This document shows positions 1 through 64,000 of a stretch of 64,000 nucleotides of DNA, piece after piece (position 1 is the first letter of the stretch; each line of letters begins with the position of its first letter). The notes under the pieces were generated by a model. That model worked only from the letters and a program-made list of their open reading frames with translations. It did no database searches and was not told the DNA's origin. The position numbers and the translations under genes were made by a program. This stretch comes from Fodinibius salipaludis (GTDB taxonomy: Bacteria > Bacteroidota > Rhodothermia > Balneolales > Balneolaceae). The stretch lies in assembly GCF_002287075.1 (NCBI RefSeq), contig NZ_NSKE01000010.1, positions 62,001 through 126,000 of the forward strand, given 5' to 3'.

Positions 1-236
1 TCTTCATCCATTAATACCATACCCTGAGAGTTTACCAGAATATTTAAAAGGTTCCGCTCTTTAATGGGTGGTGGCTCCTGATTTTCTTCAGGAGCAGGTG
101 GAAGTTGAAGCCCTATTCCGGTATCAACATCAATCGTTGTAACAAGTAAGAAGAAGATAAGTAGCAAGAATGCAATATCAGCCATTCCTGCACCACCTAT
201 TTCCGGATCTTCTCGATCTCTTTTATTATCAAACAT
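1..236 (-). CDS. ExbD/TolR-type biopolymer transport protein, C-terminus cut by window edge
   Basis: About 78 N-terminal codons are visible; the rest lies beyond position 1. The protein starts MFDNKRDREDPE. It has one transmembrane helix at about residues 18-38 (MADIAFLLLIFFLLVTT) with the aspartate that ExbD/TolR proteins use for proton translocation. A proline- and glutamate-rich linker follows and leads into the periplasmic domain. In this family ExbD works with the ExbB proton channel to energise TonB- or Tol-dependent outer-membrane processes. It is the third gene of a minus-strand operon after an ExbB-like gene and a small membrane protein gene, 20 nt downstream of the latter. Family assignment is firm; ExbD versus TolR cannot be decided. 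Confidence 0.9.
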   Translation of the reverse strand, partial: MFDNKRDREDPEIGGAGMADIAFLLLIFFLLVTTIDVDTGIGLQLPPAPEENQEPPPIKERNLLNILVNSQGMVLMDE

Positions 237-256
237 CGCTTCGCTATTTAAGTGTA

Positions 257-526
257 TTATAAATTAAATGTGGTGCGCATACCAGTAAGTGCGATCAGCA
301 GTACCATTGCCCCCATCATGAACAACATTGTTCCGATGGCAGCCTCAGTAACCGATCCCGCAATTCCGTATGCTATACCAAACACAACGAAAGGAACAAG
401 CATTGTGATAATTTTTTTAACATCCTGCTTTCCCTTCATTACACTTCTGATACCGGAAACAATCATCCCCAGTACTCCAAGTCCAATTAATCCTAATCCT
501 AATCCTAATGCTATATTTACAATCAT
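257..526 (-). CDS. Small two-to-three-helix membrane protein between exbB and exbD
   Basis: This 89-residue, strongly hydrophobic protein has an N-terminal helix (residues 2-24), a short basic loop (MKGKQDVKK, about 31-39) and one or two further helices (about 40-86). I cannot assign a known family. It lies between the ExbB-like and ExbD-like genes in the same direction (53 nt from the first, 20 nt before the second), so it is probably co-transcribed and may be an accessory of the proton-motor complex. The N-terminus contains LGLGLGLIGLG, encoded by an in-frame hexanucleotide repeat near 488-511. The function is inferred only from position. Confidence 0.75.
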   Translation of the reverse strand: MIVNIALGLGLGLIGLGVLGMIVSGIRSVMKGKQDVKKIITMLVPFVVFGIAYGIAGSVTEAAIGTMLFMMGAMVLLIALTGMRTTFNL

Positions 527-579
527 AATAGTAGCCTAATTATTAAATATCGGTGAATACCTATTCAAAACTTCGGTTA

Positions 580-1299
580 TTACTCAGCGTCTGAGTTACC
601 GGAAGTATCAACAATTTGTTCACCTTCTTGAAGCATTACAATAGAATCGATCAAGGTAATTGAACTTTCTTCCATTTCTGAAATAAGTCGATCAATCTTG
701 GATACACAGTAGTTGTATCCTACCTGAAGGATAATACCTGCAAGCAAACCTGCAGCCGTTGTTAAAAGCGCAACTTTAATACCACCAGCTACAAGAGAAG
801 GTGAAATGTCACCTGCCTGCTCAATAGCATCAAATGCCTGAATCATACCTACAACCGTTCCGAGGAAACCAAGCATTGGTGCAATGGCAATAAACAGAGA
901 CAGCCATACAAGTCCCCGCTCAAGGAAACTCATCTCAATAGAACCGTACGATGAAATGGCTTTTTCGGCTGCTTCAATACCTTCATCGACACGCATTAAT
1001 CCAGCTTGGAAAACAGAAGCCACAGGACCTCTTGTTTCTGCACAAAGTTCTTTGGCTGCTGGCACGCCTCCTTCTTGTAGGGCTTCTTGTACGTCAACAA
1101 TGAATTTACGAGTGTCAATATCAGCTAAGTTTAGGGTAATGATTCGCTCCAGGAAGATAGCCAATCCAAGAATTAGAGCGACAAGGACCGGCCACATAAA
1201 CCCACCCTCATTACCTTCGTTAAATTTTTCTACGAGAACGTTAAAAAATCCTTGGTCTACTCCTGCTTGAAGGAAAAAAAGAGCTATAGACGATGTCAT
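580..1299 (-). CDS. MotA/TolQ/ExbB-family proton channel protein
   Basis: The 239-residue protein has the ExbB/TolQ layout: one helix at about residues 36-50, a long cytoplasmic loop, and a helical pair at about 131-151 and 174-194. The second helix carries the family signature IAPMLGFLGTVVGMI. In the family this protein forms a pentameric inner-membrane channel around ExbD and couples proton flow to TonB or Tol-Pal work. A good ribosome binding site (GGAG, about 8 nt upstream) supports the start. It is the first gene of the operon with the small membrane protein and ExbD. No TonB gene is visible here. Confidence 0.93.
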   Translation of the reverse strand: MTSSIALFFLQAGVDQGFFNVLVEKFNEGNEGGFMWPVLVALILGLAIFLERIITLNLADIDTRKFIVDVQEALQEGGVPAAKELCAETRGPVASVFQAGLMRVDEGIEAAEKAISSYGSIEMSFLERGLVWLSLFIAIAPMLGFLGTVVGMIQAFDAIEQAGDISPSLVAGGIKVALLTTAAGLLAGIILQVGYNYCVSKIDRLISEMEESSITLIDSIVMLQEGEQIVDTSGNSDAE

Positions 1300-1356
1300 A
1301 CGATTACTCCGATTAAATTATATTTATTATCTGTTTAATAAGGGCTTGTAAAGATG

Positions 1357-1376
1357 CAAAATGATAGATCATTTTG
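1357..1376. promoter_or_regulatory. Palindrome upstream of the exbB-like gene
   Basis: CAAAATGA-tAGa-TCATTTTG is an 8-bp inverted repeat with a 4-nt centre, about 60 nt upstream of the exbB-like start codon. Position and symmetry fit a repressor operator, but no known regulator consensus was recognised. An AT-rich stretch that could hold the promoter lies between it and the gene. Confidence 0.35.
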
Positions 1377-1455
1377 ACTAAAATGTCAAAGAGAGGAAGC
1401 TACATTTTAAAATTAAATAGTATTTTTAACTCTATTTAACGTTATGAAGCTCCAA

Positions 1456-3465
1456 TCAAAGGTTTCCTGCACTAAAATTGTCATTTGATTCTTCAAACCG
1501 TTGAATTCCCGAATCTAAGAATTGACGGAATGTTTCTTTGTCAGCATATCCTACAAGCTGATCCATAATATTTTCATTTTCAGGATCAACAATTACATAA
1601 GTAGGTAGCGCTACTGTTCCAGTCAATTCAAATTGAAACTTTTGGTTTTCCGGTCCCTCAGAACCGTCATCCGTATATAAACGCACTTGCTGCATTTTTG
1701 CAAATCGTTTTTGAATCTCTACCAAGGGAAAAACATTGGCTTCCATAGCCCGGCAGTTTGTGCAAGTATAGCCTGTGAAGTCTATAAACAAAGGTTTATT
1801 TTCTTGTTGGGCTACCTCACGAGCTTCATCGTAATCACTGGTCCAGTTTTCAGCACCCCCTGAATTGGCAGATCCTCCCCCCTGTTGTGCGAGGGAACGA
1901 ACTACACTGACATCAGTAGCTTGTTTGGGCGGCAACCAAGAATCCCAGATACCAAGTGACGCTCCCATCAAACCGGGAATCAAATAAAAGCTAAATAAGA
2001 TAAAAGACATAGCCAGCATCAGACGACCTGTCCCAATTTGCTTGGATTTGGTATCATGATTTATGGAATATACGCCTAACAAATACAAACCGGCCATAAG
2101 GAAAATAGCGATCCAAGTAGCAATCGCAAACGGACGTGAAATAAGTCCCCATTCCCAGACAAGATCAGCATTAGATAAAAACTTTATAGCAGCCGCCAAT
2201 TCAATAAATCCGAGCAATACTTTTACAATATTCATCCACGATCCACTCCGGGGCAGACTCTCGAGCCAGCGCGGAAACAGGGCAAACAACACAAAGGGAC
2301 TGCCAAAAGCCGCTGAAAAACCGGCCATACCTATAATAGGATAGAACCACTCCCCTCCTGCCGTAGCTGCTAAAACACCCCCTACAAATGGAGCTGTACA
2401 AGAGAATGAGACAGCACTAATAGTCAACGCCATAAAAAGTATTCCGATATGGCCTGAACTTTCATTGCTTTTTCGATTCAGCCAGTTCGTAAGCTGGTGA
2501 GGAAGCTGCAATTCAAAAGCCCCCAATAAGCTTATAGCAAATACTATTAGTACTAATGCTATAAAAAGATTAACCCACGGATTAGCTGCAAAATTATTAG
2601 CACCGGATGCTCCTATAAAAACAGCCAGCAATGCTCCTAAAATCGTAAATGTAACAACAATAGCAAGACCAAAGAGAAACGCCTGCCCTATTGCCGCTGT
2701 ACCCTCTCCTTCTTTTTGTTTAGAGAAGAAAGACACCGTCAATGGTATCATTGGAAAAACACAAGGTGTTAATAAGGCAGCAAAGCCGGCAGCCAGAGCA
2801 ATCCAAAGAAAAGAAAAAATTCCACCTGAACTGTATCCGCTCGTATCAATTTGACCTTGACTTTGTCCCTCTTCTTTGGCTTCCTGTTTTTCTGTATTGT
2901 TTTGTACCTGTTCCTGGTCATCCTCTCCACCATTACCTTCTCCAAAATTACTGTAGGGATTGTCAGCAACCCCTTCTACAGATACAGTATGTACAATAGA
3001 TTTTGCTTTCGGCGGCAGGCAGGACTTGTCATCACAAACCTGATATAATACTTCTAACTCAACCTCTGAGGAGCCCGAAACATCGCTGCGCAATGCTATC
3101 GGGATGGTAAAAGTCGCTTCTTTGGTATGCCATCCCAACTCGGCATTAAAATTGGGATCCATCTCAATAGAGGGCTTACTTTCTTGCAGTTCTCCGGCAA
3201 TAGCCACATCCGAAGAGGTCGAAGAAAATTGGGTGGGATAAGGTCCGGCATCCGGGTCATTGGCAATTGAATAAAGATGCCACTCTCCATCAATAGAAGC
3301 TTTTACTTTAACTTCGAAAACTTCCCCTGCTTTCACCTGGTCAGGGGCATCCACAACAGAATAAGAGACAGGATCTAACATTTGACCCTGAACAAAAAAT
3401 GGGGATAACATCATAACGATGATCCCCATTACTATCTTAACGGATAAAGAATATTTCATTGCCAT
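1456..3465 (-). CDS. dsbD: Thiol:disulfide interchange protein DsbD
   Basis: The 669-residue protein has all three DsbD parts. A signal peptide (1-28) is followed by a periplasmic alpha domain with the Cys pair C144/C149 (VCDDKSC). After a charged linker (about 165-210) comes an eight-helix membrane domain with LTPCVFP (C235) and FSCTAPF (C356). The C-terminal thioredoxin domain carries CTNC (C568/C571). The known role is to carry electrons from cytoplasmic thioredoxin to periplasmic substrates such as DsbC and cytochrome maturation proteins. It starts 27 nt after rplI on the same strand and is probably transcribed with the ribosomal genes. Confidence 0.95.
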   Translation of the reverse strand: MAMKYSLSVKIVMGIIVMMLSPFFVQGQMLDPVSYSVVDAPDQVKAGEVFEVKVKASIDGEWHLYSIANDPDAGPYPTQFSSTSSDVAIAGELQESKPSIEMDPNFNAELGWHTKEATFTIPIALRSDVSGSSEVELEVLYQVCDDKSCLPPKAKSIVHTVSVEGVADNPYSNFGEGNGGEDDQEQVQNNTEKQEAKEEGQSQGQIDTSGYSSGGIFSFLWIALAAGFAALLTPCVFPMIPLTVSFFSKQKEGEGTAAIGQAFLFGLAIVVTFTILGALLAVFIGASGANNFAANPWVNLFIALVLIVFAISLLGAFELQLPHQLTNWLNRKSNESSGHIGILFMALTISAVSFSCTAPFVGGVLAATAGGEWFYPIIGMAGFSAAFGSPFVLFALFPRWLESLPRSGSWMNIVKVLLGFIELAAAIKFLSNADLVWEWGLISRPFAIATWIAIFLMAGLYLLGVYSINHDTKSKQIGTGRLMLAMSFILFSFYLIPGLMGASLGIWDSWLPPKQATDVSVVRSLAQQGGGSANSGGAENWTSDYDEAREVAQQENKPLFIDFTGYTCTNCRAMEANVFPLVEIQKRFAKMQQVRLYTDDGSEGPENQKFQFELTGTVALPTYVIVDPENENIMDQLVGYADKETFRQFLDSGIQRFEESNDNFSAGNL

Positions 3466-3492
3466 TCGATTCTACCAAACACAACGTTGCAC

Positions 3493-3951
3493 TTATTCTT
3501 TAACCACCCAAACCTTAATTTGCGCTTTAATTTCACTAATCAGGCTAATCGTTGCGGTGTATTCACCCAACGTTTTGATCTCCTGATCTAATGTAATCTT
3601 ACGTTTGTCAATTTCAATATCGCGTTCGGCTAACGCATCAGCAATATCCTGGGTAGTTACGGAACCATGAATACGTTCATCTTCGCCTACTTCAACAGGA
3701 ATAGTTACTGAAGTTGTTTCAAGGCGTTCGGCCATGTCTTGAGCACGTTCAACCGTGAGCTCAGCACGACGCTCTGCTTGTTCTTTCATGCGCTCAACCT
3801 GCTTGAGTGCCCCATCAGTAGCCATCATAGCTTTACCTTGAGGAATTAAGTAGTTGCGGCCATAACCAGCCCGCACTTCAACGATGTCGCCAGACTCTCC
3901 GAGCTTATCGACATCTTCTCGTAAAATTAATTTCATGTACTTATTAGCCAT
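3493..3951 (-). CDS. rplI: 50S ribosomal protein L9
   Basis: The 152-residue protein has the L9 layout: an N-terminal RNA-binding domain (MKLILREDVDKLGESGDIVE, GYGRNYLIPQGKA), a long charged helix (about 50-80) and a C-terminal domain with the conserved region containing HGSVTTQDIADAL. Homologues usually start at the MKLIL methionine (residue 6, position 3936), so the first five residues may not be translated; neither start has a strong ribosome binding site. It is the third gene of rpsF-rpsR-rplI, 17 nt after rpsR. Confidence 0.96.
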   Translation of the reverse strand: MANKYMKLILREDVDKLGESGDIVEVRAGYGRNYLIPQGKAMMATDGALKQVERMKEQAERRAELTVERAQDMAERLETTSVTIPVEVGEDERIHGSVTTQDIADALAERDIEIDKRKITLDQEIKTLGEYTATISLISEIKAQIKVWVVKE

Positions 3952-3968
3952 TGGAATAAAATCTTTTT

Positions 3969-4220
3969 TTATCGAAGGTTATCTGCTACATACGGAAGTA
4001 ATCCAAGAAACCGAGCGCGCTTAATAGCACGAGATAGCTGCCGCTGATATTTTGCGCTTGTCCCGGTTACACGACGAGGAAGAATTTTTCCCTGGTCGTT
4101 CATAAATCGTTCCAATAACTCCGTATCTTTGTAATCAATGTACTCAATTCCCGCCTTGGAAAACTTACATTCGCGGGTCTTAATATGTCCCTTCTTCGGG
4201 TGTGATGGATTCTTAATCAT
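3969..4220 (-). CDS. rpsR: 30S ribosomal protein S18
   Basis: The 83-residue protein is basic and contains the S18 core: [20 protein letters not shown] followed by [20 protein letters not shown] and the end [12 protein letters not shown]18 binds the 16S platform as a heterodimer with S6. The gene lies 31 nt after rpsF in the standard order rpsF-rpsR-rplI. It has no zinc-binding cysteines of the kind found in some S18 paralogues; its single Cys is near the N-terminus. Confidence 0.97.
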
Positions 4221-4251
4221 AGTCTTAAAAAATTTGGTTTATAGAGATGAA

Positions 4252-4635
4252 TTAATCTTCGTCTTCTGTTTCTTCCTCTTGCTCATCGACAAAGACCTGG
4301 GGAACGGCATTTTTACGCTGCAGCTCACGATGGCGTTTCATCTTGGCATCGTACTTGAGCGTCAGATAACGCATAACATGATCTTCAATGCGAAGAGCAC
4401 GTTCCAGTTTTTCAATCAGTTCTCCGGGGGCAGTAAAATAAGCGTTTACATAGTAACCACTTGACTTATTATCCATTTCATATTCAAACTTACGGACTCC
4501 CCATTCATCTACTTCATCAATTTCACCGTCGTTATTTCGAATAAGTTCGGTGAATTTTTCGACGAGTTCTTCGTACTGATCGTCTTCTAAGACAGGATTT
4601 AATATATATGTTAGCTCGTAATAATTTCTACTCAT
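4252..4635 (-). CDS. rpsF: 30S ribosomal protein S6
   Basis: I start this at the ATG at 4635 (MSRNYYELTYILNP), giving 127 residues, because S6 proteins begin with this strand and AAAGGAAA lies just upstream. A longer reading to 4692 would overlap a leader hairpin. The ferredoxin-like fold is visible (YELTYILNPVLED, GVRKFEYEMDNKSSGYYVNA, LRIEDHVMRYL). It has an acidic C-terminal tail, as in many S6 proteins. S6 dimerises with S18, the next gene. First gene of the operon. Confidence 0.96.
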   Translation of the reverse strand: MSRNYYELTYILNPVLEDDQYEELVEKFTELIRNNDGEIDEVDEWGVRKFEYEMDNKSSGYYVNAYFTAPGELIEKLERALRIEDHVMRYLTLKYDAKMKRHRELQRKNAVPQVFVDEQEEETEDED

Positions 4636-4672
4636 GTGATATGTTTCCTTTGGTTGTCTCTTAATTGAAACA

Positions 4673-4700
4673 GCCGACGTGGTGACTTTCACTCGTCAGC
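4673..4700 (-). promoter_or_regulatory. Stem-loop in rpsF leader, candidate S6:S18 autoregulatory RNA
   Basis: On the minus strand the leader folds as GCTGACG-a-GTGA-aag-TCAC-ca-CGTCGGC: a 7-bp lower stem, a small asymmetric internal loop and a 4-bp upper stem, 38 nt before the rpsF start. Many bacteria have an S6:S18-binding structure in the rpsF 5' leader that represses the operon. Position and size fit, but I could not confirm the conserved core, so the identity is tentative. Confidence 0.45.
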
Positions 4701-4810
4701 AGGCACGCAAAAATAGACTTTTTTGCATTTAATTCCAACCTATGATTGGATAATATTTTGGGCGTACTCATTGCAAGATATAAGAGGAGGCTAAAAACAA
4801 ACATACCTTC

Positions 4811-6262
4811 CTACTGTCCCACTAAATGGGTAACCCAGTCAGCAGTATAAAAAGAGGAAAGCAAATTATGCAGATCCCCAAAAGCGATACCGAAGTAAAG
4901 CGTCAACGCGGCGAGAACAACCAGTGTAGAACGGAATACAATTCCAGAACGAACCAATGGAACATCCTTATGGGGATCTTTGAAATACATATACACCATC
5001 GGACGCAAGTAGTAATAAACACTTGCTGCACTTGCCAGCGCCAGAATTACAGCCAAAGCTATATAACCGGCATTAATTGCCGCGGCAAAGATTAAATATT
5101 TCCCTACAAATCCTACAAAGGGAGGTATTCCAACTAATGAGAATAAGAAAAATGAAAGCAAGACTCCCATTAGAGGCTTCTTAAAGCCGAGTCCGACATA
5201 ATTGTTGATATCAGTAAAATCTAACCCTTGCTGACGTTCATAATAAGCTACAACTCCAAAAGCACCAATATTCATGATGGTATAGGCAAACAGATAAAAT
5301 AGCACTGCACTGTATCCTTCCGGCGTTCCAGCGGCTAATCCAACTAATAAATATCCCGCATGGGCGATGCTTGAATAAGCAAGCATTCGCTTAATATTAT
5401 CCTGAACAATGGCTATCAGATTACCCATAACCATTGTAAGAATGGCTATAACCTCGATCACTCCCGCCCAATTTGCCGTTTCCGCGGGAATCATTTTGGA
5501 CAGAACAATCAATAAAGCAACAAAAGCTGCCGATTTTGAAGCCGTGGCCATATAGGCAGTGATCGTTGTTGGTGTCCCCTGATAAACATCTGGCGTCCAC
5601 ATATGAAACGGCACAGCCGAAACTTTAAAGAAAAAGCCAACCAACAGTAATGCTGCCCCTGCTATAAAGAGCAAATCTGAGCTGGCCCCTTCGGCAATTT
5701 CAGTAAGATATAGCGATCCTGTTGCTCCATACAACAGCGCCATTCCATACAGTAAAAATCCGGTCGAAAAAGCCCCCAGCAAAAAGTATTTAAGTGAAGC
5801 TTCTGCACCGATTTTTTGTCCCTTAATTATTCCTGCCAGCACATACAAACAGATCGACATCGTTTCGATACCAATGAAAATCATAATTAAGTTGTTGGCA
5901 CTAACAAGCCCCAGCATGCCAGCAGTGGCAATAAGAAGAAGGGAATAAACTTCACCGTATTCGTGATCTATAGCACTTAAATATTCTCGGGATATCAACA
6001 CGCAAAACAGTGCCCCAAATAAAACCACACTACTCCCAAAAGCCGATACCCCTCCATATGTTATCATCCCGGTAAATGCTTCTCCCACGGGACCAAACAT
6101 ATCCATAACCGACAATATAAGTCCTGCCAGCAGGGAAAAGACGGTAAGGCCATATATAGACCCGTGATCATTTTTGTAGGCATCGATTGTAATGGTAACA
6201 AGCCCCGCAAGTGCTACAATGACTCCGGGTAAAAAAGCATTAATATCGTGTAGGTAATCCAT
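4811..6262 (-). CDS. nuoN: NADH-quinone oxidoreductase subunit N
   Basis: The 483-residue, about 14-helix protein is an antiporter-like complex I subunit. Landmarks include the region around LKYFLLGAFSTGFLLYG, KVSAVPFHMWTPDVYQGTPT with the conserved lysine and His-Met-Trp-Pro-Asp, and DNIKRMLAYSSIAHAGYLL. Complex I transfers electrons from NADH to quinone and pumps ions; NuoN is one of three pumping channels. It is the last gene of the nuoLM-dehydratase-nuoN run, starting 5 nt after the dehydratase gene. Confidence 0.96.
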   Translation of the reverse strand: MDYLHDINAFLPGVIVALAGLVTITIDAYKNDHGSIYGLTVFSLLAGLILSVMDMFGPVGEAFTGMITYGGVSAFGSSVVLFGALFCVLISREYLSAIDHEYGEVYSLLLIATAGMLGLVSANNLIMIFIGIETMSICLYVLAGIIKGQKIGAEASLKYFLLGAFSTGFLLYGMALLYGATGSLYLTEIAEGASSDLLFIAGAALLLVGFFFKVSAVPFHMWTPDVYQGTPTTITAYMATASKSAAFVALLIVLSKMIPAETANWAGVIEVIAILTMVMGNLIAIVQDNIKRMLAYSSIAHAGYLLVGLAAGTPEGYSAVLFYLFAYTIMNIGAFGVVAYYERQQGLDFTDINNYVGLGFKKPLMGVLLSFFLFSLVGIPPFVGFVGKYLIFAAAINAGYIALAVILALASAASVYYYLRPMVYMYFKDPHKDVPLVRSGIVFRSTLVVLAALTLYFGIAFGDLHNLLSSFYTADWVTHLVGQ

Positions 6263-6267
6263 GCAAC

Positions 6268-6558
6268 TTAGTTATTAAACAGTGACTCAATAGTTTTTGC
6301 GAGTTTGACATCCTTTTCGGTTACTTTTCCGCCGGCATCATGGGTACTCAACGAAATGTTAACCGTGTTATAAACATTAAAAATTTCGGGATGGTGAACC
6401 TGTTCTTCAGCTTCAAATGCTATGCGATTGATAAATGCAATCGCATCCCTAAAATTATCAAAGCCAAACTCTTTGGTTAATTTATCGTTTTTGTGACTCC
6501 AACCAGATAGTTCAGAAAGCTCATCGGTTATTTGATCATCAGAAAGTGGTTTAGCCAT
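6268..6558 (-). CDS. Pterin-4a-carbinolamine dehydratase (4a-hydroxytetrahydrobiopterin dehydratase)
   Basis: The 96-residue protein carries the family signature: VHHPEIFNVYNTVNISLSTH with the paired histidines, then GGKVTEKDVKLAKTIE. The known reaction is dehydration of 4a-hydroxytetrahydropterin in recycling of the cofactor of aromatic amino acid hydroxylases; some family members act in molybdopterin metabolism or as DCoH. The gene sits between nuoM (4 nt away) and nuoN (5 nt away), so it must be translated from the complex I message. No aromatic hydroxylase gene is in the window. The role in this context is unknown. Confidence 0.93.
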   Translation of the reverse strand: MAKPLSDDQITDELSELSGWSHKNDKLTKEFGFDNFRDAIAFINRIAFEAEEQVHHPEIFNVYNTVNISLSTHDAGGKVTEKDVKLAKTIESLFNN

Positions 6559-6562
6559 AACA

Positions 6563-8170
6563 CTATTGATTTTCCATTTTTGATGCTAATTCATCTGTAA
6601 CATCGTACAAATTAGAAGCCCATTGAGGTAACTTCTCGCTATCTGCAGATTGCTGAATCGCTACTCGTTTTTCATTCGACGATTCTAACAACTCTTGTAC
6701 CTGAACTTCAGAATACTGAGTAAAGTCTGTTGGTCTGATTCCTATCCATACCATAAAAATAACCAGAGGAACTAAAAGACCAATTTCACGCGCATTGAGG
6801 TCAACCAATTTTTTATTCTTTTCATGTTTGATTGGCCCAAACATTACACGCTGATACATCCACAACATATACACTGCAGCTAAAATAACACCCAGTGCAG
6901 CAAATACTACAAACGCATTTTGCGGAAGTACTTCAGAACTAAATGTTCCGTTTAGAATCAGAAACTCACCAATAAATCCATTTAACCCCGGGAGGCCAAT
7001 TGAGGCTAACGTTGCAATCATAAACATGACCGCAAAAACAGGGACAACCTTAGCAATTCCGCCGTAATCTTCAATCTCACGAGTATGGGTGCGATCGTAA
7101 ATCATCCCTACAATCAAAAAGAGTGCACCTGTCGAAAGACCGTGGTTAATCATCTGAATAAGCGCGCCCTGTACGGCGATCGTGTTAAAGGCAAACAAGC
7201 CCAATACCACAAAACCCAAGTGACTAACCGATGAATAGGCCACCAGCTTTTTTACATCTTTCTGAACCATTGCCACGAGCGCACCATAGATAATACCAAT
7301 TACTGCTAATGTTGCCAGGTAAGGCGCAAATTCTACAAACGCATTGGGGAAAAGCGGCAAGCAAATTCGGAGCAATCCATAGGTTCCCATCTTCAACATA
7401 ATAGCTGCAAGTACAACCGAACCTGCTGTTGGTGCCTCGGTGTGTGCATACGGCAACCACGTATGAAACGGAAACAACGGCACTTTGATACAGAATGCTA
7501 ACGCAAATGATAAAAACAGATAGGTCTGTTCTACTAAACCTATATGATAGCCATCTCCGGATAAAAATCGCCAATCAGTGGTAAACTTATATCCTTCAAT
7601 TGCGGCTCCCGCATCGTATCCTGTATAAATTAATCCCACTAACATAATAAGTGAGCCTACTAACGTATAGACGAAAAACTTGACCGTTGCATGGATCCGA
7701 TTCTTGCCGCCCCAGATACCGATAAGAAAATACATCGGGATTAATGAGAGCTCAAAGAAAACGTAAAACACGATTAAATCTAATGAAGCAAACACTCCCA
7801 TCGAAGCTGTTTGCAACAACAGCAGCATCGAATAGTATCCTGCCAAATGTTTTTTAATGGAATCCCACGAGGACAGAATCACAATAGGTCCCATTAGCGT
7901 GGTAAGCATAAAAAGCAACAGGCTTAGACCGTCAAGACCAATCAGATACTTGATGTCAAGACCGGTCATAATATTGCTCCCTTCCGTCAGGTATTGAACC
8001 GCACCAGAATTGGCTATATCAAAACTAAAAAGCAGCGGCAACGACAGTAAAAATGTTGCTGATGTGGCAACAAGACTTATCCACTTTGTAGCTTTATCAT
8101 TCCGGAGAGCAAGAATTCCGGCAATTCCTAAAAGGGGTAAATAAATAACTAAATTTAGCAGTAACTCCAT
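6563..8170 (-). CDS. nuoM: NADH-quinone oxidoreductase subunit M
   Basis: The 535-residue protein has about 14 transmembrane helices. Family residues are visible: VFYVFFELSLIPMYFLIGIW with the proton-channel glutamate, KVPLFPFHTWLPYAHTEAPT with the channel lysine, and QKDVKKLVAYSSVSHLGFV. It is one of the three antiporter-like pump subunits of complex I. It follows nuoL by 13 nt. The C-terminal tail of about 45 residues is soluble and polar, longer than in many NuoM proteins. Confidence 0.97.
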   Translation of the reverse strand: MELLLNLVIYLPLLGIAGILALRNDKATKWISLVATSATFLLSLPLLFSFDIANSGAVQYLTEGSNIMTGLDIKYLIGLDGLSLLLFMLTTLMGPIVILSSWDSIKKHLAGYYSMLLLLQTASMGVFASLDLIVFYVFFELSLIPMYFLIGIWGGKNRIHATVKFFVYTLVGSLIMLVGLIYTGYDAGAAIEGYKFTTDWRFLSGDGYHIGLVEQTYLFLSFALAFCIKVPLFPFHTWLPYAHTEAPTAGSVVLAAIMLKMGTYGLLRICLPLFPNAFVEFAPYLATLAVIGIIYGALVAMVQKDVKKLVAYSSVSHLGFVVLGLFAFNTIAVQGALIQMINHGLSTGALFLIVGMIYDRTHTREIEDYGGIAKVVPVFAVMFMIATLASIGLPGLNGFIGEFLILNGTFSSEVLPQNAFVVFAALGVILAAVYMLWMYQRVMFGPIKHEKNKKLVDLNAREIGLLVPLVIFMVWIGIRPTDFTQYSEVQVQELLESSNEKRVAIQQSADSEKLPQWASNLYDVTDELASKMENQ

Positions 8171-8183
8171 TATCAGTTCTTTT

Positions 8184-10205
8184 TTACAGGATCAACATGC
8201 TTAATACAAGAATAACACCTAACACCAGTGCCAATGCATAACTGCTGGTGACACCCGTCTGGACATATCGAAAAACACTTCCAAACAGCCTGACGACACC
8301 GCCAACAGTATTAACAACTCCATCCACAATCTTCATATCAAACTTTGCTAAGCCTTTGTCTGACCATCTAACGATAGGATGGACAACAAGGCCTTCGTAA
8401 AATTCATCAAGACTATATTTTTCTTTCCATGTTTCGTAGAACACTCCAAAGCGGTCGGCAAGCTTGGCATCAGATTCTTCGGTCGCACCACTTCCATACA
8501 TTCTGTATGCGGTATAAACGCCTCCAACAGCAACAAAAATTGATACGGTCATAAGAATCCACTCTACCGAATGCGACAATCCAAGCTCATAATCTGCCGT
8601 GACGTTATAGAGCCAATTATGAAGAAGATTAATGTGCTCCTCCTGATGCGTAAAGGTTGACAATAAGAAGTTGGGCACGCCCAAAAATCCACCGACAACC
8701 GATAGGCCGCCAAGCGTCCAAAGTGGAATCGTCATACTTTTCGGACTTTCATGCAGATGTTTTTCGGCTCCCGCTGCTTCACTTATTTTCTCAGGAAGCT
8801 TAAACTCACCGTTAAACGTTCCGAATGTGAGGCGGAACATATAAAATGCTGTTAAGAAGGCCGTGACAATTCCCACGCCCCAAAGAACCATATACAGTGG
8901 CTCTGCAAAACCGGCAAATCCGGCATTAAAAGTGAACGCTAAAATTTCATCCTTCGAGAAAAATCCGGCCAGTGGAGGAATTCCGGCAATAGCAATAGTG
9001 GCAATCAAAAATGTCTTATAAGTCGAGGGCATATACTCTTTAAGGCCGCCCATAAAACGCATATCCTGCGGATCAAAGTGGACGTCCTTACCCTCTTCGT
9101 GAAGTCCGTGCTCAACATGTTCCATAGCATGAATCACCGAACCGGAACCGAGGAAAAGCAGTGCCTTGAAAAAAGCGTGAGTTACCACGTGGAACATGGC
9201 CGCTGTAAACGCTCCGGATCCCAGCGCCAAAAACATATATCCGAGCTGGGATACCGTTGAATAAGCCAATACGCGTTTAATATCATTTTGCGTAAGGGCA
9301 ATCGTTGCTGCAACAATAGCCGTAAGAGCTCCAATTACAGCAATGATCATCATCACTTCCGGAGACATCACAAACATTGCGGACATTCGTGAAATCAAAT
9401 AAATACCAGAAGTAACCATCGTCGCCGCGTGAATCAATGCTGATACCGAAGTGGGGCCGGCCATCGCATCGGGCAGCCAAACAAAAAGCGGAATTTGAGC
9501 ACTTTTACCCGTTGCTCCAATAAACATCAAAAAAGCAATCCAAAATTTATCGTCGGCGGGTATAGCCTCAAGGCTCGATAGGATTATATCAAAATCTAAG
9601 CTGCCCACATGCTGGAAGGTCAAGAACATGGCTACCAGAAATGCAAAATCACCAACGCGATTATACCAAAATGCCTTGCTGCCTGCGGCAGAGTTGGCCA
9701 TATCAGTATACCAGAAGCCAATCAATAAATATGAACAGAGTCCTACCCCCTCCCATCCGAGGAAAAGAAGTAACAGGTTATCCGCCATTACCAAATTGAG
9801 CATTGCAAAAATAAAGAGGTTCAGGTAGGCAAAAAACTTCCAGTAGCCTTCATCCTCCCACATATATCCAACCGAGTACATATGGATCAAAAACCCAACA
9901 CCGGTAACAACGAGTGTCATCAGTATTGACAGCTGATCAAGCTGGTAAGCAATATCTACACTAAAGCTTCCTACCTCAATCCAGGTAAAGAGCTCTACAA
10001 AAATGGGCGCTGAATCCTGCCCCATATTTATAAAAAAGTACACTGCTATGGCAAATGGAATAAAGACCGTTAGGTTGGCAATCGTACCAATAAGAGCTTT
10101 TCGCTGGCGGAAAGATTTGGAGCTTAATCCAAGAAGGCCATTTACGAGAAACCCCAGCAGTGGCAGTGCAATAATCAGACTTGTAAGCGTAGTAGCAGAA
10201 TCCAT
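8184..10205 (-). CDS. nuoL: NADH-quinone oxidoreductase subunit L
   Basis: I place the start at the ATG at 10205 (MDSATTLTSLIIALPLLGF), giving 673 residues; an in-frame extension to 10301 has no NuoL-like features. The protein has the N-terminal NuoL domain, the antiporter domain with GWEGVGLCSYLLIGFWY and QIPLFVWLPDAMAGPTSVSA, and the amphipathic C-terminal region ending in a last membrane anchor (about 650-672). This subunit carries the lateral helix that runs along the membrane arm. It leads nuoLM-(dehydratase)-nuoN and probably has its own promoter between 10205 and 10365. Confidence 0.96.
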   Translation of the reverse strand: MDSATTLTSLIIALPLLGFLVNGLLGLSSKSFRQRKALIGTIANLTVFIPFAIAVYFFINMGQDSAPIFVELFTWIEVGSFSVDIAYQLDQLSILMTLVVTGVGFLIHMYSVGYMWEDEGYWKFFAYLNLFIFAMLNLVMADNLLLLFLGWEGVGLCSYLLIGFWYTDMANSAAGSKAFWYNRVGDFAFLVAMFLTFQHVGSLDFDIILSSLEAIPADDKFWIAFLMFIGATGKSAQIPLFVWLPDAMAGPTSVSALIHAATMVTSGIYLISRMSAMFVMSPEVMMIIAVIGALTAIVAATIALTQNDIKRVLAYSTVSQLGYMFLALGSGAFTAAMFHVVTHAFFKALLFLGSGSVIHAMEHVEHGLHEEGKDVHFDPQDMRFMGGLKEYMPSTYKTFLIATIAIAGIPPLAGFFSKDEILAFTFNAGFAGFAEPLYMVLWGVGIVTAFLTAFYMFRLTFGTFNGEFKLPEKISEAAGAEKHLHESPKSMTIPLWTLGGLSVVGGFLGVPNFLLSTFTHQEEHINLLHNWLYNVTADYELGLSHSVEWILMTVSIFVAVGGVYTAYRMYGSGATEESDAKLADRFGVFYETWKEKYSLDEFYEGLVVHPIVRWSDKGLAKFDMKIVDGVVNTVGGVVRLFGSVFRYVQTGVTSSYALALVLGVILVLSMLIL

Positions 10206-10364
10206 TAAAGATGATCTTTCAAATTTGTATCCATATACATTTTTCGGCCCAAATGTAGCCAACACCCTATGCATTAACAAGGGTAAATTCACAAGTGGCA
10301 AAGATACAAAAAAGTAAGTGAAGGTAAAGAGATTTATTGCTGTTTAGACCCATTATAGAAATAG

Positions 10365-10392
10365 AAAAGGCTCCCAAAACCGGGAGCCTTTT
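10365..10392 (-). terminator. Hairpin terminator between nuoK and nuoL
   Basis: AAAAGGCTCCC, a 6-nt loop and GGGAGCCTTTT form a perfect 11-bp stem, with a T-run at the 3' side on the minus strand. It lies 24 nt downstream of nuoK and 160 nt upstream of the nuoL start, so nuoJK and nuoLMN may be separate or only partly coupled transcripts. Confidence 0.8.
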
Positions 10393-10415
10393 AAAAACTA
10401 TAAACCCCAATTCAC

Positions 10416-10718
10416 TTACCAGCGCATCAGATTCACATTGTTAATATCAACGGAGAGGTTATTTCGAAAGATGGCAATAATAATCGCTAACCCAACTACA
10501 GCCTCTGCTGCCGCTACGGCCAAAGCAAAAAATACCAGTATCTGTCCGTCGACATTACCATAATGGCTACTAAACGAAACCAACGATAGATTCACTGCAT
10601 TAAGCATGAGCTCAACGCACATAAAAATAACAATAGCATTTTTACGAACTAAGACACCAATCATACCTACACAAAAAAGAAGTGCACTAAGCGCTAAAAA
10701 CCAATCTATACTAATCAT
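10416..10718 (-). CDS. nuoK: NADH-quinone oxidoreductase subunit K
   Basis: The 100-residue, three-helix protein has the NuoK signatures: FMCVELMLNAVNLSLVSFS with the buried helix-2 glutamate, and the helix-3 stretch AVAAAEAVVGLAIIIAIFRN with the second conserved glutamate. These carboxylates belong to the proton path near the quinone end of the membrane arm. The start overlaps the end of nuoJ by 8 nt, so the two are translationally coupled. Confidence 0.97.
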   Translation of the reverse strand: MISIDWFLALSALLFCVGMIGVLVRKNAIVIFMCVELMLNAVNLSLVSFSSHYGNVDGQILVFFALAVAAAEAVVGLAIIIAIFRNNLSVDINNVNLMRW

Positions 10719-11232
10719 TTGATGCTCCGGGTTTAATTTTATGTTGTGCTATCATAAGCGCTCCATTCACGGCAGCGGTCAAAAGCAAAGCAATAATATG
10801 GAAAGGGAGTAAATATTGTGAGTAAAGCACTTCCCCGACGGCCTCAACAGTTCCTGCTTCAGTCATTTCCGGTGCGACCTCTGGCAACATTTCTGAAAAA
10901 CTGCCAATGCTATATAAAAGCTGTGAAAAAACAGCTATACCCACTAAAAATGCCACAAAGTATTTAACTCGAAATCTACTAAACAGACTTTCTTCATCTT
11001 CTACATTCAGTAACATAATGACAAACAAAAATAGCACCATTATGGCGCCGGCGTAAACTAAAATCTGAATAACAGCCAAAAATTGTGCCTTCAATAACAG
11101 AAACAATCCTGCTAAGGACACCATATTTAATACCAGAAATAATGCACTGTTCACCGTGTTTTTGCTAATCACCATTGCCAACGCTGACGCAACGGCTAAA
11201 ACAGCTAAGAAAACGAAGATATAAGTTATCAT
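10711..11232 (-). CDS. nuoJ: NADH-quinone oxidoreductase subunit J
   Basis: The 173-residue, five-helix protein has NuoJ landmarks: NTVNSALFLVLNMVSLAGLF and LVYAGAIMVLFLFVIMLLN, the segment whose pi-bulge links quinone chemistry to proton pumping. It is the first nuo gene here, and no nuoA-I genes precede it. The upstream 268 bp separates it from the divergent moxR gene and must hold promoters for both. Confidence 0.96.
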   Translation of the reverse strand: MITYIFVFLAVLAVASALAMVISKNTVNSALFLVLNMVSLAGLFLLLKAQFLAVIQILVYAGAIMVLFLFVIMLLNVEDEESLFSRFRVKYFVAFLVGIAVFSQLLYSIGSFSEMLPEVAPEMTEAGTVEAVGEVLYSQYLLPFHIIALLLTAAVNGALMIAQHKIKPGASND

Positions 11233-11500
11233 ATTGATCTGTTTATTTTTGTGGCTTCAAAGGTAGATAAATTTAAAAACCTCATCAACTAAAATTGAAG
11301 AAATTCACTTCTTCCGAAAGGTTTTATATTCAATCAAAATAAAACCTTTGCCACATTGTTATCTGAAGTTACGAAACTAATCATACAAGGAAATAGAAAA
11401 GAATCTATAATTTCCATTTATTAACTTTGTTCTTTTTTTAACTTCAGCCTCTTAGGGGCATACACAGATTAGAACCTTAATCAACAATAAATTTCCTACT

Positions 11501-12517
11501 ATGGGTAACACTTCAACGTCAGCAGATTCAGTAGATATGGAAAAGCTGGGTGCTAAAATTGAACAGGCCAGTGCTTTTATCGATGATATTTATTCCGAGT
11601 TAAATAAAGTCATAGTTGGTCAGCGCTATATGATTGATCGACTGCTTATCGGCCTCTTAGCTGACGGACACGTACTACTGGAAGGTGTACCAGGACTTGC
11701 CAAGACACTTACAGTTTCCTCTCTCGCAAAAGTAATAGACACAAAATTTCAGCGGCTGCAATTTACCCCCGACTTACTGCCGGCCGACTTAGTCGGTACC
11801 TTAATTTACAATCAAAAAGAAGCAGAGTTCACGGTCAAAAAAGGGCCTATCTTTGCGAACATTATCTTGGCTGATGAAATCAACCGATCCCCGGCCAAAG
11901 TACAGAGTGCTCTGCTCGAGGCCATGCAGGAACAACAGGTAACTATTGGTGAAGAAACCTATCCGCTTGATGATCCTTTCTTGGCATTGGCAACACAAAA
12001 CCCTGTTGAGCAAGAAGGTACCTATCCCCTGCCCGAGGCTCAGGTAGATCGTTTTATGATGAAAATTAAAATCGATTATCCTACTGAGCAGGAAGAATTA
12101 GAAATTATGCGCCGGATGGCCAAGACAGGAGCTGCTGAAGAGTTAAAACCAGTGATCAATACCAAAAAGGTTTTGGAAGCACGAGAGGTTATTAATGACA
12201 TTTATGTAGATGAAAAAGTTGAGAAATATATTATTGACCTCGTCTTTGCCACCCGAAATCCAGAAAAATACAATCTGAAAGACCTTTCGGAGCTCATCAA
12301 TTTCGGAGCTTCACCCCGGGCTTCTATTAACCTAAACCTGGCAGCAAGAGCTCATGCCTTTATGCAGCATCGCGCCTATGTTACTCCCGAGGATGTTCGA
12401 ACAATTGCCATGGATGTGCTTCGTCATCGAATAATACCAACCTTTGAGGCTGAAGCTGAAAATATCACCTCCGAAGATCTGGTTGACAAAATTCTCTCAA
12501 CAGTTCAAGTACCTTAA
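11501..12517 (+). CDS. MoxR-family AAA+ ATPase
   Basis: The 338-residue protein carries Walker A GVPGLAKT (about 62-69), Walker B NIILADEINR (about 122-131), sensor 1 LATQNP and the C-terminal lid. MoxR ATPases act as chaperones that help mature or assemble metal- or VWA-domain partner proteins. The usual partners (DUF58 and Bat VWA proteins) do not follow here; one VWA protein is encoded 23 kb away at 35319-36392. A small ORF follows on the same strand. Confidence 0.93.
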   Translation: MGNTSTSADSVDMEKLGAKIEQASAFIDDIYSELNKVIVGQRYMIDRLLIGLLADGHVLLEGVPGLAKTLTVSSLAKVIDTKFQRLQFTPDLLPADLVGTLIYNQKEAEFTVKKGPIFANIILADEINRSPAKVQSALLEAMQEQQVTIGEETYPLDDPFLALATQNPVEQEGTYPLPEAQVDRFMMKIKIDYPTEQEELEIMRRMAKTGAAEELKPVINTKKVLEAREVINDIYVDEKVEKYIIDLVFATRNPEKYNLKDLSELINFGASPRASINLNLAARAHAFMQHRAYVTPEDVRTIAMDVLRHRIIPTFEAEAENITSEDLVDKILSTVQVP

Positions 12518-12590
12518 TGATATCCTAATAATTTGATACTCTTTTAAGGGCTTTATTTATTTGTAATAACATCTCACTAAAACTTCTTAT

Positions 12591-12851
12591 ATGGACATTA
12601 ATTTTGTCTCCAGAACAGATATAAAAAATTCTAAAAAAAGCTCCTCAAAATATAAGCCCCTGCTCGATGCCGTTAAAAAGCTGGAATCCGGGGGCAAAGC
12701 CCTCGAAGTATCTTTTGAAGATGAAAAGGAGCTAAATTCGATGCGCAATGTTGTTTACGGCTATAACAGAGATGCCGGTGAGAACATCAAGAGCAGCAAA
12801 CATCCTGACAAGAATGTAGTTTTCTTTTATAAAAAGGAGGAAGAAGAATAG
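12591..12851 (+). CDS. Small charged protein, function unknown
   Basis: This 86-residue protein is rich in Lys, Glu and Ser, with no membrane segment or recognisable domain. It ends in an acidic run (KKEEEE). It lies 73 nt after moxR and just before a strong bidirectional terminator, which supports it as a real last gene of that transcript. A ribosome binding site is not clear. It could be a small nucleic-acid- or protein-binding factor, but nothing in the sequence decides this. Confidence 0.65.
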   Translation: MDINFVSRTDIKNSKKSSSKYKPLLDAVKKLESGGKALEVSFEDEKELNSMRNVVYGYNRDAGENIKSSKHPDKNVVFFYKKEEEE

Positions 12852-12899
12852 AAGATAAATCCCCCACCCTTCTTCCAAATATTAATTGGTACCAAAAAG

Positions 12900-12934
12900 A
12901 AAAGGCTCAGAGTTATTCACTCCGAGCCTTTTTT
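12900..12934. terminator. Bidirectional terminator between the small ORF and rpsA
   Basis: AAAAGGCTC-a-GAG, a 7-nt loop and CTC-c-GAGCCTTTT form a 12-bp stem with one mismatch and T-runs on both strands. It lies between the convergent moxR/small-ORF unit and rpsA, so it can end both transcripts. Confidence 0.9.
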
Positions 12935-12961
12935 AATTCAGTAAAGAAAAAGAGTTAAGAA

Positions 12962-14956
12962 TTACTCTTCCTCATCAGCATTGTCTTCCTCCTCTTCGAC
13001 CTCTTCGGCTTTATTCTGGAGGTTACGAGCTGCTTTCTCTTTATCAGCCATCTCTTTCTTGAGGTCGGCAAGGCCAGACATCTCACCTAATGTAGGTGTA
13101 CCGGTTTGTGGCGCCGGCCCTTCTTGTTCTTTCTTGCCTCGACTCTTCTTAGACTTAGCTGATTTGGATTCCTTAACATCTTTCTCACGCTGACTTAGCG
13201 TAATGTTTTTGTTGGTTTCATCCAGCTCAATTACATAAGCCTCAACGGTATCGCCCTCTTCAAAGTTTTCTTCGGGCTCTTCCTCAGCTTCTGTTTTACT
13301 TGCAGGAATGAATCCTTCGAGATCATGTGGAAGTTTTACAAATACTCCTTTGTCGGTGATCTTAAAGACTTCACCTTCAACTTGATTTGTGCCGCTGTAC
13401 TCTTCAGCGAATTTCTCCCATGGATTCTCTTCAATTTGCTTGTGACCGAGCGTAATGCGACGATTTTCAAAGTCAATCGCCAGAATAACAACTTCGATCT
13501 CTTCATCCTTATCGATAACCTCATTAGGATGGTTAATCTTCTCGGTCCAACTCAAGTCAGAAATGTGGATGAGACCGTCAATGCCGGGCTCGAGCTCAAC
13601 AAACACACCAAAGTTGGTGAGGTTGCGAACTGTTCCCTTGTGCTTGGATCCGACAGGATAACGCTCGTCGATATCTTCCCAAGGATCTTTCTCGAGCTGT
13701 TTGACACCGAGTGAAATCTTCTTCTCGGGCTCGTTCACATTCAGCACTACACAGTCAATGATGTCATCCTTGCTGACCAACTGCGATGGGTGCTTGATAT
13801 GCTGTGTCCAGGACATTTCACTAATGTGGATAAGCCCTTCAACACCTTTTTCGAGCTCAATAAAGGCACCGTAATCAGCGATAGAAACAACTCGACCCTG
13901 AACCTGAATATTTTCAGGATACTTAAGGTCGATTTCCTCCCATGGATGTGGTTGCAGTTGCTTGAGTCCAAGAGAAACACGTTTTGTTTCCTCATCAAAG
14001 TCGATAACCGCAACATTAAGTTGCTGGTCGAGCGAAACAATTTCCTCGGGATGATCAACACGTCCCCAAGACAGATCGGTAATATGGAGCAGACCGTCAA
14101 CACCGCCGAGATCGATAAAGACACCGAAATCGGTAATATTTTTAACGATACCTTGAAGTACCTGACCTTCTTCAATCGTTTCGAGAATTTCTTCGCGCTG
14201 CTCTTCGAGATCAGACTCGATAAGTGCACGGTGAGAGACAACGACGTTTTCGGCCGACATGTTCAACTTAACAACCTGAAACTCCATCGTCTTGCCAACA
14301 TAGGCGTCAAAGTCGCGTACAGGACGAACATCAATTTGCGATCCGGGCAGAAATGCATCGATGCCCATAATATCAGCAACCATACCACCTTTAATACGAC
14401 GTTGGATCTTACCTTCAACAATTTCGCCGGTCTCAGCAGCACGCTCAATAGTCTCCCAGGCATGTAAGATATCAGCCTTGCGACGAGAAAGAATTAACTG
14501 CCCTTCCTGATCTTCAACTTTATCTAAGAATACATCAACTTCATCACCAGGCTGAAGGTTTTCAACTACCTCATCAGGGAATTCATTGGTTTGCACCATC
14601 CCTTCGGATTTAAATCCGATGTCAACGACAACATAATCTTCATCAACAGAAACAACACGCCCTGTTACAATCTCTTTTTCTTCAATTTCGTTGAGCGTAT
14701 CTTCGTACATACCTGCAAGCTCATTAAACTCCTCATCGGTATAATCTTCCGACTGGGCCTGCAGCTGATCATAGGTGTATGTTTTATCTTCTTCGTCTAC
14801 ATCACCAGAAAATACTGCTACTTCCTCTTCTTCCGGTTCAACTCGTACTTCTTCATCAGTAGTAGTTTCGACTGCAGTTTCTTCAGTTACCTCTTCGGTA
14901 GCCGTATCCTGCTCTTTTTTTTCGTTAGTTTTTTCTTCTTTTACTTCTTCGGTCAT
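12962..14956 (-). CDS. rpsA: 30S ribosomal protein S1
   Basis: The 664-residue protein contains six consecutive S1 (OB-fold) domains starting near residue 93, each with the typical pattern (VRNLTNFGVFVELEPGIDG, GLIHISDLSW). S1 binds mRNA at the 30S platform and helps initiation, which matters in lineages with weak Shine-Dalgarno signals such as this one. It is longer than the roughly 557-residue E. coli protein because of an N-terminal acidic region of about 90 residues and a C-terminal tail of about 80 residues with a basic patch (SAKSKKSRGKKE) and an acidic end. It follows cmk on the same strand, a common pairing. Confidence 0.95.
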   Translation of the reverse strand: MTEEVKEEKTNEKKEQDTATEEVTEETAVETTTDEEVRVEPEEEEVAVFSGDVDEEDKTYTYDQLQAQSEDYTDEEFNELAGMYEDTLNEIEEKEIVTGRVVSVDEDYVVVDIGFKSEGMVQTNEFPDEVVENLQPGDEVDVFLDKVEDQEGQLILSRRKADILHAWETIERAAETGEIVEGKIQRRIKGGMVADIMGIDAFLPGSQIDVRPVRDFDAYVGKTMEFQVVKLNMSAENVVVSHRALIESDLEEQREEILETIEEGQVLQGIVKNITDFGVFIDLGGVDGLLHITDLSWGRVDHPEEIVSLDQQLNVAVIDFDEETKRVSLGLKQLQPHPWEEIDLKYPENIQVQGRVVSIADYGAFIELEKGVEGLIHISEMSWTQHIKHPSQLVSKDDIIDCVVLNVNEPEKKISLGVKQLEKDPWEDIDERYPVGSKHKGTVRNLTNFGVFVELEPGIDGLIHISDLSWTEKINHPNEVIDKDEEIEVVILAIDFENRRITLGHKQIEENPWEKFAEEYSGTNQVEGEVFKITDKGVFVKLPHDLEGFIPASKTEAEEEPEENFEEGDTVEAYVIELDETNKNITLSQREKDVKESKSAKSKKSRGKKEQEGPAPQTGTPTLGEMSGLADLKKEMADKEKAARNLQNKAEEVEEEEDNADEEE

Positions 14957-14980
14957 TATTAGTTTTAGTTAAAATTACCG

Positions 14981-15000
14981 CATTCCATTTTTACGGAATG
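14981..15000 (-). promoter_or_regulatory. Hairpin in rpsA leader
   Basis: CATTCC, an 8-nt loop and GGAATG form a 6-bp stem 25 nt upstream of the rpsA start codon, in the cmk-rpsA gap. S1 is often autoregulated through its leader, so this could be a regulatory element. It has no adjacent T-run and is unlikely to be a terminator. Confidence 0.35.
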
Positions 15001-15033
15001 GGATTAGATTAAGGTTATGATTAAAAATCTTAT

Positions 15034-15690
15034 TCAGTTTTTTAGTACTTCTCTTATCTTCGAACAAATTTTATCAACTTGTTGTTCGAATGTTAAGTTC
15101 GTTGTATCAATTTCAATAGCTTCATCCGCTTTCTTTAGCGGATCAGCCTGACGTTTAGAATCTTTTAAATCTCGCTCAGCAATATTTTGTTTCACTTCTT
15201 TTAACGTTAATTCGGGATTTTGGTCCTTTCGCTCTTTGAACCGACGTTTTGCCCGCTCTTCCAAATCCGCAGACATAAAAAACTTCAGCTCTGCATCAGG
15301 AAAAACCGCCGTACCCAAATCGCGTCCTTCTGCAACATAAATACCATCCAAAACGACGTCACGCATTAAATTATTCACAAAAGACCGAACGCGAGGTAAT
15401 GCTGCAACCTCACTCACGGCACCAGTAACTTCAGCAGTTCGTATTTCATCCGTAACCGACTGCCCGTCCACCGCTACGTGAAATTTCTGGTCTTCGTAGT
15501 AAAACGAGATCTTTTTCTGATTCAATAAACGAAAGAACGTATCCTCATCCCGATTCGCTTCCAAATAAATCAAGGTAGCCGTTCTATATAATGCTCCGGA
15601 ATCGAGATATTCGATATCCAATCTGTCGGCTATTGCCCGGGCGGTTGAACTTTTGCCCGAACCAGCCGGACCATCAATTACTATGATCAT
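15034..15690 (-). CDS. cmk: Cytidylate kinase
   Basis: The 218-residue protein starts MIIVIDGPAGSGKSSTARAI with the P-loop at residues 7-14. It has the CMP-binding region (LDSGALYRTATL) and the lid segment with RDLGTAVFPDAELKFFM. The enzyme phosphorylates CMP and dCMP with ATP. The start is supported by AGGAG about 9 nt upstream. It precedes rpsA by 77 nt and is divergent from rpsT. Confidence 0.96.
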   Translation of the reverse strand: MIIVIDGPAGSGKSSTARAIADRLDIEYLDSGALYRTATLIYLEANRDEDTFFRLLNQKKISFYYEDQKFHVAVDGQSVTDEIRTAEVTGAVSEVAALPRVRSFVNNLMRDVVLDGIYVAEGRDLGTAVFPDAELKFFMSADLEERAKRRFKERKDQNPELTLKEVKQNIAERDLKDSKRQADPLKKADEAIEIDTTNLTFEQQVDKICSKIREVLKN

Positions 15691-15840
15691 AAACGAAAGT
15701 CTCCTAACTTACCTTTATTTTACTAATTTTTCAATGATTTCTTGTTTAACACTTCCAGAAATTTTAACTTTGACGTCTTTCTGAATTGGCGCAGAAAATA
15801 CAAATTAATTTCCAGAACTGATAAGAAACTCTTAGAAATC

Positions 15841-16092
15841 ATGCCACAACATCAATCAGCGAAAAAACGAGTACGACAAAACGAAAAGCGTCGTGTCCGA
15901 AATCAATCCAAGCGTTCTAAAATGAAGACCTTAATTAATAACGCGCTTGAAACTACTGACAAGGAAGAAGCAGAAAAAGCATTTAAAAAAGCCAGCTCAT
16001 GTCTTGATAAGATGGCTGCCAAAGATTTGATTCACAAAAATTTTGCAGCACGAAAAAAATCTAAGATAGCTGATCACGTTAACAGTTTATAA
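15841..16092 (+). CDS. rpsT: 30S ribosomal protein S20
   Basis: I start at ATG 15841 (MPQHQSAKKRVRQNEKRR), giving 83 residues; the frame is open upstream to 15742 but that part is not S20-like. The protein is very basic with the three-helix S20 pattern (SKRSKMKTLINNALE; KASSCLDKMAAKDLIHKNFA; ending in KKSKIADHVNSL). It binds 16S rRNA early in assembly. gpmI starts 13 nt later. Confidence 0.95.
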   Translation: MPQHQSAKKRVRQNEKRRVRNQSKRSKMKTLINNALETTDKEEAEKAFKKASSCLDKMAAKDLIHKNFAARKKSKIADHVNSL

Positions 16093-16105
16093 AACGTAAA
16101 GTATA

Positions 16106-17626
16106 TTGGCTGACCCCTATTCTAAAGCACTTCTTGTAATTTTAGACGGCTTCGGGTTAGCCGATAATCCCGAAGTAAGCGCAATCGACAAAGCGCATAA
16201 GCCGTTTATTGATTCCCTGTTTGCTAACAATTCCCATTCTAAGCTATCGGCCAGTGGAAAAGATGTTGGCCTGCCCGACGGACAGTTTGGGAATTCTGAA
16301 GTTGGACACCTTAATATTGGTGCTGGGCGAATTGTGCCTCAGGAATTAACCCGGGTCAATACATCTATTAAGGATGGCAGCCTTTTTGAAAATAACGTCC
16401 TAACAACGGCCTTTGAGAAAGCAAAGAAAAATGGCCGCGTTCATATTATGGGCCTTTTTTCTGATGGCGGGGTACACAGTCATAATGAGCATCTCTTTGC
16501 CTTACTGAAATTTGCCCAGTCTGCAGGTATTGATAATACCTATGTGCATGCTTTTACAGACGGACGAGATACCTCCCCGCATGGCGGTATTGACTACGTA
16601 AAAGAATTTCAGCAGCAGGCCAACTCTACAGGATCCGGAGAAATTGCCTCTATTATTGGCAGGTATTACGCGATGGACCGGGATAACCGGTGGGAACGAA
16701 CACAGCTTGCCTACGACCTTTTGGTACGCGGCAAAGGTGAAGAGTTTGATACTCCTGTTGAAGCACTTGAAGCATCGTATGATGCTGAGGTGACTGACGA
16801 GTTTGTCAAACCAAAGCTTATAAATTCATCTCCCGATTCTCGCATCCAGAAGGACGATGTTATCATCTTTTACAACATCCGGGGCGACCGGGCACGCCAA
16901 ATCACACGAGCACTAACAGAGGATAACTTCGATAAATGTGATGTCGAAGAGAACCTGAATCTCCATTATGTCACGTTTACTTCCTATGATGATACGTTCG
17001 AGCATGTAGAAGTAGCTTATCCCCCGTTGGATCTGCACAATACCATCGGTGAGGTTGTCAGCAATCACAACCTACAACAACTACGCATTGCTGAAACAGA
17101 AAAATATCCGCACGTAACTTACTTTTTCAATGGTGGGGATGAAGAACCTTTCAAAGGAGAAGAACGAATTTTAATACCGAGTCCCAAAGTTGCTACCTAC
17201 GACCTGCAACCCGAAATGAGTGCCGTCGAAGTAACGGATGCTTTGTGTGCTCAGTTAATCACCGAAAAGCATCACCTGGGGATCCTAAATTATGCCAATC
17301 CCGATATGGTGGGACATACCGGTGATATGGACGCAACCATCAAGGCCGTTGAAACAATAGATCAGCAACTTAAAAAAGTGGTTAAAACCGCAACCGAACA
17401 TAATTATAAAATTCTTGTTATTGCCGATCACGGTAATGCCGATTATCTAATTAATGAGGATGGAAGTCCCCATACGGCTCATACTTCGGCCCCGGTTCCC
17501 GCACTTATTCTTAACGAGCCAGATATTAATATGAAAGATGGTATTCTGGCTGATGTCGCTCCTACCCTTCTAAAACTTATAGGAATTGAACAGCCCAAAG
17601 AAATGACCGGCACCCCACTTTTCTAA
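16106..17626 (+). CDS. gpmI: 2,3-bisphosphoglycerate-independent phosphoglycerate mutase
   Basis: The 506-residue protein has the iPGM layout of an alkaline-phosphatase-like domain with an inserted transferase domain. ILDGFG opens the metal site and FGNSEVGHLN carries the catalytic serine; IADHGNAD and HTAHTSAPVP supply metal ligands. It interconverts 3- and 2-phosphoglycerate in glycolysis using two metal ions. The start codon is TTG; an in-frame stop at 16097 rules out a start further upstream. It lies 13 nt after rpsT. Confidence 0.96.
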   Translation: MADPYSKALLVILDGFGLADNPEVSAIDKAHKPFIDSLFANNSHSKLSASGKDVGLPDGQFGNSEVGHLNIGAGRIVPQELTRVNTSIKDGSLFENNVLTTAFEKAKKNGRVHIMGLFSDGGVHSHNEHLFALLKFAQSAGIDNTYVHAFTDGRDTSPHGGIDYVKEFQQQANSTGSGEIASIIGRYYAMDRDNRWERTQLAYDLLVRGKGEEFDTPVEALEASYDAEVTDEFVKPKLINSSPDSRIQKDDVIIFYNIRGDRARQITRALTEDNFDKCDVEENLNLHYVTFTSYDDTFEHVEVAYPPLDLHNTIGEVVSNHNLQQLRIAETEKYPHVTYFFNGGDEEPFKGEERILIPSPKVATYDLQPEMSAVEVTDALCAQLITEKHHLGILNYANPDMVGHTGDMDATIKAVETIDQQLKKVVKTATEHNYKILVIADHGNADYLINEDGSPHTAHTSAPVPALILNEPDINMKDGILADVAPTLLKLIGIEQPKEMTGTPLF

Positions 17627-17984
17627 TTTTTAAATAATTAGAAATCAAGTTCCCTTCTTCATATTTTATGAACAAGCGATTGAGGTAAATACTTTTAATA
17701 AACCTTTGCGCTAACGAATTTCATAAGTGGGATGCCACAATATCTTCAGTTATATTAACAATGGCTACCTCTGCTACCTGTATGGCTTTCAAGAAGCTAT
17801 AAAAAAAGTTTTGGGATATTTAATCTCATGGCTTTTTATAAAATTTTAAATTGTCTGATAGCTGATTTTGTTTGCTTTTGCACTATGCCAGTACTACTTT
17901 CGTAAAAGAATATGAACTAAATATTCTGGTCACTCGTTAAAACGAATGACAAATAACTTAAAACAATTTGAAGGTTCGATTTTT
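17627..17984. other. Intergenic region between gpmI and clpC
   Basis: This 358-bp AT-rich stretch contains no supported gene or terminator. It presumably carries the clpC promoter. I saw no CtsR-like heptad operator or other known heat-shock site. An open frame from 17946 joins clpC in frame, but the translated start is more likely the ATG at 17985, which has AAGG upstream. Confidence 0.5.
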
Positions 17985-20609
17985 ATGGAGGGCAATTTCT
18001 CTAGCAAAGTTCGAGATGTAATACAGTTTAGCCGCGAAGAAGCACTTCGTCTCGGCCACGATTATATTGGAACGGAACATTTAATTCTGGGTATCGTTCG
18101 CCTTGGCGAAGGAGTAGCGGTTAAAATTTTGAAAAATCTGAATTGTGATCTTTTCAAACTAAAAAAGACTGTTGAAGATACCGTTCGTGGTACCGGCGGC
18201 TCTGTAAAAGTGGGTAATATCCCCCTAACTAAACAAGCCGAAAAAGTACTGCGCATTACCTATCTGGAAGCTAAATTATATAAAAGTGATACCATCGGAA
18301 CAGAACATCTTTTGTTGTCACTTTTGCGTGATGATGAGAATATTGCTGCCCAAATCCTTCAGCAGTTTAATGTATCATACGATGCAGTGCGCGAAGAGTT
18401 AGATCTAATTATCTCAGGAAAATCCTCTGATGAAGATCGCAAAGATTCCGGTTCTGTATCAGCAAGTTTATCATCCTCAAAAGGAGGAGGCGGTTCTAAA
18501 TCCTCCGGAAGCTCAAGAGAAAAGAAAATGGAAAAATCTAAAACACCTGTACTCGATAATTTTGGTCGTGATTTAACGCAGCTGGCCGAAGACGATAAGC
18601 TCGACCCTATTATCGGTCGAGAAAAGGAAATTGAACGCGTTGCTCAAGTCTTAAGTCGCCGTAAGAAAAACAATCCGGTTCTTATCGGTGAACCCGGCGT
18701 GGGTAAAACTGCTATTGCCGAAGGATTGGCTACGCGTATTAATGAACGCAAGGTATCGCGCGTGCTTTATGACAAGCGGGTTGTTGCATTAGACCTTGCC
18801 GCTTTAGTTGCCGGCACAAAATATCGCGGCCAATTTGAAGAACGTATCAAAGCCGTAATGGGTGAGCTTGAGAAAACACAGAACGTTATTCTATTTATTG
18901 ATGAGCTCCACACTATTGTGGGAGCTGGTGGGGCAAGCGGCTCACTCGATGCTTCAAATATGTTAAAACCCGCTCTTGCACGCGGTGAAGTTCAGGCGAT
19001 AGGAGCAACCACGCTTAATGAATATCGCCAGCATATCGAAAAAGACGGCGCTCTTGAACGCCGCTTCCAAAAGATCATGGTCGATCCTACTACTCCGGAA
19101 GAGACCACTGAAATTCTATCTCAAATTAAGGATAAGTACGAAGAGCATCACAGTGTTCATTATTCTGAAGAAGCGATTGAAGCCTGTGTAAAACTTACCG
19201 ACCGGTATGTGACGGATCACTTTTTGCCCGACAAAGCTATTGACGCCCTTGACGAAGCCGGGGCCCGCGTGCACTTGTCTAATATTCACGTGCCACAGCA
19301 TATCATTGACTTGGAAGAAGAAATTGAGAAAACCAGCAATGAGAAAAACGGTATGGTCAAAAAGCAGCGCTTTGAAGAAGCTGCCCGTCTGCGCGATAAA
19401 GAAAAGCGTCTCACTGAAGAACTCGAGCAGGCCCAAAAGGAATGGGAAAAAGAATCTGAAGAAATAGTCTACGATGTAGAAGAAGAAGACGTAGCCCACG
19501 TTGTTGGGATGATGAGCGGCGTACCTGTAAGCAAGATTAACCAGAGCGAAAGCAAGAAGCTGGTTAAGATGAAAGAAGAACTTTCAAAGCAGGTAATTGG
19601 TCAAAACGAAGCGATTGTTAAACTTACGAAAGCCATCAAACGTACCCGTGCCGGACTTAAAGACCCTAATCGTCCAATCGGTTCATTTATCTTTCTTGGT
19701 CCGACCGGTGTGGGTAAAACCGAAATGGCCAAAGTTCTGTCTCAGTATCTCTTTGATAAAGAAGATGCACTCATTCGTATCGATATGAGTGAGTACATGG
19801 AAAAATTCTCGGTCTCCCGACTGGTTGGTGCACCTCCGGGATATGTAGGATATGAAGAAGGGGGACAACTTACAGAGAAAGTACGTCGAAAACCTTATAG
19901 CGTGATTCTCTTGGATGAGATTGAAAAAGCCCACCCCGACGTCTTTAATATTCTGCTCCAGGTGCTTGATGACGGAATTCTTACGGACAGCCTGGGACGC
20001 AAAGTTGATTTCAGAAATACCATCATTATTATGACCTCTAATATCGGGGCGCGGGATATTCGTAGTCTCGGTGAAGGTATCGGATTCTCAGACGGAGCCA
20101 AGAGCTTCGACTACGAGAAGATGAAATCGACCATTCAGGATGCTCTTAAAAAGGTATTTAACCCTGAATTCCTGAACCGGATCGATGATGTTATCACGTT
20201 CCGTGCACTTGAAAAAGAAGATATCTTTAAGATTATCGATATCCTCTCTGATGATCTCTTCAAGCGTATCCATGATCTCGGTTACGAAGTTGAAGTCACC
20301 AAAGGAGCCAAAGACTTCTTAAGTGATAAAGGATTTGACCAGAAATACGGGGCTCGACCGCTCAAGCGTGCTATCCAGAAATATGTTGAGGAGCCGCTGG
20401 CTGAAGAGCTGCTGGAAGCTGAACATGAGGAAGGAGCACAAATCAAGATTAAGATGAACAAGTCTCGTGACGGGCTCCTCTTCGACTGGTCAGATACCGA
20501 CGAAACAACCGATGTAGAAACCAGTGACGATGAAATAAAAGCTGCAAATGATAATGACTCTGACGACGATTCTGAAGACGAGAAATCAACGTCAGAGGCT
20601 AAGGCCTAA
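17985..20609 (+). CDS. clpC: ATP-dependent Clp protease ATP-binding subunit ClpC
   Basis: From the ATG at 17985 ([20 protein letters not shown]) the protein has 874 residues. It has two N-terminal Clp repeats, a Ser/Gly-rich linker, AAA domain 1 (Walker A GEPGVGKT, Walker [15 protein letters not shown]), a UVR-type middle coiled coil ([16 protein letters not shown]), AAA domain 2 (GPTGVGKT) and the D2-small domain. ClpC unfolds proteins and feeds them to ClpP. The last 40 or so residues are an Asp/Glu/Ser-rich tail, which is unusual. No clpP, ctsR or mcsAB genes are next to it. A perfect terminator follows. Confidence 0.96.
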
Positions 20610-20630
20610 CGCAGATTTCTATTAAAATTA

Positions 20631-20668
20631 AGAAAGCCTGACAGGTTTATAATCTGTCAGGCTTTCTT
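20631..20668. terminator. Bidirectional terminator after clpC
   Basis: AGAAAGCCTGACAG, a 9-nt loop and CTGTCAGGCTTTCT form a perfect 14-bp stem with a T-rich 3' side on both strands. It lies between clpC (plus) and the convergent secreted-protein gene (minus). Confidence 0.93.
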
Positions 20669-20702
20669 ATGTATTGAATGTTTCCCCTATCCAAACAAGG
20701 TG

Positions 20703-21824
20703 CTAAAAATTCGCTCTTATGAGGACATTTTTATTTGCCCCTTCAAGCATGTAGCTATTGCCGGAATTACGAACTAACCGAAGTTCGATTGCTTTATTCA
20801 ATCCCAGTACTCTGGAAAACTGTTTGCTTGCCATTGACCGTTGTTGCAGATTAATAGCTCGAAACTCAACATTATTAACCACCTCCGAACGTTCAGAGTA
20901 ATTACCCGTCAATGCTAAAATTAAATCATCTTCGGGAAAATAATCAGCTGTTATTATAGGAGAACGAACACTGGTTGCCCCCAGACTCTCACCACTTAAC
21001 GTATTATGAACCATCACCCGTCCCCCGGAATAGATCGTAATATTCTCTAAATTGTTGGTAAACCTAACACCTTTAAGATCTTCTTCCGCTGATATCGTAT
21101 TCAATTCATTGCCATATTTATCCATGATCAACACTCGGTCATCAGTACCTTGCTTGGCTGTTATAGCAGCAATCAGTGTTCCATATTTGGATACTGTCAC
21201 ATTTTTCAAATATCGATCACTGCTAAAAAAGATATCCTCAAATTCTTTTACACCTGTACGGACCTGTGCTTTCGATCCCAGTTCACCATTCCGTTTTATT
21301 TTGGGATTGTAAATGACAATCGTATTTCCGGTTACGCTTCTGGCTACTTCTGAAATCGCCTCTCCCTGTTTACTTTGGCTGCTGCTCGACATGCTCGTAA
21401 CGATTTCTCCGAAAGAATCATAAAAAGTAAAGTTGGCAATCTTATCCCGCAGCAAGGTGTTTCCATTCTTAAAGGGATACAATCCAAAAGAAGCCTCATC
21501 TGCTAACGAAACTGTTGAAAAGGCGTTTAATTTCTCACCCCTGGTATTGTAAAGTGTTATCTCCCCCTCTTCTTGACCATCCCAAGTTAGGGTACTAATC
21601 ATCGTTTTATCCGGCGATACTCCCACAACATCATAAGGCTGCTCCGTATTAGTATCCAAAAACCGAACAGATTGAGAACCAAAAGTAATCTTGCTGTCAC
21701 CGAATGTAAAAGTGGTTCTGTTGTTATCAGCTGTTTGCTCTGCAACCGATACGTTTAATGATTGTCCCAATGCCACTGATGGAAGTAAAAGGACAATAAC
21801 GATCTTTAAAATCTTAGTTACCAT
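20703..21824 (-). CDS. Secreted beta-propeller-like protein, function unknown
   Basis: The 373-residue protein starts with a signal peptide (about 1-20, ending in LPSVALGQ). The rest is a succession of short beta-strand pairs with WD/PQQ-like spacing (for example LITLYNTRGEKL-type turns, VLIMDKYGNELNTI). This suggests a propeller, but no named family was recognised. It is probably periplasmic or surface-exposed. It is monocistronic, convergent with clpC and divergent from a GT2 gene. Confidence 0.75.
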   Translation of the reverse strand: MVTKILKIVIVLLLPSVALGQSLNVSVAEQTADNNRTTFTFGDSKITFGSQSVRFLDTNTEQPYDVVGVSPDKTMISTLTWDGQEEGEITLYNTRGEKLNAFSTVSLADEASFGLYPFKNGNTLLRDKIANFTFYDSFGEIVTSMSSSSQSKQGEAISEVARSVTGNTIVIYNPKIKRNGELGSKAQVRTGVKEFEDIFFSSDRYLKNVTVSKYGTLIAAITAKQGTDDRVLIMDKYGNELNTISAEEDLKGVRFTNNLENITIYSGGRVMVHNTLSGESLGATSVRSPIITADYFPEDDLILALTGNYSERSEVVNNVEFRAINLQQRSMASKQFSRVLGLNKAIELRLVRNSGNSYMLEGANKNVLIRANF

Positions 21825-21961
21825 AAGAGAGAGAGAGATTTCACAAGTTTAAATTAATGGCTAAAGAACGGGATTATTTAACAGAGTTTCATCTGTATTC
21901 ATCCAAAATTCTGTAATATTATTTGTAGATTTGGCCTATTTAAAATTTTTAAAATCGAGCT

Positions 21962-22921
21962 ATGTTTTTCTCTGTCATCATCCCTGTTTATAACCGTCCG
22001 AAGGAGGTAGATGAACTGTTGCATTCACTAACGCAACAGACGTATAAAAATTTTGAAACGCTGATCATTGAAGATGGTTCCGAAGATCGCTGTGATGATA
22101 TCGTTGAGCAGTACCGCGATCAGCTTGACATCCGCTACCATTACAAAGAAAACTCCGGACAGGGATTTAGCCGCAACTTCGGCTTTGAACGCGCCAAAGG
22201 AGATTACTTTATCGTCTTCGATTCGGACTGCCTGATCCCCTCCCATTATTTTGAAACAGTTAAAAACCATCTTAAAACGCACGCTTTAGATGCTTATGGT
22301 GGACCGGACAGAGAACACCAAAGCTTTTCGCCCGTACAAAAGGCAATTAGCTACACCATGACTTCTCCCCTTACCACCGGGGGCATCAGGGGAAATAAAA
22401 AACATGCCGGCACTTTTCATCCGCGCAGTTTTAATATGGGAATTTCTCGTGAAGTCTATGAAGAGACCGGAGGATATCGCATTACTCGTATGGGCGAAGA
22501 TATTGAATTCAGCACCCGCATCATTAAAAACGGATTTAAAACGGGACTCATCCCTGATGCATTTGTATATCATAAGCGGCGGACCAGCTTAAAGAAGTTT
22601 TTTAATCAGCTGCATTTTTTCGGTCGAGCGCGCATCAATATCAATCGTTTCCATCCGGGCGAAATCAAATTTATTCATACCCTTCCCTCCTTGTTTACGA
22701 TCGGATTACTATTCTTCCTTACCCTCCCATTTTGGAATCTCAGCCTCTTTAAAATACTGTTGATTCCTTTCATTTTATTTATTTCGCTCATCTTTGCTCA
22801 TTCATCCACTAAATATTCCAGTTTATACATAGGGTCGCTAAGTGTATGTGCCACATTTATACAGCTTACAGGTTATGGAATAGGCTTTTTGAGTGAGTTT
22901 TGGGAAGAGCAGAAAGAATAA
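21962..22921 (+). CDS. GT2-family glycosyltransferase with C-terminal membrane helices
   Basis: The 319-residue protein has a GT-A fold: FSVIIPVYNRPKEVDELL at the start, nucleotide-binding IIEDGSED, DXD motif VFDSDC (about 88) and an acceptor-side GEDIEFSTRI. Three short hydrophobic segments at about 238-310 suggest membrane association. It would transfer a sugar from a nucleotide donor to a lipid or glycan, but the substrate is unknown. It stands alone before the tRNA cluster. Confidence 0.88.
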   Translation: MFFSVIIPVYNRPKEVDELLHSLTQQTYKNFETLIIEDGSEDRCDDIVEQYRDQLDIRYHYKENSGQGFSRNFGFERAKGDYFIVFDSDCLIPSHYFETVKNHLKTHALDAYGGPDREHQSFSPVQKAISYTMTSPLTTGGIRGNKKHAGTFHPRSFNMGISREVYEETGGYRITRMGEDIEFSTRIIKNGFKTGLIPDAFVYHKRRTSLKKFFNQLHFFGRARININRFHPGEIKFIHTLPSLFTIGLLFFLTLPFWNLSLFKILLIPFILFISLIFAHSSTKYSSLYIGSLSVCATFIQLTGYGIGFLSEFWEEQKE

Positions 22922-22984
22922 AAATTCATTGAATTTGAAATTGATTTGAGAAGTAAAGTCCCTTATATTTGACATCTTTCTGAA

Positions 22985-23058
22985 CGGGGAGTAGCGCAGT
23001 CCGGTAGCGCATTCGCTTTGGGAGCGAAGGGTCGCAGGTTCAAATCCTGTCTCCCCGA
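22985..23058 (+). tRNA. tRNA-Pro (anticodon TGG)
   Basis: A full cloverleaf is visible: acceptor CGGGGAG/CTCCCCG, D stem GCGC/GCGC, anticodon stem TTCGC/GCGAA with loop TTTGGGA, T arm GCAGG-TTCAAAT-CCTGT. The 3' CCA is not encoded. First gene of a six-tRNA cluster. Confidence 0.97.
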
Positions 23059-23101
23059 CAAAAAACGTCATAATTTATCACTATGACTGTAGGAAGGGTC
23101 G

Positions 23102-23117
23102 TCCCGAGCAATCGGGA
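23102..23117. repeat. Short dispersed palindrome between tRNA-Pro and tRNA-Arg
   Basis: TCCCGA-gcaa-TCGGGA is a perfect 6-bp inverted repeat. The same palindrome with the same loop occurs near 42734-42750 in a repeat block, so it belongs to the dispersed intergenic repeat set. It is followed by TCTCCCCGAC, which matches the 3' end of the tRNA-Pro gene. Confidence 0.55.
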
Positions 23118-23211
23118 TCTCCCCGACTATTAGCAATTTCCAAATTGCATAATCAAGTGTAAAAACTTGAATGTTTGACGTATTGATGTTGTAATTTGGC
23201 TTTGAGTTAGC

Positions 23212-23285
23212 GCGCCCGTAGCTCAACTGGATAGAGCAACTCCCTTCTAAGGAGTAGGTTACAGGTTCGAGTCCTGTCGGGCGTA
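23212..23285 (+). tRNA. tRNA-Arg (anticodon TCT)
   Basis: Acceptor GCGCCCG/CGGGCGT, D arm GCTCAACTGGATAGAGC, anticodon stem ACTCC/GGAGT with loop CTTCTAA and T arm ACAGG-TTCGAGT-CCTGT are all visible. CCA is not encoded. It reads AGA codons. Confidence 0.97.
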
Positions 23286-23300
23286 CAAGAAAACCTTTAA

Positions 23301-23371
23301 GGCGACGTGGCCGAGTGGTCAGGCAGAGGTCTGCAAAACCTCCTACGGCGGTTCGATTCCGCCCGTCGCCT
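23301..23371 (+). tRNA. tRNA-Cys (anticodon GCA)
   Basis: Acceptor GGCGACG/CGTCGCC, anticodon stem GAGGT/ACCTC with loop CTGCAAA, and T loop TTCGATT are visible; the gene is 71 nt. It lies 15 nt after tRNA-Arg, so the two are probably one transcript. Confidence 0.97.
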
Positions 23372-23402
23372 CTGAAGTTCTTAATTACTGAAATTATTCT
23401 AT

Positions 23403-23475
23403 GCCGCGTTCGTCTAGGGGTTTAGGACGCCGCCCTTTCACGGCGGTAGCACGGGTTCGAATCCCGTACGCGGTA
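23403..23475 (+). tRNA. tRNA-Glu (anticodon TTC), copy 1
   Basis: Acceptor GCCGCGT/ACGCGGT, anticodon stem CCGCC/GGCGG with loop CTTTCAC, and T arm CGGG-TTCGAAT-CCCG are visible. The 73-nt sequence is identical to copy 2 at 23739. CCA is not encoded here. Confidence 0.97.
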
Positions 23476-23547
23476 CTCTCGTTCTTTTTCTTTATTATTA
23501 TTGATTGGCAGTAATAGACTGCCAAATACCATGTTACTGAATTAAAC

Positions 23548-23622
23548 GGAGCTCGTAGCTCAGCTGGTTAGAGCGCCAGGTTGTGGCCCTGGAGGCCGTG
23601 GGTTCAAATCCCATCGGGCTCC
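23548..23622 (+). tRNA. tRNA-His (anticodon GTG)
   Basis: Acceptor GAGCTCG/CGGGCTC, anticodon stem CCAGG/CCTGG with loop TTGTGGC and T loop TTCAAAT are visible. The extra G at position -1 (23548) pairs with discriminator C73, the identity element for histidyl-tRNA synthetase. Confidence 0.97.
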
Positions 23623-23687
23623 CATTTTTTTGGCATTTCAGGTTGTTTAAAATCATACAAAAACGTATCCTTGATGCCTTATTATTT

Positions 23688-23722
23688 AGCTTTGCTGAAT
23701 GCTTATTCGGCAAGGCTTTTTT
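23688..23722 (+). terminator. Terminator between tRNA-His and tRNA-Glu copy 2
   Basis: AGCTTTGCTGAAT, a 4-nt loop and ATTCGGCAAGGCT form a 13-bp stem with a few G-U pairs, followed by TTTTT. It ends only 16 nt before tRNA-Glu copy 2, leaving little room for a promoter of that gene outside the hairpin. Confidence 0.82.
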
Positions 23723-23738
23723 ACTGATCATCTATTAT

Positions 23739-23811
23739 GCCGCGTTCGTCTAGGGGTTTAGGACGCCGCCCTTTCACGGCGGTAGCACGGGTTCGAATCC
23801 CGTACGCGGTA
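23739..23811 (+). tRNA. tRNA-Glu (anticodon TTC), copy 2
   Basis: This copy is identical over its 73 nt to the copy at 23403, as is the ATG just upstream. Here the discriminator is followed by CCA, unlike copy 1. It is followed by its own terminator and is the last tRNA of the cluster. Confidence 0.97.
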
Positions 23812-23817
23812 CCAGCT

Positions 23818-23855
23818 AAAGCCTCTGCAGGCTAAATACTTGCAGAGGCTTTTTT
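23818..23855 (+). terminator. Terminator of the tRNA cluster
   Basis: AAAGCCTCTGCA, an 11-nt loop and TGCAGAGGCTTT form a perfect stem followed by a T-run, directly after tRNA-Glu copy 2. Confidence 0.92.
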
Positions 23856-23933
23856 ATTTGAGTGCAACTAAGTATAGGTTTCGGAAGTCCTTCTACAATC
23901 ATACCTTAACTGTATAAATAATTTTATCTGTCT

Positions 23934-25205
23934 ATGGACTTGGACTTCACCGTAATTTGGAACTTATTTGCTGCCCTCGGTATTGGCTTGCTCATCGGTA
24001 TCGAGCGCGGATGGAGCGGACGCCTTGAAGATGAAGGTGATCGCGTGGCAGGAATCCGCACATTTAGCCTGGTGGGACTCTTTGGGGGCGTATGGACGGA
24101 AGTTAGCAGATTCGTCAATGAATGGATGCTTGCAGTTTCCTTTCTCGCGTTAGCAGCCCTCGTAATTACGTCGTATGTTGTTGAAGCAAAAGTAAACGAA
24201 GAGAAAGATCTGGGTATCACCACGGAAGTTGCCCTCCTACTTACCTTCACGCTAAGCTCTTGGGCTGCATTCGGATATCATATTTATGCCCTTGGTACTA
24301 CGGTAGTTGTCATTGCTCTTTTAAGCCTAAAACCAACATTACATAACTGGCTGCATAAAGTTGAAGTCAAAGAGATCTATGCCGGCATAAAGCTTTTAAT
24401 CATAACCGTTATACTGCTACCGCTGTTGCCTAACAAAGGGTATGGTCCCTGGGAAGCTATCAATCCCCATTGGATTTGGTGGATGGTGGTTCTCATTTCC
24501 GGACTCTCTTTTACCGGATATATCCTCATCAAGTATCTGGGCGAAGACAAGGGAACCATGTTAACAGCTATTACAGGCGGCCTGGCTTCTTCTACAGCCG
24601 TCACGCTAAGCCTTGCTCAATTTGCCAAACAACAAAAAAAGTTCGCCAGTGGAATATTTATTGCAGGTGTATTGGTAGCTTCTTCTATTATGTTTGTACG
24701 AGTAGGTATAGAAGTTGCAGTCGTGAATATCTCATTACTTTATCCCCTGTGGATTCCCCTCTCTATTATGCTGATACTTACGTTAGGCAGTGGATTCTGG
24801 CTTTGGCGAAAACATTTACAGTTGGAAGATGATCAACCACCCATCGAACTAAAAAACCCGCTTCAATTTTTTACAGCTTTACAGTTTGGTCTACTATTGG
24901 GAGTAATTCTACTGTTGGCAACAGCCATGGAAAAATGGTATGGCGACCAAGGGATTTACCTGCTGTCCCTCTTCTCTGGATTGATGGATGTAGATGCCAT
25001 AACGCTTTCTCTTTCGCGTATGGCCAAAGAGGGCACCGATCCAACAGTAGCAACACTCGGAATTTTAATTGCGGTCATCACTAATACTCTTGTTAAAGCC
25101 GGTTTATTTATTTTCTGGGCCGGATACAATAAGAGTAAACAACTGATCTGGTTTATTATCATTATTTCTGCTATCGGAGCAATAAGCTTGCTTCCCTTTT
25201 TATAA
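23934..25205 (+). CDS. MgtC/SapB-family membrane protein with DUF4010 domain
   Basis: The 423-residue protein has about 12 membrane helices. The first about 145 residues are MgtC/SapB-like (GLLIGIERGWSGR, VAGIRTFSLVGLFGGV). The C-terminal part is the DUF4010 domain, with GGLASSTAVTLSLAQFAK and its second half-repeat SGLMDVDAITLSLSRMAKEG. MgtC proteins are linked to growth at low magnesium; the role of the DUF4010 fusion is not established. It starts 79 nt after the tRNA terminator and appears monocistronic. Confidence 0.9.
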   Translation: MDLDFTVIWNLFAALGIGLLIGIERGWSGRLEDEGDRVAGIRTFSLVGLFGGVWTEVSRFVNEWMLAVSFLALAALVITSYVVEAKVNEEKDLGITTEVALLLTFTLSSWAAFGYHIYALGTTVVVIALLSLKPTLHNWLHKVEVKEIYAGIKLLIITVILLPLLPNKGYGPWEAINPHWIWWMVVLISGLSFTGYILIKYLGEDKGTMLTAITGGLASSTAVTLSLAQFAKQQKKFASGIFIAGVLVASSIMFVRVGIEVAVVNISLLYPLWIPLSIMLILTLGSGFWLWRKHLQLEDDQPPIELKNPLQFFTALQFGLLLGVILLLATAMEKWYGDQGIYLLSLFSGLMDVDAITLSLSRMAKEGTDPTVATLGILIAVITNTLVKAGLFIFWAGYNKSKQLIWFIIIISAIGAISLLPFL

Positions 25206-25704
25206 ATTTTATTATCGCATAAGATATTCTCCCGTTTGATCCCTAATACCAACTCAGACAGATGGGATTAAAGACCATTCTTTCCTTCGGTGATTCAGAC
25301 GAAATATAATCGCATACACAACTCTGAATGACAATAATCACTAATCCTCTACTCACCTGTTGAACTTATCCTAACTACTTCTTTCCTATTCACAATGATA
25401 TTTATTTAGTTCCTGCAGGGGCATAGCATGAGGACTCGTTTAAAAAATCCCTCTCTATAATCATCTAATAATAAAATAGGCCGTTTGTATAGATTTTTAT
25501 CCTATAATGATAAACCTTTCGATAATGTAGCTATAAGGTTTTACCTTGCAGGGGTTACTTTCGTAAGTTATCTATTTGGATACTAAACTGTTTGCTAAGA
25601 AGTAGTTACGTAAATTCCCTACAAGCCTGTAAGACTAAGCACTACATTAATAAATACTTTTTGATCTTATATATTTGATAAACAGTTTAATAAAAATTAC
25701 TGCC
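25206..25704. other. Intergenic region between MgtC/DUF4010 and UspA genes
   Basis: About 500 bp without a supportable gene. Fragments resemble the dispersed repeat words seen elsewhere (for example a stretch near 25275-25310 with CCTTCGGTGATTCAGACGAA), but too degraded to assign. The UspA promoter should lie in the AT-rich part after about 25490. Confidence 0.4.
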
Positions 25705-26589
25705 ATGGCCTTTTCAATCAACCATATCTTCTTCCCTACGGATTTTTCCAAAAATGCTGAACGAGCATTGCCTTTTGCTGCTGAAATTGCACATAAAACA
25801 GATGCCAAACTCACTCTTTTCCATGCCACCCAAGAAACTATGGATATGGCCCCTGATTTTGAAAAGACTCGAGATCAGGTTATTGATGATAGCTCCGGTC
25901 ACTTTGATGAGCTCTTAAATAACTTAGATGGTGATCGGTACAGTGATTTAGAAATTTCAACAGTCATACAGGACGGACAAACCGTAACGGCCTTACTCAA
26001 TCAAGTCAATGAACGTTCCATCGACCTTATTGTAATGGGTACTAAAGGCGTGACGGGTGACCGAAATGTTATTTTAGGAAGTGTTGCCTCCAGCGTTATC
26101 CAAAAGTCGCCCGTACCTGTACTGGCAATTCCAACGGGCAGTAGCCTTGATAATTTTAATAATATCATCTTTACCAGCGATTATAAAGAAGGAGATTTAG
26201 CAGCACTCTCCCACTCCACCGATATTGCAAGGCTCTTTCATTCTTCTGTTGATGTCCTGCATGTCAGTGATCAAAAAAATATGGAATCAGAAATTAAATT
26301 CCGTGGGTTCCGGGATCTTGTAAAGGAACATATCGACTATGATAATATCTCTTTCCATCATAAGTATGAGCTGGATTTCTTCCCTACAGTTAGTGATTTT
26401 TTAGCAGAACGTCTGGACTCATTATTAGTGATGGTGCGATATAAAAAGTCATTCTGGGAAAAGCTGACAAATCGCAATCTGTCCAAAGAGATGTCTTTTT
26501 ATTCTAAAGTGCCTCTGCTGGTAATGATTGGTGATAAAAGTTCAACTACCGAAACCATACTGGAAGGCTCCGAAAAACAACGTATTTAA
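25705..26589 (+). CDS. Tandem universal stress protein (UspA family)
   Basis: From ATG 25705 (MAFSINHIFFPTDFSKNAER) the protein has 294 residues and two Usp domains. Domain 1 (about 1-140) has the ATP-binding pattern MGTKGVTGDRNVILGSVAS with the following VPVLAIP strand. Domain 2 (about 150-285) begins NIIFTSDYKEGD and lacks a clear Gly-rich nucleotide motif. Tandem Usp proteins act in stress and energy-limitation responses. A TTG start at 25675 is possible but less likely. No partner genes are adjacent. Confidence 0.9.
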   Translation: MAFSINHIFFPTDFSKNAERALPFAAEIAHKTDAKLTLFHATQETMDMAPDFEKTRDQVIDDSSGHFDELLNNLDGDRYSDLEISTVIQDGQTVTALLNQVNERSIDLIVMGTKGVTGDRNVILGSVASSVIQKSPVPVLAIPTGSSLDNFNNIIFTSDYKEGDLAALSHSTDIARLFHSSVDVLHVSDQKNMESEIKFRGFRDLVKEHIDYDNISFHHKYELDFFPTVSDFLAERLDSLLVMVRYKKSFWEKLTNRNLSKEMSFYSKVPLLVMIGDKSSTTETILEGSEKQRI

Positions 26590-26609
26590 AATTACACTTT
26601 TCCAATTTA

Positions 26610-27431
26610 CTATTTTCTGGCCAGTGCATAAATACCTGCACCGCGTTCATTATCATCACGGATATCCAGCGCCATCAATAACAAACTTACGGGTAATACC
26701 GGAATGTAATAAACGGCCATTATTGGTAGTGCCCAGAGCTTGATTTTGTTAAGCCAAAGCATGGGATATTTGATAATGAGCTCCCATGCCAGATGCCCCT
26801 TGGTACCATAGGTATATGCCACATCTACCACCGCAAAACCGGAGTTTTCCAACTTTTTACGTATATCTTTTTTTGAATATCCCGGGCGTGCATGCTCGTC
26901 CACGAAACTTTCATCCCCGTCGGCGTCTTCTTCGGAATAGATAGAGGGAGAATGCATCAAAAAATATCCGTTGTCCTGTAGGGATTGACAAATATTCTGC
27001 ATCACCTTTTCATCCTCCTCGATATGTTCCAGCACATCAATACAGATCACAAAATCAAAGGTATCCTCATAATTGATTTCAAGCAGATCTTTCTGATTAA
27101 ACGTAATGCGACCTGCCTCGATTTCGGGCTCAAAATGGGCCTGGGAATCCTCCAGGTAATCCTTTTTAACATCAACCGCTTGTACATTGACGTTATCAAA
27201 TTCCTGCAGAATGAATCGATCGTACTGGCCAAATCCGGAGCCTGCATCCAGCAGCTTCCACTCCCCTTCAGCGTCGATATCTGAACCATATTCACGCAAT
27301 ATTTTACGGATATACCAGCTCCGCAAAAAGAACAGATCCAATATCTTATAGAAGAGGGTCCGCAGAAAACGAAAGCGGCGAATAATCTTTGCAAACCGGT
27401 CCTTTACCGGATCGTAGGCAATACGACTCAT
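26610..27431 (-). CDS. Class I SAM-dependent methyltransferase
   Basis: The 273-residue protein has motif I LLDAGSGFGQYDRF (about 60-73), the acidic end of strand 2 (QAVDVKKDYL) and FVICIDVLEHIEEDEKV (motif IV region), a Rossmann-type methyltransferase. A hydrophobic C-terminal part (about 225-262) suggests membrane attachment. The next gene upstream is a polyprenyl-phosphate glycosyltransferase-like gene on the same strand, so a role in lipid or glycan modification is possible; the substrate is unknown. Confidence 0.88.
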   Translation of the reverse strand: MSRIAYDPVKDRFAKIIRRFRFLRTLFYKILDLFFLRSWYIRKILREYGSDIDAEGEWKLLDAGSGFGQYDRFILQEFDNVNVQAVDVKKDYLEDSQAHFEPEIEAGRITFNQKDLLEINYEDTFDFVICIDVLEHIEEDEKVMQNICQSLQDNGYFLMHSPSIYSEEDADGDESFVDEHARPGYSKKDIRKKLENSGFAVVDVAYTYGTKGHLAWELIIKYPMLWLNKIKLWALPIMAVYYIPVLPVSLLLMALDIRDDNERGAGIYALARK

Positions 27432-27496
27432 TAAAAAAGCTTGTTTAACGATTACTAAAATTCTGTTTTATACATACTTATGCCATCAAATATTGG

Positions 27497-28456
27497 CTAC
27501 ACCGTCTCTCTGATATTCGGTTTCTCTTGCTTTTCGTTCCGCTTTTGGATGAGTTCTCCCAAAAAACCAATAGAAAAAATCTGTACCCCCAACACCATCA
27601 GCATTACCCCCAACAGCAACAGCGGACGATCACCGATAGGCTCTCCAAAAAATATTTTATCAATTGAGAGATAGGCATTAATAGCTCCGCCTAAAATCAG
27701 GGAAAGGAAACCCAGCGTACCAAAAAAGTGCATGGGACGCTGCAGGTATCGATTGACAAAAAGCAGAGTCAACAAATCCAAAAATCCATGCATAAAACGA
27801 GAGATGCCAAACTTGGTCTCCCCATATTTTCGGGGATGATGCTTCACTACTTTTTCTCCTATGCGATCGTAGCCCTCAAGTTTCGCCAAAAATGGAATAT
27901 AGCGATGCAATTCCCCATAGAGATAAATATTCTCAATAACATCGGACCGATACACTTTTAGTCCACAGTTAAAATCGTTGAGGTTAATGCCGGTCACCAA
28001 CGATGTCACTTTGTTAAAAAAGCGCGAGGGTACCGTCTTGGAAATAGGATCATGACGCTCTTTTTTCCATCCGCTTACCAGATGCAAGTTCTCTTCTTTA
28101 AGCTGTTGCAGCATTAAAGGAATCTCATTGGGGTCGTCCTGCAGGTCGGCATCCATCGTTGCAATATAGTCTCCCGCGGCTTTTTCAAAACCGGCCTGCA
28201 ATGCCGAGCTCTTCCCGTAATTACGCTGCAGACGGACCCCTGAAACATGATTACTCCCTTCCGTTACCTTCTTAATCTCCCGCCAGGATTGATCGGTCGA
28301 TCCATCATCCACAAAAATAAGTTCATAATGGTAATGCTTGTTGGATAATGCCTCATCCACTTTTTGGGCCAGCTCGCCAATCGACTCATCCTCGTTAAGC
28401 AGGGGAACTACGACGCTTAATGCTATGTCCGATCTGTTTAAATCTTTTTCAGGCAA
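27497..28456 (-). CDS. GT2 glycosyltransferase, DPM1/GtrB-like with two C-terminal helices
   Basis: The 319-residue protein has LSVVVPLLNEDESIGEL, IFVDDGSTDQSW and the DXD region ATMDADLQDDPNEI, typical of dolichol- or undecaprenyl-phosphate sugar transferases. Two C-terminal membrane helices (about 235-260 and 270-298) match the GtrB/ArnC type. Such enzymes move a hexose from a nucleotide donor to polyprenyl phosphate for outer-face glycosylation. It is transcribed with the methyltransferase gene 65 nt downstream and is divergent from the merR-like gene. Confidence 0.92.
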   Translation of the reverse strand: MPEKDLNRSDIALSVVVPLLNEDESIGELAQKVDEALSNKHYHYELIFVDDGSTDQSWREIKKVTEGSNHVSGVRLQRNYGKSSALQAGFEKAAGDYIATMDADLQDDPNEIPLMLQQLKEENLHLVSGWKKERHDPISKTVPSRFFNKVTSLVTGINLNDFNCGLKVYRSDVIENIYLYGELHRYIPFLAKLEGYDRIGEKVVKHHPRKYGETKFGISRFMHGFLDLLTLLFVNRYLQRPMHFFGTLGFLSLILGGAINAYLSIDKIFFGEPIGDRPLLLLGVMLMVLGVQIFSIGFLGELIQKRNEKQEKPNIRETV

Positions 28457-28544
28457 TGTTTTTTAAATATTTTGTGCCAAAGAGTTAGAAATAATGCACC
28501 AGATAATGTATAATTAGCAATAAAGATACGCTTTTAGTCCTCTT

Positions 28545-28868
28545 ATGAAAAAACTTTATTACTCTATAGGCGAAGTAAGCGATATTACCGACGTTGAGGC
28601 GCATGTGCTGCGCTATTGGGAAACCGTATTTGACGAATTAAATCCCAAAAAAAATAAAGCCGGTAACCGCGTCTACAAAGAAAATGATATTGAGACAATA
28701 TTAAAACTGAAGGAGCTGATTCAGGAGAAAAAATACAGCACTGAGGGGGCTCAACAAGTGCTTAAAAAAGATGATGAGGATGATGAATCCAAAGAAATTC
28801 CGGTTAGCGTTAAAAAGGATCTGAAAGAAATCCGCCTTTTCCTCAACGAACTTCTTGAAAAACTTTAG
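28545..28868 (+). CDS. MerR-family transcriptional regulator
   Basis: The 107-residue protein has a MerR helix-turn-helix domain: YYSIGEVSDITDVEAHVLRY, WETVFDELNPKKNKAGNRVY, then a short acidic region and a coiled C-terminal helix. No effector-binding domain or cysteines are present. This short form is common in Bacteroidetes-like genomes. It binds DNA as a dimer. The target may be the divergent glycosyltransferase gene or the following hydrolase gene, but no operator was identified. Confidence 0.9.
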   Translation: MKKLYYSIGEVSDITDVEAHVLRYWETVFDELNPKKNKAGNRVYKENDIETILKLKELIQEKKYSTEGAQQVLKKDDEDDESKEIPVSVKKDLKEIRLFLNELLEKL

Positions 28869-28922
28869 CCTGCTGCAATTTTGCATCTGTTGCTAATCCG
28901 ATAACTATCCAATCACACATCA

Positions 28923-29804
28923 ATGAAGAAATCTCATACATCCATTGGCCCGTTTAATTTGTACAGTATTGAAGCCGGACGTTTTCGCCTCGACGGCGGA
29001 GCAATGTTTGGAGTAGTCCCAAAAACGTTGTGGTCGAGATATATTGATGTTGATGATAAAAATCGTATCCACATGGCGATGCGATGCCTGCTTATTGAAT
29101 CCAAAAATACTGACAAAGTTTATTTGGTGGATAACGGATCGGGCACCAAATTTGATGAAAAATTTGAGCAGATCTATCAGCTGGATTATGAGCACTCCGA
29201 TTTGCTGAGTTCACTCGAGCAATACGGATTTAGTCCCGAAGATATTACGGATGTCATCTTCTCCCATCTCCATTTTGATCACTGCGGCGGTACCACCTAC
29301 TACGATGACAATGGAGACCTGCAGCACACCTTTCCCAACGCAACCTACCATGTAACGAAAAAACAGCTGGAAACCGCCACCGATCCCAATGCTCGCGAGA
29401 AGGCCAGTTTCTTGCCGGAGAACATCAATCCCATAAAAGATTGGGATAAGCTGAATTTGGTAGAGTCACATCACCAGTACGAAGAGGGACTAAATGCTCT
29501 ACCTGTTAACGGACATACGAAAGGGCAACAACTTCCAAGGATTACCGGCGAACAGAAGACGGTCCTTTTTGCCGCTGATTTAATCCCCACCCACGTACAC
29601 CTGCCCCTGCCCTGGATCATGGGCTACGATATGTATCCCGTAACTACCCTTGACGAAAAACAGTGTTATTTAGATCGGGCTGTTGAAGAAAATTGGCACC
29701 TTTTTTTAGAGCACGATGCAGATCAGGAAGTGGTGACTGTTAAAAAAGAAGGTGGAAAGTTTGCCGTCGACGAGAAGTTAACACTTAATGATATTAGCGG
29801 CTAA
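28923..29804 (+). CDS. Metallo-beta-lactamase-fold hydrolase
   Basis: The 293-residue protein carries the zinc motif FSHLHFDHCGG (about 113-123), a downstream histidine (NGHTKGQQ, about 198) and the metal-bridging aspartate (FAADLIPTHVH). The fold covers glyoxalase II, lactonases and other hydrolases; the general family is clear but the substrate is not. It follows the merR-like gene by 54 nt on the same strand. Confidence 0.92.
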   Translation: MKKSHTSIGPFNLYSIEAGRFRLDGGAMFGVVPKTLWSRYIDVDDKNRIHMAMRCLLIESKNTDKVYLVDNGSGTKFDEKFEQIYQLDYEHSDLLSSLEQYGFSPEDITDVIFSHLHFDHCGGTTYYDDNGDLQHTFPNATYHVTKKQLETATDPNAREKASFLPENINPIKDWDKLNLVESHHQYEEGLNALPVNGHTKGQQLPRITGEQKTVLFAADLIPTHVHLPLPWIMGYDMYPVTTLDEKQCYLDRAVEENWHLFLEHDADQEVVTVKKEGGKFAVDEKLTLNDISG

Positions 29805-29942
29805 GCCTATCCTCTCTGCTCCCCATGGCTATCGCACTATATAAACACTAACAAATGTAGTATTGGAGTATCCAATATTTTCGTTTATTTAAACGTATTA
29901 TTATATAACTGATTCCATTCCGCTGCGACTTAGCCTACAGTG

Positions 29943-32900
29943 ATGAGCAAAGAACAATCCACAGATAAATTAGTCCGCCCGTTTGTTGATATTATTCGGC
30001 AACGGCATCAGTCCCTTTCAAGGAACTTTTATATAGCTCTTACATCTTTTTTTGCAGCTATTCTACTTGTGGGCTTTACGATTATCGGGATTTTTGAGGC
30101 CGGATACTATCTTGAATCCACCATAAAAATTTCGACTCTTTCAGTACTGCTGGTAACGGCTGTAACCGTCACCCTATACTTTTACAAAAGGCGTAAGTTA
30201 CCTTCCTTTAAAGATATGTATTATCAGTTTGGTCGGGAAGAAAAGCTCCCTGAGCTTACTGACGCCCTGGATTTATACTATAATAATCAGGACGATAACG
30301 CCCTTCATAAAGCAGCAATCGAGCAAAACCTTTCAAAACTTAATTCCGAAAGGGTACAGGAAAAACTCCGGCAGTACGCTCAAAATCATCCCCTCCACCG
30401 ATTTTTTAAGCAGGGGGTTATTAGTGCTGTAGGCGGATTTCTTATTCTCTCCCTGTTCACCTTTTTTTATCCTACGGCCATTGAACGGTTGGCTAATCCA
30501 CAGACGACCTTTACTCCTCCCAATCCCTATAATTTTGTTATAGATCCCGGTTCCCTAACACTGGAACACGGAAATTCTTTTTCACCCACTATTCGTTTTC
30601 AGGATAACGTGCCGGAGGATATTATGCTGGCTTTCAAAACGGATATTGAGGATAACTACCGGCGGCGAAGTCCGGAAGCGCTTGAACAAAACAGAGCTAC
30701 TTTTGCTCCTATCTCGTTAACAACCGACGGCCGTTACTATGTTATCATGGATGGATTTGAGAGCAAAAAGTATGATATCGATGTACAACTTCGTCCCCGC
30801 TTTGAACAGCTAACACTGCATATTATCCCCCCCGCCTACACACAACTCGATTCTACCTCCTACAGCTATCCTTTTTCCAAGATTCAGGCCTATGAAGGTT
30901 CTACCATAGAAATCGAAGGACTTGCCAATAAGAAGCTATCCGAACTGCTGTATATCAGCTCCAATCTAAACGATACGCTTTCCGCCAGCAGAGACTCTAC
31001 CCGGGAAAATCTATTTACGATCAAAACCAAGGTTGGGGCTGTCGATACTATTTCCTTTAGGATGAGAGACAGTGCCGGCCTGACCAACGAAAATAATTTC
31101 AGATTTATCGTTGATCCCCGAAAAGATCAGTCCCCCTATGTAGATTTAATTGCCCCATCCGAAAACCTCCGGATGAAAAGTGCCAAGCCCCTTTCTTTAG
31201 AATACGAAGCCAGTGACGATTTCGGATTGACGGAAGCTAAGCTCCACTATGAATTGCAGCGTGCTTTTACCCCCGAACCGGAAAAGGGTACCCTGGAACT
31301 GCCCCCACCTACTATCAACGAGGAGCAATCGTACCAGTGGGATCTTCCCAATTTGAATCCCAAAGCCCGCGACCAAATTACGTATTGGATTGAGGTCTAT
31401 GACAATGACCGGTACAACGGACGAAAAAAAGGTCGTTCCCAAAAAATGACGGTGACCTTTCCATCCACTACAGAGTATATGGAAGAGCTGGACTCCAAAG
31501 AGCGAGAGGTAACCGAATCGCTGGAAGATGTATCCCAGTCCTTTGAGCAAATGGAAAAGCAATATGAACAGTTTAAGCAACAGCTTCAGCAAAATCCCGA
31601 AACGGACTGGGAACAAAAGCAGAAGCTCGAAGAGGTCGAAAAAGAACGGCAGGAAATTGATAAAAAGGTCGATGACCTGAATCAAAAGTTTGAGGAGATC
31701 AGAAATGAAATTGAACAAAATCAGGCCATGTCACCGGAGACATTAGAGGCCTATGATGAGCTCCAAAAACTTATGAAGGAAATTAATGATCCGGAGCTCG
31801 AAAAAGCGTTGGAAGAGCTTCGCAATTCGCTCGGTGAAATGAATCCCGATGAAATGCGCAAAGCACTTGAAAACTATGAATTCAACGAAGAGCAGTATCG
31901 CCAGCGCATTGATCGTACGCTCGACCTGTTCAAATCCCTAAAATTAAACAGTGATTTGGAAAAAGCTGCTCAGTCACTGGAAGAATTAGCCAAGCAGGAA
32001 AAAGAAATCAGTGAAGAACGTGAAGTATCCGATGAAGAGGTACAACAACAGCAGTCAATACAGGAGGATTTATCAGACCTGCAGGAACAATTGGACAACA
32101 TCGACGATAATGCGCCCGATAATGCCAAGCCTCAAGTTGAGAAGCTACAGCAAAAAAGCAGTAAGCAACTGGATAAGATTGAAAAGGAGCTGCAGGAAAA
32201 CATCAATAAGCTTAAGGAGCAGTCATCTCCTGAAAAAGATATTGATATTAAAAAACAGCAGCAGAACATTCAGCAACAACTGCAACAGCAGGCTCAGCAG
32301 ATGCGCAGTGCCAAGCAGCAGCTCAACCAACAACGGCGTCAGGTTAACAGAGCCGCTCTCGAATACGTTTTACATTCGCTTATCAATCTTTCTAAAAACC
32401 AGGAAGAGTTGACCAAGGAGACGGAACCTATCCCGACGCAATCCAGTGCTTTTGTCGAGAAGGCCCGACAGGAACGGAATATATCCAACCAGTTTACGAT
32501 ACTTTCGGATTCTCTTTTTAAGGTGTCATCCGAGATTCCCAGTTTTTCAAACCAGATCAACAAAAAGAAGACCGAAGTTGAACAATCTTTATCGCGCGCC
32601 GTTGAGCTGTTAGCGGAGCGTGACGGCTCTAACGCCACTTATGCGCAGCGACAGTCACTGGGAGGTATCAACGAGTTGACGACCATGATTACTTCGCTCC
32701 TGGATCAACTCAATAACCAACAAGGGGGCGGCTCGGGCGGAGCTATGAGTATGCAACAGCTTATGGAACAGATGAAGAAAATGTCGGGCGAACAGCAGCA
32801 GATCAACAAGCAGATACAGGAAATGATAAATGATATGCAGGGGAATCGCCTGTCGCAGGACCAAATGGAGCGGCTTAACCAGCTGTCGAAACAGCAAAAT

Positions 32901-33299
32901 AAAATTCGCAAGCAGCTTCGGGAGTTACAGCGGCGTGGACAGCTCGAATCGGGCGACCGCGTACTAAGTGAACTGGAACGGATGTCGGAGCAGATGGAGG
33001 ATGCAATTAATGACTTGCGCGGCGGACAGCTGGATAAACAGCTGATGCAGCGACAGCAGAATATTCTATCGCGAATGCTCAACGCCGAAAAGGCCGTGCA
33101 AGAACGGGGCAAAGAGGAGCGACGCGAAGCTACCACCGCGGAGGAACGGGAACAACGTGCATCTCCCGATGTTACGCTTGAAGAACTTCAGAAGCAGGTC
33201 CGCGATATGATCAATAACCCCGATTATACGTCCTTTTCGGATGATTACCAGCGTCTAATCGAGCACTATTTTGAGCTCCTAAAGAAATATGAGAATTAG
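29943..33299 (+). CDS. Large coiled-coil membrane protein, DUF4175 family
   Basis: The protein is 1118 residues from ATG 29943 (a GTG directly before it could also serve). It has two N-terminal membrane helices (about 27-78) and a third (about 155-175). A periplasmic Ig-like or beta-rich part (about 190-500) follows. From about 510 to the end it has a very long Gln/Glu/Lys coiled coil, interrupted by a Gly-rich hinge (QQGGGSGGAMS, about 920). It matches DUF4175-type proteins of Bacteroidetes-like bacteria, whose role is not known. Such genes often sit near Bat/VWA genes; a VWA gene lies 2 kb away here. Confidence 0.85.
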   Translation: MSKEQSTDKLVRPFVDIIRQRHQSLSRNFYIALTSFFAAILLVGFTIIGIFEAGYYLESTIKISTLSVLLVTAVTVTLYFYKRRKLPSFKDMYYQFGREEKLPELTDALDLYYNNQDDNALHKAAIEQNLSKLNSERVQEKLRQYAQNHPLHRFFKQGVISAVGGFLILSLFTFFYPTAIERLANPQTTFTPPNPYNFVIDPGSLTLEHGNSFSPTIRFQDNVPEDIMLAFKTDIEDNYRRRSPEALEQNRATFAPISLTTDGRYYVIMDGFESKKYDIDVQLRPRFEQLTLHIIPPAYTQLDSTSYSYPFSKIQAYEGSTIEIEGLANKKLSELLYISSNLNDTLSASRDSTRENLFTIKTKVGAVDTISFRMRDSAGLTNENNFRFIVDPRKDQSPYVDLIAPSENLRMKSAKPLSLEYEASDDFGLTEAKLHYELQRAFTPEPEKGTLELPPPTINEEQSYQWDLPNLNPKARDQITYWIEVYDNDRYNGRKKGRSQKMTVTFPSTTEYMEELDSKEREVTESLEDVSQSFEQMEKQYEQFKQQLQQNPETDWEQKQKLEEVEKERQEIDKKVDDLNQKFEEIRNEIEQNQAMSPETLEAYDELQKLMKEINDPELEKALEELRNSLGEMNPDEMRKALENYEFNEEQYRQRIDRTLDLFKSLKLNSDLEKAAQSLEELAKQEKEISEEREVSDEEVQQQQSIQEDLSDLQEQLDNIDDNAPDNAKPQVEKLQQKSSKQLDKIEKELQENINKLKEQSSPEKDIDIKKQQQNIQQQLQQQAQQMRSAKQQLNQQRRQVNRAALEYVLHSLINLSKNQEELTKETEPIPTQSSAFVEKARQERNISNQFTILSDSLFKVSSEIPSFSNQINKKKTEVEQSLSRAVELLAERDGSNATYAQRQSLGGINELTTMITSLLDQLNNQQGGGSGGAMSMQQLMEQMKKMSGEQQQINKQIQEMINDMQGNRLSQDQMERLNQLSKQQNKIRKQLRELQRRGQLESGDRVLSELERMSEQMEDAINDLRGGQLDKQLMQRQQNILSRMLNAEKAVQERGKEERREATTAEEREQRASPDVTLEELQKQVRDMINNPDYTSFSDDYQRLIEHYFELLKKYEN

Positions 33300-34006
33300 A
33301 CAGCTTATCCCTCATTCACGAAAAATCGGTCATCTCGAATGTAAGTGAGAGATCCTTGTTTCCAATTATTCAAAAACTCAGTCTCACTTTGCAACTTTGT
33401 TACTTTGTCACTCTGACCCTCTGCAACTCAAAAACCTCCTCACCTAATTACTTCTTTACCATTCACTTCCGTCTGACATTAGCCATATCTAAACAAACCA
33501 GGCACAGCCTTGCAGAAATGCCTCCAAATTACGATCTCCCCCCCTGCTACGAGAGAGTTGCACTCTCGAGTAATCGGGAGTACAACTCCCTCTAAACTAA
33601 ATATAAAACACTAATACGATACAACGCAGAGCTCCTACTACGTTAAAACTCCGTAGAACAAGCATTGTAACGAAATTGGGGCTCCCCGTTCACCGCCGTC
33701 CTCAGTCACTTAGTTACTTTGCCACTTCCTCTCCTAATTACCCATTCATCCTTCACAAGTCTATAGTTAATCATTCCTACGCGAACCTAATGGCAGGAGA
33801 TCCCTCGGCTCCGCTCCCCGATGGGTCGGGACACCGCAGGATGACATTGCTTTTAATTGAACATTCAACCTTTAACTTCCGCCATTAAACACCGTCCACG
33901 GTCAACCATCATCCGTCCTCAATCATCACTTAAAACTTTCCACTTTACAACTCTGTAACTCAATCACCCCATCACTTTATCACCTAATCACTGAATTAAC
34001 AAACAC
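33300..34006. repeat. Intergenic repeat block 1
   Basis: This 707-bp stretch has no supportable gene. It contains octamer arrays (from about 33389: AACTTTGT, TACTTTGT, CACTCTGA and further units), a palindromic module GAGAGAGTTGCACTCTC near 33547, one copy of the REP-like element (33777-33858), then heptamers (TTCAACC/CCGTCCA/CAATCAT types, about 33860-33930) passing into octamers up to the HAD gene. Short open frames here are translations of repeats. Confidence 0.85.
33777..33858 (+). repeat. REP-like dispersed element, copy 1
   Basis: The element begins CTACGCGAACCTAATGGCAG, continues AGATCCCTCGGCTCCGCTC and ends GGATGACATTGCTTTTAATT. It shares these blocks with copies at 38590, 39491 and 43140. 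It has an internal segment around GGGTCGGGACAC that the 38590 copy lacks. Confidence 0.85.
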
Positions 34007-34765
34007 TCACCCTGCCGCCGCAAGCTTTTTCCGGTTTTCACGGATAACCTGCCGGTAGGCTTCTAATACAGCTTCGGTCACCTTACTGTCGAGTACCTCT
34101 GCTTCCCTCTTTACTGCTTCTGCAGCATTCTGCGGTGCAAAGGCTTTTCCTACCAATTGCAATCCCGGAATATCGCCGCTGCTGTCCCCAATATATGCTA
34201 CTTCACGTGGATCAATATCCATAATATCGCAGAGCTGCTGAATTCCGGTCCGTTTATTATTTTCGGCCAGGATAATATTGATGGAAACATCCGTATTATG
34301 AACTTCAAATTTGGGATAATGTTCTTCCACGTACTCAGCTACCTGCGGATAAAGCTCCTGAATAACCTCCGTATCAAGATGTATAATACCCGCATCCATC
34401 TTCTTGGTAAATTCAATAATAATACCCTTGTACTGCGGTACTATTTCCTTGCGCAGCCATTCCTTTAATTCTCGAACCTGCTGCTCTGCTTCTTTATCAA
34501 AGGCGGGATGCAGTTGAATTTCATTGGTCTCAAGTTTATACACGCCCGCACTTTCAAATACTACATGACGATCAATACCCAGCCATTGTGCCACCGCTTC
34601 TACATATGGAAACGGACGTCCCGAGCAAATTGAAAGCGAAGGAACGGCCATATCATGCAGACTCTGCTCATTTAATCGACGAATCTGTGAAAGCAGCTCC
34701 CAGTCCGGCGATTCAAAAGGTACAGAAATACATCCGTCGAGATCGGTAATAAAGAGTTTTATCAT
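34007..34765 (-). CDS. HAD-superfamily phosphatase, Cof/type IIB-like
   Basis: The 252-residue protein has motif I FITDLDGCIS (Asp8 and Asp10), the motif II serine in LSICSGRPFPY and the C-terminal motif YIGDSSGDIPGL. The inserted cap between motifs II and III is alpha/beta, as in type IIB sugar-phosphate phosphatases. It hydrolyses a phosphate monoester; the substrate is unknown. The stop codon lies next to repeat block 1, and an octamer array starts 10 nt upstream of its start codon. Confidence 0.88.
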   Translation of the reverse strand: MIKLFITDLDGCISVPFESPDWELLSQIRRLNEQSLHDMAVPSLSICSGRPFPYVEAVAQWLGIDRHVVFESAGVYKLETNEIQLHPAFDKEAEQQVRELKEWLRKEIVPQYKGIIIEFTKKMDAGIIHLDTEVIQELYPQVAEYVEEHYPKFEVHNTDVSINIILAENNKRTGIQQLCDIMDIDPREVAYIGDSSGDIPGLQLVGKAFAPQNAAEAVKREAEVLDSKVTEAVLEAYRQVIRENRKKLAAAG

Positions 34766-34774
34766 TTTGGGGTT

Positions 34775-34814
34775 AAGTGATTAAGATATTAAGAAACTAT
34801 GTGATTAGGTTAAT
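34775..34814 (+). repeat. Octamer array, left arm beside the four-helix-bundle gene
   Basis: Five consecutive octamers read AAGTGATT, AAGATATT, AAGAAACT, ATGTGATT, AGGTTAAT. This is the reverse orientation of the usual CACTTAAT units. The last unit contains the TAA stop of the four-helix-bundle gene. Confidence 0.8.
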
Positions 34815-35163
34815 TATTAGTTGTAAGATAATTTTGCAAGCCATTTAATTGGCTTGATACCTTACCTGTTAGATCTAACAGACTCGAAATGTTATGAATA
34901 TAGTTTTGGCGTTTTAAAATAATTAATTGGGTCTCCAACTCACTTAATGATCCCTTTGCAATATTTACAAAGTTTGCAAACTCTGCTTTACTCTTGCGAG
35001 CCGCCCCTTCAGCCAAATTACTTGGTACCGATATAGCGGCTCGTCGCATTTGTGAAGTTAACCCAAATTTTTCCTCGGTCGGGAAACCTTTACTGATTTT
35101 GTAGATTTCATCCACCAGATCCATTGCATTCTTCCATGCTTCCAAATTATAATGTGGTCTCAT
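34810..35163 (-). CDS. Four-helix-bundle protein (23S rRNA intervening-sequence protein family)
   Basis: The 117-residue protein has the family pattern: an N-terminal region with HYNLEAWKNAMDLVDEIYKI, GLTSQMRRAAISVPSNLAEG and SELETQLIILKRQNY. Relatives were first seen inside intervening sequences of 23S rRNA genes but also occur alone; the biochemical role is unclear. There is no rRNA gene here. The gene lies between inverted octamer arrays (34775-34814 and 35197-35220), as if it were cargo of a small element. Confidence 0.92.
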   Translation of the reverse strand: MRPHYNLEAWKNAMDLVDEIYKISKGFPTEEKFGLTSQMRRAAISVPSNLAEGAARKSKAEFANFVNIAKGSLSELETQLIILKRQNYIHNISSLLDLTGKVSSQLNGLQNYLTTNN

Positions 35164-35196
35164 AATCTCTCTTGATTTAATTTTGTATTCCTACCT

Positions 35197-35220
35197 CACC
35201 TATTTACTTCATCACCTAAT
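35197..35220 (+). repeat. Octamer array, right arm beside the four-helix-bundle gene
   Basis: CACCTATT, TACTTCAT and CACCTAAT are three in-phase octamers in the usual orientation, inverted relative to the arm at 34775. They lead into heptamer text (CCGTCAT type) and a short dispersed module ending near 35303 (GCCCTGCGGACATGCC). Confidence 0.75.
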
Positions 35221-35318
35221 CACCCCTTCACCACTCACCGCCGTCATCCGACATTAGTCATATCCAAACAACCCGGGCCCAGCCCTGCGGACATGCCTCC
35301 AAATTTAACATTTAACAT

Positions 35319-36392
35319 TCAACCTTCAACACTTCCAACTTTGTTTCTGTGTTCCTTTGTTACTTTGCGACTCTCATAAATCTTAAACTCCGGAAACACC
35401 ATCCCAATAAACAAAAACAACAGCCCCACTCCAGCCAGCCACTGGTATTGATTTTTAAAATCAGCATACTCCTGACTGGAAAATTCCCCCTGCTGCAGCT
35501 CATCCAGCCTTCCCAGAAAGCTGTCAATTCCCAAACTGCCACTACGGATTTCATAGTATTCACCGTTAGCCCCATCCGCAATTGAACGCAAGACACTCGA
35601 CTGTAAGGTACTGGTGATAACCTCTCCTTGTTGATTCCGCTTGTACCCCATTAGGGATCCATCTTCATCATATAACGGAATGGTTCCCCCTTCCTTCGTC
35701 CCGATCCCCAACGTATAGACAGATATATTTTGCTCCAGCAGTTGGTTAAGCTCCTCATCATAACTTTCCCCGTGATTTTCTCCGTCAGATATAATCAGTA
35801 AAACTTTAGCCGCCTGCACATTTTGACTATCCTCATCCGTTGACTTAAATGCTTCGGAAGCCGTCTCCATAGCAGCGCTAAAATTCGTTGATGATGACGG
35901 CATCTGATCAGTCTCAGCTATATTCAAAAACATCCGCAAAGCAGAATAATCCAATGTCATGGGAGCCTGGAGATATGCTTCTCCGGTGAAGACCACCAAC
36001 CCAACGCGATCACCGTTGAGCCGGTCGACCAGTCGCGAGACCTCATACTTGGCCTTTTCCAACCGGCTGGGTTTTACATCCTCTGTATTCATGCTGTCCG
36101 AAAGATCCAGCCCAATCAAAAGATCAACGCCCTGGCGTTTCACTTCGCGGACTTCCGTCCCAATTTTCGGTCCCGCGGCGGCAATAGTAAGCAGGGCAAG
36201 TCCAATATAAAGGCTGCCCATGCGAATGCGCTTACCCCTCGGCCAAAAGCCGCTGCGTAACCTTTCAAAAAGATCAGCCCCGAAATAGCTTTTTCGCTTT
36301 TTGTCTAGCTTCTTATTGTACCACCAGTTTGCTCCAATAAGCAACGGGATGATTAGTAATAGCCACAAAAAAATGCTGTCCTGCCAGATCAT
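35319..36392 (-). CDS. VWA-domain membrane protein, BatA/BatB-like
   Basis: The 357-residue protein has two N-terminal membrane helices (about 5-25 and 55-73), a VWA domain with the MIDAS motif DLSDSMN (about 94-100), the threonine region and ISDGENHG, and one C-terminal helix (about 315-335). This is the layout of Bacteroides aerotolerance (Bat) proteins, which work with MoxR ATPases. The last about 15 residues (KVTKEHRNKVGSVEG) are encoded by octamer repeat text, so the natural C-terminus has probably been extended by the repeat. Its upstream region carries a head-to-head octamer palindrome. Confidence 0.9.
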   Translation of the reverse strand: MIWQDSIFLWLLLIIPLLIGANWWYNKKLDKKRKSYFGADLFERLRSGFWPRGKRIRMGSLYIGLALLTIAAAGPKIGTEVREVKRQGVDLLIGLDLSDSMNTEDVKPSRLEKAKYEVSRLVDRLNGDRVGLVVFTGEAYLQAPMTLDYSALRMFLNIAETDQMPSSSTNFSAAMETASEAFKSTDEDSQNVQAAKVLLIISDGENHGESYDEELNQLLEQNISVYTLGIGTKEGGTIPLYDEDGSLMGYKRNQQGEVITSTLQSSVLRSIADGANGEYYEIRSGSLGIDSFLGRLDELQQGEFSSQEYADFKNQYQWLAGVGLLFLFIGMVFPEFKIYESRKVTKEHRNKVGSVEG

Positions 36393-36840
36393 AAATAGCT
36401 GTTTGGGTTCCGATATGGATAAATCAGAATGAGGATAATTAACTGATGAAAATAAACCAAATTGTGTTTTCTCTAAAGTTATTAGGTGACTAAGAAATTA
36501 AGTGATTAAGTATATAGCTTTTCACCTAATTACCCCATCACCATTCATCACAGTCGTCCGTCACCCATCATCACTTAACACTATATAACTCTGTGCCTTT
36601 GTCACTTAGTTACTTTGTCACTGCATCACCTAATCACTTGCCAAACACACCCCGAGCAGCCACTTCGTGGCAGCCCACCCCTCTCAAGAGGGGAATCACT
36701 CAATACCCAACTTCACGGTTTTCAACATTTAACTTTCAACATTAAACCTTCAACACTCAACACCGTCCGCAGTCATCCGTCCCCCGTCATCACTTTCGAC
36801 TTTACAACTCTGTCACTTAATTACTTCGTCACTGCATCAC
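36393..36840. repeat. Intergenic repeat block 2
   Basis: The block contains a head-to-head octamer pair (36484-36515 against 36523-36546), further octamers near 36590-36640, a module around GCCACTTCGTGGCAGCCC (about 36659), ten consecutive heptamers at 36721-36790 (TTCAACA types, then CCGTCCG, CAGTCAT, CCGTCCC, CCGTCAT), and octamers from 36806 that run through the stop codon of the glycerate kinase gene. No gene is supported. Confidence 0.87.
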
Positions 36841-38166
36841 CTATCTACACAAAATCATCACCACATCCATTAAATTATTCCCGGTCGGTCCTGTTTTTAA
36901 AAGCGTATCCATTTGCTCATGAAAGTGGTGGGAATCATTATCAGACAGATAGGACTGCGGATCTATATTCTTCGCTCTTGCCTTGGCAATAGTGGTCCCA
37001 TCTACGATAGCACCGGCCGCATCGGTGGGGCCATCAATACCATCCGTGCCGGCACTCAGCCAGGTAATATTTTCGTATCCCGCTATTTTTAACGCTCCCC
37101 TCAGAGCCAACTCCTGATTTCGTCCCCCCTTCCCATCGCCCGTCACCTGCACCGTACTTTCGCCCCAAAAAATAAATAAAGCAGGTTCTGCTCTTTGTGG
37201 GTTATCCTGATCGGCAGCCGGTAAAATTTTGTCCACAACGGAACGGGCCACTTCCTCAACATCTTCATTAAACGGCTCATCGGCTACCGTCACTTTCCAT
37301 CCTTTTTGCGATGCAAGATCTGCTATTTTATCAGCCAGCTTAGATGCCGAGCTGATAATTTCTGATTGATGCTTCTTAATGGGAGCTTCCTCAGGCGTTA
37401 CCGTTTCCACCACCTCTCCCCTGATTCCCTTCTCGATATGCGTACGGACTGATTCCGGCGCTGCTTCCCATAGATCATATTCCAACAACACATGATAAGC
37501 ATCTTGGAACGAGGACCAATCTGGAATCGTAGGTCCGCTGCCAACTATGGATAACTCATCATCCGGCACATCAGAAATTACAAGATCGATAAGCGTAATG
37601 TTTGGATCCAGGTAACGGAGCAGCTGTCCGCCTTTAACCTTAGAGCAGTGTTTTCGAACGGTATTGATATCGTGAATAGTAGCTCCTGAATTGTTGAGCA
37701 ACTTGTATAATCCAGCCAAATCATCAACAGAAACTCCTTCGGCCGGGAAACTTAACAGGGATGAAGTACCACCGGAAATCAGGGTTATGGTAATAGCATG
37801 AGACGGAATACTTTCCATGAAATCTACGGCACTATTCCCCGCTTCCAAACTTTGTTCATCGGGCAGCGGATGACTCCCGGCGATTACTTCATCAGCCTCA
37901 CACAATCCGGCCGCTTCTTGATCACTTGTTATCACCAAACTTTTTGTGATATGATCTCCCAATATCTCGCTGGCTTGCTCATACATGGGAACGGCCGCCT
38001 TACCAACGGCAAAAAGATAGACCGGCCGATTACCTATAGAATACTGCTTATCCCCTACTTTGATCTCGTTGCCATTAATTTCGAGGACTTCTCGTATGGC
38101 GCGATGCGGAGAGCATTGTTCAAGCCCTTCCAGGAAAAGGTTTTTTAACAGCATTCTGCTACTCAC
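36841..38166 (-). CDS. Glycerate 2-kinase (GckA/TtuD, DUF4147-MOFRL family)
   Basis: The 441-residue protein has the N-terminal DUF4147 domain (FAVGKAAVPMYEQA, LISGGTSSLLSFP, VRKHCSKVKGGQLLR) and the C-terminal MOFRL domain (FIFWGESTVQVTGDGKGGRN, WLSAGTDGIDGPTDAAGA). It phosphorylates D-glycerate to 2-phosphoglycerate, feeding lower glycolysis. The TAG stop lies inside an octamer unit of the adjoining array (36838-36845). No glyoxylate-pathway genes are adjacent. Confidence 0.93.
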   Translation of the reverse strand: MSSRMLLKNLFLEGLEQCSPHRAIREVLEINGNEIKVGDKQYSIGNRPVYLFAVGKAAVPMYEQASEILGDHITKSLVITSDQEAAGLCEADEVIAGSHPLPDEQSLEAGNSAVDFMESIPSHAITITLISGGTSSLLSFPAEGVSVDDLAGLYKLLNNSGATIHDINTVRKHCSKVKGGQLLRYLDPNITLIDLVISDVPDDELSIVGSGPTIPDWSSFQDAYHVLLEYDLWEAAPESVRTHIEKGIRGEVVETVTPEEAPIKKHQSEIISSASKLADKIADLASQKGWKVTVADEPFNEDVEEVARSVVDKILPAADQDNPQRAEPALFIFWGESTVQVTGDGKGGRNQELALRGALKIAGYENITWLSAGTDGIDGPTDAAGAIVDGTTIAKARAKNIDPQSYLSDNDSHHFHEQMDTLLKTGPTGNNLMDVVMILCR

Positions 38167-38762
38167 AGTTGATATATTTAAATCCTCGATACATAAATAG
38201 TGACCAGTAATCTAACGATCTTGATGAAAATCCTAAATTAGTTCTTCTTCTTTTAAACAATTCTCCCCTTCTAACCTCAACTATTATGTTCAATAACATA
38301 CCAGCCATAAGGGAAACTATTTATTGGCAAAAATGACATTTTCTTAAGAATTCTGAGTCATAACCTTCGATACTATGTCACTCAATCATCTAATCACCAA
38401 TCCACAGTCCACCGTCGTCTGTCGTCACAAACCAGGCACAGCCCTGCGGACATGCTTCCAACTTCAACATTCACCACTTAATATTTACCATTCAACAGTT
38501 TTGAGGGAGTTGCACTCCCAAAAAGCGCTCCCTTCTTGTGGAGAGGAATTTAGGGTGGGTCATAAAAGAAAAAAATAGCATCTTAGATGCTACGCGAACC
38601 TAATGGCAGGAGATCCCTCGGCTCCGCTCGGGATGACATTGCTTTTAATTAAACCTTCAACCTGTAACATTTAACATTCAACACTCACCACTCAACATTC
38701 AAAACCATCTACAGTCGTCCGTCCCCGGTCCAACCCTGTAACTTTGTATCTCTGTCACTCAA
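38167..38762. repeat. Intergenic repeat block 3
   Basis: The first 180 bp are AT-rich and probably hold the glycerate kinase promoter. From about 38365 there are octamers, CCGTCGT-type heptamers, a module with CAGGCACAGCCCTGCGGACA (38433), a palindromic module GAGGGAGTTGCACTCCC (about 38505), the REP-like element copy 2 (38590-38650), and heptamers then octamers reaching the exosortase-like stop codon. No gene is supported. Confidence 0.85.
38590..38650 (+). repeat. REP-like dispersed element, copy 2 (short form)
   Basis: It has the same ends as the copies at 33777, 39491 and 43140 (CTACGCGAACCTAATGGCAG; GGATGACATTGCTTTTAATT) but lacks the internal segment of about 20 nt containing GGGTCGGGACAC. 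Upstream it is preceded by a small palindrome AGCATCTTAGATGCT. Confidence 0.85.
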
Positions 38763-39266
38763 TCACCGCCTATCATCCCCGACATTCACCCAAACTATAC
38801 AGAGCACAGAAATAACGCCATAAAAAACGGCTGTAGTAGAAAAATCACCCGTTACGGCAAACACTTGAGAAGACTCCGCCTGGGTTAGAGTAAAAATAAA
38901 GACGCGAATGATATTCACAAGATAGATGACGCCAATACCAATAAAGATAAAAGCAATGCGCGGAATCCATGCCCCACGATAGGCCATCACAAAGCCTACC
39001 AACAGTCCAACAGCAGAGATCCCGCTACCTCCATCCCCCAAATAAATACCGGGTAATTCCCCAATACCCATTAATCGACCAGTGGCATAAACATCGTAGT
39101 TCATCATTTCTAACAGCCCGGCCGAGACTGATACTATATTTGTAGCAACCCATTGGTCGAGACTACCATCCGGAAGCAGCCAAAGGGCATAAATAAGATA
39201 CCAGAGCAGATATATCCCGGCTACTTTAAGTGCAAATATTCCTGCCTCCGATTTAAACCATTGCAT
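38763..39266 (-). CDS. Exosortase/archaeosortase-like membrane protein, catalytic residues apparently missing
   Basis: The 167-residue protein has about four to five membrane helices and the general exosortase layout. At the position of the catalytic Cys motif it reads GGSGISAVG (G79-G80), where active enzymes have a Cys-Ser/Asn-Gly. The conserved Asn-x-x-Arg is present (NIIRV, R121). The third catalytic region (about 139-150, TGDFSTTAVFYG) has no histidine. Exosortases cut sorting tags such as PEP-CTERM and lie near exopolysaccharide genes, as here (Wza gene next). No PEP-CTERM protein is seen in the window. Its last residues (DDRR) come from repeat text. Confidence 0.7.
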   Translation of the reverse strand: MQWFKSEAGIFALKVAGIYLLWYLIYALWLLPDGSLDQWVATNIVSVSAGLLEMMNYDVYATGRLMGIGELPGIYLGDGGSGISAVGLLVGFVMAYRGAWIPRIAFIFIGIGVIYLVNIIRVFIFTLTQAESSQVFAVTGDFSTTAVFYGVISVLCIVWVNVGDDRR

Positions 39267-39490
39267 ATAAGCCGTCCCAGTTAGTCTTAATTTGAAAGCA
39301 ATATATAAGATTCGATATAACCTTCGAAATAGATTTATCCGTTCACTTACTCTTCATCGTAGAATAAAGGTTATTATCCAAACCAGCCGTCCTCGGCCCC
39401 CCATCATCAGAACAAGACAAAACCTGCAGACCTGCCGCCAAATTCAACATTCAACACCGTCATCCGTCACAAGTCCATAGTCAATCATTC

Positions 39491-39573
39491 CTACGCGAAC
39501 CTAACGGCAGGAGATCCCTCGACTTCGCTCCCCGAATGGGTCGGGACACAGCGGGATGACATTGCATTTAATT
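39491..39573 (+). repeat. REP-like dispersed element, copy 3
   Basis: The sequence matches the other copies from CTACGCGAACCTAACGGCAG to GGATGACATTGCATTTAATT and includes the internal GGGTCGGGACACAGC segment. Confidence 0.85.
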
Positions 39574-39634
39574 AAACCTTCAACCTGAAACTTTCAACCC
39601 GCCCTCGGTCATCACTTAATACTTAACACTTTAC

Positions 39635-39730
39635 AACTCTGTGCCTTTGTCACTTTGTATCTCTGTCACTCTACACCTTTGTTACTCAGTTACTTTCTCA
39701 CTTAATCACTGCATTACCTAATCACCCAAT
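39635..39730 (+). repeat. Uninterrupted 12-unit octamer array
   Basis: Exactly 12 x 8 nt: AACTCTGT, GCCTTTGT, CACTTTGT, ATCTCTGT, CACTCTAC, ACCTTTGT, TACTCAGT, TACTTTCT, CACTTAAT, CACTGCAT, TACCTAAT, CACCCAAT. Column 3 is C in all 12 units, column 4 is T or C in all, and column 8 is T in 11 of 12. The other columns vary, so units differ from one another while the phase is kept. Confidence 0.88.
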
Positions 39731-39974
39731 AACCATCATCCGTCTTCAGTCCACCGTCGCTTGTCTTTACAAAAACACAGATTTCTCGGCTTCGCAATGA
39801 AAACCACATTGCTCCACTCGAAATGACACATTACAAGCATCCAGTCTTACTTTGCAACTTTGTCTCTTTGTCACTCAAAAACTTACTCATCTCTTCCCAA
39901 AACAGACATTATTTTTTCGATGCATTTCTTTATATTGATCCCCTTTTAATTCAATCAAGAAACAAGAACACAGT

Positions 39975-42518
39975 ATGCGCCTCAAAAGCCTGTTAACTAT
40001 AGTATTTTTGACCGTACTCACTATGGCCGCTTCCGGTCAAAGTATCTCAGATATTGACTTTGAAAACATCAACGTCGACAACCTCTCAGAACAGAAAATT
40101 CAACAGATCAAGTCTGAAGCTGAGAGCCGAGGTCTATCTACCAGCGAAGTAGTGCAATTAGCTGTAGCACGAGGCATGCCGCAAGCCGAAGCCCAGAAAC
40201 TACAGCGACGACTCCGACAGGTAAGCGGCGGCGGAGATCAAGGAAGAGGCGGAACATCGGACCGCATGCGTTTTTCTACCCCCGATACCGCCCGAGCCAG
40301 TCAATTCGACTTGTTTTTCGGAGCAGAAAGTCGACGCGATTCCCTTCAGTTTTACCAAGATATTCGATTCCTAAAATACCAGACACAGCAAGACTCGCTC
40401 GAACTTGAACGACGGAAACTGCGCAATAAAATATTTGGATTTGAGCTGTTCCGAAACTCCTCAACCTCTTTCCAGCCGGCCTTAAACATTCCCACCCCAC
40501 AAGACTACCAGCTTGGGCCCGGCGACCAGCTTTTTATCGATATTTGGGGCGCTGCCGAAACAACATATCAGCCGGAAGTCACTCCCGAAGGGACCATCAC
40601 CATTCCAAATATTGGTCCTATTTCGTTAAGTGGACTTACAATAGAAGAGGCCTCTGAAAAACTTCAAGAACGTCTCGGAGAAATATACTCGGGACTTAAT
40701 CCCGCCGACAATGCCCAAAAAGATACCTATATGCAGGTTAGCCTGGGACAAGTACGCAGTATTAACGTCTCGGTAATAGGAGAAGTACGCCAGCCGGGTA
40801 GCTATTCCCTTCCTTCATTAGCAACCGTCTTTAATGCGCTATACTCAGCGGGTGGACCAACGGTAACCGGTAGCTTTCGTGATATACAAGTACTGCGAGG
40901 CGATTCGGTAGCCGCCACTTTTGATCTGTACGATCTTCTTATAAATAGTAATCAAACCGACAATATCCGCCTCCGATCTCAGGACATTATTAAAATAAGC
41001 CCTTATATAAACCGCGTTGAAGTTGCCGGCGAAGTAAAAAGAGAAGGAATCTATGAAACTAAACAAGGTGACCAACTTGCGGATCTAATAGAATACGCAG
41101 GTGGTTTTACCGGTGACGCCTACAGCCATCGCATCAGAATTACCGGCAATGATTCTCGTCAGCGTACTATTGACGACGTTACCAAATCTAACTTTGAGAA
41201 CTACGAAATTACCAGTGGCGACAGCGTTGCCGTAGGAAAAGTGTTAGACCGATTTAAAAACCTTGTTGAAATTAAAGGCGCGGTATTCAGAGAAGGGAAA
41301 TATGCCCTTACTGATACCAGCACCGTTGCCTCCCTGATTGAGCGCGCTGAGGGCCTTCGAGGCGATGCCTTTCAAAACCGGGGGCTGATATATCGCGAGC
41401 AGGAAGATTATACCCTGAAAACCATTCCCTTTGATGTGGCAGAAGTAATGTCGAATCCTGACAAGGACATTGCCCTGGAGAAAAATGATCTCATTATGAT
41501 CTCCTCAATGCTGGATATGAAATTAAATTATTTTGTTGAAGTCGAAGGGCCGGTACAAAATCCGGATAAGTATAAATTTGCTGAAGATATGACGCTCGAA
41601 GACCTTATCCTGCAGGCCGGAGGTTTTAGACAGGGCGCTACCCCCAATCATGTAGAAGTAGCCCGACGAAAGACACGGGCAAATCAGGACGACTATAACA
41701 CTTCACAAATTGCCCAGATCCACCGCTTTGACCTCAACGAAGATCTAAGTTTAGGTCCTGAGGCAAGTGATTTTGAACTCAATCCCTTCGACAAGGTTTA
41801 CATTCGGAGCATCCCCAACTATACCGAACAGCAGAATATCGTTATCAGTGGGGAAGTCAAATACCCGGGCTCCTACTCTCTTGAATCCAAAAATGATCGT
41901 ATTAGTGATATTATACAGCGTGCTGGCGGACTTACCGGAAATGCATACCCCGAAGGCGCCACCCTGTATCGAGAACTGGAAGACGGACAACTAAGCAATT
42001 CCAATGAAGATGAACCCCAGGGATTTATTGCGGCTGATACTACCGGGGCACGTATTGAACAAGACGACCAGATAACAATCTCAAAAATCGGGATCAGCTT
42101 GCCGGATATTATGAGAAATCCGGGCTCAAAATATGATCTATTTGTTCAGGAGGCCGACTCCATAGTGATTCCCAAAGAACTACAGACGGTAACGGTTGAT
42201 GGCGGGGTCTTTTACCCGCGCAGTATTCGCTATCGGGAAGGCATGAACTATAAAGACTATATCGCCTCTGCCGGTGGCTTTACAAACCTGGCTCGAAAAA
42301 AAAGGTCCTATGTTATTTATGCCAACGGAGATGTTGAAAAGGTTAATTCATTCCTCTTTTTCAAAAATTATCCCGAAGTAAAACCAGGGGCAAAATTAGT
42401 CGTTCCCGAAAAGCCGGAGTCAGCCAAGCTTTCTCCGCAGGAACGAATAAGTATCTTGTCGGCCATTACCTCTACGGCGGCTCTCATCGTAACGACCATT
42501 GTGCAAGTTAATCGGTAA
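39975..42518 (+). CDS. Polysaccharide export outer-membrane protein, Wza-like with multiple SLBB domains
   Basis: The 847-residue protein has a signal peptide (about 1-22, ending in ASGQS), a coiled, polar N-terminal part, the poly-export domain (YQLGPGDQLFIDIWGAAETT, about 178-197) and about six SLBB repeats (for example VIGEVRQPGSYSLPS, VEGPVQNPDKYKFAEDM). A hydrophobic C-terminal helix follows (about 822-845). Such proteins form the outer-membrane conduit for capsule or exopolysaccharide. It is longer than E. coli Wza but typical for multi-SLBB forms. It is transcribed alone, opposite to its neighbours. Confidence 0.94.
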   Translation: MRLKSLLTIVFLTVLTMAASGQSISDIDFENINVDNLSEQKIQQIKSEAESRGLSTSEVVQLAVARGMPQAEAQKLQRRLRQVSGGGDQGRGGTSDRMRFSTPDTARASQFDLFFGAESRRDSLQFYQDIRFLKYQTQQDSLELERRKLRNKIFGFELFRNSSTSFQPALNIPTPQDYQLGPGDQLFIDIWGAAETTYQPEVTPEGTITIPNIGPISLSGLTIEEASEKLQERLGEIYSGLNPADNAQKDTYMQVSLGQVRSINVSVIGEVRQPGSYSLPSLATVFNALYSAGGPTVTGSFRDIQVLRGDSVAATFDLYDLLINSNQTDNIRLRSQDIIKISPYINRVEVAGEVKREGIYETKQGDQLADLIEYAGGFTGDAYSHRIRITGNDSRQRTIDDVTKSNFENYEITSGDSVAVGKVLDRFKNLVEIKGAVFREGKYALTDTSTVASLIERAEGLRGDAFQNRGLIYREQEDYTLKTIPFDVAEVMSNPDKDIALEKNDLIMISSMLDMKLNYFVEVEGPVQNPDKYKFAEDMTLEDLILQAGGFRQGATPNHVEVARRKTRANQDDYNTSQIAQIHRFDLNEDLSLGPEASDFELNPFDKVYIRSIPNYTEQQNIVISGEVKYPGSYSLESKNDRISDIIQRAGGLTGNAYPEGATLYRELEDGQLSNSNEDEPQGFIAADTTGARIEQDDQITISKIGISLPDIMRNPGSKYDLFVQEADSIVIPKELQTVTVDGGVFYPRSIRYREGMNYKDYIASAGGFTNLARKKRSYVIYANGDVEKVNSFLFFKNYPEVKPGAKLVVPEKPESAKLSPQERISILSAITSTAALIVTTIVQVNR

Positions 42519-43534
42519 CAAAAAGTAATTTAATAACAAATCCATTGGTATAAAGTCCCCCTTCGAAGGGGGATGAATTCGGCCCCAGCCGAAGAAAGGG
42601 GGATGTAAAGCGCTTCCCAAAATGATCTTCAGTTTTGAGGGAGTTGTACTCCCGAAAACACTCCCTGCGATGTTGTTCGAGGGTACATCCCTCTCATAAC
42701 TTTAATCACCCATCCTGTCATCTCGACTAAAATCCCGAGCAATCGGGATGGAGCAGAGAGATCCTTGTTTTTGATACATACTAAAGGATAAAAACAAAGA
42801 TTTCTCCACTCCGGCTTGAAACCCACAGCCTCCGGTCGAAATGACACCTTTATAAACAACTGGTCTTACTCTGCAACTTTGTTACTTTGTATCTCTGTAA
42901 CACAATTACCCAAACACTGCATTCCCTAAGCCCCTATTTACCACTCCACCGTCGTCGGTCACCGGTCATTCAAATTTATGTCACCAGTATTAATCAATCC
43001 CCCTAACCCCCTTCTCCAAGGGGGAACTTAACAGGGCCAACTTTATAACTCTGTAACTTTGCAACTTAATCACTCAATCACCTAATAGCCCTTCACCATT
43101 CACCTCCGTCGTCCGTCACCGGTCCATAGTCAATCATCTCTACGCGAACCTAATGGCAGGAGATCCCTCGACTTCGCTCCCGACGGGTCGGGACACAGCG
43201 GGATGACATTGCTTTTAATTAAACCTTCAACCTGAAACCTTCAACATTGAACGCTTAACATGAAATCTTAAACCACACCCCGAGCCGCCACTTCGTAGCA
43301 GCCCACCCCTCTCGAGAGGGGATTTTACGGTGCCAACTTCACAATTTAAAATCCATCATCCAACATTAAATCCCTGCAACTCCGTCTCTTTGCAACTTTG
43401 TCACTTTGTTTCTTAGTAACTTAGTAACCTAATCACCTAATAACTATTATACCTCTTCCTGCAGGGAAAAGAGAAACTCGTGATTAAAGAGACGCATCCA
43501 ATTCAACCTTCAACATTCAACACTCAAAAGCCTT
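42519..43534. repeat. Intergenic repeat block 5 (longest)
   Basis: About 1 kb without a supported gene. It holds a perfect 18-bp palindrome TCCCCCTTCGAAGGGGGA (42556-42573), a module GAGGGAGTTGTACTCCC (about 42635), TCCCGAGCAATCGGGA (about 42734), octamers (about 42868-42930), CCGTCGT heptamers (about 42948), a second C/G-run palindrome (about 43010), octamers (about 43040-43090), the REP-like element copy 4 (43140-43220), a module around GCCACTTCGTAGCAGCCC (about 43278) and octamers (about 43378-43450). Confidence 0.87.
43140..43220 (+). repeat. REP-like dispersed element, copy 4
   Basis: It runs from CTACGCGAACCTAATGGCAG to GGATGACATTGCTTTTAATT with the internal GGGTCGGGACACAGC segment, and is nearly identical to copy 3. 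It is preceded by CATAGTCAATCAT, also found before copies 1 and 3. Confidence 0.85.
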
Positions 43535-44971
43535 CTACTTTATACTATAACGAAAACGAACCATCCCACCCAGCTGGTCCGCATACAGCGCCCCGGTATC
43601 ATAGGCTAAGTCGAGGCTCAGCGACAGCTTCGGGCGGACAGGCATAGACATCTGCAGTAAAAAAGAGTATTGGTCTTTGCGATTCGTAACCCCATTAGAC
43701 CGGCTCGAACAGCTTTCAGTAGCACAGTATGACCTTGCCCCATAATTTCTACTATACGTACCCGTTAAGCCATAATTAATCGACCCAATGACTCCACCCA
43801 ACCCCAATTGATGAGCAATTACAATATTATTATCAACTCCTGGGTGAATGCCATCAGCAAACATTAAAGGATTCCCAATAGTACGGCCATGGGAGGTCCA
43901 ACCACTCCTGTATGTACTATTGCTATAATAACTGTCTGCTCCATAAGGAGGATCCCCACGATGCACCTGGGAACTCTGACGCTTGGTATATAAGTGATTC
44001 CAGGAAAAACTATTTATGTACTCAAATTCTTTATCCCAGGAAATGGATACCCCCCAGAGCCCATCCCATGCATTGCGGAATTTGGCCCCGGCCCCCGTTT
44101 CCAAGAAAAATTGGCGGTGGATGACTCCGCTATAACCCCGATAATCATACGCAATTCCAAAATCATAAATACCAATGGAACTGCCCACAGCCTCTCCGAT
44201 TGCCGAAGGTTCCGCATTTTCCGCATCACTTTCCTGAGCGGTAAACACATTCCAAAAGTCACTCAATCCATCCGGTAAGTTACCGTACTCCGGGTGCGTC
44301 CCCGCCCAGAGTGTACTTTGAACAATTCCACCATAAAGTTGCAGAGGATAGGTATCAGGAAGTGCCTTTAAATAGAAATATTTCTGGTGCAACCACGGGT
44401 CTTCAATATATCTTCCATTTTCCATCCAGCCGTGAGCAAAATAGCCCTTAAAACTCAGCCAGCTGTCCGTACCCGGGATGCCCACAAAATCAGGCGTATA
44501 AAGACGTACCTTGGGAATGGGCGATGCATTTCTGCTTTGTATCATGGAGCCGGACGTTAGGCTGCTGTCAGTAATCCCTATTTGCTCTTTTTGGCGTCCT
44601 GCAACAAACCGAAATATTTTCCAATCGACCTGCAGGTATCCTGCATTAAAGAATACACTGCTTTGTTCTGACCATCGACCTACCAGCTCGGCCCCTGCTT
44701 TCAACTTCACTGGTCCAGCGGTCCCAAGATCAGCCCGGGGAGCCAGCCTCATAAAACCATTGGCGCTTCTGCGATCGATCATACCCCACCGGTTGCTGTG
44801 CAACCAAAAGGGCAACTCCCCTTCTTGGCTGATGGCCGTTCCAAATTCCATCTCCATATCAAAGTCAGGAACAGCTTCCTCTTCCTGATTCTGTCCCAAC
44901 GCAAGAGACTGCAACCCTATTAAAAAAGTAATTCCAACAACTCCGAAACGCAGTATTCTTGATAAACTCAC
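43535..44971 (-). CDS. Wzi-like capsule assembly outer-membrane protein
   Basis: The 478-residue protein has a signal peptide (about 1-26, LQSLALGQ). Alternating amphipathic strands with many Trp and Tyr residues follow and end in an aromatic-poor strand MVRFRYSIK, consistent with an outer-membrane beta barrel. Segments such as SWLSFKGYFAHGWMENGRYI and DPWLHQKYFYLKAL match the capsule-assembly Wzi family, which anchors polysaccharide to the cell surface. It lies near the Wza gene in the opposite direction and has octamer arrays on both sides. Confidence 0.88.
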   Translation of the reverse strand: MSLSRILRFGVVGITFLIGLQSLALGQNQEEEAVPDFDMEMEFGTAISQEGELPFWLHSNRWGMIDRRSANGFMRLAPRADLGTAGPVKLKAGAELVGRWSEQSSVFFNAGYLQVDWKIFRFVAGRQKEQIGITDSSLTSGSMIQSRNASPIPKVRLYTPDFVGIPGTDSWLSFKGYFAHGWMENGRYIEDPWLHQKYFYLKALPDTYPLQLYGGIVQSTLWAGTHPEYGNLPDGLSDFWNVFTAQESDAENAEPSAIGEAVGSSIGIYDFGIAYDYRGYSGVIHRQFFLETGAGAKFRNAWDGLWGVSISWDKEFEYINSFSWNHLYTKRQSSQVHRGDPPYGADSYYSNSTYRSGWTSHGRTIGNPLMFADGIHPGVDNNIVIAHQLGLGGVIGSINYGLTGTYSRNYGARSYCATESCSSRSNGVTNRKDQYSFLLQMSMPVRPKLSLSLDLAYDTGALYADQLGGMVRFRYSIK

Positions 44972-45756
44972 TAATCAAAATTTTGACCATTAAAATTGAT
45001 CGGGAATATAGCGATTTCGACAGGCAGTGCCCAAATTTGTGGAATAGTTTTTAAGGGATTAGGTAATGAGGTTGAAAAGTGACAGAGTAATTTATTTCCC
45101 GTTGTTTTGCACAACAGAATTTTTGCAAGTGAACATAGGTTTTGAGATATCTCGGTCAACCGTCCGTTTTGCCCCTTTATTACTCTGTAACTTTGTTTCT
45201 TTGTCACTCAGTAACTTAGTCGCCTATCACCGCTCTCGCCCCATCCCTCACCACTACGCCATATAAACCATGGCTTTGTAGCACAAGCTTGATCTCCCTT
45301 CCCTACAAGCAGGGAAAGGAGAAACTCCTTATTAGAGTTTCGTAGTTGAACCAAACATTAAACATCCAACTTTTCCATGGTCAACAGTCATCACTTCACA
45401 CTTAAAACTTAACCCTTTATAACTCTGTGCCTTTGTCACTTAGTCACTCAATCACCTAATTATCCCTTCACCATTCACCACAGTCGTCCGTCACCCGTCA
45501 TCACTTAACACTTAAAACTTTCCACTTTACAACTCTGTAACTTTGTATCTCTGTCACTCAAAAACTTCCTCACCTCATCACTCAATCACTTATTCACAGA
45601 CAAGTCACTTAAATATATTCGGAAACAAATACTGACGGACTCAAAACCTTCATATTCTCAACACTATCCACAGTCATTCGTCAACAGTCTTTTCTAAACA
45701 CTTAGCAACTCCATCACTTTAAGTTCCTTTTGCAACAAGTTATAAGAAGAAACCCC
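44972..45756. repeat. Intergenic repeat block 6
   Basis: The block has inverted octamer arms at 45061-45092 and 45181-45228 separated by 88 bp, a module CAGGGAAAGGAGAAACTCC (about 45310) shared with 43454 and 47402, seven heptamers at 45481-45529 that pass, after one extra base, into eight octamers at 45531-45594, and further heptamer text up to about 45700. No gene is supported; the wzi promoter should lie in 44972-45060. Confidence 0.87.
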
Positions 45757-46068
45757 CTACTTTTTACGAACAATCTTCGCTCCTCGATCAATATCTCCCT
45801 TAATATCCTCAACATGATGAAGATGAAAAACATTAGCCAAAAACAGTATAGCCAGTGTACCCATAAAGGCGAATAACAAAACACCACTAATTTCGACATA
45901 TAATCCACATATGCCAACAACCGGTGCTCCGATCAATCCCCAGACCACATTGCTCCTCACCGTTATGCCTTCATCTCCAATAATATATCCAATGACCCAT
46001 CCTTCTGTTGCCCCCAACACCAAAAGCCAAAATATCGTCGTTGCCGTTAATGTTTCCATATTGATCAT
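45757..46068 (-). CDS. Small membrane protein, possibly GlsB/YeaQ-like
   Basis: The 103-residue protein has three hydrophobic segments (about 9-32, 40-58, 62-82) with Gly-rich turns (GATEGWVIGYIIGDEG) and a charged C-terminal tail. Size and Gly-rich helices recall transglycosylase-associated (GlsB/YeaQ/YmgE) stress proteins, but the match is weak. The start could be codon 1 or codon 4 (METLTATT, 46059). Its stop region abuts repeat block 6. Confidence 0.6.
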   Translation of the reverse strand: MINMETLTATTIFWLLVLGATEGWVIGYIIGDEGITVRSNVVWGLIGAPVVGICGLYVEISGVLLFAFMGTLAILFLANVFHLHHVEDIKGDIDRGAKIVRKK

Positions 46069-46448
46069 AGTTTGTTTGCTGTATATAGCAAATTTATCAA
46101 CCTTATCACTACCTTGCTGTAGTACAATCCCTATTTCGCTTATACCTTCAAGAACACTTCACACAACCTTTCATAGATTGTCTGTGCATCCCTTTGCAAC
46201 TTTTTAAGAACACAGCAATGCCATCCTGAGCATATCAAAACCGATTTCACCTTTTGCAAACCTTCTAACAAATTATTCTCAGTTCAAATCTCCCTTACAA
46301 CATCAATCAAGTTTCCCCTACAAAACACCCACCCTACAAACTCTGTGTTCAGTGATTGAAAAATTCCTATCGTATCAAGTAAATTCACTAAAAACGATCT
46401 ATAACCGGAATTACATTTCCTTTTTCATAATCATATCTCAAATACATT
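46069..46448. other. Intergenic region upstream of the DUF892 gene
   Basis: This 380-bp AT-rich stretch lies between divergent genes and should hold promoters for both. It shows only scattered C-rich words resembling degraded repeats; no array, gene or terminator was found. Confidence 0.45.
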
Positions 46449-47006
46449 ATGGCAACTCAAAATAAACAGGATATTTTTGACCTCTACGATTTGATGCTAG
46501 AACAACTGCGTGATCTCTTTTACGGGGAATTGCAACAGATAACTTTTCTGGAAAGACAGTCAGAAATAGCAGAATCTTTTGAACTCAATGAACTTCTGAC
46601 TTTTCATCTCAGGGAAACCAAGCACCATGCTCAACGAATTAAAGAAGTCTTTCAAATACTCAATGAAGATCCCAAAGGTGAAAATTGCGACGGTATTAAA
46701 GGACTCATCAAAGAATCACAAAAATTGGTAACGCGATGTGTGAATGAGGAAGTACGTGACGCTGCTCTTATAACGGCGATTCAACACATCAATCATTATG
46801 AGATGGCAGGCTATGGAACTGCTATTGCCTATGCTAAAACTCTCGAACGACATGAAATTGCTGAACTACTGCTGGATACCTTGCGTGAGGAAAAACGCGC
46901 TGATATGGGGCTAAGTGATCTGGCAAACAATCAAATTAATCCCGATGGCAAATGGTCAGCTATTGTGAATAAAGTACTTGTCCCGACCCCGACCAAAGAC
47001 AAGTAA
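46449..47006 (+). CDS. Ferritin-like DUF892 (YciE/YciF) family protein
   Basis: The 185-residue all-helical protein has the DUF892 pattern: DLYDLMLEQLRDLFYGELQQ near the N-terminus, HLRETKHHAQRI with E-x-x-x-H-H, ITAIQHINHYEMAGYGTAIA and LLDTLREEKRADMGLSDLA. These supply carboxylate and histidine ligands of a ferritin-like di-metal site. Family members are stress-induced; the enzymatic role is not established. A small ORF follows by 30 nt. Confidence 0.92.
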   Translation: MATQNKQDIFDLYDLMLEQLRDLFYGELQQITFLERQSEIAESFELNELLTFHLRETKHHAQRIKEVFQILNEDPKGENCDGIKGLIKESQKLVTRCVNEEVRDAALITAIQHINHYEMAGYGTAIAYAKTLERHEIAELLLDTLREEKRADMGLSDLANNQINPDGKWSAIVNKVLVPTPTKDK

Positions 47007-47036
47007 CTTATATTAAAGCTATATTTTTTTTTGATT

Positions 47037-47282
47037 ATGAAACATTCATTAACGCGGAACTTAAAAATAAAAATCAACTCAAGATCTCTTTCACCTGCTG
47101 ACATTAATAGTTTGGAACAGTGGGAAAATGAGGGTGGGATGACCAACTCCCAAGTTATGTTCTTAGCATCTTTAAGTCCTCTAAGAAAGGGAGAAATATT
47201 TGAAGTTACAGGTGGTGATATCCATTTTGAAAATGGTCAACTTTATTATGAGGCCGAAATTAATATTCTCGCACTCCCGTAG
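47037..47282 (+). CDS. Small protein of unknown function downstream of the DUF892 gene
   Basis: The protein has about 81 residues from ATG 47037 (MKHSLTRNLKIKINSRSLSP). It is soluble, of mixed alpha/beta character, with no recognised domain. Its position 30 nt after the DUF892 gene on the same strand suggests co-transcription. Composition looks protein-like and the stop lies just before repeat block 7. A TTG two codons upstream is an alternative start. Confidence 0.6.
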   Translation: MKHSLTRNLKIKINSRSLSPADINSLEQWENEGGMTNSQVMFLASLSPLRKGEIFEVTGGDIHFENGQLYYEAEINILALP

Positions 47283-47844
47283 GCAGTTCTCATATTGGTA
47301 CCAACATCACCCCAAACATAGATTTCTCACTTCCTTCGGAATGACCTCGATTGGTGCATGGAAGTATTGAAAACTGGCGTCATCTCGTCTGTAATCTACA
47401 GGCAGGGAAAAGAGAAACTCCTTGTTAGAATTTCGTAGTTGAACCAAGCATTCAACATTTCCAACTCTGCAACTTTGCTTCTTTGTCACTTTGTAGCTTA
47501 GTAACTGAATCACCTAATCACCCCATTACCTTCCCCCGTCTCCGGTCAACTGTCACCCGTCATTGCAAAACACAGATTTCTCTCTCCACTATGTTCCGTT
47601 CGAAATGACAGTTTAGAATTTTATCCAACCTCCAAATTCAACCTTCAACACTTCCCAACTCTGTAACTTTGTCTCTTTGTCACTCAAAAACTCCCTCACC
47701 TCATTACCTCCTCACCATTCACCACCGTCCACAGTCATCCGTCCCCCCGTCAGCAGCTCCGCTGCCTCCAACAAAAAAGGCCTCCCCTCTCGGAAAGACC
47801 TTGAAAGTCTAAATACTCAAATCTCACTACTCAATACTAAAAAA
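47283..47844. repeat. Intergenic repeat block 7
   Basis: It contains modules with ATTTCTCACTTCCTTCGGA (about 47321) and CAGGGAAAAGAGAAACTCC (about 47402), octamers (about 47463-47528), heptamers (about 47536-47563), another module around AAATGACAG (about 47600), heptamers and octamers (about 47636-47720), CCGTCCA heptamers (about 47724-47750), and a hairpin-like stretch GGCCTCCCCTCTCGGAAAG (about 47787) before the wecA-type gene. No gene is supported. Confidence 0.83.
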
Positions 47845-49086
47845 TCACACCGCTACACTCTCAGATTCTTCCTCATACGCTTCTTTCCCATTTGTCACAA
47901 GCTCTAAAGAATCATCACTGATACCTCCATTTAAGGACTCCAGCTTTTCGGGATTAAATTCGATCCCCCACTTTCTCTTTTGGTAAGCCTGCCAATCATA
48001 GCCAAACAACCAAGACGTTAGTTTTCTTTTAAACCCATTAGTAGGGAACACTACGAGACTTGTCAGTATTACCGTGCCTAATAATATATTTACATTGATA
48101 TTAAGAAGTGCCAAAGATCCAATAATTGCTACCAACAACAAACTTTGACCATAGAGCAGCAGTGAAGCATGACTATGTGAAAGCCCCATTCGCAGTAGCT
48201 CGTGATGGACATGATCCTGACCCGGTTGAAATATAGAATTACTCCGACGCATTCGTTTAACCACTACACGCAACGTGTCAAAGAGTGGAAATCCTAATAT
48301 CGCTACCGGTAGAATGGCCGATGCATTACCAAAAACAGAAGCAAATAACGGATCACCGCTTAATGCCACAAACTCTATGGTTTGCACCGCCAGTAAAAAT
48401 CCCAATAGCATAGACCCCGTATCTCCCATAAATATGGAAGCAGGACTAAAGTTATAATACAGAAATCCTAACAGCGCACCAACCAGGCAAAACGAAAACA
48501 TCGCCATGGGCAGTTGTCCCACATAAAGAAAACCGGCACCAAATATTACGGAGGCAATGACTCCAATTCCTCCTGCCAACCCATCAATACCATCAATCAA
48601 ATTGATCGCATTAATAAGAACGATCACCGTAAAAAATGTTATCGGCACCGCCACCCAGAAAGGAATTTCGGCCAGCCCAAAAACGCCGTAGAAATTATCA
48701 ATGACCATATCGCTCCCAAAGATAATCAATCCTGCAGCCGTTAATTGTGCCACAAGCTTCTTGGAAGCAGACAGGACCACCAAGTCATCTTTCAGACCTA
48801 CAAAGAATAGAATAAGGACAGCAGCAGCCAAGTACGAATAGCCTCCCAGGCTATTGGCCCACGGGCTTACGGAAAAACTGACTAAAAAAGCTGCACATAT
48901 AGCAATGCCACCCAAGGTTGGTACCGCCTCGGAGTGTAATTTGCGATGATCATCCGGATGGTCAAACAAATGCTGCTTTTCGGCCACCCTCTTAATTATT
49001 GGTATAGCAAAATAGGAGATCACACAGGAAAGAATAAAGATAACACCTAATGTCATCCCGCCATCTGGCAGTAACGTTTGTTCCAT
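47845..49086 (-). CDS. Polyprenyl-phosphate sugar-1-phosphate transferase (WecA/MraY superfamily)
   Basis: The 413-residue protein has about 11 membrane helices and the superfamily residues: GLKDDLVVLS (Asp-Asp), NAINLIDGIDGLAGG, FMGDTGSMLLGF and DHVHHELLRMG (His-x-His-His), the pattern of the WecA branch. It would start glycan assembly by moving GlcNAc-1-phosphate or a similar unit to undecaprenyl phosphate. The C-terminal about 70 residues are cytoplasmic and longer than in E. coli WecA. It lies at the head of the polysaccharide locus with the Wza and Wzi genes. Confidence 0.93.
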   Translation of the reverse strand: MEQTLLPDGGMTLGVIFILSCVISYFAIPIIKRVAEKQHLFDHPDDHRKLHSEAVPTLGGIAICAAFLVSFSVSPWANSLGGYSYLAAAVLILFFVGLKDDLVVLSASKKLVAQLTAAGLIIFGSDMVIDNFYGVFGLAEIPFWVAVPITFFTVIVLINAINLIDGIDGLAGGIGVIASVIFGAGFLYVGQLPMAMFSFCLVGALLGFLYYNFSPASIFMGDTGSMLLGFLLAVQTIEFVALSGDPLFASVFGNASAILPVAILGFPLFDTLRVVVKRMRRSNSIFQPGQDHVHHELLRMGLSHSHASLLLYGQSLLLVAIIGSLALLNINVNILLGTVILTSLVVFPTNGFKRKLTSWLFGYDWQAYQKRKWGIEFNPEKLESLNGGISDDSLELVTNGKEAYEEESESVAV

Positions 49087-49575
49087 ATACTATTTTTTTA
49101 AATGTGAAACGTCTCTACTTGTTAAATTTGAATGTAATAATAACACTTTTGAAGCTGTAATACAATTTCATGTTAGAATTCTTTAATAAAAAGCAAGCAT
49201 TAATCATAACCATTTAAACAGTATTATAGCTGAATGTTCCGAACTTAGAAAAGAAATAGAGGAAACTGCAAGAGCTTTTGGGTATATAGCGCATGATAGA
49301 TTCCTCCACACTACAACTTTGTCACTTTATTTCTCAGTTACTCCATCCCCCTGGAATACCACCATTATGACCCTCGGAAGATCAGAGGATTCTACAATAC
49401 AGTAACTTAACCACCTAATAACCCAATAACCAATTTAATGGTCATCCGACGTTAGTCATCGGTCCTCCATCCACCGTCAGCTTTGCAACTCTGTCCCTAT
49501 GTTACTCTGTAACTTAGTTACTTTGTCACTTAATCACCGCCCTTCCCGTCATCCGTCGGCACACAGTGCCACAAA
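49087..49575. repeat. Intergenic repeat block 8
   Basis: The first about 220 bp are AT-rich and probably contain the wecA-type promoter. From about 49310 there are octamers (ACAACTTTGTCACTTTATTT and following), a few heptamers around 49440-49480 and more octamers at about 49485-49540 reaching the nucleotide-sugar dehydrogenase stop region. No gene is supported. Confidence 0.75.
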
Positions 49576-50952
49576 CTACGCCTTCCAAAAATGAATATCA
49601 TTATCCGGCTCAATACCTTTCAATGCATTTCTGCTGTCAATAATACAATCCGACCATTCAGCAAGCTCCTCATAATCTATCACAGAGTGATCGGTAGAAA
49701 TAACCACCGCATCATACCCTGACACTACCTCTTTATTCCAGGATATACTTTTGGTCCCGGTCCATTCGTCATGTTCCCGGGTAGGCTTAATCTCTGGAAT
49801 ATGCGGATCATAGTAAGACACTTCAGCCCCGTATTCTTTGAGCAGATCCATAATCTTAAAGGTCGGTGATTCGCGCATATCATCTACGTCCGGCTTATAG
49901 GCCAGCCCGATAACAAGAATATCACTACCATTCATCGGCTTTTTATGCGCATTGAGTGCTTTTAAGGTCTGATCAATCACATACTGGGGCATGGATGTAT
50001 TAATTTCACCGGCCAGCTCGATAAATCGCGTGTTCTGCTCATATTCCCGCGCTTTCCAGGTCAGATAGAAAGGATCAATGGGAATACAATGGCCGCCCAA
50101 ACCCGGGCCGGGAACAAATTTCATAAAGCCAAAAGGTTTGGTATCAGCGGCGTCCAGCACTTCATGGACATCAATATCCATGTCACTGAATACCACCTTC
50201 AGCTCATTCACCAAGGCAATATTTACCGCCCGAAACACATTTTCCGTAATCTTCACCGCCTCGGCTGTTTTGGTGTCAGACACGGGTACCGTCCGGACAA
50301 TGGAGGTATCATACAAGGCACAAGCCAGTTCGATACCTTCCTTGGCATGCCCGCCAACCACTTTGGGAATACTGCCGGTATCAAAATTGATATTACCCGG
50401 ATCTTCGCGCTCGGGGCTGTAGGCTACGTAAAAATCTTCTCCTGCCGTAAGACCTGACTTCGATTCCAAAATAGGAATAACCAACTCTTCGGTAGTACCG
50501 GGATAGGTGGTGGACTCCAAAATCACCAATTGTCCCTCACGGAGATGTTCTCCTACTGTCATGCACGTTTTTTCTACATACTGCATATCGGGCTCGCGGT
50601 GATAATCCAGCGGAGTAGGCACACAAAGCAGCAGGGCATCGGCTTCCGAAATGCGGCTGAAATCCGTGGTCGCATCGCACTTTTTACTATCGGCAAGCTT
50701 CTGCATCATCTCTTTGCCCAAGTGCTTGATGTACGGCCGTCCCTCTTTCAGACAATTAATCTTTTCTTTGTCGATATCGAATCCCAGCACCGGCATATCA
50801 TTGCTGTGGAAGGTCCACATCAAGGGCAACCCCACATAGCCGAGCCCAACTATACCTACCGTATAATTTCTTTGTTTGATCTTGTCAAGTAGCTTCTGCA
50901 GGCGATCTGTCTTTTTTTCTTCTTGAATGATATTTGCTGAATCGGTACTCAT
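49576..50952 (-). CDS. UDP-N-acetyl-hexosamine 6-dehydrogenase (nucleotide-sugar dehydrogenase)
   Basis: The 458-residue protein has the NAD-binding GIVGLGYVGLP (about 34-44), the middle dimerisation domain, the catalytic Cys in GPGLGGHCIPIDPFYLTW and the C-terminal UDP-binding domain (VIGLAYKPDVDDMRESP). The IPIDPFYL motif points to the WbpA/WecC group that makes UDP-HexNAc uronates. It supplies an acidic sugar for the polymer. The WecB epimerase is encoded next upstream, so UDP-ManNAcA is the likely product, although UDP-GlcNAcA cannot be excluded. Confidence 0.93.
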   Translation of the reverse strand: MSTDSANIIQEEKKTDRLQKLLDKIKQRNYTVGIVGLGYVGLPLMWTFHSNDMPVLGFDIDKEKINCLKEGRPYIKHLGKEMMQKLADSKKCDATTDFSRISEADALLLCVPTPLDYHREPDMQYVEKTCMTVGEHLREGQLVILESTTYPGTTEELVIPILESKSGLTAGEDFYVAYSPEREDPGNINFDTGSIPKVVGGHAKEGIELACALYDTSIVRTVPVSDTKTAEAVKITENVFRAVNIALVNELKVVFSDMDIDVHEVLDAADTKPFGFMKFVPGPGLGGHCIPIDPFYLTWKAREYEQNTRFIELAGEINTSMPQYVIDQTLKALNAHKKPMNGSDILVIGLAYKPDVDDMRESPTFKIMDLLKEYGAEVSYYDPHIPEIKPTREHDEWTGTKSISWNKEVVSGYDAVVISTDHSVIDYEELAEWSDCIIDSRNALKGIEPDNDIHFWKA

Positions 50953-51676
50953 TTATAATTGCTTTATTAAATTTGATGCTGAAGATAGGCAAGTTTAGAG
51001 AAAGTGTACATCAAAGATCAAAAAATATTTTTTCTGCTTTTTGTGGGATTGTCCAGTTTTTGCAATCAATAATAGAAGTACATCTTTTCTCTTGACATAA
51101 CCATGTATATTCATTTTTTGTGACTAAAGGTTTGTGGCGTTCATTTTGGCTTGATCCAAAATGAACCAAAAAATCAAGACTTAGAATTGTGAAACCTACT
51201 CCGGCCTGCAGGATTCATGTATTTTAATGGTCCTTCAAAGGAATTAACTATTTCATTGTTACTGACCGGTATAAAATACATACCCGCATCCCTTGTCTTC
51301 CGCTCACAATTCTTAGGCCTGTCCCCCCGCCATAATGTAATTGCTGGTGGGAAACCGAGGGCGTAGAGGATAATTTCGTACTGGTTCTTTACGTAGAAGT
51401 AAGCAATTTAATGTAACAGACCATTGAAATTATCCAGCCTGAGGTTTGGAACGTTTTCGCAATTCTAAGGCGGTCACTTTTTTAGTTCTTTTTTCGTGAC
51501 TGAAAAAATGAACTGCACAACTGTATCATGAAAAAGTTACATCACCACCTATATTGACAAAAAAAATAATCAACAATTATTTAAAAATGGATAGATACTG
51601 AAACAAGTTCAGGATGACATGATCGTTACAACTTTGCAACTCTGTCCCTGTGTTACTCTGTTACTTAGTCACTCAA
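50953..51676. other. Noncoding region with a structured element between wecB and the dehydrogenase gene
   Basis: This 724-bp region has no supportable gene. Its middle (51139-51514) is a structured element with palindromic ends, listed separately. The last 60 bp (about 51630-51676) are octamers that run into the wecB stop codon. The dehydrogenase promoter should be in the AT-rich part between 50953 and 51130. Confidence 0.6.
51139..51514. repeat. MITE-like or structured noncoding element with palindromic ends
   Basis: The left end is a perfect hairpin GTTCATTTTGG-cttgat-CCAAAATGAAC (51139-51166). The right end is AGTTC-TTTTTTC-gtgact-GAAAAAA-t-GAACT (51484-51514). The ends resemble each other in inverted orientation (TTCATTTT and GAACyAAAAAA blocks). 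Inside are further inverted segments: CTTAGAATTGTGA (about 51180) with TCACAATTCTTAG (about 51307), and TGTATTTTA with TAAAATACA. No open frame is present. It could be a non-autonomous element or a folded RNA. Confidence 0.6.
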
Positions 51677-52780
51677 TCACTTAGTCACTTCAAGAATAGC
51701 CTTGACAATACGTTTCGCTGTATTCCCATCCCAATACAGCGGTTTCGGAAGATCAGCATTCCCAGCTACGCCATTTTGCAAATGTTTCTCAATATGATCC
51801 AAAATCACCTCCGGATCGGTACCTACCAGCGTATTCGTGCCCTCCGAAATAGTAATAGGACGCTCGGTATTTTCGCGGGCGGTGAGGCAGGGCACACCCA
51901 GCGCCGTTGTCTCTTCCTGGATGCCACCGGAATCGGTTAATACCAGCCGGGCATTATTCATTAGGCAGACGTTATCCAGGTATCCCACCGGCTCTAATAG
52001 GTGTAAGTTTTCAACAGACTGCAACCGTTCCCAAAGACCAAACTTCTCGGCATTGTTTTTTGAGCGCGGGTGCACGGGCCAGACCATCGGCAGCTCTTGC
52101 GAAGTTTCTTCCAAGATTTTTACAAAATTGCTTAATGTTTCTTCCTGATCTACATTTGAAGGTCGGTGCAAGGTAACAAGCACATATCCTTTCTCTTTAA
52201 TACCTAAATCTGATAAAATAGTTGACTCATCCGAACGCTTTCGCATATTGAAAAGCGTGTCGATCATGATGTTACCCACAAAGCGGATCTTCTCCTCCGC
52301 AATACCTTCTTTGATCAGATTCATATTGCCGTCGATAGAGGGCGTAAGCAAAAGATCGGCAATACTATCGGTAAGCACGCGGTTGATCTCCTCAGGCATA
52401 TCGCGGTCATAGCTTCGCAAACCAGCTTCAACATGGGCAACCTTGATACCCATTTTATTGGCTACTATCGTACAGGCCATAGTCGGGTTTACATCACCCA
52501 CTACCACCACCCAATCAGGCTGCTCTTTCTGCAATACTTTTTCGAACTCCACCATTACCTTAGCCGTTTGCTCTGCATGAGTACCGCTGCCCACTCCCAA
52601 ATGGAAATCGGGTTTGGGAATGCCCAGCTCGTCAAAAAAGATCTTGGACATCTCATAATCGTAATGCTGACCGGTATGCAGCAGCTTTGCTTCGATCTCT
52701 TGATGTTTTTTGTACTCCTCTAACAGTGGCGCCACTTTCATAAAGTTCGGACGCGCACTAGCCACATTTATAATTTTCAT
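51677..52780 (-). CDS. wecB: UDP-N-acetylglucosamine 2-epimerase (non-hydrolysing)
   Basis: The 367-residue protein has the GT-B-like epimerase fold with INVASARPNFMKVAPLL, HTGQHYDYEMS, VHVEAGLRSYDRDMPEE-type residues (HVEAGLRS), HRPSNVD and LTDSGGIQEETTALGVPCL. It converts UDP-GlcNAc to UDP-ManNAc. The next gene downstream encodes a UDP-HexNAc dehydrogenase, and together they would yield UDP-ManNAcA. The last codons and TGA stop (EVTK-stop) lie in the first units of an octamer array. Confidence 0.95.
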   Translation of the reverse strand: MKIINVASARPNFMKVAPLLEEYKKHQEIEAKLLHTGQHYDYEMSKIFFDELGIPKPDFHLGVGSGTHAEQTAKVMVEFEKVLQKEQPDWVVVVGDVNPTMACTIVANKMGIKVAHVEAGLRSYDRDMPEEINRVLTDSIADLLLTPSIDGNMNLIKEGIAEEKIRFVGNIMIDTLFNMRKRSDESTILSDLGIKEKGYVLVTLHRPSNVDQEETLSNFVKILEETSQELPMVWPVHPRSKNNAEKFGLWERLQSVENLHLLEPVGYLDNVCLMNNARLVLTDSGGIQEETTALGVPCLTARENTERPITISEGTNTLVGTDPEVILDHIEKHLQNGVAGNADLPKPLYWDGNTAKRIVKAILEVTK

Positions 52781-52929
52781 TATAACCTACTATAATTATC
52801 TGATTAATAATTTTAATTTCTGATTCTCAATCTCCCTATATCCCTCTTCTCCAAGAGGGACTTTAAGATACCTCAATGTATTAAAGAGTTCCTCTTTAGA
52901 AAAGGAGGACAGGAGGATTGATGATAATG
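52781..52929. repeat. Inverted C/T-rich repeat pair beside the DUF559 gene
   Basis: TCCCTCTT-ctcc-AAGAGGGA (52841-52860) is a perfect hairpin. The wider module beginning CAATCTCCCTATATCCCTCT (about 52828) is repeated in inverted, imperfect form at about 52889-52920 (ending GGAGGACAGGAGGATTG). The right copy ends about 10 bp from the DUF559 stop codon. Related text occurs at about 43000-43030. Confidence 0.7.
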
Positions 52930-53286
52930 TCATTTTGGTAAATGATTTTCCAAAACCCGAATAGCATTGTCCAGGTCATTGTATACTTCTTTTTCTGAAA
53001 ATCTAACGGTAGTATATCCCAACTCTTTTAATCGCTTATCCCGTGATTTATCCCCTTCATGTTTAAAATTATGGGAATAACCGTCTACTTCGACAATCAA
53101 TTTTAACTTTCGAGAAATAAAATCCACGATGTAATTATCAATGCAAAACTGACGATTAAACTGATAGCCATGGAATTTTTTAGCACGAAACACTTTATCC
53201 CAGAGAATCACCTCGCCTCTTGTGCCATCTTTTCGAAGGTTTCTGGCTAAATCTTTATGTTTTTTATTGTAGTGTGACTTGTTCAT
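52930..53286 (-). CDS. DUF559 (Vsr/PD-(D/E)XK-like) endonuclease-domain protein
   Basis: The 118-residue protein has LRKDGTRGEVILWDKVFRAK near the N-terminus with the first Glu, then YIVDFISRKLKLIVEVDGYS, where an Asp and Glu-x-Asp complete the nuclease core, and TTVRFSEKEVYNDL at the end. DUF559 proteins are predicted single-strand or mismatch-type nucleases of unproven role. It lies within the polysaccharide genes but has no link to sugar metabolism. Its neighbour is an inverted repeat pair, so it may belong to a mobile repeat rather than to the locus. Confidence 0.92.
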   Translation of the reverse strand: MNKSHYNKKHKDLARNLRKDGTRGEVILWDKVFRAKKFHGYQFNRQFCIDNYIVDFISRKLKLIVEVDGYSHNFKHEGDKSRDKRLKELGYTTVRFSEKEVYNDLDNAIRVLENHLPK

Positions 53287-53295
53287 AGCATTTAA

Positions 53296-54507
53296 TCATA
53301 CTAATTCTTCCAAGGCATCCAACATCTTTCGGGCTAATATTTTACGATCATAAGCTTTTGCCAACTTTGCCCCATTCCTCGAAATTCTTTTATATAATTC
53401 TTTATCTCGCTTAAGTAAACCAAGCTTTTCTAAAAGATCATCCTTATTCTCCGGTTCAAAACAGATACCCGCTTCATATTCTTCAACGATTTCCTGAGCT
53501 TGCCCCTCTACTCCCAATAAAATTGGCAACTCCATTGAAGCCGCCTCAAATATTTTGGAAGGGATGACCGTCTTAAAGGTATCCGACTTTTTAAGAGGAA
53601 CTAAAGAAACATCAACCGCATCAAGGTAATCGGGAACCTTTTCTTTTGGAATAGGATCTACAAAAGTTACATTTTTGAGTTGCTCTTCCTCAGCTATTTT
53701 CAATAGACTCTCTTTTTCTGATCCATCTCCAATGAAAAGAAAGTGGATATCCAAATCTTCAATTTGACCGGCACATTCTAAAATAAAGTCTAAATTGTGA
53801 GCCATCCCGTGGGTACCCACATAGCCCACGACAAATTTATTTTTGAGTCCTAACTCCTCACGAATACCACGACCGTCACTCGCTTCAACATCAAAAAGCT
53901 CTAAATTAGAACCATTGGGTATAACCAATTGTTTACCTGGACTTATACCCCGGTCACTCAAATTCTTTTTAAAAGCATCCGTGACAGGAATAACCTTGTC
54001 GGCACTGCGATATAAAAAAAGCTCAATACTTTCCAGACTATCATAAATAAACCCCTCTTTTAGGGCACCAACCGTTTTGATCGACTCAGGCCATAAATCA
54101 CGCACCTCGAAAACCCAGGGCTTCCGTTTAAATTTTGATAACGCCCAGCCACTCCATGTCGTAAAGAATTGTGGAGAAGTAGCAATAATGATATCTGGCT
54201 TCTGGGATAAACCCGACCAAAATGAAGTTACCGCGAAGCTAAAATAATCCAGCGTGCGCTTTATAAACCCCTCATTGGATGTGATATAGCTCCATACCCG
54301 AATTACTTCAATACCGTCCACCTCTTCTTTCTGATGCCACTTATTCTGGTACCCCTCATACACCTCTCCCTGAGGAAAGTTCGGTGCACAGGTGATAACA
54401 GTTACCTCGTGACCTTCATCAACCCATTCCCTACAATGTTCATAAGTACGCGTTGCCGGGGCATTTACCTCCGGCGGAAAATTGTCAGTGATGAATAATA
54501 TGTTCAT
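53296..54507 (-). CDS. GT4-family glycosyltransferase (WbuB-like)
   Basis: From ATG 54507 (MNILFITDNFPPEVNAPATR) the protein has 403 residues; seven further codons upstream are probably not used. It has an N-terminal GT-B domain with the Pro-rich acceptor loop and a C-terminal domain with VVGYVGTHGMAHNLDFILE and FEAASMELPILLG (glutamate of the E-x7-E motif region). WbuB-like enzymes add aminosugars such as L-FucNAc in O-antigen assembly; the exact sugar is not known here. It follows a palindrome-rich gap after the heparinase-like gene. Confidence 0.9.
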   Translation of the reverse strand: MNILFITDNFPPEVNAPATRTYEHCREWVDEGHEVTVITCAPNFPQGEVYEGYQNKWHQKEEVDGIEVIRVWSYITSNEGFIKRTLDYFSFAVTSFWSGLSQKPDIIIATSPQFFTTWSGWALSKFKRKPWVFEVRDLWPESIKTVGALKEGFIYDSLESIELFLYRSADKVIPVTDAFKKNLSDRGISPGKQLVIPNGSNLELFDVEASDGRGIREELGLKNKFVVGYVGTHGMAHNLDFILECAGQIEDLDIHFLFIGDGSEKESLLKIAEEEQLKNVTFVDPIPKEKVPDYLDAVDVSLVPLKKSDTFKTVIPSKIFEAASMELPILLGVEGQAQEIVEEYEAGICFEPENKDDLLEKLGLLKRDKELYKRISRNGAKLAKAYDRKILARKMLDALEELV

Positions 54508-54683
54508 AATGTTTTTAACACAGGGCACTCAGAGGAAACACAGAGTATTTGACCCCATCTTATTCTTCCCCTATAAATAGGGGAAGAGACTCGCTAATCT
54601 ATTCATAACTTTAATCAACGAGTTTCCCTCCCTATCATAGGGAGGGATCAAGGGTGGGTCAACCATAAAGATGCTAATCTTTT
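54508..54683. repeat. Palindrome-rich gap between the heparinase-like and GT4 genes
   Basis: Two perfect hairpins are visible: TCTTCCCCTA-taaa-TAGGGGAAGA (54564-54587) and CCCTCCCTAT-c-ATAGGGAGGG (54626-54646). The text AACACAGGGCACTCAGAGGA near 54527 belongs to a third word-like repeat class (CACAGAG type) also seen at 56520-56545 and 57567-57612. Confidence 0.75.
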
Positions 54684-56351
54684 TTATAACATCTCGTCCT
54701 CTATATTCAATGAAATTCTCGATTCTAATTCGCTGACAAACTGCACTTCAATTTTGGGGGCCTTAATATACTGATTATAACCGTTGGGACAATCATAGCT
54801 ATACTTTTTTATCTTATCAGCCGATTCGAACTCTATATCAATTACCCCGACTTTTATACAATTATCCTCAACCGACAGCTCACCTAAAAGTGAAGGATGA
54901 AAATGCACATAAAACCTACCCGCGGCACCCTCTTTTCCAACCAAGCGATCCTTAATACAAATATAACCTTCCTCCACCACCCATTTCCGTTCGTGAGTAA
55001 TTCTCCAAGGCCGGTATCCATCGTGCGCAGCAATCAATTCCTTATCATTCTCAGCCTTAACCTCAACTCTTGCCCGACGCCCCACCCGAAAACCACTCCA
55101 GACTTCCGACTGCTCCTTGTCCCTGTACTGAACCGTATTATGAAAAGCCGTTGACCGCTCCTGCTGTCTACGAGCACTATTTTCATAGGTCGATATACCC
55201 GGATCGATAATAACCGGCTTGCCATCCATATATAAGACAAAAGAAAACGTATCGCTGTGGGCATGACCCGGCTGGTAATCAGGCCCAACTTCCCCAACAT
55301 CACAAATTAGATTAAAACGCTCTGTACTAAATTTCCGATATCCACTTTCTGATAGCTGTACGGACCTAGCTTTTACCTCTAATCGTTCGGCATAAACAAA
55401 TAGTTCTTCGGGGCTTGGAGCAACGTCTTTCGCCCCATCATTGAATAAAGGCGGTTCTTTGATGGAAGACGGAGGACCGTTGACGAATAATTCTTCGCCG
55501 TCTTCTGTCCCCGGTCTGCAGTCAATTGTCATCTTATCAAGCCATCCCAGCATTAACCTAATTTTAGTTGCCAATTTTTCTTTCAGCCCGTCACTTTTCT
55601 TCAAACTATTACTTTCCATCAAATTATAACAATCCATCAACCGCTCTAACAGAATACAATGATACATCGTCGAACGCTCAAAATGTCCGCCGTCATCCAA
55701 TATCTGTTCTTCGAGTTGATTACCTAAAATCTGCTCTGCTTTTTCATATAGTTCTTTATCCTGAAAGTAACAAGCCCCAAACAACAAGCTGCATCCATTT
55801 TCCAACAGGTGATTACCCAACAAATGGTATTCCAGGTTGTCCAGCAGAATTTGATATTGGCCATACAGGCTCGCATCTATTTCTTTTTCTTTAATATTAT
55901 GCTCACTCAAAAACACGATCCAGTTGATACCACGTAAGGAGATGGGATAAGGTTCAAGCCCCTCTCGATTACTTTCAATTTGATCTATAAATTCCCTAAT
56001 CAGCTTTAATCCTTCTTCTTTTGTAAGATCAGGCTGACGAAGGTATTCAAAGTAGTTGAGGTTATACGCCCAAAGTTTTCCGTACTTGCTAACGTTCCAG
56101 TCAATAGTTTCTTCGAAAGTGTGTGGTTGGTTTAGAAAGGTAAAAGCTTTTGATGACGGACGACAGATGACGGACGACGGACAACCTTCAATTAGATTTA
56201 AGCTGTTACCTTCTTTGGGGATGGAAAGTGGATAGGTGTGGCCGGTGAGGTTGCGGAATTTATCGCGGAATATATACCACAGGCGGTACCGAATCTGGAT
56301 CGGTTTGAGATGCTTAATCGTCCTGTAATAAAGTCCTACCTTTTTGAACAT
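54684..56351 (-). CDS. Heparinase II/III-family protein (polysaccharide lyase-like)
   Basis: The 555-residue protein has an N-terminal alpha toroid (LWAYNLNYFEYLRQPDLTKE, GNHLLENGCSLLFGACYFQD) and a C-terminal beta-sandwich region with GHAHSDTFSFVLYMDGKPVI, DPGISTYENSARRQQERSTA and FHNTVQYRDKEQSE, matching heparinase II/III-like proteins found in polysaccharide biosynthesis loci. It may cut or edit the polymer. Two segments, residues about 57-67 and 274-296, are encoded by heptamer repeat text kept in frame (56153-56186 and 55465-55532), so the gene appears to have absorbed repeat tracts. Confidence 0.9.
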   Translation of the reverse strand: MFKKVGLYYRTIKHLKPIQIRYRLWYIFRDKFRNLTGHTYPLSIPKEGNSLNLIEGCPSSVICRPSSKAFTFLNQPHTFEETIDWNVSKYGKLWAYNLNYFEYLRQPDLTKEEGLKLIREFIDQIESNREGLEPYPISLRGINWIVFLSEHNIKEKEIDASLYGQYQILLDNLEYHLLGNHLLENGCSLLFGACYFQDKELYEKAEQILGNQLEEQILDDGGHFERSTMYHCILLERLMDCYNLMESNSLKKSDGLKEKLATKIRLMLGWLDKMTIDCRPGTEDGEELFVNGPPSSIKEPPLFNDGAKDVAPSPEELFVYAERLEVKARSVQLSESGYRKFSTERFNLICDVGEVGPDYQPGHAHSDTFSFVLYMDGKPVIIDPGISTYENSARRQQERSTAFHNTVQYRDKEQSEVWSGFRVGRRARVEVKAENDKELIAAHDGYRPWRITHERKWVVEEGYICIKDRLVGKEGAAGRFYVHFHPSLLGELSVEDNCIKVGVIDIEFESADKIKKYSYDCPNGYNQYIKAPKIEVQFVSELESRISLNIEDEML

Positions 56352-56370
56352 ACATATAAAATAAAAGCAG

Positions 56371-56501
56371 TGTCATTCCGAGCGACAGTCAAGGAATCTC
56401 CTATTAATTATTCGCGTAGTATCTTAGGAATAACTACTCAACCACTTACAAACATTCTCATGGAGATTCTTTGGCTTCACTTCGTTTCGCTCAGGATGAC
56501 A
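56371..56501. repeat. Inverted pair of REP-like elements
   Basis: The 131-bp element starts TGTCATTCCGAGCGACAGTC and ends TTCGTTTCGCTCAGGATGACA; the outer about 40 bp form imperfect inverted repeats, with GGAATCTCC inside the left and GGAGATTC inside the right. The left half, read in reverse, resembles the REP-like element of 38590 (ACTACGCGAA, AGGAGATTCC, CGGAATGACA). It separates the heparinase-like gene from the bi-domain oxidoreductase gene. Confidence 0.8.
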
Positions 56502-56541
56502 TCAACGTTGTTCTAAAGTTTTCCTCTGCGTCCTCAGTGTT

Positions 56542-58707
56542 CTATAAACTAATCCACTTGCCTTGTTTAAGACTTTCGATAGCAGCAAAAGTGGCACGGG
56601 TTGTGTTCACAATTTCATCAAATGGTATCAAAGGCTCCCCACCCTCTTGCCAGCATTGTGTTAACAACTCAAATTGCTTGGCATGTCCCTTATCCTGCTT
56701 GGTACTCAATATTTTATTACTCAGACTAAAAAAACTATTGTCAAAACCGTAAGCATAGAGCTTGCGGAAGTTATCCATAATTAGGTTTTTCCCTTGGTGA
56801 TAGACCTCAACCCGTTCCTTGGAATAGGATTTATTGCCATTAGCGAAATAGTTGATCACGCCCAGTGAACCGTTCTCATATTTCAGGTGAATAGAAGCAT
56901 TATCTGTATTCTCTTTCGGATTCTCACCCATCGCATGCATACTCACTTCTGTTACCTTTGATCCGGTCAGGTAGGTAATCAAATCCACATAGTGACACGC
57001 TTCTCCTACAATACGTCCTCCACCAACCTCGGGATCATGGACCCAAACATCAGCAGGAATATGCCCCGCGTTCATGGTAGCAATCACATTCATCGGACCC
57101 GGTTGCTGCCCCAGCAGTTTTTTCATCTTTTCGGCGTGGGGAGAAAAACGACGGTTAAATCCAACGGTAATAGTATTCCCGGTTTCCTCAACTGTTTCAA
57201 TAATTTCATCCAATTCCTCTTGTTTTAGCGCCAGTGGCTTCTCCACAAACACCTGCTTTCCAGCCTTTAAGGCTTGTACCGTCATTCCCGCATGTAGGTT
57301 ATGGCGGGTTGTAATTAATACCCCCTCCACTTGATCATCGGCCAGTACCGTGCCCAGATCTGTCGTACTATTTGGAACATCATATTTTTTAGACAGCGTG
57401 GTTGAGGAAAGACCACCAGAACTGACGATATATTTTACATCTGCCCCGGCATTATCGAGTGAAGGCATAATCATCGCCTGCGTGAAGTTGCCTGCGCCTA
57501 TTACGGCCATCGTACCCGTCCCCCCCTCAAAAGAAACATCATTTACTTTAATTGTTCTATTATTTTTCTCTGCGCTCTCTGTGTATTCCTCAGAGTCCTC
57601 CGTGTTCAATGGATACTCCAAGATAGAAGCAATGCTATCACTCCCATCCATATCCCCATAAATCTGCTCGTAATCCTTCAGCGGCACCCTTTCGGTGATC
57701 AACGACTCCACATCCAATTGGCCCTTTTTCATCGCTTCCAGCACAGACTGAAAGTTCCGTTTTTCGGTCCATCGTACATACGGCAGCGGATAGTCATTGC
57801 CCTTCTGCTCATATTCCTCATCGTATCGACCCGGTCCATAAGAACAACTTACCTGAAAACTCAATTCTTTTTCATAAAAGTCAGACCGGTCGATATCCAA
57901 CCCGACTACCCCCACTAACACAATACGCCCGCGCTTGCGACTCATATTTGCCGCTTGTTTAATCACAGCATTGGACTTCGTACTGGCAGTAATCAGTACC
58001 GCATCGGCGCCAACATTATTGGTTTTTTGCTCTACAAACTTCACGGGGTCTTGTTGACCTGAGTTGATGGCGGTGATCCCGTACGACCGCGCCTTTTCCA
58101 CTTTGTCGGGATCAAGATCCAGACCAATAACATTACAGCCGTTTGCTTTTAGAATTTGGGCAGAAATAATTCCGATTAAGCCAAGCCCTAATACCACCAC
58201 CGTTTCGCCAAAAGTAGGTTTTATAAGACGAATGCCCTGCAGGCCGATAGCCCCAACTACGGTAAACGAAGCCTCATCATAAGAAACCCCCTCGGGGATT
58301 TTAGCCACAAGATTTTTAGGCACAGCCACCACTTCGGCATGATTGCCGTTGGAGATCACGCGGTCACCGACCTGAAATTCAGTAACTCCCTTTCCTACGG
58401 CAATTACTTCTCCCGCCTGGCTGTAGCCCAGCGGCAGTGGGGTATCCAACTTACGGAATACAGCCTCGAGGGTTGGCTTGATGCCATCGGTTTTCATTTT
58501 ATCGATAACCTGTTTGACTTTTTCAGGCTGCTGGCGGGCTTTCTCTAATAGGTTGGCCTGACCAAAATTGACCAGCATCTTTTCTGTGCCTAAAGAAACA
58601 AGGCTCCGTTGTGTTTTGATAAGAACTTTTCCTGCTCCTACTCTCGGAGTAGGGACTTCCTCTAATATCGTTTCTCCTGATTTAAGGTCTTGTATAATTT
58701 GGTACAT
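56542..58707 (-). CDS. Bi-domain oxidoreductase: zinc-type dehydrogenase fused to Gfo/Idh/MocA domain
   Basis: The 721-residue protein joins an MDR alcohol-dehydrogenase-like domain (1 to about 360: GEVIAVGKGVTEFQVGDRVI, VVVLGLGLIGIISAQILKANG) to a Gfo/Idh/MocA domain (about 390-721: MAVIGAGNFTQAM, VFVEKPLALKQEELDEI, VGFNRRFSPHAEKM). This fusion is found in other bacterial polysaccharide clusters. The linker at about 365-382 (NTEDSEEYTESAEKNN) is encoded by CACAGAG-type repeat text. Its stop codon also lies in such text. The substrate is unknown. The gene starts directly at the end of the next upstream gene. Confidence 0.93.
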   Translation of the reverse strand: MYQIIQDLKSGETILEEVPTPRVGAGKVLIKTQRSLVSLGTEKMLVNFGQANLLEKARQQPEKVKQVIDKMKTDGIKPTLEAVFRKLDTPLPLGYSQAGEVIAVGKGVTEFQVGDRVISNGNHAEVVAVPKNLVAKIPEGVSYDEASFTVVGAIGLQGIRLIKPTFGETVVVLGLGLIGIISAQILKANGCNVIGLDLDPDKVEKARSYGITAINSGQQDPVKFVEQKTNNVGADAVLITASTKSNAVIKQAANMSRKRGRIVLVGVVGLDIDRSDFYEKELSFQVSCSYGPGRYDEEYEQKGNDYPLPYVRWTEKRNFQSVLEAMKKGQLDVESLITERVPLKDYEQIYGDMDGSDSIASILEYPLNTEDSEEYTESAEKNNRTIKVNDVSFEGGTGTMAVIGAGNFTQAMIMPSLDNAGADVKYIVSSGGLSSTTLSKKYDVPNSTTDLGTVLADDQVEGVLITTRHNLHAGMTVQALKAGKQVFVEKPLALKQEELDEIIETVEETGNTITVGFNRRFSPHAEKMKKLLGQQPGPMNVIATMNAGHIPADVWVHDPEVGGGRIVGEACHYVDLITYLTGSKVTEVSMHAMGENPKENTDNASIHLKYENGSLGVINYFANGNKSYSKERVEVYHQGKNLIMDNFRKLYAYGFDNSFFSLSNKILSTKQDKGHAKQFELLTQCWQEGGEPLIPFDEIVNTTRATFAAIESLKQGKWISL

Positions 58708-59817
58708 TTATAAACTTCTTTTCAATGTAATTTCTTTCTCTGTTTCTACGTTTCTAACCATTTCAGCAATATGTAGCATCAATTCTGTAGAAGCAACGAT
58801 TTCATTTAAATCCCTATTATCATTCCGGAATGGTTGCATCACAGACCGTTTATGTCCCACATCTTTTGGCCAATACCGCTTTTTAGTCAGCTTCTCTTCA
58901 TTCCAAACAGTCATCCTTCGAAAATCATCGATCTTGGCTATCAGCGTATCATATTGAAAGTTAATCGTTTCATTGATTCCTTCAAAAGGTTCGGAGCGGG
59001 CTGATATCGTTATAGAAGTTAGATCTCCAATATCATTAGTAATCGATATCGTAATATTGTCATCCGGTTCAGATATATCAGAATATGCAATCTGAACAAT
59101 ATACTTTTTAGGAATATGATCTCTCCAATTATAGATATGAATCATTAAATCTATCCAGTGGCCAACATTGCCACAAATACGGGTACCTTCTTGGGGATTG
59201 CGATACCAATGGTCTTTTGGTATATCATGAGCCGAAATAAAACAATTCAATGTAAACCGTCCTTCATCCGTATGTAATTCATTATATCTATTCCTTAAAT
59301 CTGCAACTGAAGGTGAATACGGACGGTTATATCCTACATAAAAATCGTTATTCGACTTTTTTAGCACTTCTAACAAACGGTCAAATTGTTCAAAAGAGAC
59401 CGATATCGGTTTTTCAGAGAATACGTCTATCCCGTTATTTAAGAATTTAATAGCATACGGGGTATGGGAAGCATGGTTGGAGGCTATATAAACCAAATCT
59501 TCTTGATTACGATTATAAAGCTCGTTCTCTTCATCCAGAACCTCTGGGATACTATAGTATTCAGCCAGTGTTTTAGATTTCTTTTCATCAATATCGTAAC
59601 AAAAAGAAAATTTATTTATCCATCCTTTGGATAAATAATATGCAATTGTGGAAAACTGAAATTGCCCGCCCCCTACTAATCCGATACTTGGCTCTTTTCT
59701 GAGATATTTTGGATTAAAAATATTAAAGCTTCTAAGCCTACCTGAAACTTTATTGATAGTTCTACCTATTCCATAGATAGAAATATATCTTAAAACTTTT
59801 TTTATCCTTTTTTGCAA
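58708..59817 (-). CDS. Gfo/Idh/MocA-family oxidoreductase
   Basis: The 369-residue protein has the Rossmann motif IGLVGGGQFQFSTIAYYL (about 45-62), a catalytic-type EKPISVSFEQFD (about 133) and VGYNRPYSPSVADLRNRY. It is close in type to the C-terminal domain of the downstream bi-domain protein, and its stop codon directly abuts that gene's start codon (0 nt), so the two are translationally coupled and may act on one sugar intermediate. It has an unusual basic N-terminal extension of about 40 residues. Confidence 0.92.
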   Translation of the reverse strand: MQKRIKKVLRYISIYGIGRTINKVSGRLRSFNIFNPKYLRKEPSIGLVGGGQFQFSTIAYYLSKGWINKFSFCYDIDEKKSKTLAEYYSIPEVLDEENELYNRNQEDLVYIASNHASHTPYAIKFLNNGIDVFSEKPISVSFEQFDRLLEVLKKSNNDFYVGYNRPYSPSVADLRNRYNELHTDEGRFTLNCFISAHDIPKDHWYRNPQEGTRICGNVGHWIDLMIHIYNWRDHIPKKYIVQIAYSDISEPDDNITISITNDIGDLTSITISARSEPFEGINETINFQYDTLIAKIDDFRRMTVWNEEKLTKKRYWPKDVGHKRSVMQPFRNDNRDLNEIVASTELMLHIAEMVRNVETEKEITLKRSL

Positions 59818-59844
59818 AATATTATTTCCCAGTATGCCCTTTTA

Positions 59845-60954
59845 TTATGCTACAGTTTCAAGAAATTGCAATGTCTTCTTAGAACATCTTTCCCAATCAT
59901 AATTCTGTGCGAGCCGACAAGCTTTAGTACCTAACCTCTCTCTTAGATTTCTATTATTCATCAATTTCATTATTGCTTCTTTCGTTTCTTCTATCGATAA
60001 TGGATCAAAATAGATTCCAGCATCCTTTAACATCTCCTCCATTGAACTTTTATTGGAACAAGCAATAGGTAATGATGATGCCATGGCTTCCAGTAAAGTC
60101 ATACCAAACGTTTCACAAGTTGAAGCATAAATAAAGGCATCATTTTTCTTATAGTATTTAGGAAGCGCTTCATAATCAACCGCACCTTTCCAATCCAATT
60201 TGTCGCTTAAAATAGGATAGTCCCCTATAACTTTATTTAACTTTTCCTCTGTTCCATTATATGAGTGACCTATTAAGGTAAGAGTTATGTCATATCCATC
60301 ATTATTTAATTGCGCAACAGCTTCGGCAACTTTCCATTGATGTTTATATAAATCTAAACTCGATACGTACAATAAATTAAAAGTATTATTTATCTTGTAT
60401 TCATTTCTGAAAAAGAAAAAATTGGTATTTACACCATGAGGGATAATAGCAGAAGTATTCTTCCCATCTTCAATTAGTTTTTTTGTTACTTTTTCACAGT
60501 ATTCATTTAAGAAAATAACGCCATCTGCCTTCGTGTAAGCTTGTATATGCAAGAACCTTAAGATAACTACTCTAATCCATGCTCTACTAAAAAAATATCT
60601 GTTTACTTCTTCCATTTCGAGTGGTAATAAATTGCGACACATCGTAACTACTTTTCCAGCGCCCGATACATATCCCGTACCAGGTATAAAAAGTAACGTA
60701 TCTTCATCAAGAGATGGTTTTAAAACAAATTGCCGCCATAAAAACCGATGTAAATATCCTTTGTTTAAAAATCTGTGAGACTTTTTATTTAACCACTCTT
60801 TACCCGGAAGCTTATCCAAAGTTTTTTTCGGTGCCCATAATAAAACTTGGACAAAATTATATTTTAAAGGTTCAGTATGCTTTATGAATTCTCTTAAGTG
60901 AGTAAGACCACCACCAGATATTATATTAGAAGCATCAATCACTAACTTCTTCAT
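59845..60954 (-). CDS. Glycosyltransferase, GT4/GT1-like (GT-B fold)
   Basis: The 369-residue protein starts MKKLVIDASNIISGGGLTHL and has the GT-B C-terminal domain: LLYVSSLDLYKHQWKVAEAV, AFIYASTCETFGMTLLEAMA with the E-x7-E motif, and LPIACSNKSSMEEML. It should add a sugar to the growing oligosaccharide on the cytoplasmic side; donor and linkage are unknown. It lies 27 nt upstream of the Gfo/Idh/MocA gene. Confidence 0.92.
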   Translation of the reverse strand: MKKLVIDASNIISGGGLTHLREFIKHTEPLKYNFVQVLLWAPKKTLDKLPGKEWLNKKSHRFLNKGYLHRFLWRQFVLKPSLDEDTLLFIPGTGYVSGAGKVVTMCRNLLPLEMEEVNRYFFSRAWIRVVILRFLHIQAYTKADGVIFLNEYCEKVTKKLIEDGKNTSAIIPHGVNTNFFFFRNEYKINNTFNLLYVSSLDLYKHQWKVAEAVAQLNNDGYDITLTLIGHSYNGTEEKLNKVIGDYPILSDKLDWKGAVDYEALPKYYKKNDAFIYASTCETFGMTLLEAMASSLPIACSNKSSMEEMLKDAGIYFDPLSIEETKEAIMKLMNNRNLRERLGTKACRLAQNYDWERCSKKTLQFLETVA

Positions 60955-60975
60955 TTATGGATAATTTCCTTTTGA

Positions 60976-61800
60976 TTAGCGCCAGTTCTTGCTTCCATCC
61001 AACATTTTCGAGCTAAAATATCTGTAATCTTCATAACCATTCATTTTCTCAATAAAATCCTGCAGTGTTTCTTCACTCCTGCATTCACATCTTGGTAAAG
61101 CAAGATAATCTTCTTGCTCCAAGTTGACTTCATCCCATATAGTTGTAACTCCGAACTTATAACCAGCTTTCTCTAATACTTTACCTGTTTGAGAATTAAA
61201 CGCTCCCTTTTGACCGTTTGGATAAGAGAATGAAACTACTTCCGTATCCAGATACTTTTCAATCAAAAATTTACTTTTGCGTAATTCTTCATACAATACG
61301 TCTTTTGATTGTCCTAGTAAAGCCGTAGCCATTTGATGAGATTGCGTGTGACTCCCAATTTCAAAACCGTTTTCTACCATCTCATTCAGCTGTTTCCAAT
61401 TCATCATTCGCCTATTCTCATATAATCGATGCCCCTTATTTGAAGATAAATTATCTTCTTTTGCAATATAATCTGTCGCAATAAAAAAAGTTGCGGTAAG
61501 TCCAAGGTCTTTTAGAATAGGAAATGCAAACTCATAATTATCAAGATAACCATCATCAAATGTTAAAACTATCCATTTCTCCTGATCAGACATCTTCGGC
61601 AATTGGTTTAGGGATATAACCTTAATATTATGCCTAACCAACCATTCCATTTGACTTCTAAATACTTCCGGGTGGTGGCTCATCGTATGAGTCGGATGTA
61701 TACTGTGATAATATAAAATCCTGTTTTCCCAGTTGTTTTTCCTAAAACTATATAGCCACTTAAAAAAAGATTTAGATTTTTCTTTTAAAGAAATATTCAT
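60976..61800 (-). CDS. Polysaccharide deacetylase family protein (NodB homology domain)
   Basis: From ATG 61800 ([20 protein letters not shown]) the protein has 274 residues; a TTG at 61818 is an alternative start. The NodB domain shows [18 protein letters not shown] with the catalytic and metal-binding Asp pair, the histidine motif [10 protein letters not shown] and [12 protein letters not shown]. Such enzymes remove N- or O-acetyl groups from glycans. It lies 21 nt from the glycosyltransferase gene and 26 nt from the sulfotransferase gene. Confidence 0.92.
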
Positions 61801-61826
61801 TCCAATTTTGTTTATCAACTCAGATA

Positions 61827-62699
61827 CTAATCCGTATCATCAATTTCCAAATAGTTAATACCAGTCAGTATTTTTAGCAGTTTCAAATCATCTCTAAAAT
61901 AATTTTTTAATTCTTTTCGAAAATCTCCCGTTAATTCCTTACCACTTCCTTCTCTTTTAAGGTTTAATTTATGAATACCTAAGCTTTTATGAATGCCTAA
62001 CCTATGCTTCAGTTGAGAAAACTTTTTGATTATATATTGTAATGATGTTGACCTAACTCCTTTACGCTTGTTATAAACTTTAAAAGTCATTTTACCATCA
62101 TAGGGGAGCTCTAAGAAATCCAACACTTGTTTATATACCCTGAGAGTATTCTTTTTCATTTCTCCCAATGTTATAATATGAACTTGCGAAGGATCAACTT
62201 GGCTGTATAATTGTTCGATTTGGCTTCCGATTTTGCACCACTCTCCATAGGCTAAAAGTTGTGCGTCTTCACAATGTTTGGGAATACCAATCCCTTCCTT
62301 TCTTTCCTGCTGACGCCTCCAAGCCTCTTCCATCTCCTTTTCTTCCCTCAATGAACGCAACCTTTCTTTATATAGCGATTGAAAGAGATCAATGGGATGT
62401 CTAAGCATTACTATGAACCTGGCAGATTCATTATATCTTAATATATCTGGCACTGCTGTTTTTGAAAATAGATAATGCGTTGAGGCCTCACCAATTATCT
62501 TATGTTGTTTACTTACATCTTTAAAAAGATTTTCATACTCCCCCAAGTCACTAATCTGCTCTTTCATCTTAATATTTTTACTAAAATAATATGGTTCCTT
62601 CAACGGACTCATAAAAATATTTTCATGCTCAGCCAGATAACTGGCTAATGAGGTGGTACCACATTTAGGGGCTCCTATTATAAAGAGATTAGGTTTCAT
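61827..62699 (-). CDS. Sulfotransferase family protein
   Basis: The 290-residue protein has the 5'-phosphosulfate-binding loop [20 protein letters not shown] (residues 6-25) and the 3'-phosphate-binding strand [20 protein letters not shown] (about 93). These bind PAPS. It would sulfate a sugar hydroxyl of the surface polymer. Sulfated polysaccharides are common in marine and saline bacteria, which fits the inferred lineage. No PAPS-synthesis gene is in the window. Confidence 0.93.
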
Positions 62700-62716
62700 T
62701 GTATCACCTTTATCAA

Positions 62717-63616
62717 TTATAAATTATTCTTAATCTCTTTTTTCCTATTTCCTATGAAGGGTTTAATAAAATGGTCATAAACTAAACCAACATATGGAGT
62801 AAAAAAAATAATGGGAAATAAAAATCCACCATGCTTTCTAAGAAAATAAAATCGATGACTTAATGACTGGTTTTTTATGGAAAGTAATTTCCGCAATCTT
62901 TGAATAAAGGGTAGACTTCTATCTTTCCAAGTACCTTCTATAGGGTTTCGGGGACATTCTCCTACATAACCCGGGGCTACCCATATCTTATAACCTGCTT
63001 TTTTAGTACGTAGCGCATAATCATGATCGGCACCACCATGGTCAAAGTTATTATCCAAATTGCCTATTCTATCAACAATTTCCTGAGGCACCAACACCAC
63101 ATTTCCCCAGAAATTATCAGCTTCTTTAACGTTTTCTCCAGGCTCAATTGGTTCAAACTTCAACGGATGCCAGTAGGATGTTTTAATCGATGCTCCATAT
63201 GTCCATTCCCCCGTATCTGGATCGCATAAACTTCCTACAACTATACCAGTGTTATTTTTTTGTTCATGATCTCTATATACTGCTATTAAATTCTGAAGAG
63301 CATCGGGATATAAAATCGTATCATCATTTAACCATAAATATAAATCAAATCCCTGGTCCATTGCAGCAGCCATAGACTTATGCATGCCACCAGTCCAATA
63401 TAGTGACCCATCTCCCTTTAAAATATTTACATCAGGATAGTTTTCTTTTACTGCCTCAGCTGTCCCATCATTACTTCCATCATCTACCAGATAAACTGTT
63501 AATTCAACATTGGGGAGGTCACTCTGGGCAAATAAACTATCAAGACAAGCCATTGTTTTTTTTCGCCTATTATGACATGTCATTAAAACAGCTATTGTTT
63601 TATTAAAATCATTCAT
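62717..63616 (-). CDS. GT2-family glycosyltransferase
   Basis: The 299-residue protein has KTIAVLMTCHNRRKKTMACL, YLVDDGSNDGTAEAV and the DXD-type motif LYLWLNDDTILYPDAL (about 92-107), then DHGGADHDYALRTKKAGYKI. The layout matches rhamnosyltransferase-like GT2 enzymes of O-antigen loci, but the sugar is unknown. It precedes the sulfotransferase gene by 17 nt and follows the putative polymerase gene. Confidence 0.92.
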   Translation of the reverse strand: MNDFNKTIAVLMTCHNRRKKTMACLDSLFAQSDLPNVELTVYLVDDGSNDGTAEAVKENYPDVNILKGDGSLYWTGGMHKSMAAAMDQGFDLYLWLNDDTILYPDALQNLIAVYRDHEQKNNTGIVVGSLCDPDTGEWTYGASIKTSYWHPLKFEPIEPGENVKEADNFWGNVVLVPQEIVDRIGNLDNNFDHGGADHDYALRTKKAGYKIWVAPGYVGECPRNPIEGTWKDRSLPFIQRLRKLLSIKNQSLSHRFYFLRKHGGFLFPIIFFTPYVGLVYDHFIKPFIGNRKKEIKNNL

Positions 63617-63672
63617 ACACTTTATTCTAAATTGGATATGGATATTTTAAGCTGCATTAGAGTTATGCAGAA

Positions 63673-64000
63673 TTAAATATTATCGTAATTCATTTTATTA
63701 CACTTAGTCATATTATTACTGCTGGCAGATGAGGTTTTTTGTATAAGGAATTTATTACCTAAAAAAGAACAAACCGACAATAAAATTAATGCTCTTGTAA
63801 AATCATTTGAAGCAAAAATATTCCCTTTGAAATGGGCAATAAGTAAAAGTAAGATTATAGAAATGGAGAAAAACTTTGTTTTATTTATAAACTTTACCAA
63901 AAGCATAAAAAAGGACATAGCAAATAATAGTATGAAAATGCCCCCAAAATAAATATACTGTATATATCCTATATCAGATTGACCGTATAATTTACTCGCT
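63673..64000 (-). CDS. Probable O-antigen polymerase (Wzy-like), C-terminal part only
   Basis: The frame is open from the window edge to the stop at 63673, about 109 codons, so the gene start lies beyond 64000. The visible part holds YGQSDIGYIQYIYFGGIFIL, further helices and AHFKGNIFASNDFTRALILL, typical of the last helices of Wzy-type polymerases. The tail is polar (QKTSSASSNN). Family members join repeat units in the periplasm. Assignment rests on hydrophobic pattern and locus context. Confidence 0.6.
   Translation of the reverse strand, partial: ASKLYGQSDIGYIQYIYFGGIFILLFAMSFFMLLVKFINKTKFFSISIILLLLIAHFKGNIFASNDFTRALILLSVCSFLGNKFLIQKTSSASSNNMTKCNKMNYDNI

Follow-up and report, generated by a model that had tools for sequence, protein, structure and literature searches.

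Among the intergenic tandem repeats of prokaryotes, heptamers are the most abundant, and the authors of a survey of 7006 genomes saw 'no clear clue' to what they do (PMC6344855). Described intergenic arrays of this kind include the STRRs of cyanobacteria, the TAACTGA repeats (PMC4679880) and the GGGAATC repeats (PMC4692102). The S23/IVP proteins are a common family with solved structures and 'no known function', and that of Xanthomonas, S23p, forms a toroidal homopentamer (PMC4990558). In the window analysed here, a stretch of 64,000 nucleotides from Fodinibius salipaludis, the interval 33300-51676 carries both kinds of feature, so that the question of the heptamer repeats and the question of S23/IVP function meet, with a first concrete lead on both. 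We conclude, with a probability of about 0.72, that the arrays represent terminal arms of small S23/IVP elements, or solitary relics of such arms, probably bound by the protein unit by unit.

A preliminary description had recognized degenerate, phase-locked composite arrays distinct from CRISPR in the interval, and this picture is upheld, although the IVP gene with its inverted arms and the coupling of words to protein clades had been missed. The period-7 and period-8 signal is real: in the pooled intergenic DNA of 33300-51676, autocorrelation against dinucleotide-preserving shuffles gave z = 7.4 at lag 7, 10.2 at lag 8, 6.5 at lag 14 and 8.5 at lag 16, while the remainder of the window had no signal at lags 7 and 8 (z = -1.0 and 1.8). 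Arrays are present in most intergenic regions of the interval, as had been claimed, the exceptions being 46069-46448, which has none, and 50953-51676, where they are confined to the final stretch. The 12 octamers at 39635-39730 and eight at 45531-45594 could be read out with C in column 3 of every unit, as could the ten heptamers at 36721-36790; among the 'seven heptamers' reported at 45481-45529, three are of CCGTCAT type but the other four are transitional CACTTAA-like units. The window words are TTCAACA, CCGTCAT, ACTYTGTN and CACCTAAT. CRISPR was rejected, the units being 7-8 nt long, head to tail, degenerate and spacer-free; a simple microsatellite does not agree in unit length, degeneracy or word and was likewise rejected, as was the TAACTGA repeat, whose word differs from those of the window. 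The arrays are listed below, all located by a PWM scan that was trained on units of the window and is descriptive.

33385-33456, plus strand: octamer array, 9 units
33857-33996, plus strand: composite of TTCAACA, CCGTCAT and octamers
35297-35331, plus strand: heptamers of TTCAACA type, overlapping the VWA gene at its 3' end
36473-36512, minus strand: inverted octamers with plus-strand arrays to the right, resembling a gene-less IVP element (also from sequence)
36579-36642, plus strand: octamer array, 8 units
36721-36790, plus strand: TTCAACA (6 units) then CCGTCAT (4), followed by octamers at 36798-36845 (also unit read-out)
38649-38771, plus strand: composite of TTCAACA, CCGTCAT and octamers
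39572-39760, plus strand: composite of TTCAACA, octamers (13 units, 39627-39730) and CCGTCAT (also unit read-out)
42867-43133, plus strand: two arrays, each octamer then CCGTCAT
43219-43529, plus strand: TTCAACA arrays flanking a 12-unit octamer array (43362-43457)
45050-45097, minus strand: inverted octamers, forming with 45173-45220 (plus) a second gene-less inverted pair (also from sequence)
45173-45594, plus strand: octamers at 45173-45220, 45413-45460 and 45523-45594, with heptamers in between (also unit read-out)
47463-47745, plus strand: composite octamer and CCGTCAT arrays
49307-49559, plus strand: octamer and CCGTCAT arrays
51630-51693, plus strand: octamer array, 8 units, entering the end of the epimerase gene

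The scan found 24 octamer, 16 TTCAACA and 18 CCGTCAT arrays on the plus strand and three arrays, all octamer, on the minus strand. The plus strand thus holds 58 of the 61 solitary arrays of the interval, a bias that would not be expected from the loss of single arms and that counts against reading them as arm relics. The order TTCAACA, CCGTCAT, octamer, which had been described as usual, does occur; it is one among several, and the neighbour step that is enriched leads from octamer to CCGTCAT (10 seen, 4.8 expected, P = 0.003), while that from octamer to TTCAACA is avoided (1 seen, 3.4 expected). Elsewhere in the genome, as covered by sampled stretches and pattern searches, the octamer triple recurs solely on contig C37 at 18 kb, and TTCAACA arrays on C2 at 139 kb and on C39, with single matches on C34, C1 and C3.

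The protein-coding core of an element lies within the interval, flanked by a VWA gene and a HAD hydrolase gene and not inserted in an rRNA gene:

34810-35163, minus strand: S23/IVP four-helix-bundle gene, 117 aa (PF05635, TIGR02436, AF2)
34772-34811, minus strand: downstream arm, CCTAATCAC-type octamers on the gene strand, 5 units (PWM scan; inverted partner of the upstream arm)
35197-35228, plus strand: upstream arm, TCACCTAA-type octamers, inverted relative to the downstream arm (PWM scan, flank comparison)

Scores of 128.5 bits to PF05635 and 123.9 bits to TIGR02436 place the protein in the S23/IVP family, to which the proteins of IVS elements belong. Its AF2 model (pLDDT 94.3) superimposes on the Xanthomonas structure 2GSC with a TM of 0.93 and on DGR Avd chains with TM values of 0.73-0.79. 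No relative was found in the viral contigs searched with the protein. The genome encodes 12 IVP genes, namely this one and 11 paralogs, and 11 of the 12 (the window gene and 10 paralogs) have their own pair of inverted flanks. Such arms round the IVP genes constitute terminal inverted repeats in the sense used for MITEs and transposons, and the window gene (score 21) and its paralogs also have the complementary borders of IVS elements. The score of the window gene exceeds the mean of mixed pairs (16.7), yet falls inside their range; the 10 further paralogs reach 26-53. Nearly every paralog has a different arm word, and combining one paralog's flank with another's gives a far poorer match, two close relatives being the exception. 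The flanks of the remaining paralog, L039, run in the same direction and are not inverted, which is at odds with the arm-relic reading. A complete element measures ~0.45 kb. It opens with ~4-5 units of the word in reverse complement, followed by a ~50-bp leader and the IVP gene, and the word resumes in forward orientation ~6 bp past the stop codon. The array word classes of the interval match IVP-gene arms in the same genome or genus.

The same anatomy was found in a survey of 194 IVP loci from many phyla. The inverted-flank score was 28.3 for 114 family loci, against at most 19.6 in 5000 permutations, and 33.3 for 80 loci of other phyla, against at most 21.6 when permuted. Arrays occurred in 166 of 387 IVP flanks and in 5 of 384 control stretches, with a period of 7 in 83 and 8 in 74, a median of 4.65 units and a span of 36 nt. 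No array was detectable at 74 of the 194 loci, again contrary to what arm relics would lead one to expect. Each IVP clade has its own word and its own unit length of 7 or 8: ACTTTGT is present in the flanks of 10 of 11 members of one clade and of none of 103 others, and the period changes 8 times on the protein tree, compared with a mean of 38.5 and a minimum of 29 in shuffles. Among non-syntenic pairs from different genera, flank similarity climbs with protein identity, while the wrong-strand control stays flat.

In another view the arms serve solely as RNA stems: the IVP genes would lie in transcripts folded into hairpins, which RNase III trims as it does rRNA intervening sequences, with the words a by-product of pairable stems. 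An arm does pair better with its own partner (mean -40.9 kcal/mol) than with a swapped one (-30.5 kcal/mol), and IVS elements with complementary borders are cut by RNase III (PMC4990558). A stem, however, needs neither tandem 7- or 8-mers nor a clade-specific unit length, and solitary one-way arrays cannot form one, so that we regard this view as unlikely, if the least so of the alternatives.

The words also connect the interval to particular clades. Flank words of clade-11 IVP genes from other genera match the interval 135 times on the plus strand and 13 times on the minus strand, against 13 and 6 outside it, and words of other clades are 0.5- to 2-fold in the interval. ACTYTGT arrays were found in 8 of 10 genomes with a clade-11 IVP gene and in 5 of 48 without (P = 2.5e-5), the genome contigs having been searched with a single clade-11 protein; the association of AGCTGAT is weaker (7 of 11 versus 8 of 47 genomes, P = 0.004). 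ACTYTGT arrays are numerous in one genome, G000, in which no clade-11 gene was found, and several genomes have AGCTGAT arrays where no clade-10 IVP was found; both observations count against arm relics. At an orthologous site, two relatives of G000 (G006 and G035) carry a clade-11 IVP gene and G000 itself a clade-8 gene.

Gain and loss are seen at the VWA-HAD locus, which was compared in 12 species and is found empty (49-78 bp), with an intact element, which belongs to one or the other of two clades, with a pseudogene, or with gene-less arms; one site has lost the gene yet kept its arms. The upstream arm at 35197-35228 is absent from the orthologous locus of four genomes (G025, G048, G060 and G058). 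The empty sites are too diverged for comparison at the level of bases. No transposition event was seen directly; the sole candidate, two identical IVP loci in G034, was rejected and represents contig-end redundancy, because identity extends over all 2.4 kb.

Were the arrays simple repeats made and turned over by polymerase slippage, with IVP genes merely in or beside them, one would not expect empty sites without gene and arrays alike, a single gene family with inverted arms on either side, or words and unit lengths that track its tree; fresh slippage would moreover not leave degenerate, phase-locked units. Perfect runs of AGCTGAT and ACTCTGTA in some genomes do look recently expanded, and heptamers are the commonest such repeats of prokaryotes (PMC6344855). 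The coupling to IVP counts strongly against slippage as a full account, which we consider improbable, and slippage may still drive array growth. More doubtful again is a purely regulatory role, in which upstream repeats bind an S1-, Csp- or Csr-like regulator and IVP is uninvolved. Their intergenic placement agrees with it, and such a role was proposed for TAACTGA in a paper that does not mention S23 (PMC4679880); against it, convergent, divergent and co-directional gaps are all occupied alike, on one strand, and the words shift with the IVP clade present. Equally remote is a DGR- or retron-like reverse-transcriptase system that writes the arrays with IVP as an Avd-like helper, since, despite the Avd fold, a weak Avd-model score (22.6 bits, cut-off 80) and two RT genes in the genome, these genes (C37 at 209 kb, C12 at 377 kb) lie neither on the contig of the window nor less than 25 kb from any of the 12 IVP genes.

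If the arrays are arms and relics of S23/IVP elements, the protein, which its relatives suggest is a homopentameric ring of the DGR Avd kind, would recognize the array, perhaps with one unit per subunit. The pentamer probably binds unit by unit, and the elements are probably mobile. Such recognition would preserve the phase and the fixed columns while the remaining positions drift, and at this polysaccharide locus slippage and local duplication would have multiplied relics until composite arrays resulted. Should word and protein be partners, each would help in studying the other: from the word one could predict what the protein binds, and from the protein which repeat class a genome carries. 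Partnership would also advise caution in counting IVP genes inside other operons as parts of those systems, as on a Pseudanabaena plasmid where one lies between cas6 and cas4. More tentatively, and at somewhat less than even odds, S23/IVP proteins may be bacteria-wide array-reading rings, each clade with its own 7- or 8-nt word read one unit per subunit, that maintain or spread arrays, and the many heptamers and octamers between prokaryotic genes may for the most part have been left behind by one selfish element family with a word code of its own. On plasmids of Nostoc and Calothrix, too, IVP genes are flanked by heptamers, whose words resemble those of STRRs.

The preliminary description knew of no named family that fits. 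None in the literature searched covers the arrays as such, although the class of intergenic heptamers has long been known, and a search with preprints and most subscription journals outside its scope found no paper linking S23/IVP to word arrays. The IVS of 23S rRNA genes in Leptospira and Coxiella shares with the window element the protein family, complementary borders, a size of ~430-450 bp and a patchy presence at a conserved site; in contrast, the window element lies between protein genes, has many divergent copies per genome, and has arms in which a 7- or 8-nt word specific to the clade is repeated in tandem, with solitary arrays elsewhere. DGR Avd has the four-helix fold in common with it, and both families form pentameric rings, but the window protein scores far under the cut-off of the Avd model and has no RT neighbour. 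The STRRs of heterocystous cyanobacteria are, like the TTCAACA and CCGTCAT classes, degenerate tandem heptamers in intergenic DNA, whereas the window adds composites and octamers, its commonest class (24 of 58 plus-strand arrays), and is not seven-base throughout; the STRR papers found name no protein partner. The TAACTGA repeats (MacGregor 2015, PMC4679880) are likewise intergenic tandem heptamers, patchy across distant phyla including Bacteroidetes and Cyanobacteria, but consist of one near-invariant word, mostly in 2-6 copies upstream of starts, with no link to IVP reported. The GGGAATC repeats (PMC4692102), found in Xanthomonas and Nostoc and studied as G-quadruplexes, are degenerate, mostly intergenic heptamers at ~185 per genome, and X. 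campestris also encodes the solved S23 protein XCC0516 (2GSC).

The arrays at 33300-51676 are real and belong to a wider pattern, in which S23/IVP genes (encoding the S23 or 23S-rRNA-intervening-sequence protein) carry clade-specific tandem words in their inverted flanks, termed arms here, and arm relics occur as well. The window spans C2:62001-126000 of a draft genome of 3.58 Mb in 39 contigs. The period-7 and period-8 units reported for intergenic DNA of the interval in the preliminary description were borne out (z 7.4 and 10.2), with signal also at the multiples 14 (z 6.5) and 16 (z 8.5), and this periodicity was absent from the window's intergenic DNA outside 33300-51676. The individual unit series were present as given, with one correction: at 45481-45529, four units in the series called seven heptamers are of a transitional kind. 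The proposed order of TTCAACA, CCGTCAT and octamers has to be revised, as the neighbour step above chance was octamer to CCGTCAT (10 vs 4.8, P=0.003) and not TTCAACA to CCGTCAT (4 vs 2.6, P=0.23).

Descriptively, a PWM scan placed 58 of 61 arrays on the plus strand, whatever the gene direction. Genome-wide, the octamer triple was confined to the interval, which contains polysaccharide export and capsule genes, and to C37:18 kb; further TTCAACA arrays were found at C2:139 kb and at the beginning of C39. The composite segments of the region share 73-93% mutual DNA likeness. The same scan revealed two inverted layouts that resemble arms without a gene:

36473-36512 and the arrays to its right, gene-less inverted layout
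45050-45097 with 45173-45220, gene-less inverted layout

The remaining solitary arrays, here and elsewhere, run one way over ~6-11 units, some degenerate and some perfect. Most simply, solitary and composite arrays would grow by slippage plus local duplication. Next to the arrays, at 33780-33850, 38588-38640, 39490-39560 and 43140-43210, lie copies of a dispersed element of hairpin-like form, CTACGCGAACCTAATGGCAGGAGATCCCTCGGCTCCGCTC...GGGATGACATTGC, as well as the palindromes CCCCTCTCGAGAGGGG and GAGGGAGTTGCACTCCC. At 56152-56182, GACGGAC-type heptamers, the reverse of CCGTCAT, fall within the reading frame of a gene resembling heparinase genes (54684-56351) and add a Ser/Pro/Arg-rich stretch to its product.

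In the C2 and C39 stretches read, small genes lie between arrays of opposite orientation, and these genes are members of PF05635/TIGR02436, of which the genome has 12. The reverse-complemented upstream flank matched the gene's own downstream flank in 11 of the 12, and mixed pairs between paralogs matched far more weakly, except for two close paralogs with a common TTCAACC word. At 28-47% identity to the first of them, the other paralogs are not recent duplicates. The words of the interval recur on both sides of IVP genes:

34810-35163, minus strand, window IVP gene (clade 8 of the protein tree): octamers CACCTAATCAC
C2:139 kb and C39:3.8 kb, IVP genes: TTCAACC/TTCAACA heptamers
C39:6.4 kb, IVP gene: CCGTCAT heptamers
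Clade-11 IVP genes of other genomes, including genus mates G006 and G035: octamers ACTTTGTC

The flank score of the window gene (21) falls inside the mixed-pair range, and the case for its putative arms rests on a 28-bp inverted match in which the octamers are recognisable, the clade mates L109 and L114, and locus comparison. The clade-11 genes of G006 and G035 occupy the exact site of the clade-8 gene. Clade-11 7-mers, learnt solely on flanks from other genera, matched the interval 135 times on the plus and 13 times on the minus strand (13 and 6 outside), whereas words from five other clades gave 0.5- to 2-fold in the same comparison. An IS3-type transposase sequence is common to the end of C2 (L012 end) and the start of C39 (L015, 1-250), and the array-rich region therefore probably extends across both contigs.

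The gap between the VWA and HAD genes differs among genomes as follows:

G048, G025, G060, G058: gap of 49-78 bp without arrays
G057, G052: complete clade-8 element, gap within 413-520 bp
G035, G006: complete clade-11 element, gap within the same range
G042: broken clade-11 gene with arms
G061: arms without gene

Gene and arms are thus gained or lost jointly, and arms can survive loss of the gene. No transposition event was caught in the loci compared.

Word and protein are coupled. In cross-genus pairs without common neighbour genes, flank similarity rose from ~20 at <50% protein identity to 35.8 at >=70%, and the wrong-strand control stayed flat at 18-20. A tree of 117 proteins needs 8 switches between unit lengths of 7 and 8, compared with at least 29 for shuffled labels. 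Clade words, chosen on the data in which they were counted and so descriptive, were distributed as follows:

ACTTTGT: own clade 10/11, others 0/103
TTCTGAA: own clade 13/19, others 1/95
TTTCACT: own clade 9/12, others 1/102
ATAGCTG: own clade 8/11, others 0/103
TCAATAC: own clade 14/28, others 2/86

Since arms travel with their own gene, shared ancestry by itself accounts for part of the coupling; the persistence of word and period in degenerate arms across so much protein divergence suggests a constraint. ACTYTGT triples occurred in 13 of 58 genomes (control, one match in all), namely in 8/10 with a clade-11 gene, one of these a pseudogene, and 5/48 without (P=2.5e-5). For AGCTGAT the counts were 7/11 and 8/47 (P=0.004); both P values are optimistic, since same-genus genomes are non-independent and some matches are the arms themselves. 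The present genome is an exception, with many ACTYTGT arrays but no clade-11 gene found and a clade-8 gene at the orthologous site.

PF05635 was found in 47 of 58 genomes of the family, among whose members are some with IVP loci that correspond to records labelled Balneolaceae. The mean inverted-flank score over 114 family loci was 28.3 (permutation maximum 19.6), with 73 at or above the 95th percentile of mixed pairs. Eighty relatives outside the family (Flavobacterium, Alphaproteobacteria, Planctomycetes, Acidobacteria, Cyanobacteria, CPR and others) scored 33.3 vs 21.6; mixed pairs score high here because many Flavobacterium loci are interrelated, and the permutation test still separates the two. 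Tandem arrays occupied 166/387 IVP flanks vs 5/384 control stretches 280-420 bp away, nearly all with period 7 (83) or 8 (74), at a median of 4.65 units and 36 nt. Arms of strong inverted matches start a median 6 bp past the stop and 51 bp ahead of the start. Plasmid IVP genes of Nostoc edaphicum (TCCCTAC), Nostoc C052 (TTCCCTG), Calothrix brevissima (CTACACC) and Riemerella (CCTTGAA) have clear inverted heptamer arms; one from Pseudanabaena has AAAAGCY arrays in the same direction on both sides, and some others examined on named plasmids showed none.

Several loci show further arrangements. L307, from a plasmid of Pseudanabaena galeata, has its IVP gene and the accompanying AAAAGCY arrays between cas6 and cas4; where others have linked IVP to CRISPR operons, the IVP genes may have inserted there as passengers. 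An octamer array at L297 (G026:C14) is apparently within an open frame, with translation possible (ELQSD..VPEVQSGE-like repeats). AGCTGAT arrays at L280, L282 and L303 of G029 sit within a larger dispersed repeat whose common lead-in ends CAGGGCT, and a solitary AGCTATC array at L288 (G028:C63) is located in the loop between the two copies of a 13-bp inverted repeat, TTTAGTTTTGATT / AATCAAAACTAAA.

The predicted structure of the window protein (mean pLDDT 94) resembles XCC0516 (2GSC; TM 0.93) and DGR Avd (TM 0.73-0.79). The IVP protein has no known catalytic domain, and the two RT genes of the genome are both away from IVP genes. Xanthomonas S23p forms a homopentameric toroid (PMC4990558). Taken together with arms that contain 4-5 units of fixed length, such a five-membered ring suggests the hypothesis that each subunit would read one word unit. 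The link between IVP and word appears unreported in the literature searched, preprints and most subscription papers lying outside the search. Although the S23/IVP elements described here do not occupy the site that defines rRNA intervening sequences, these are the element family closest to them.
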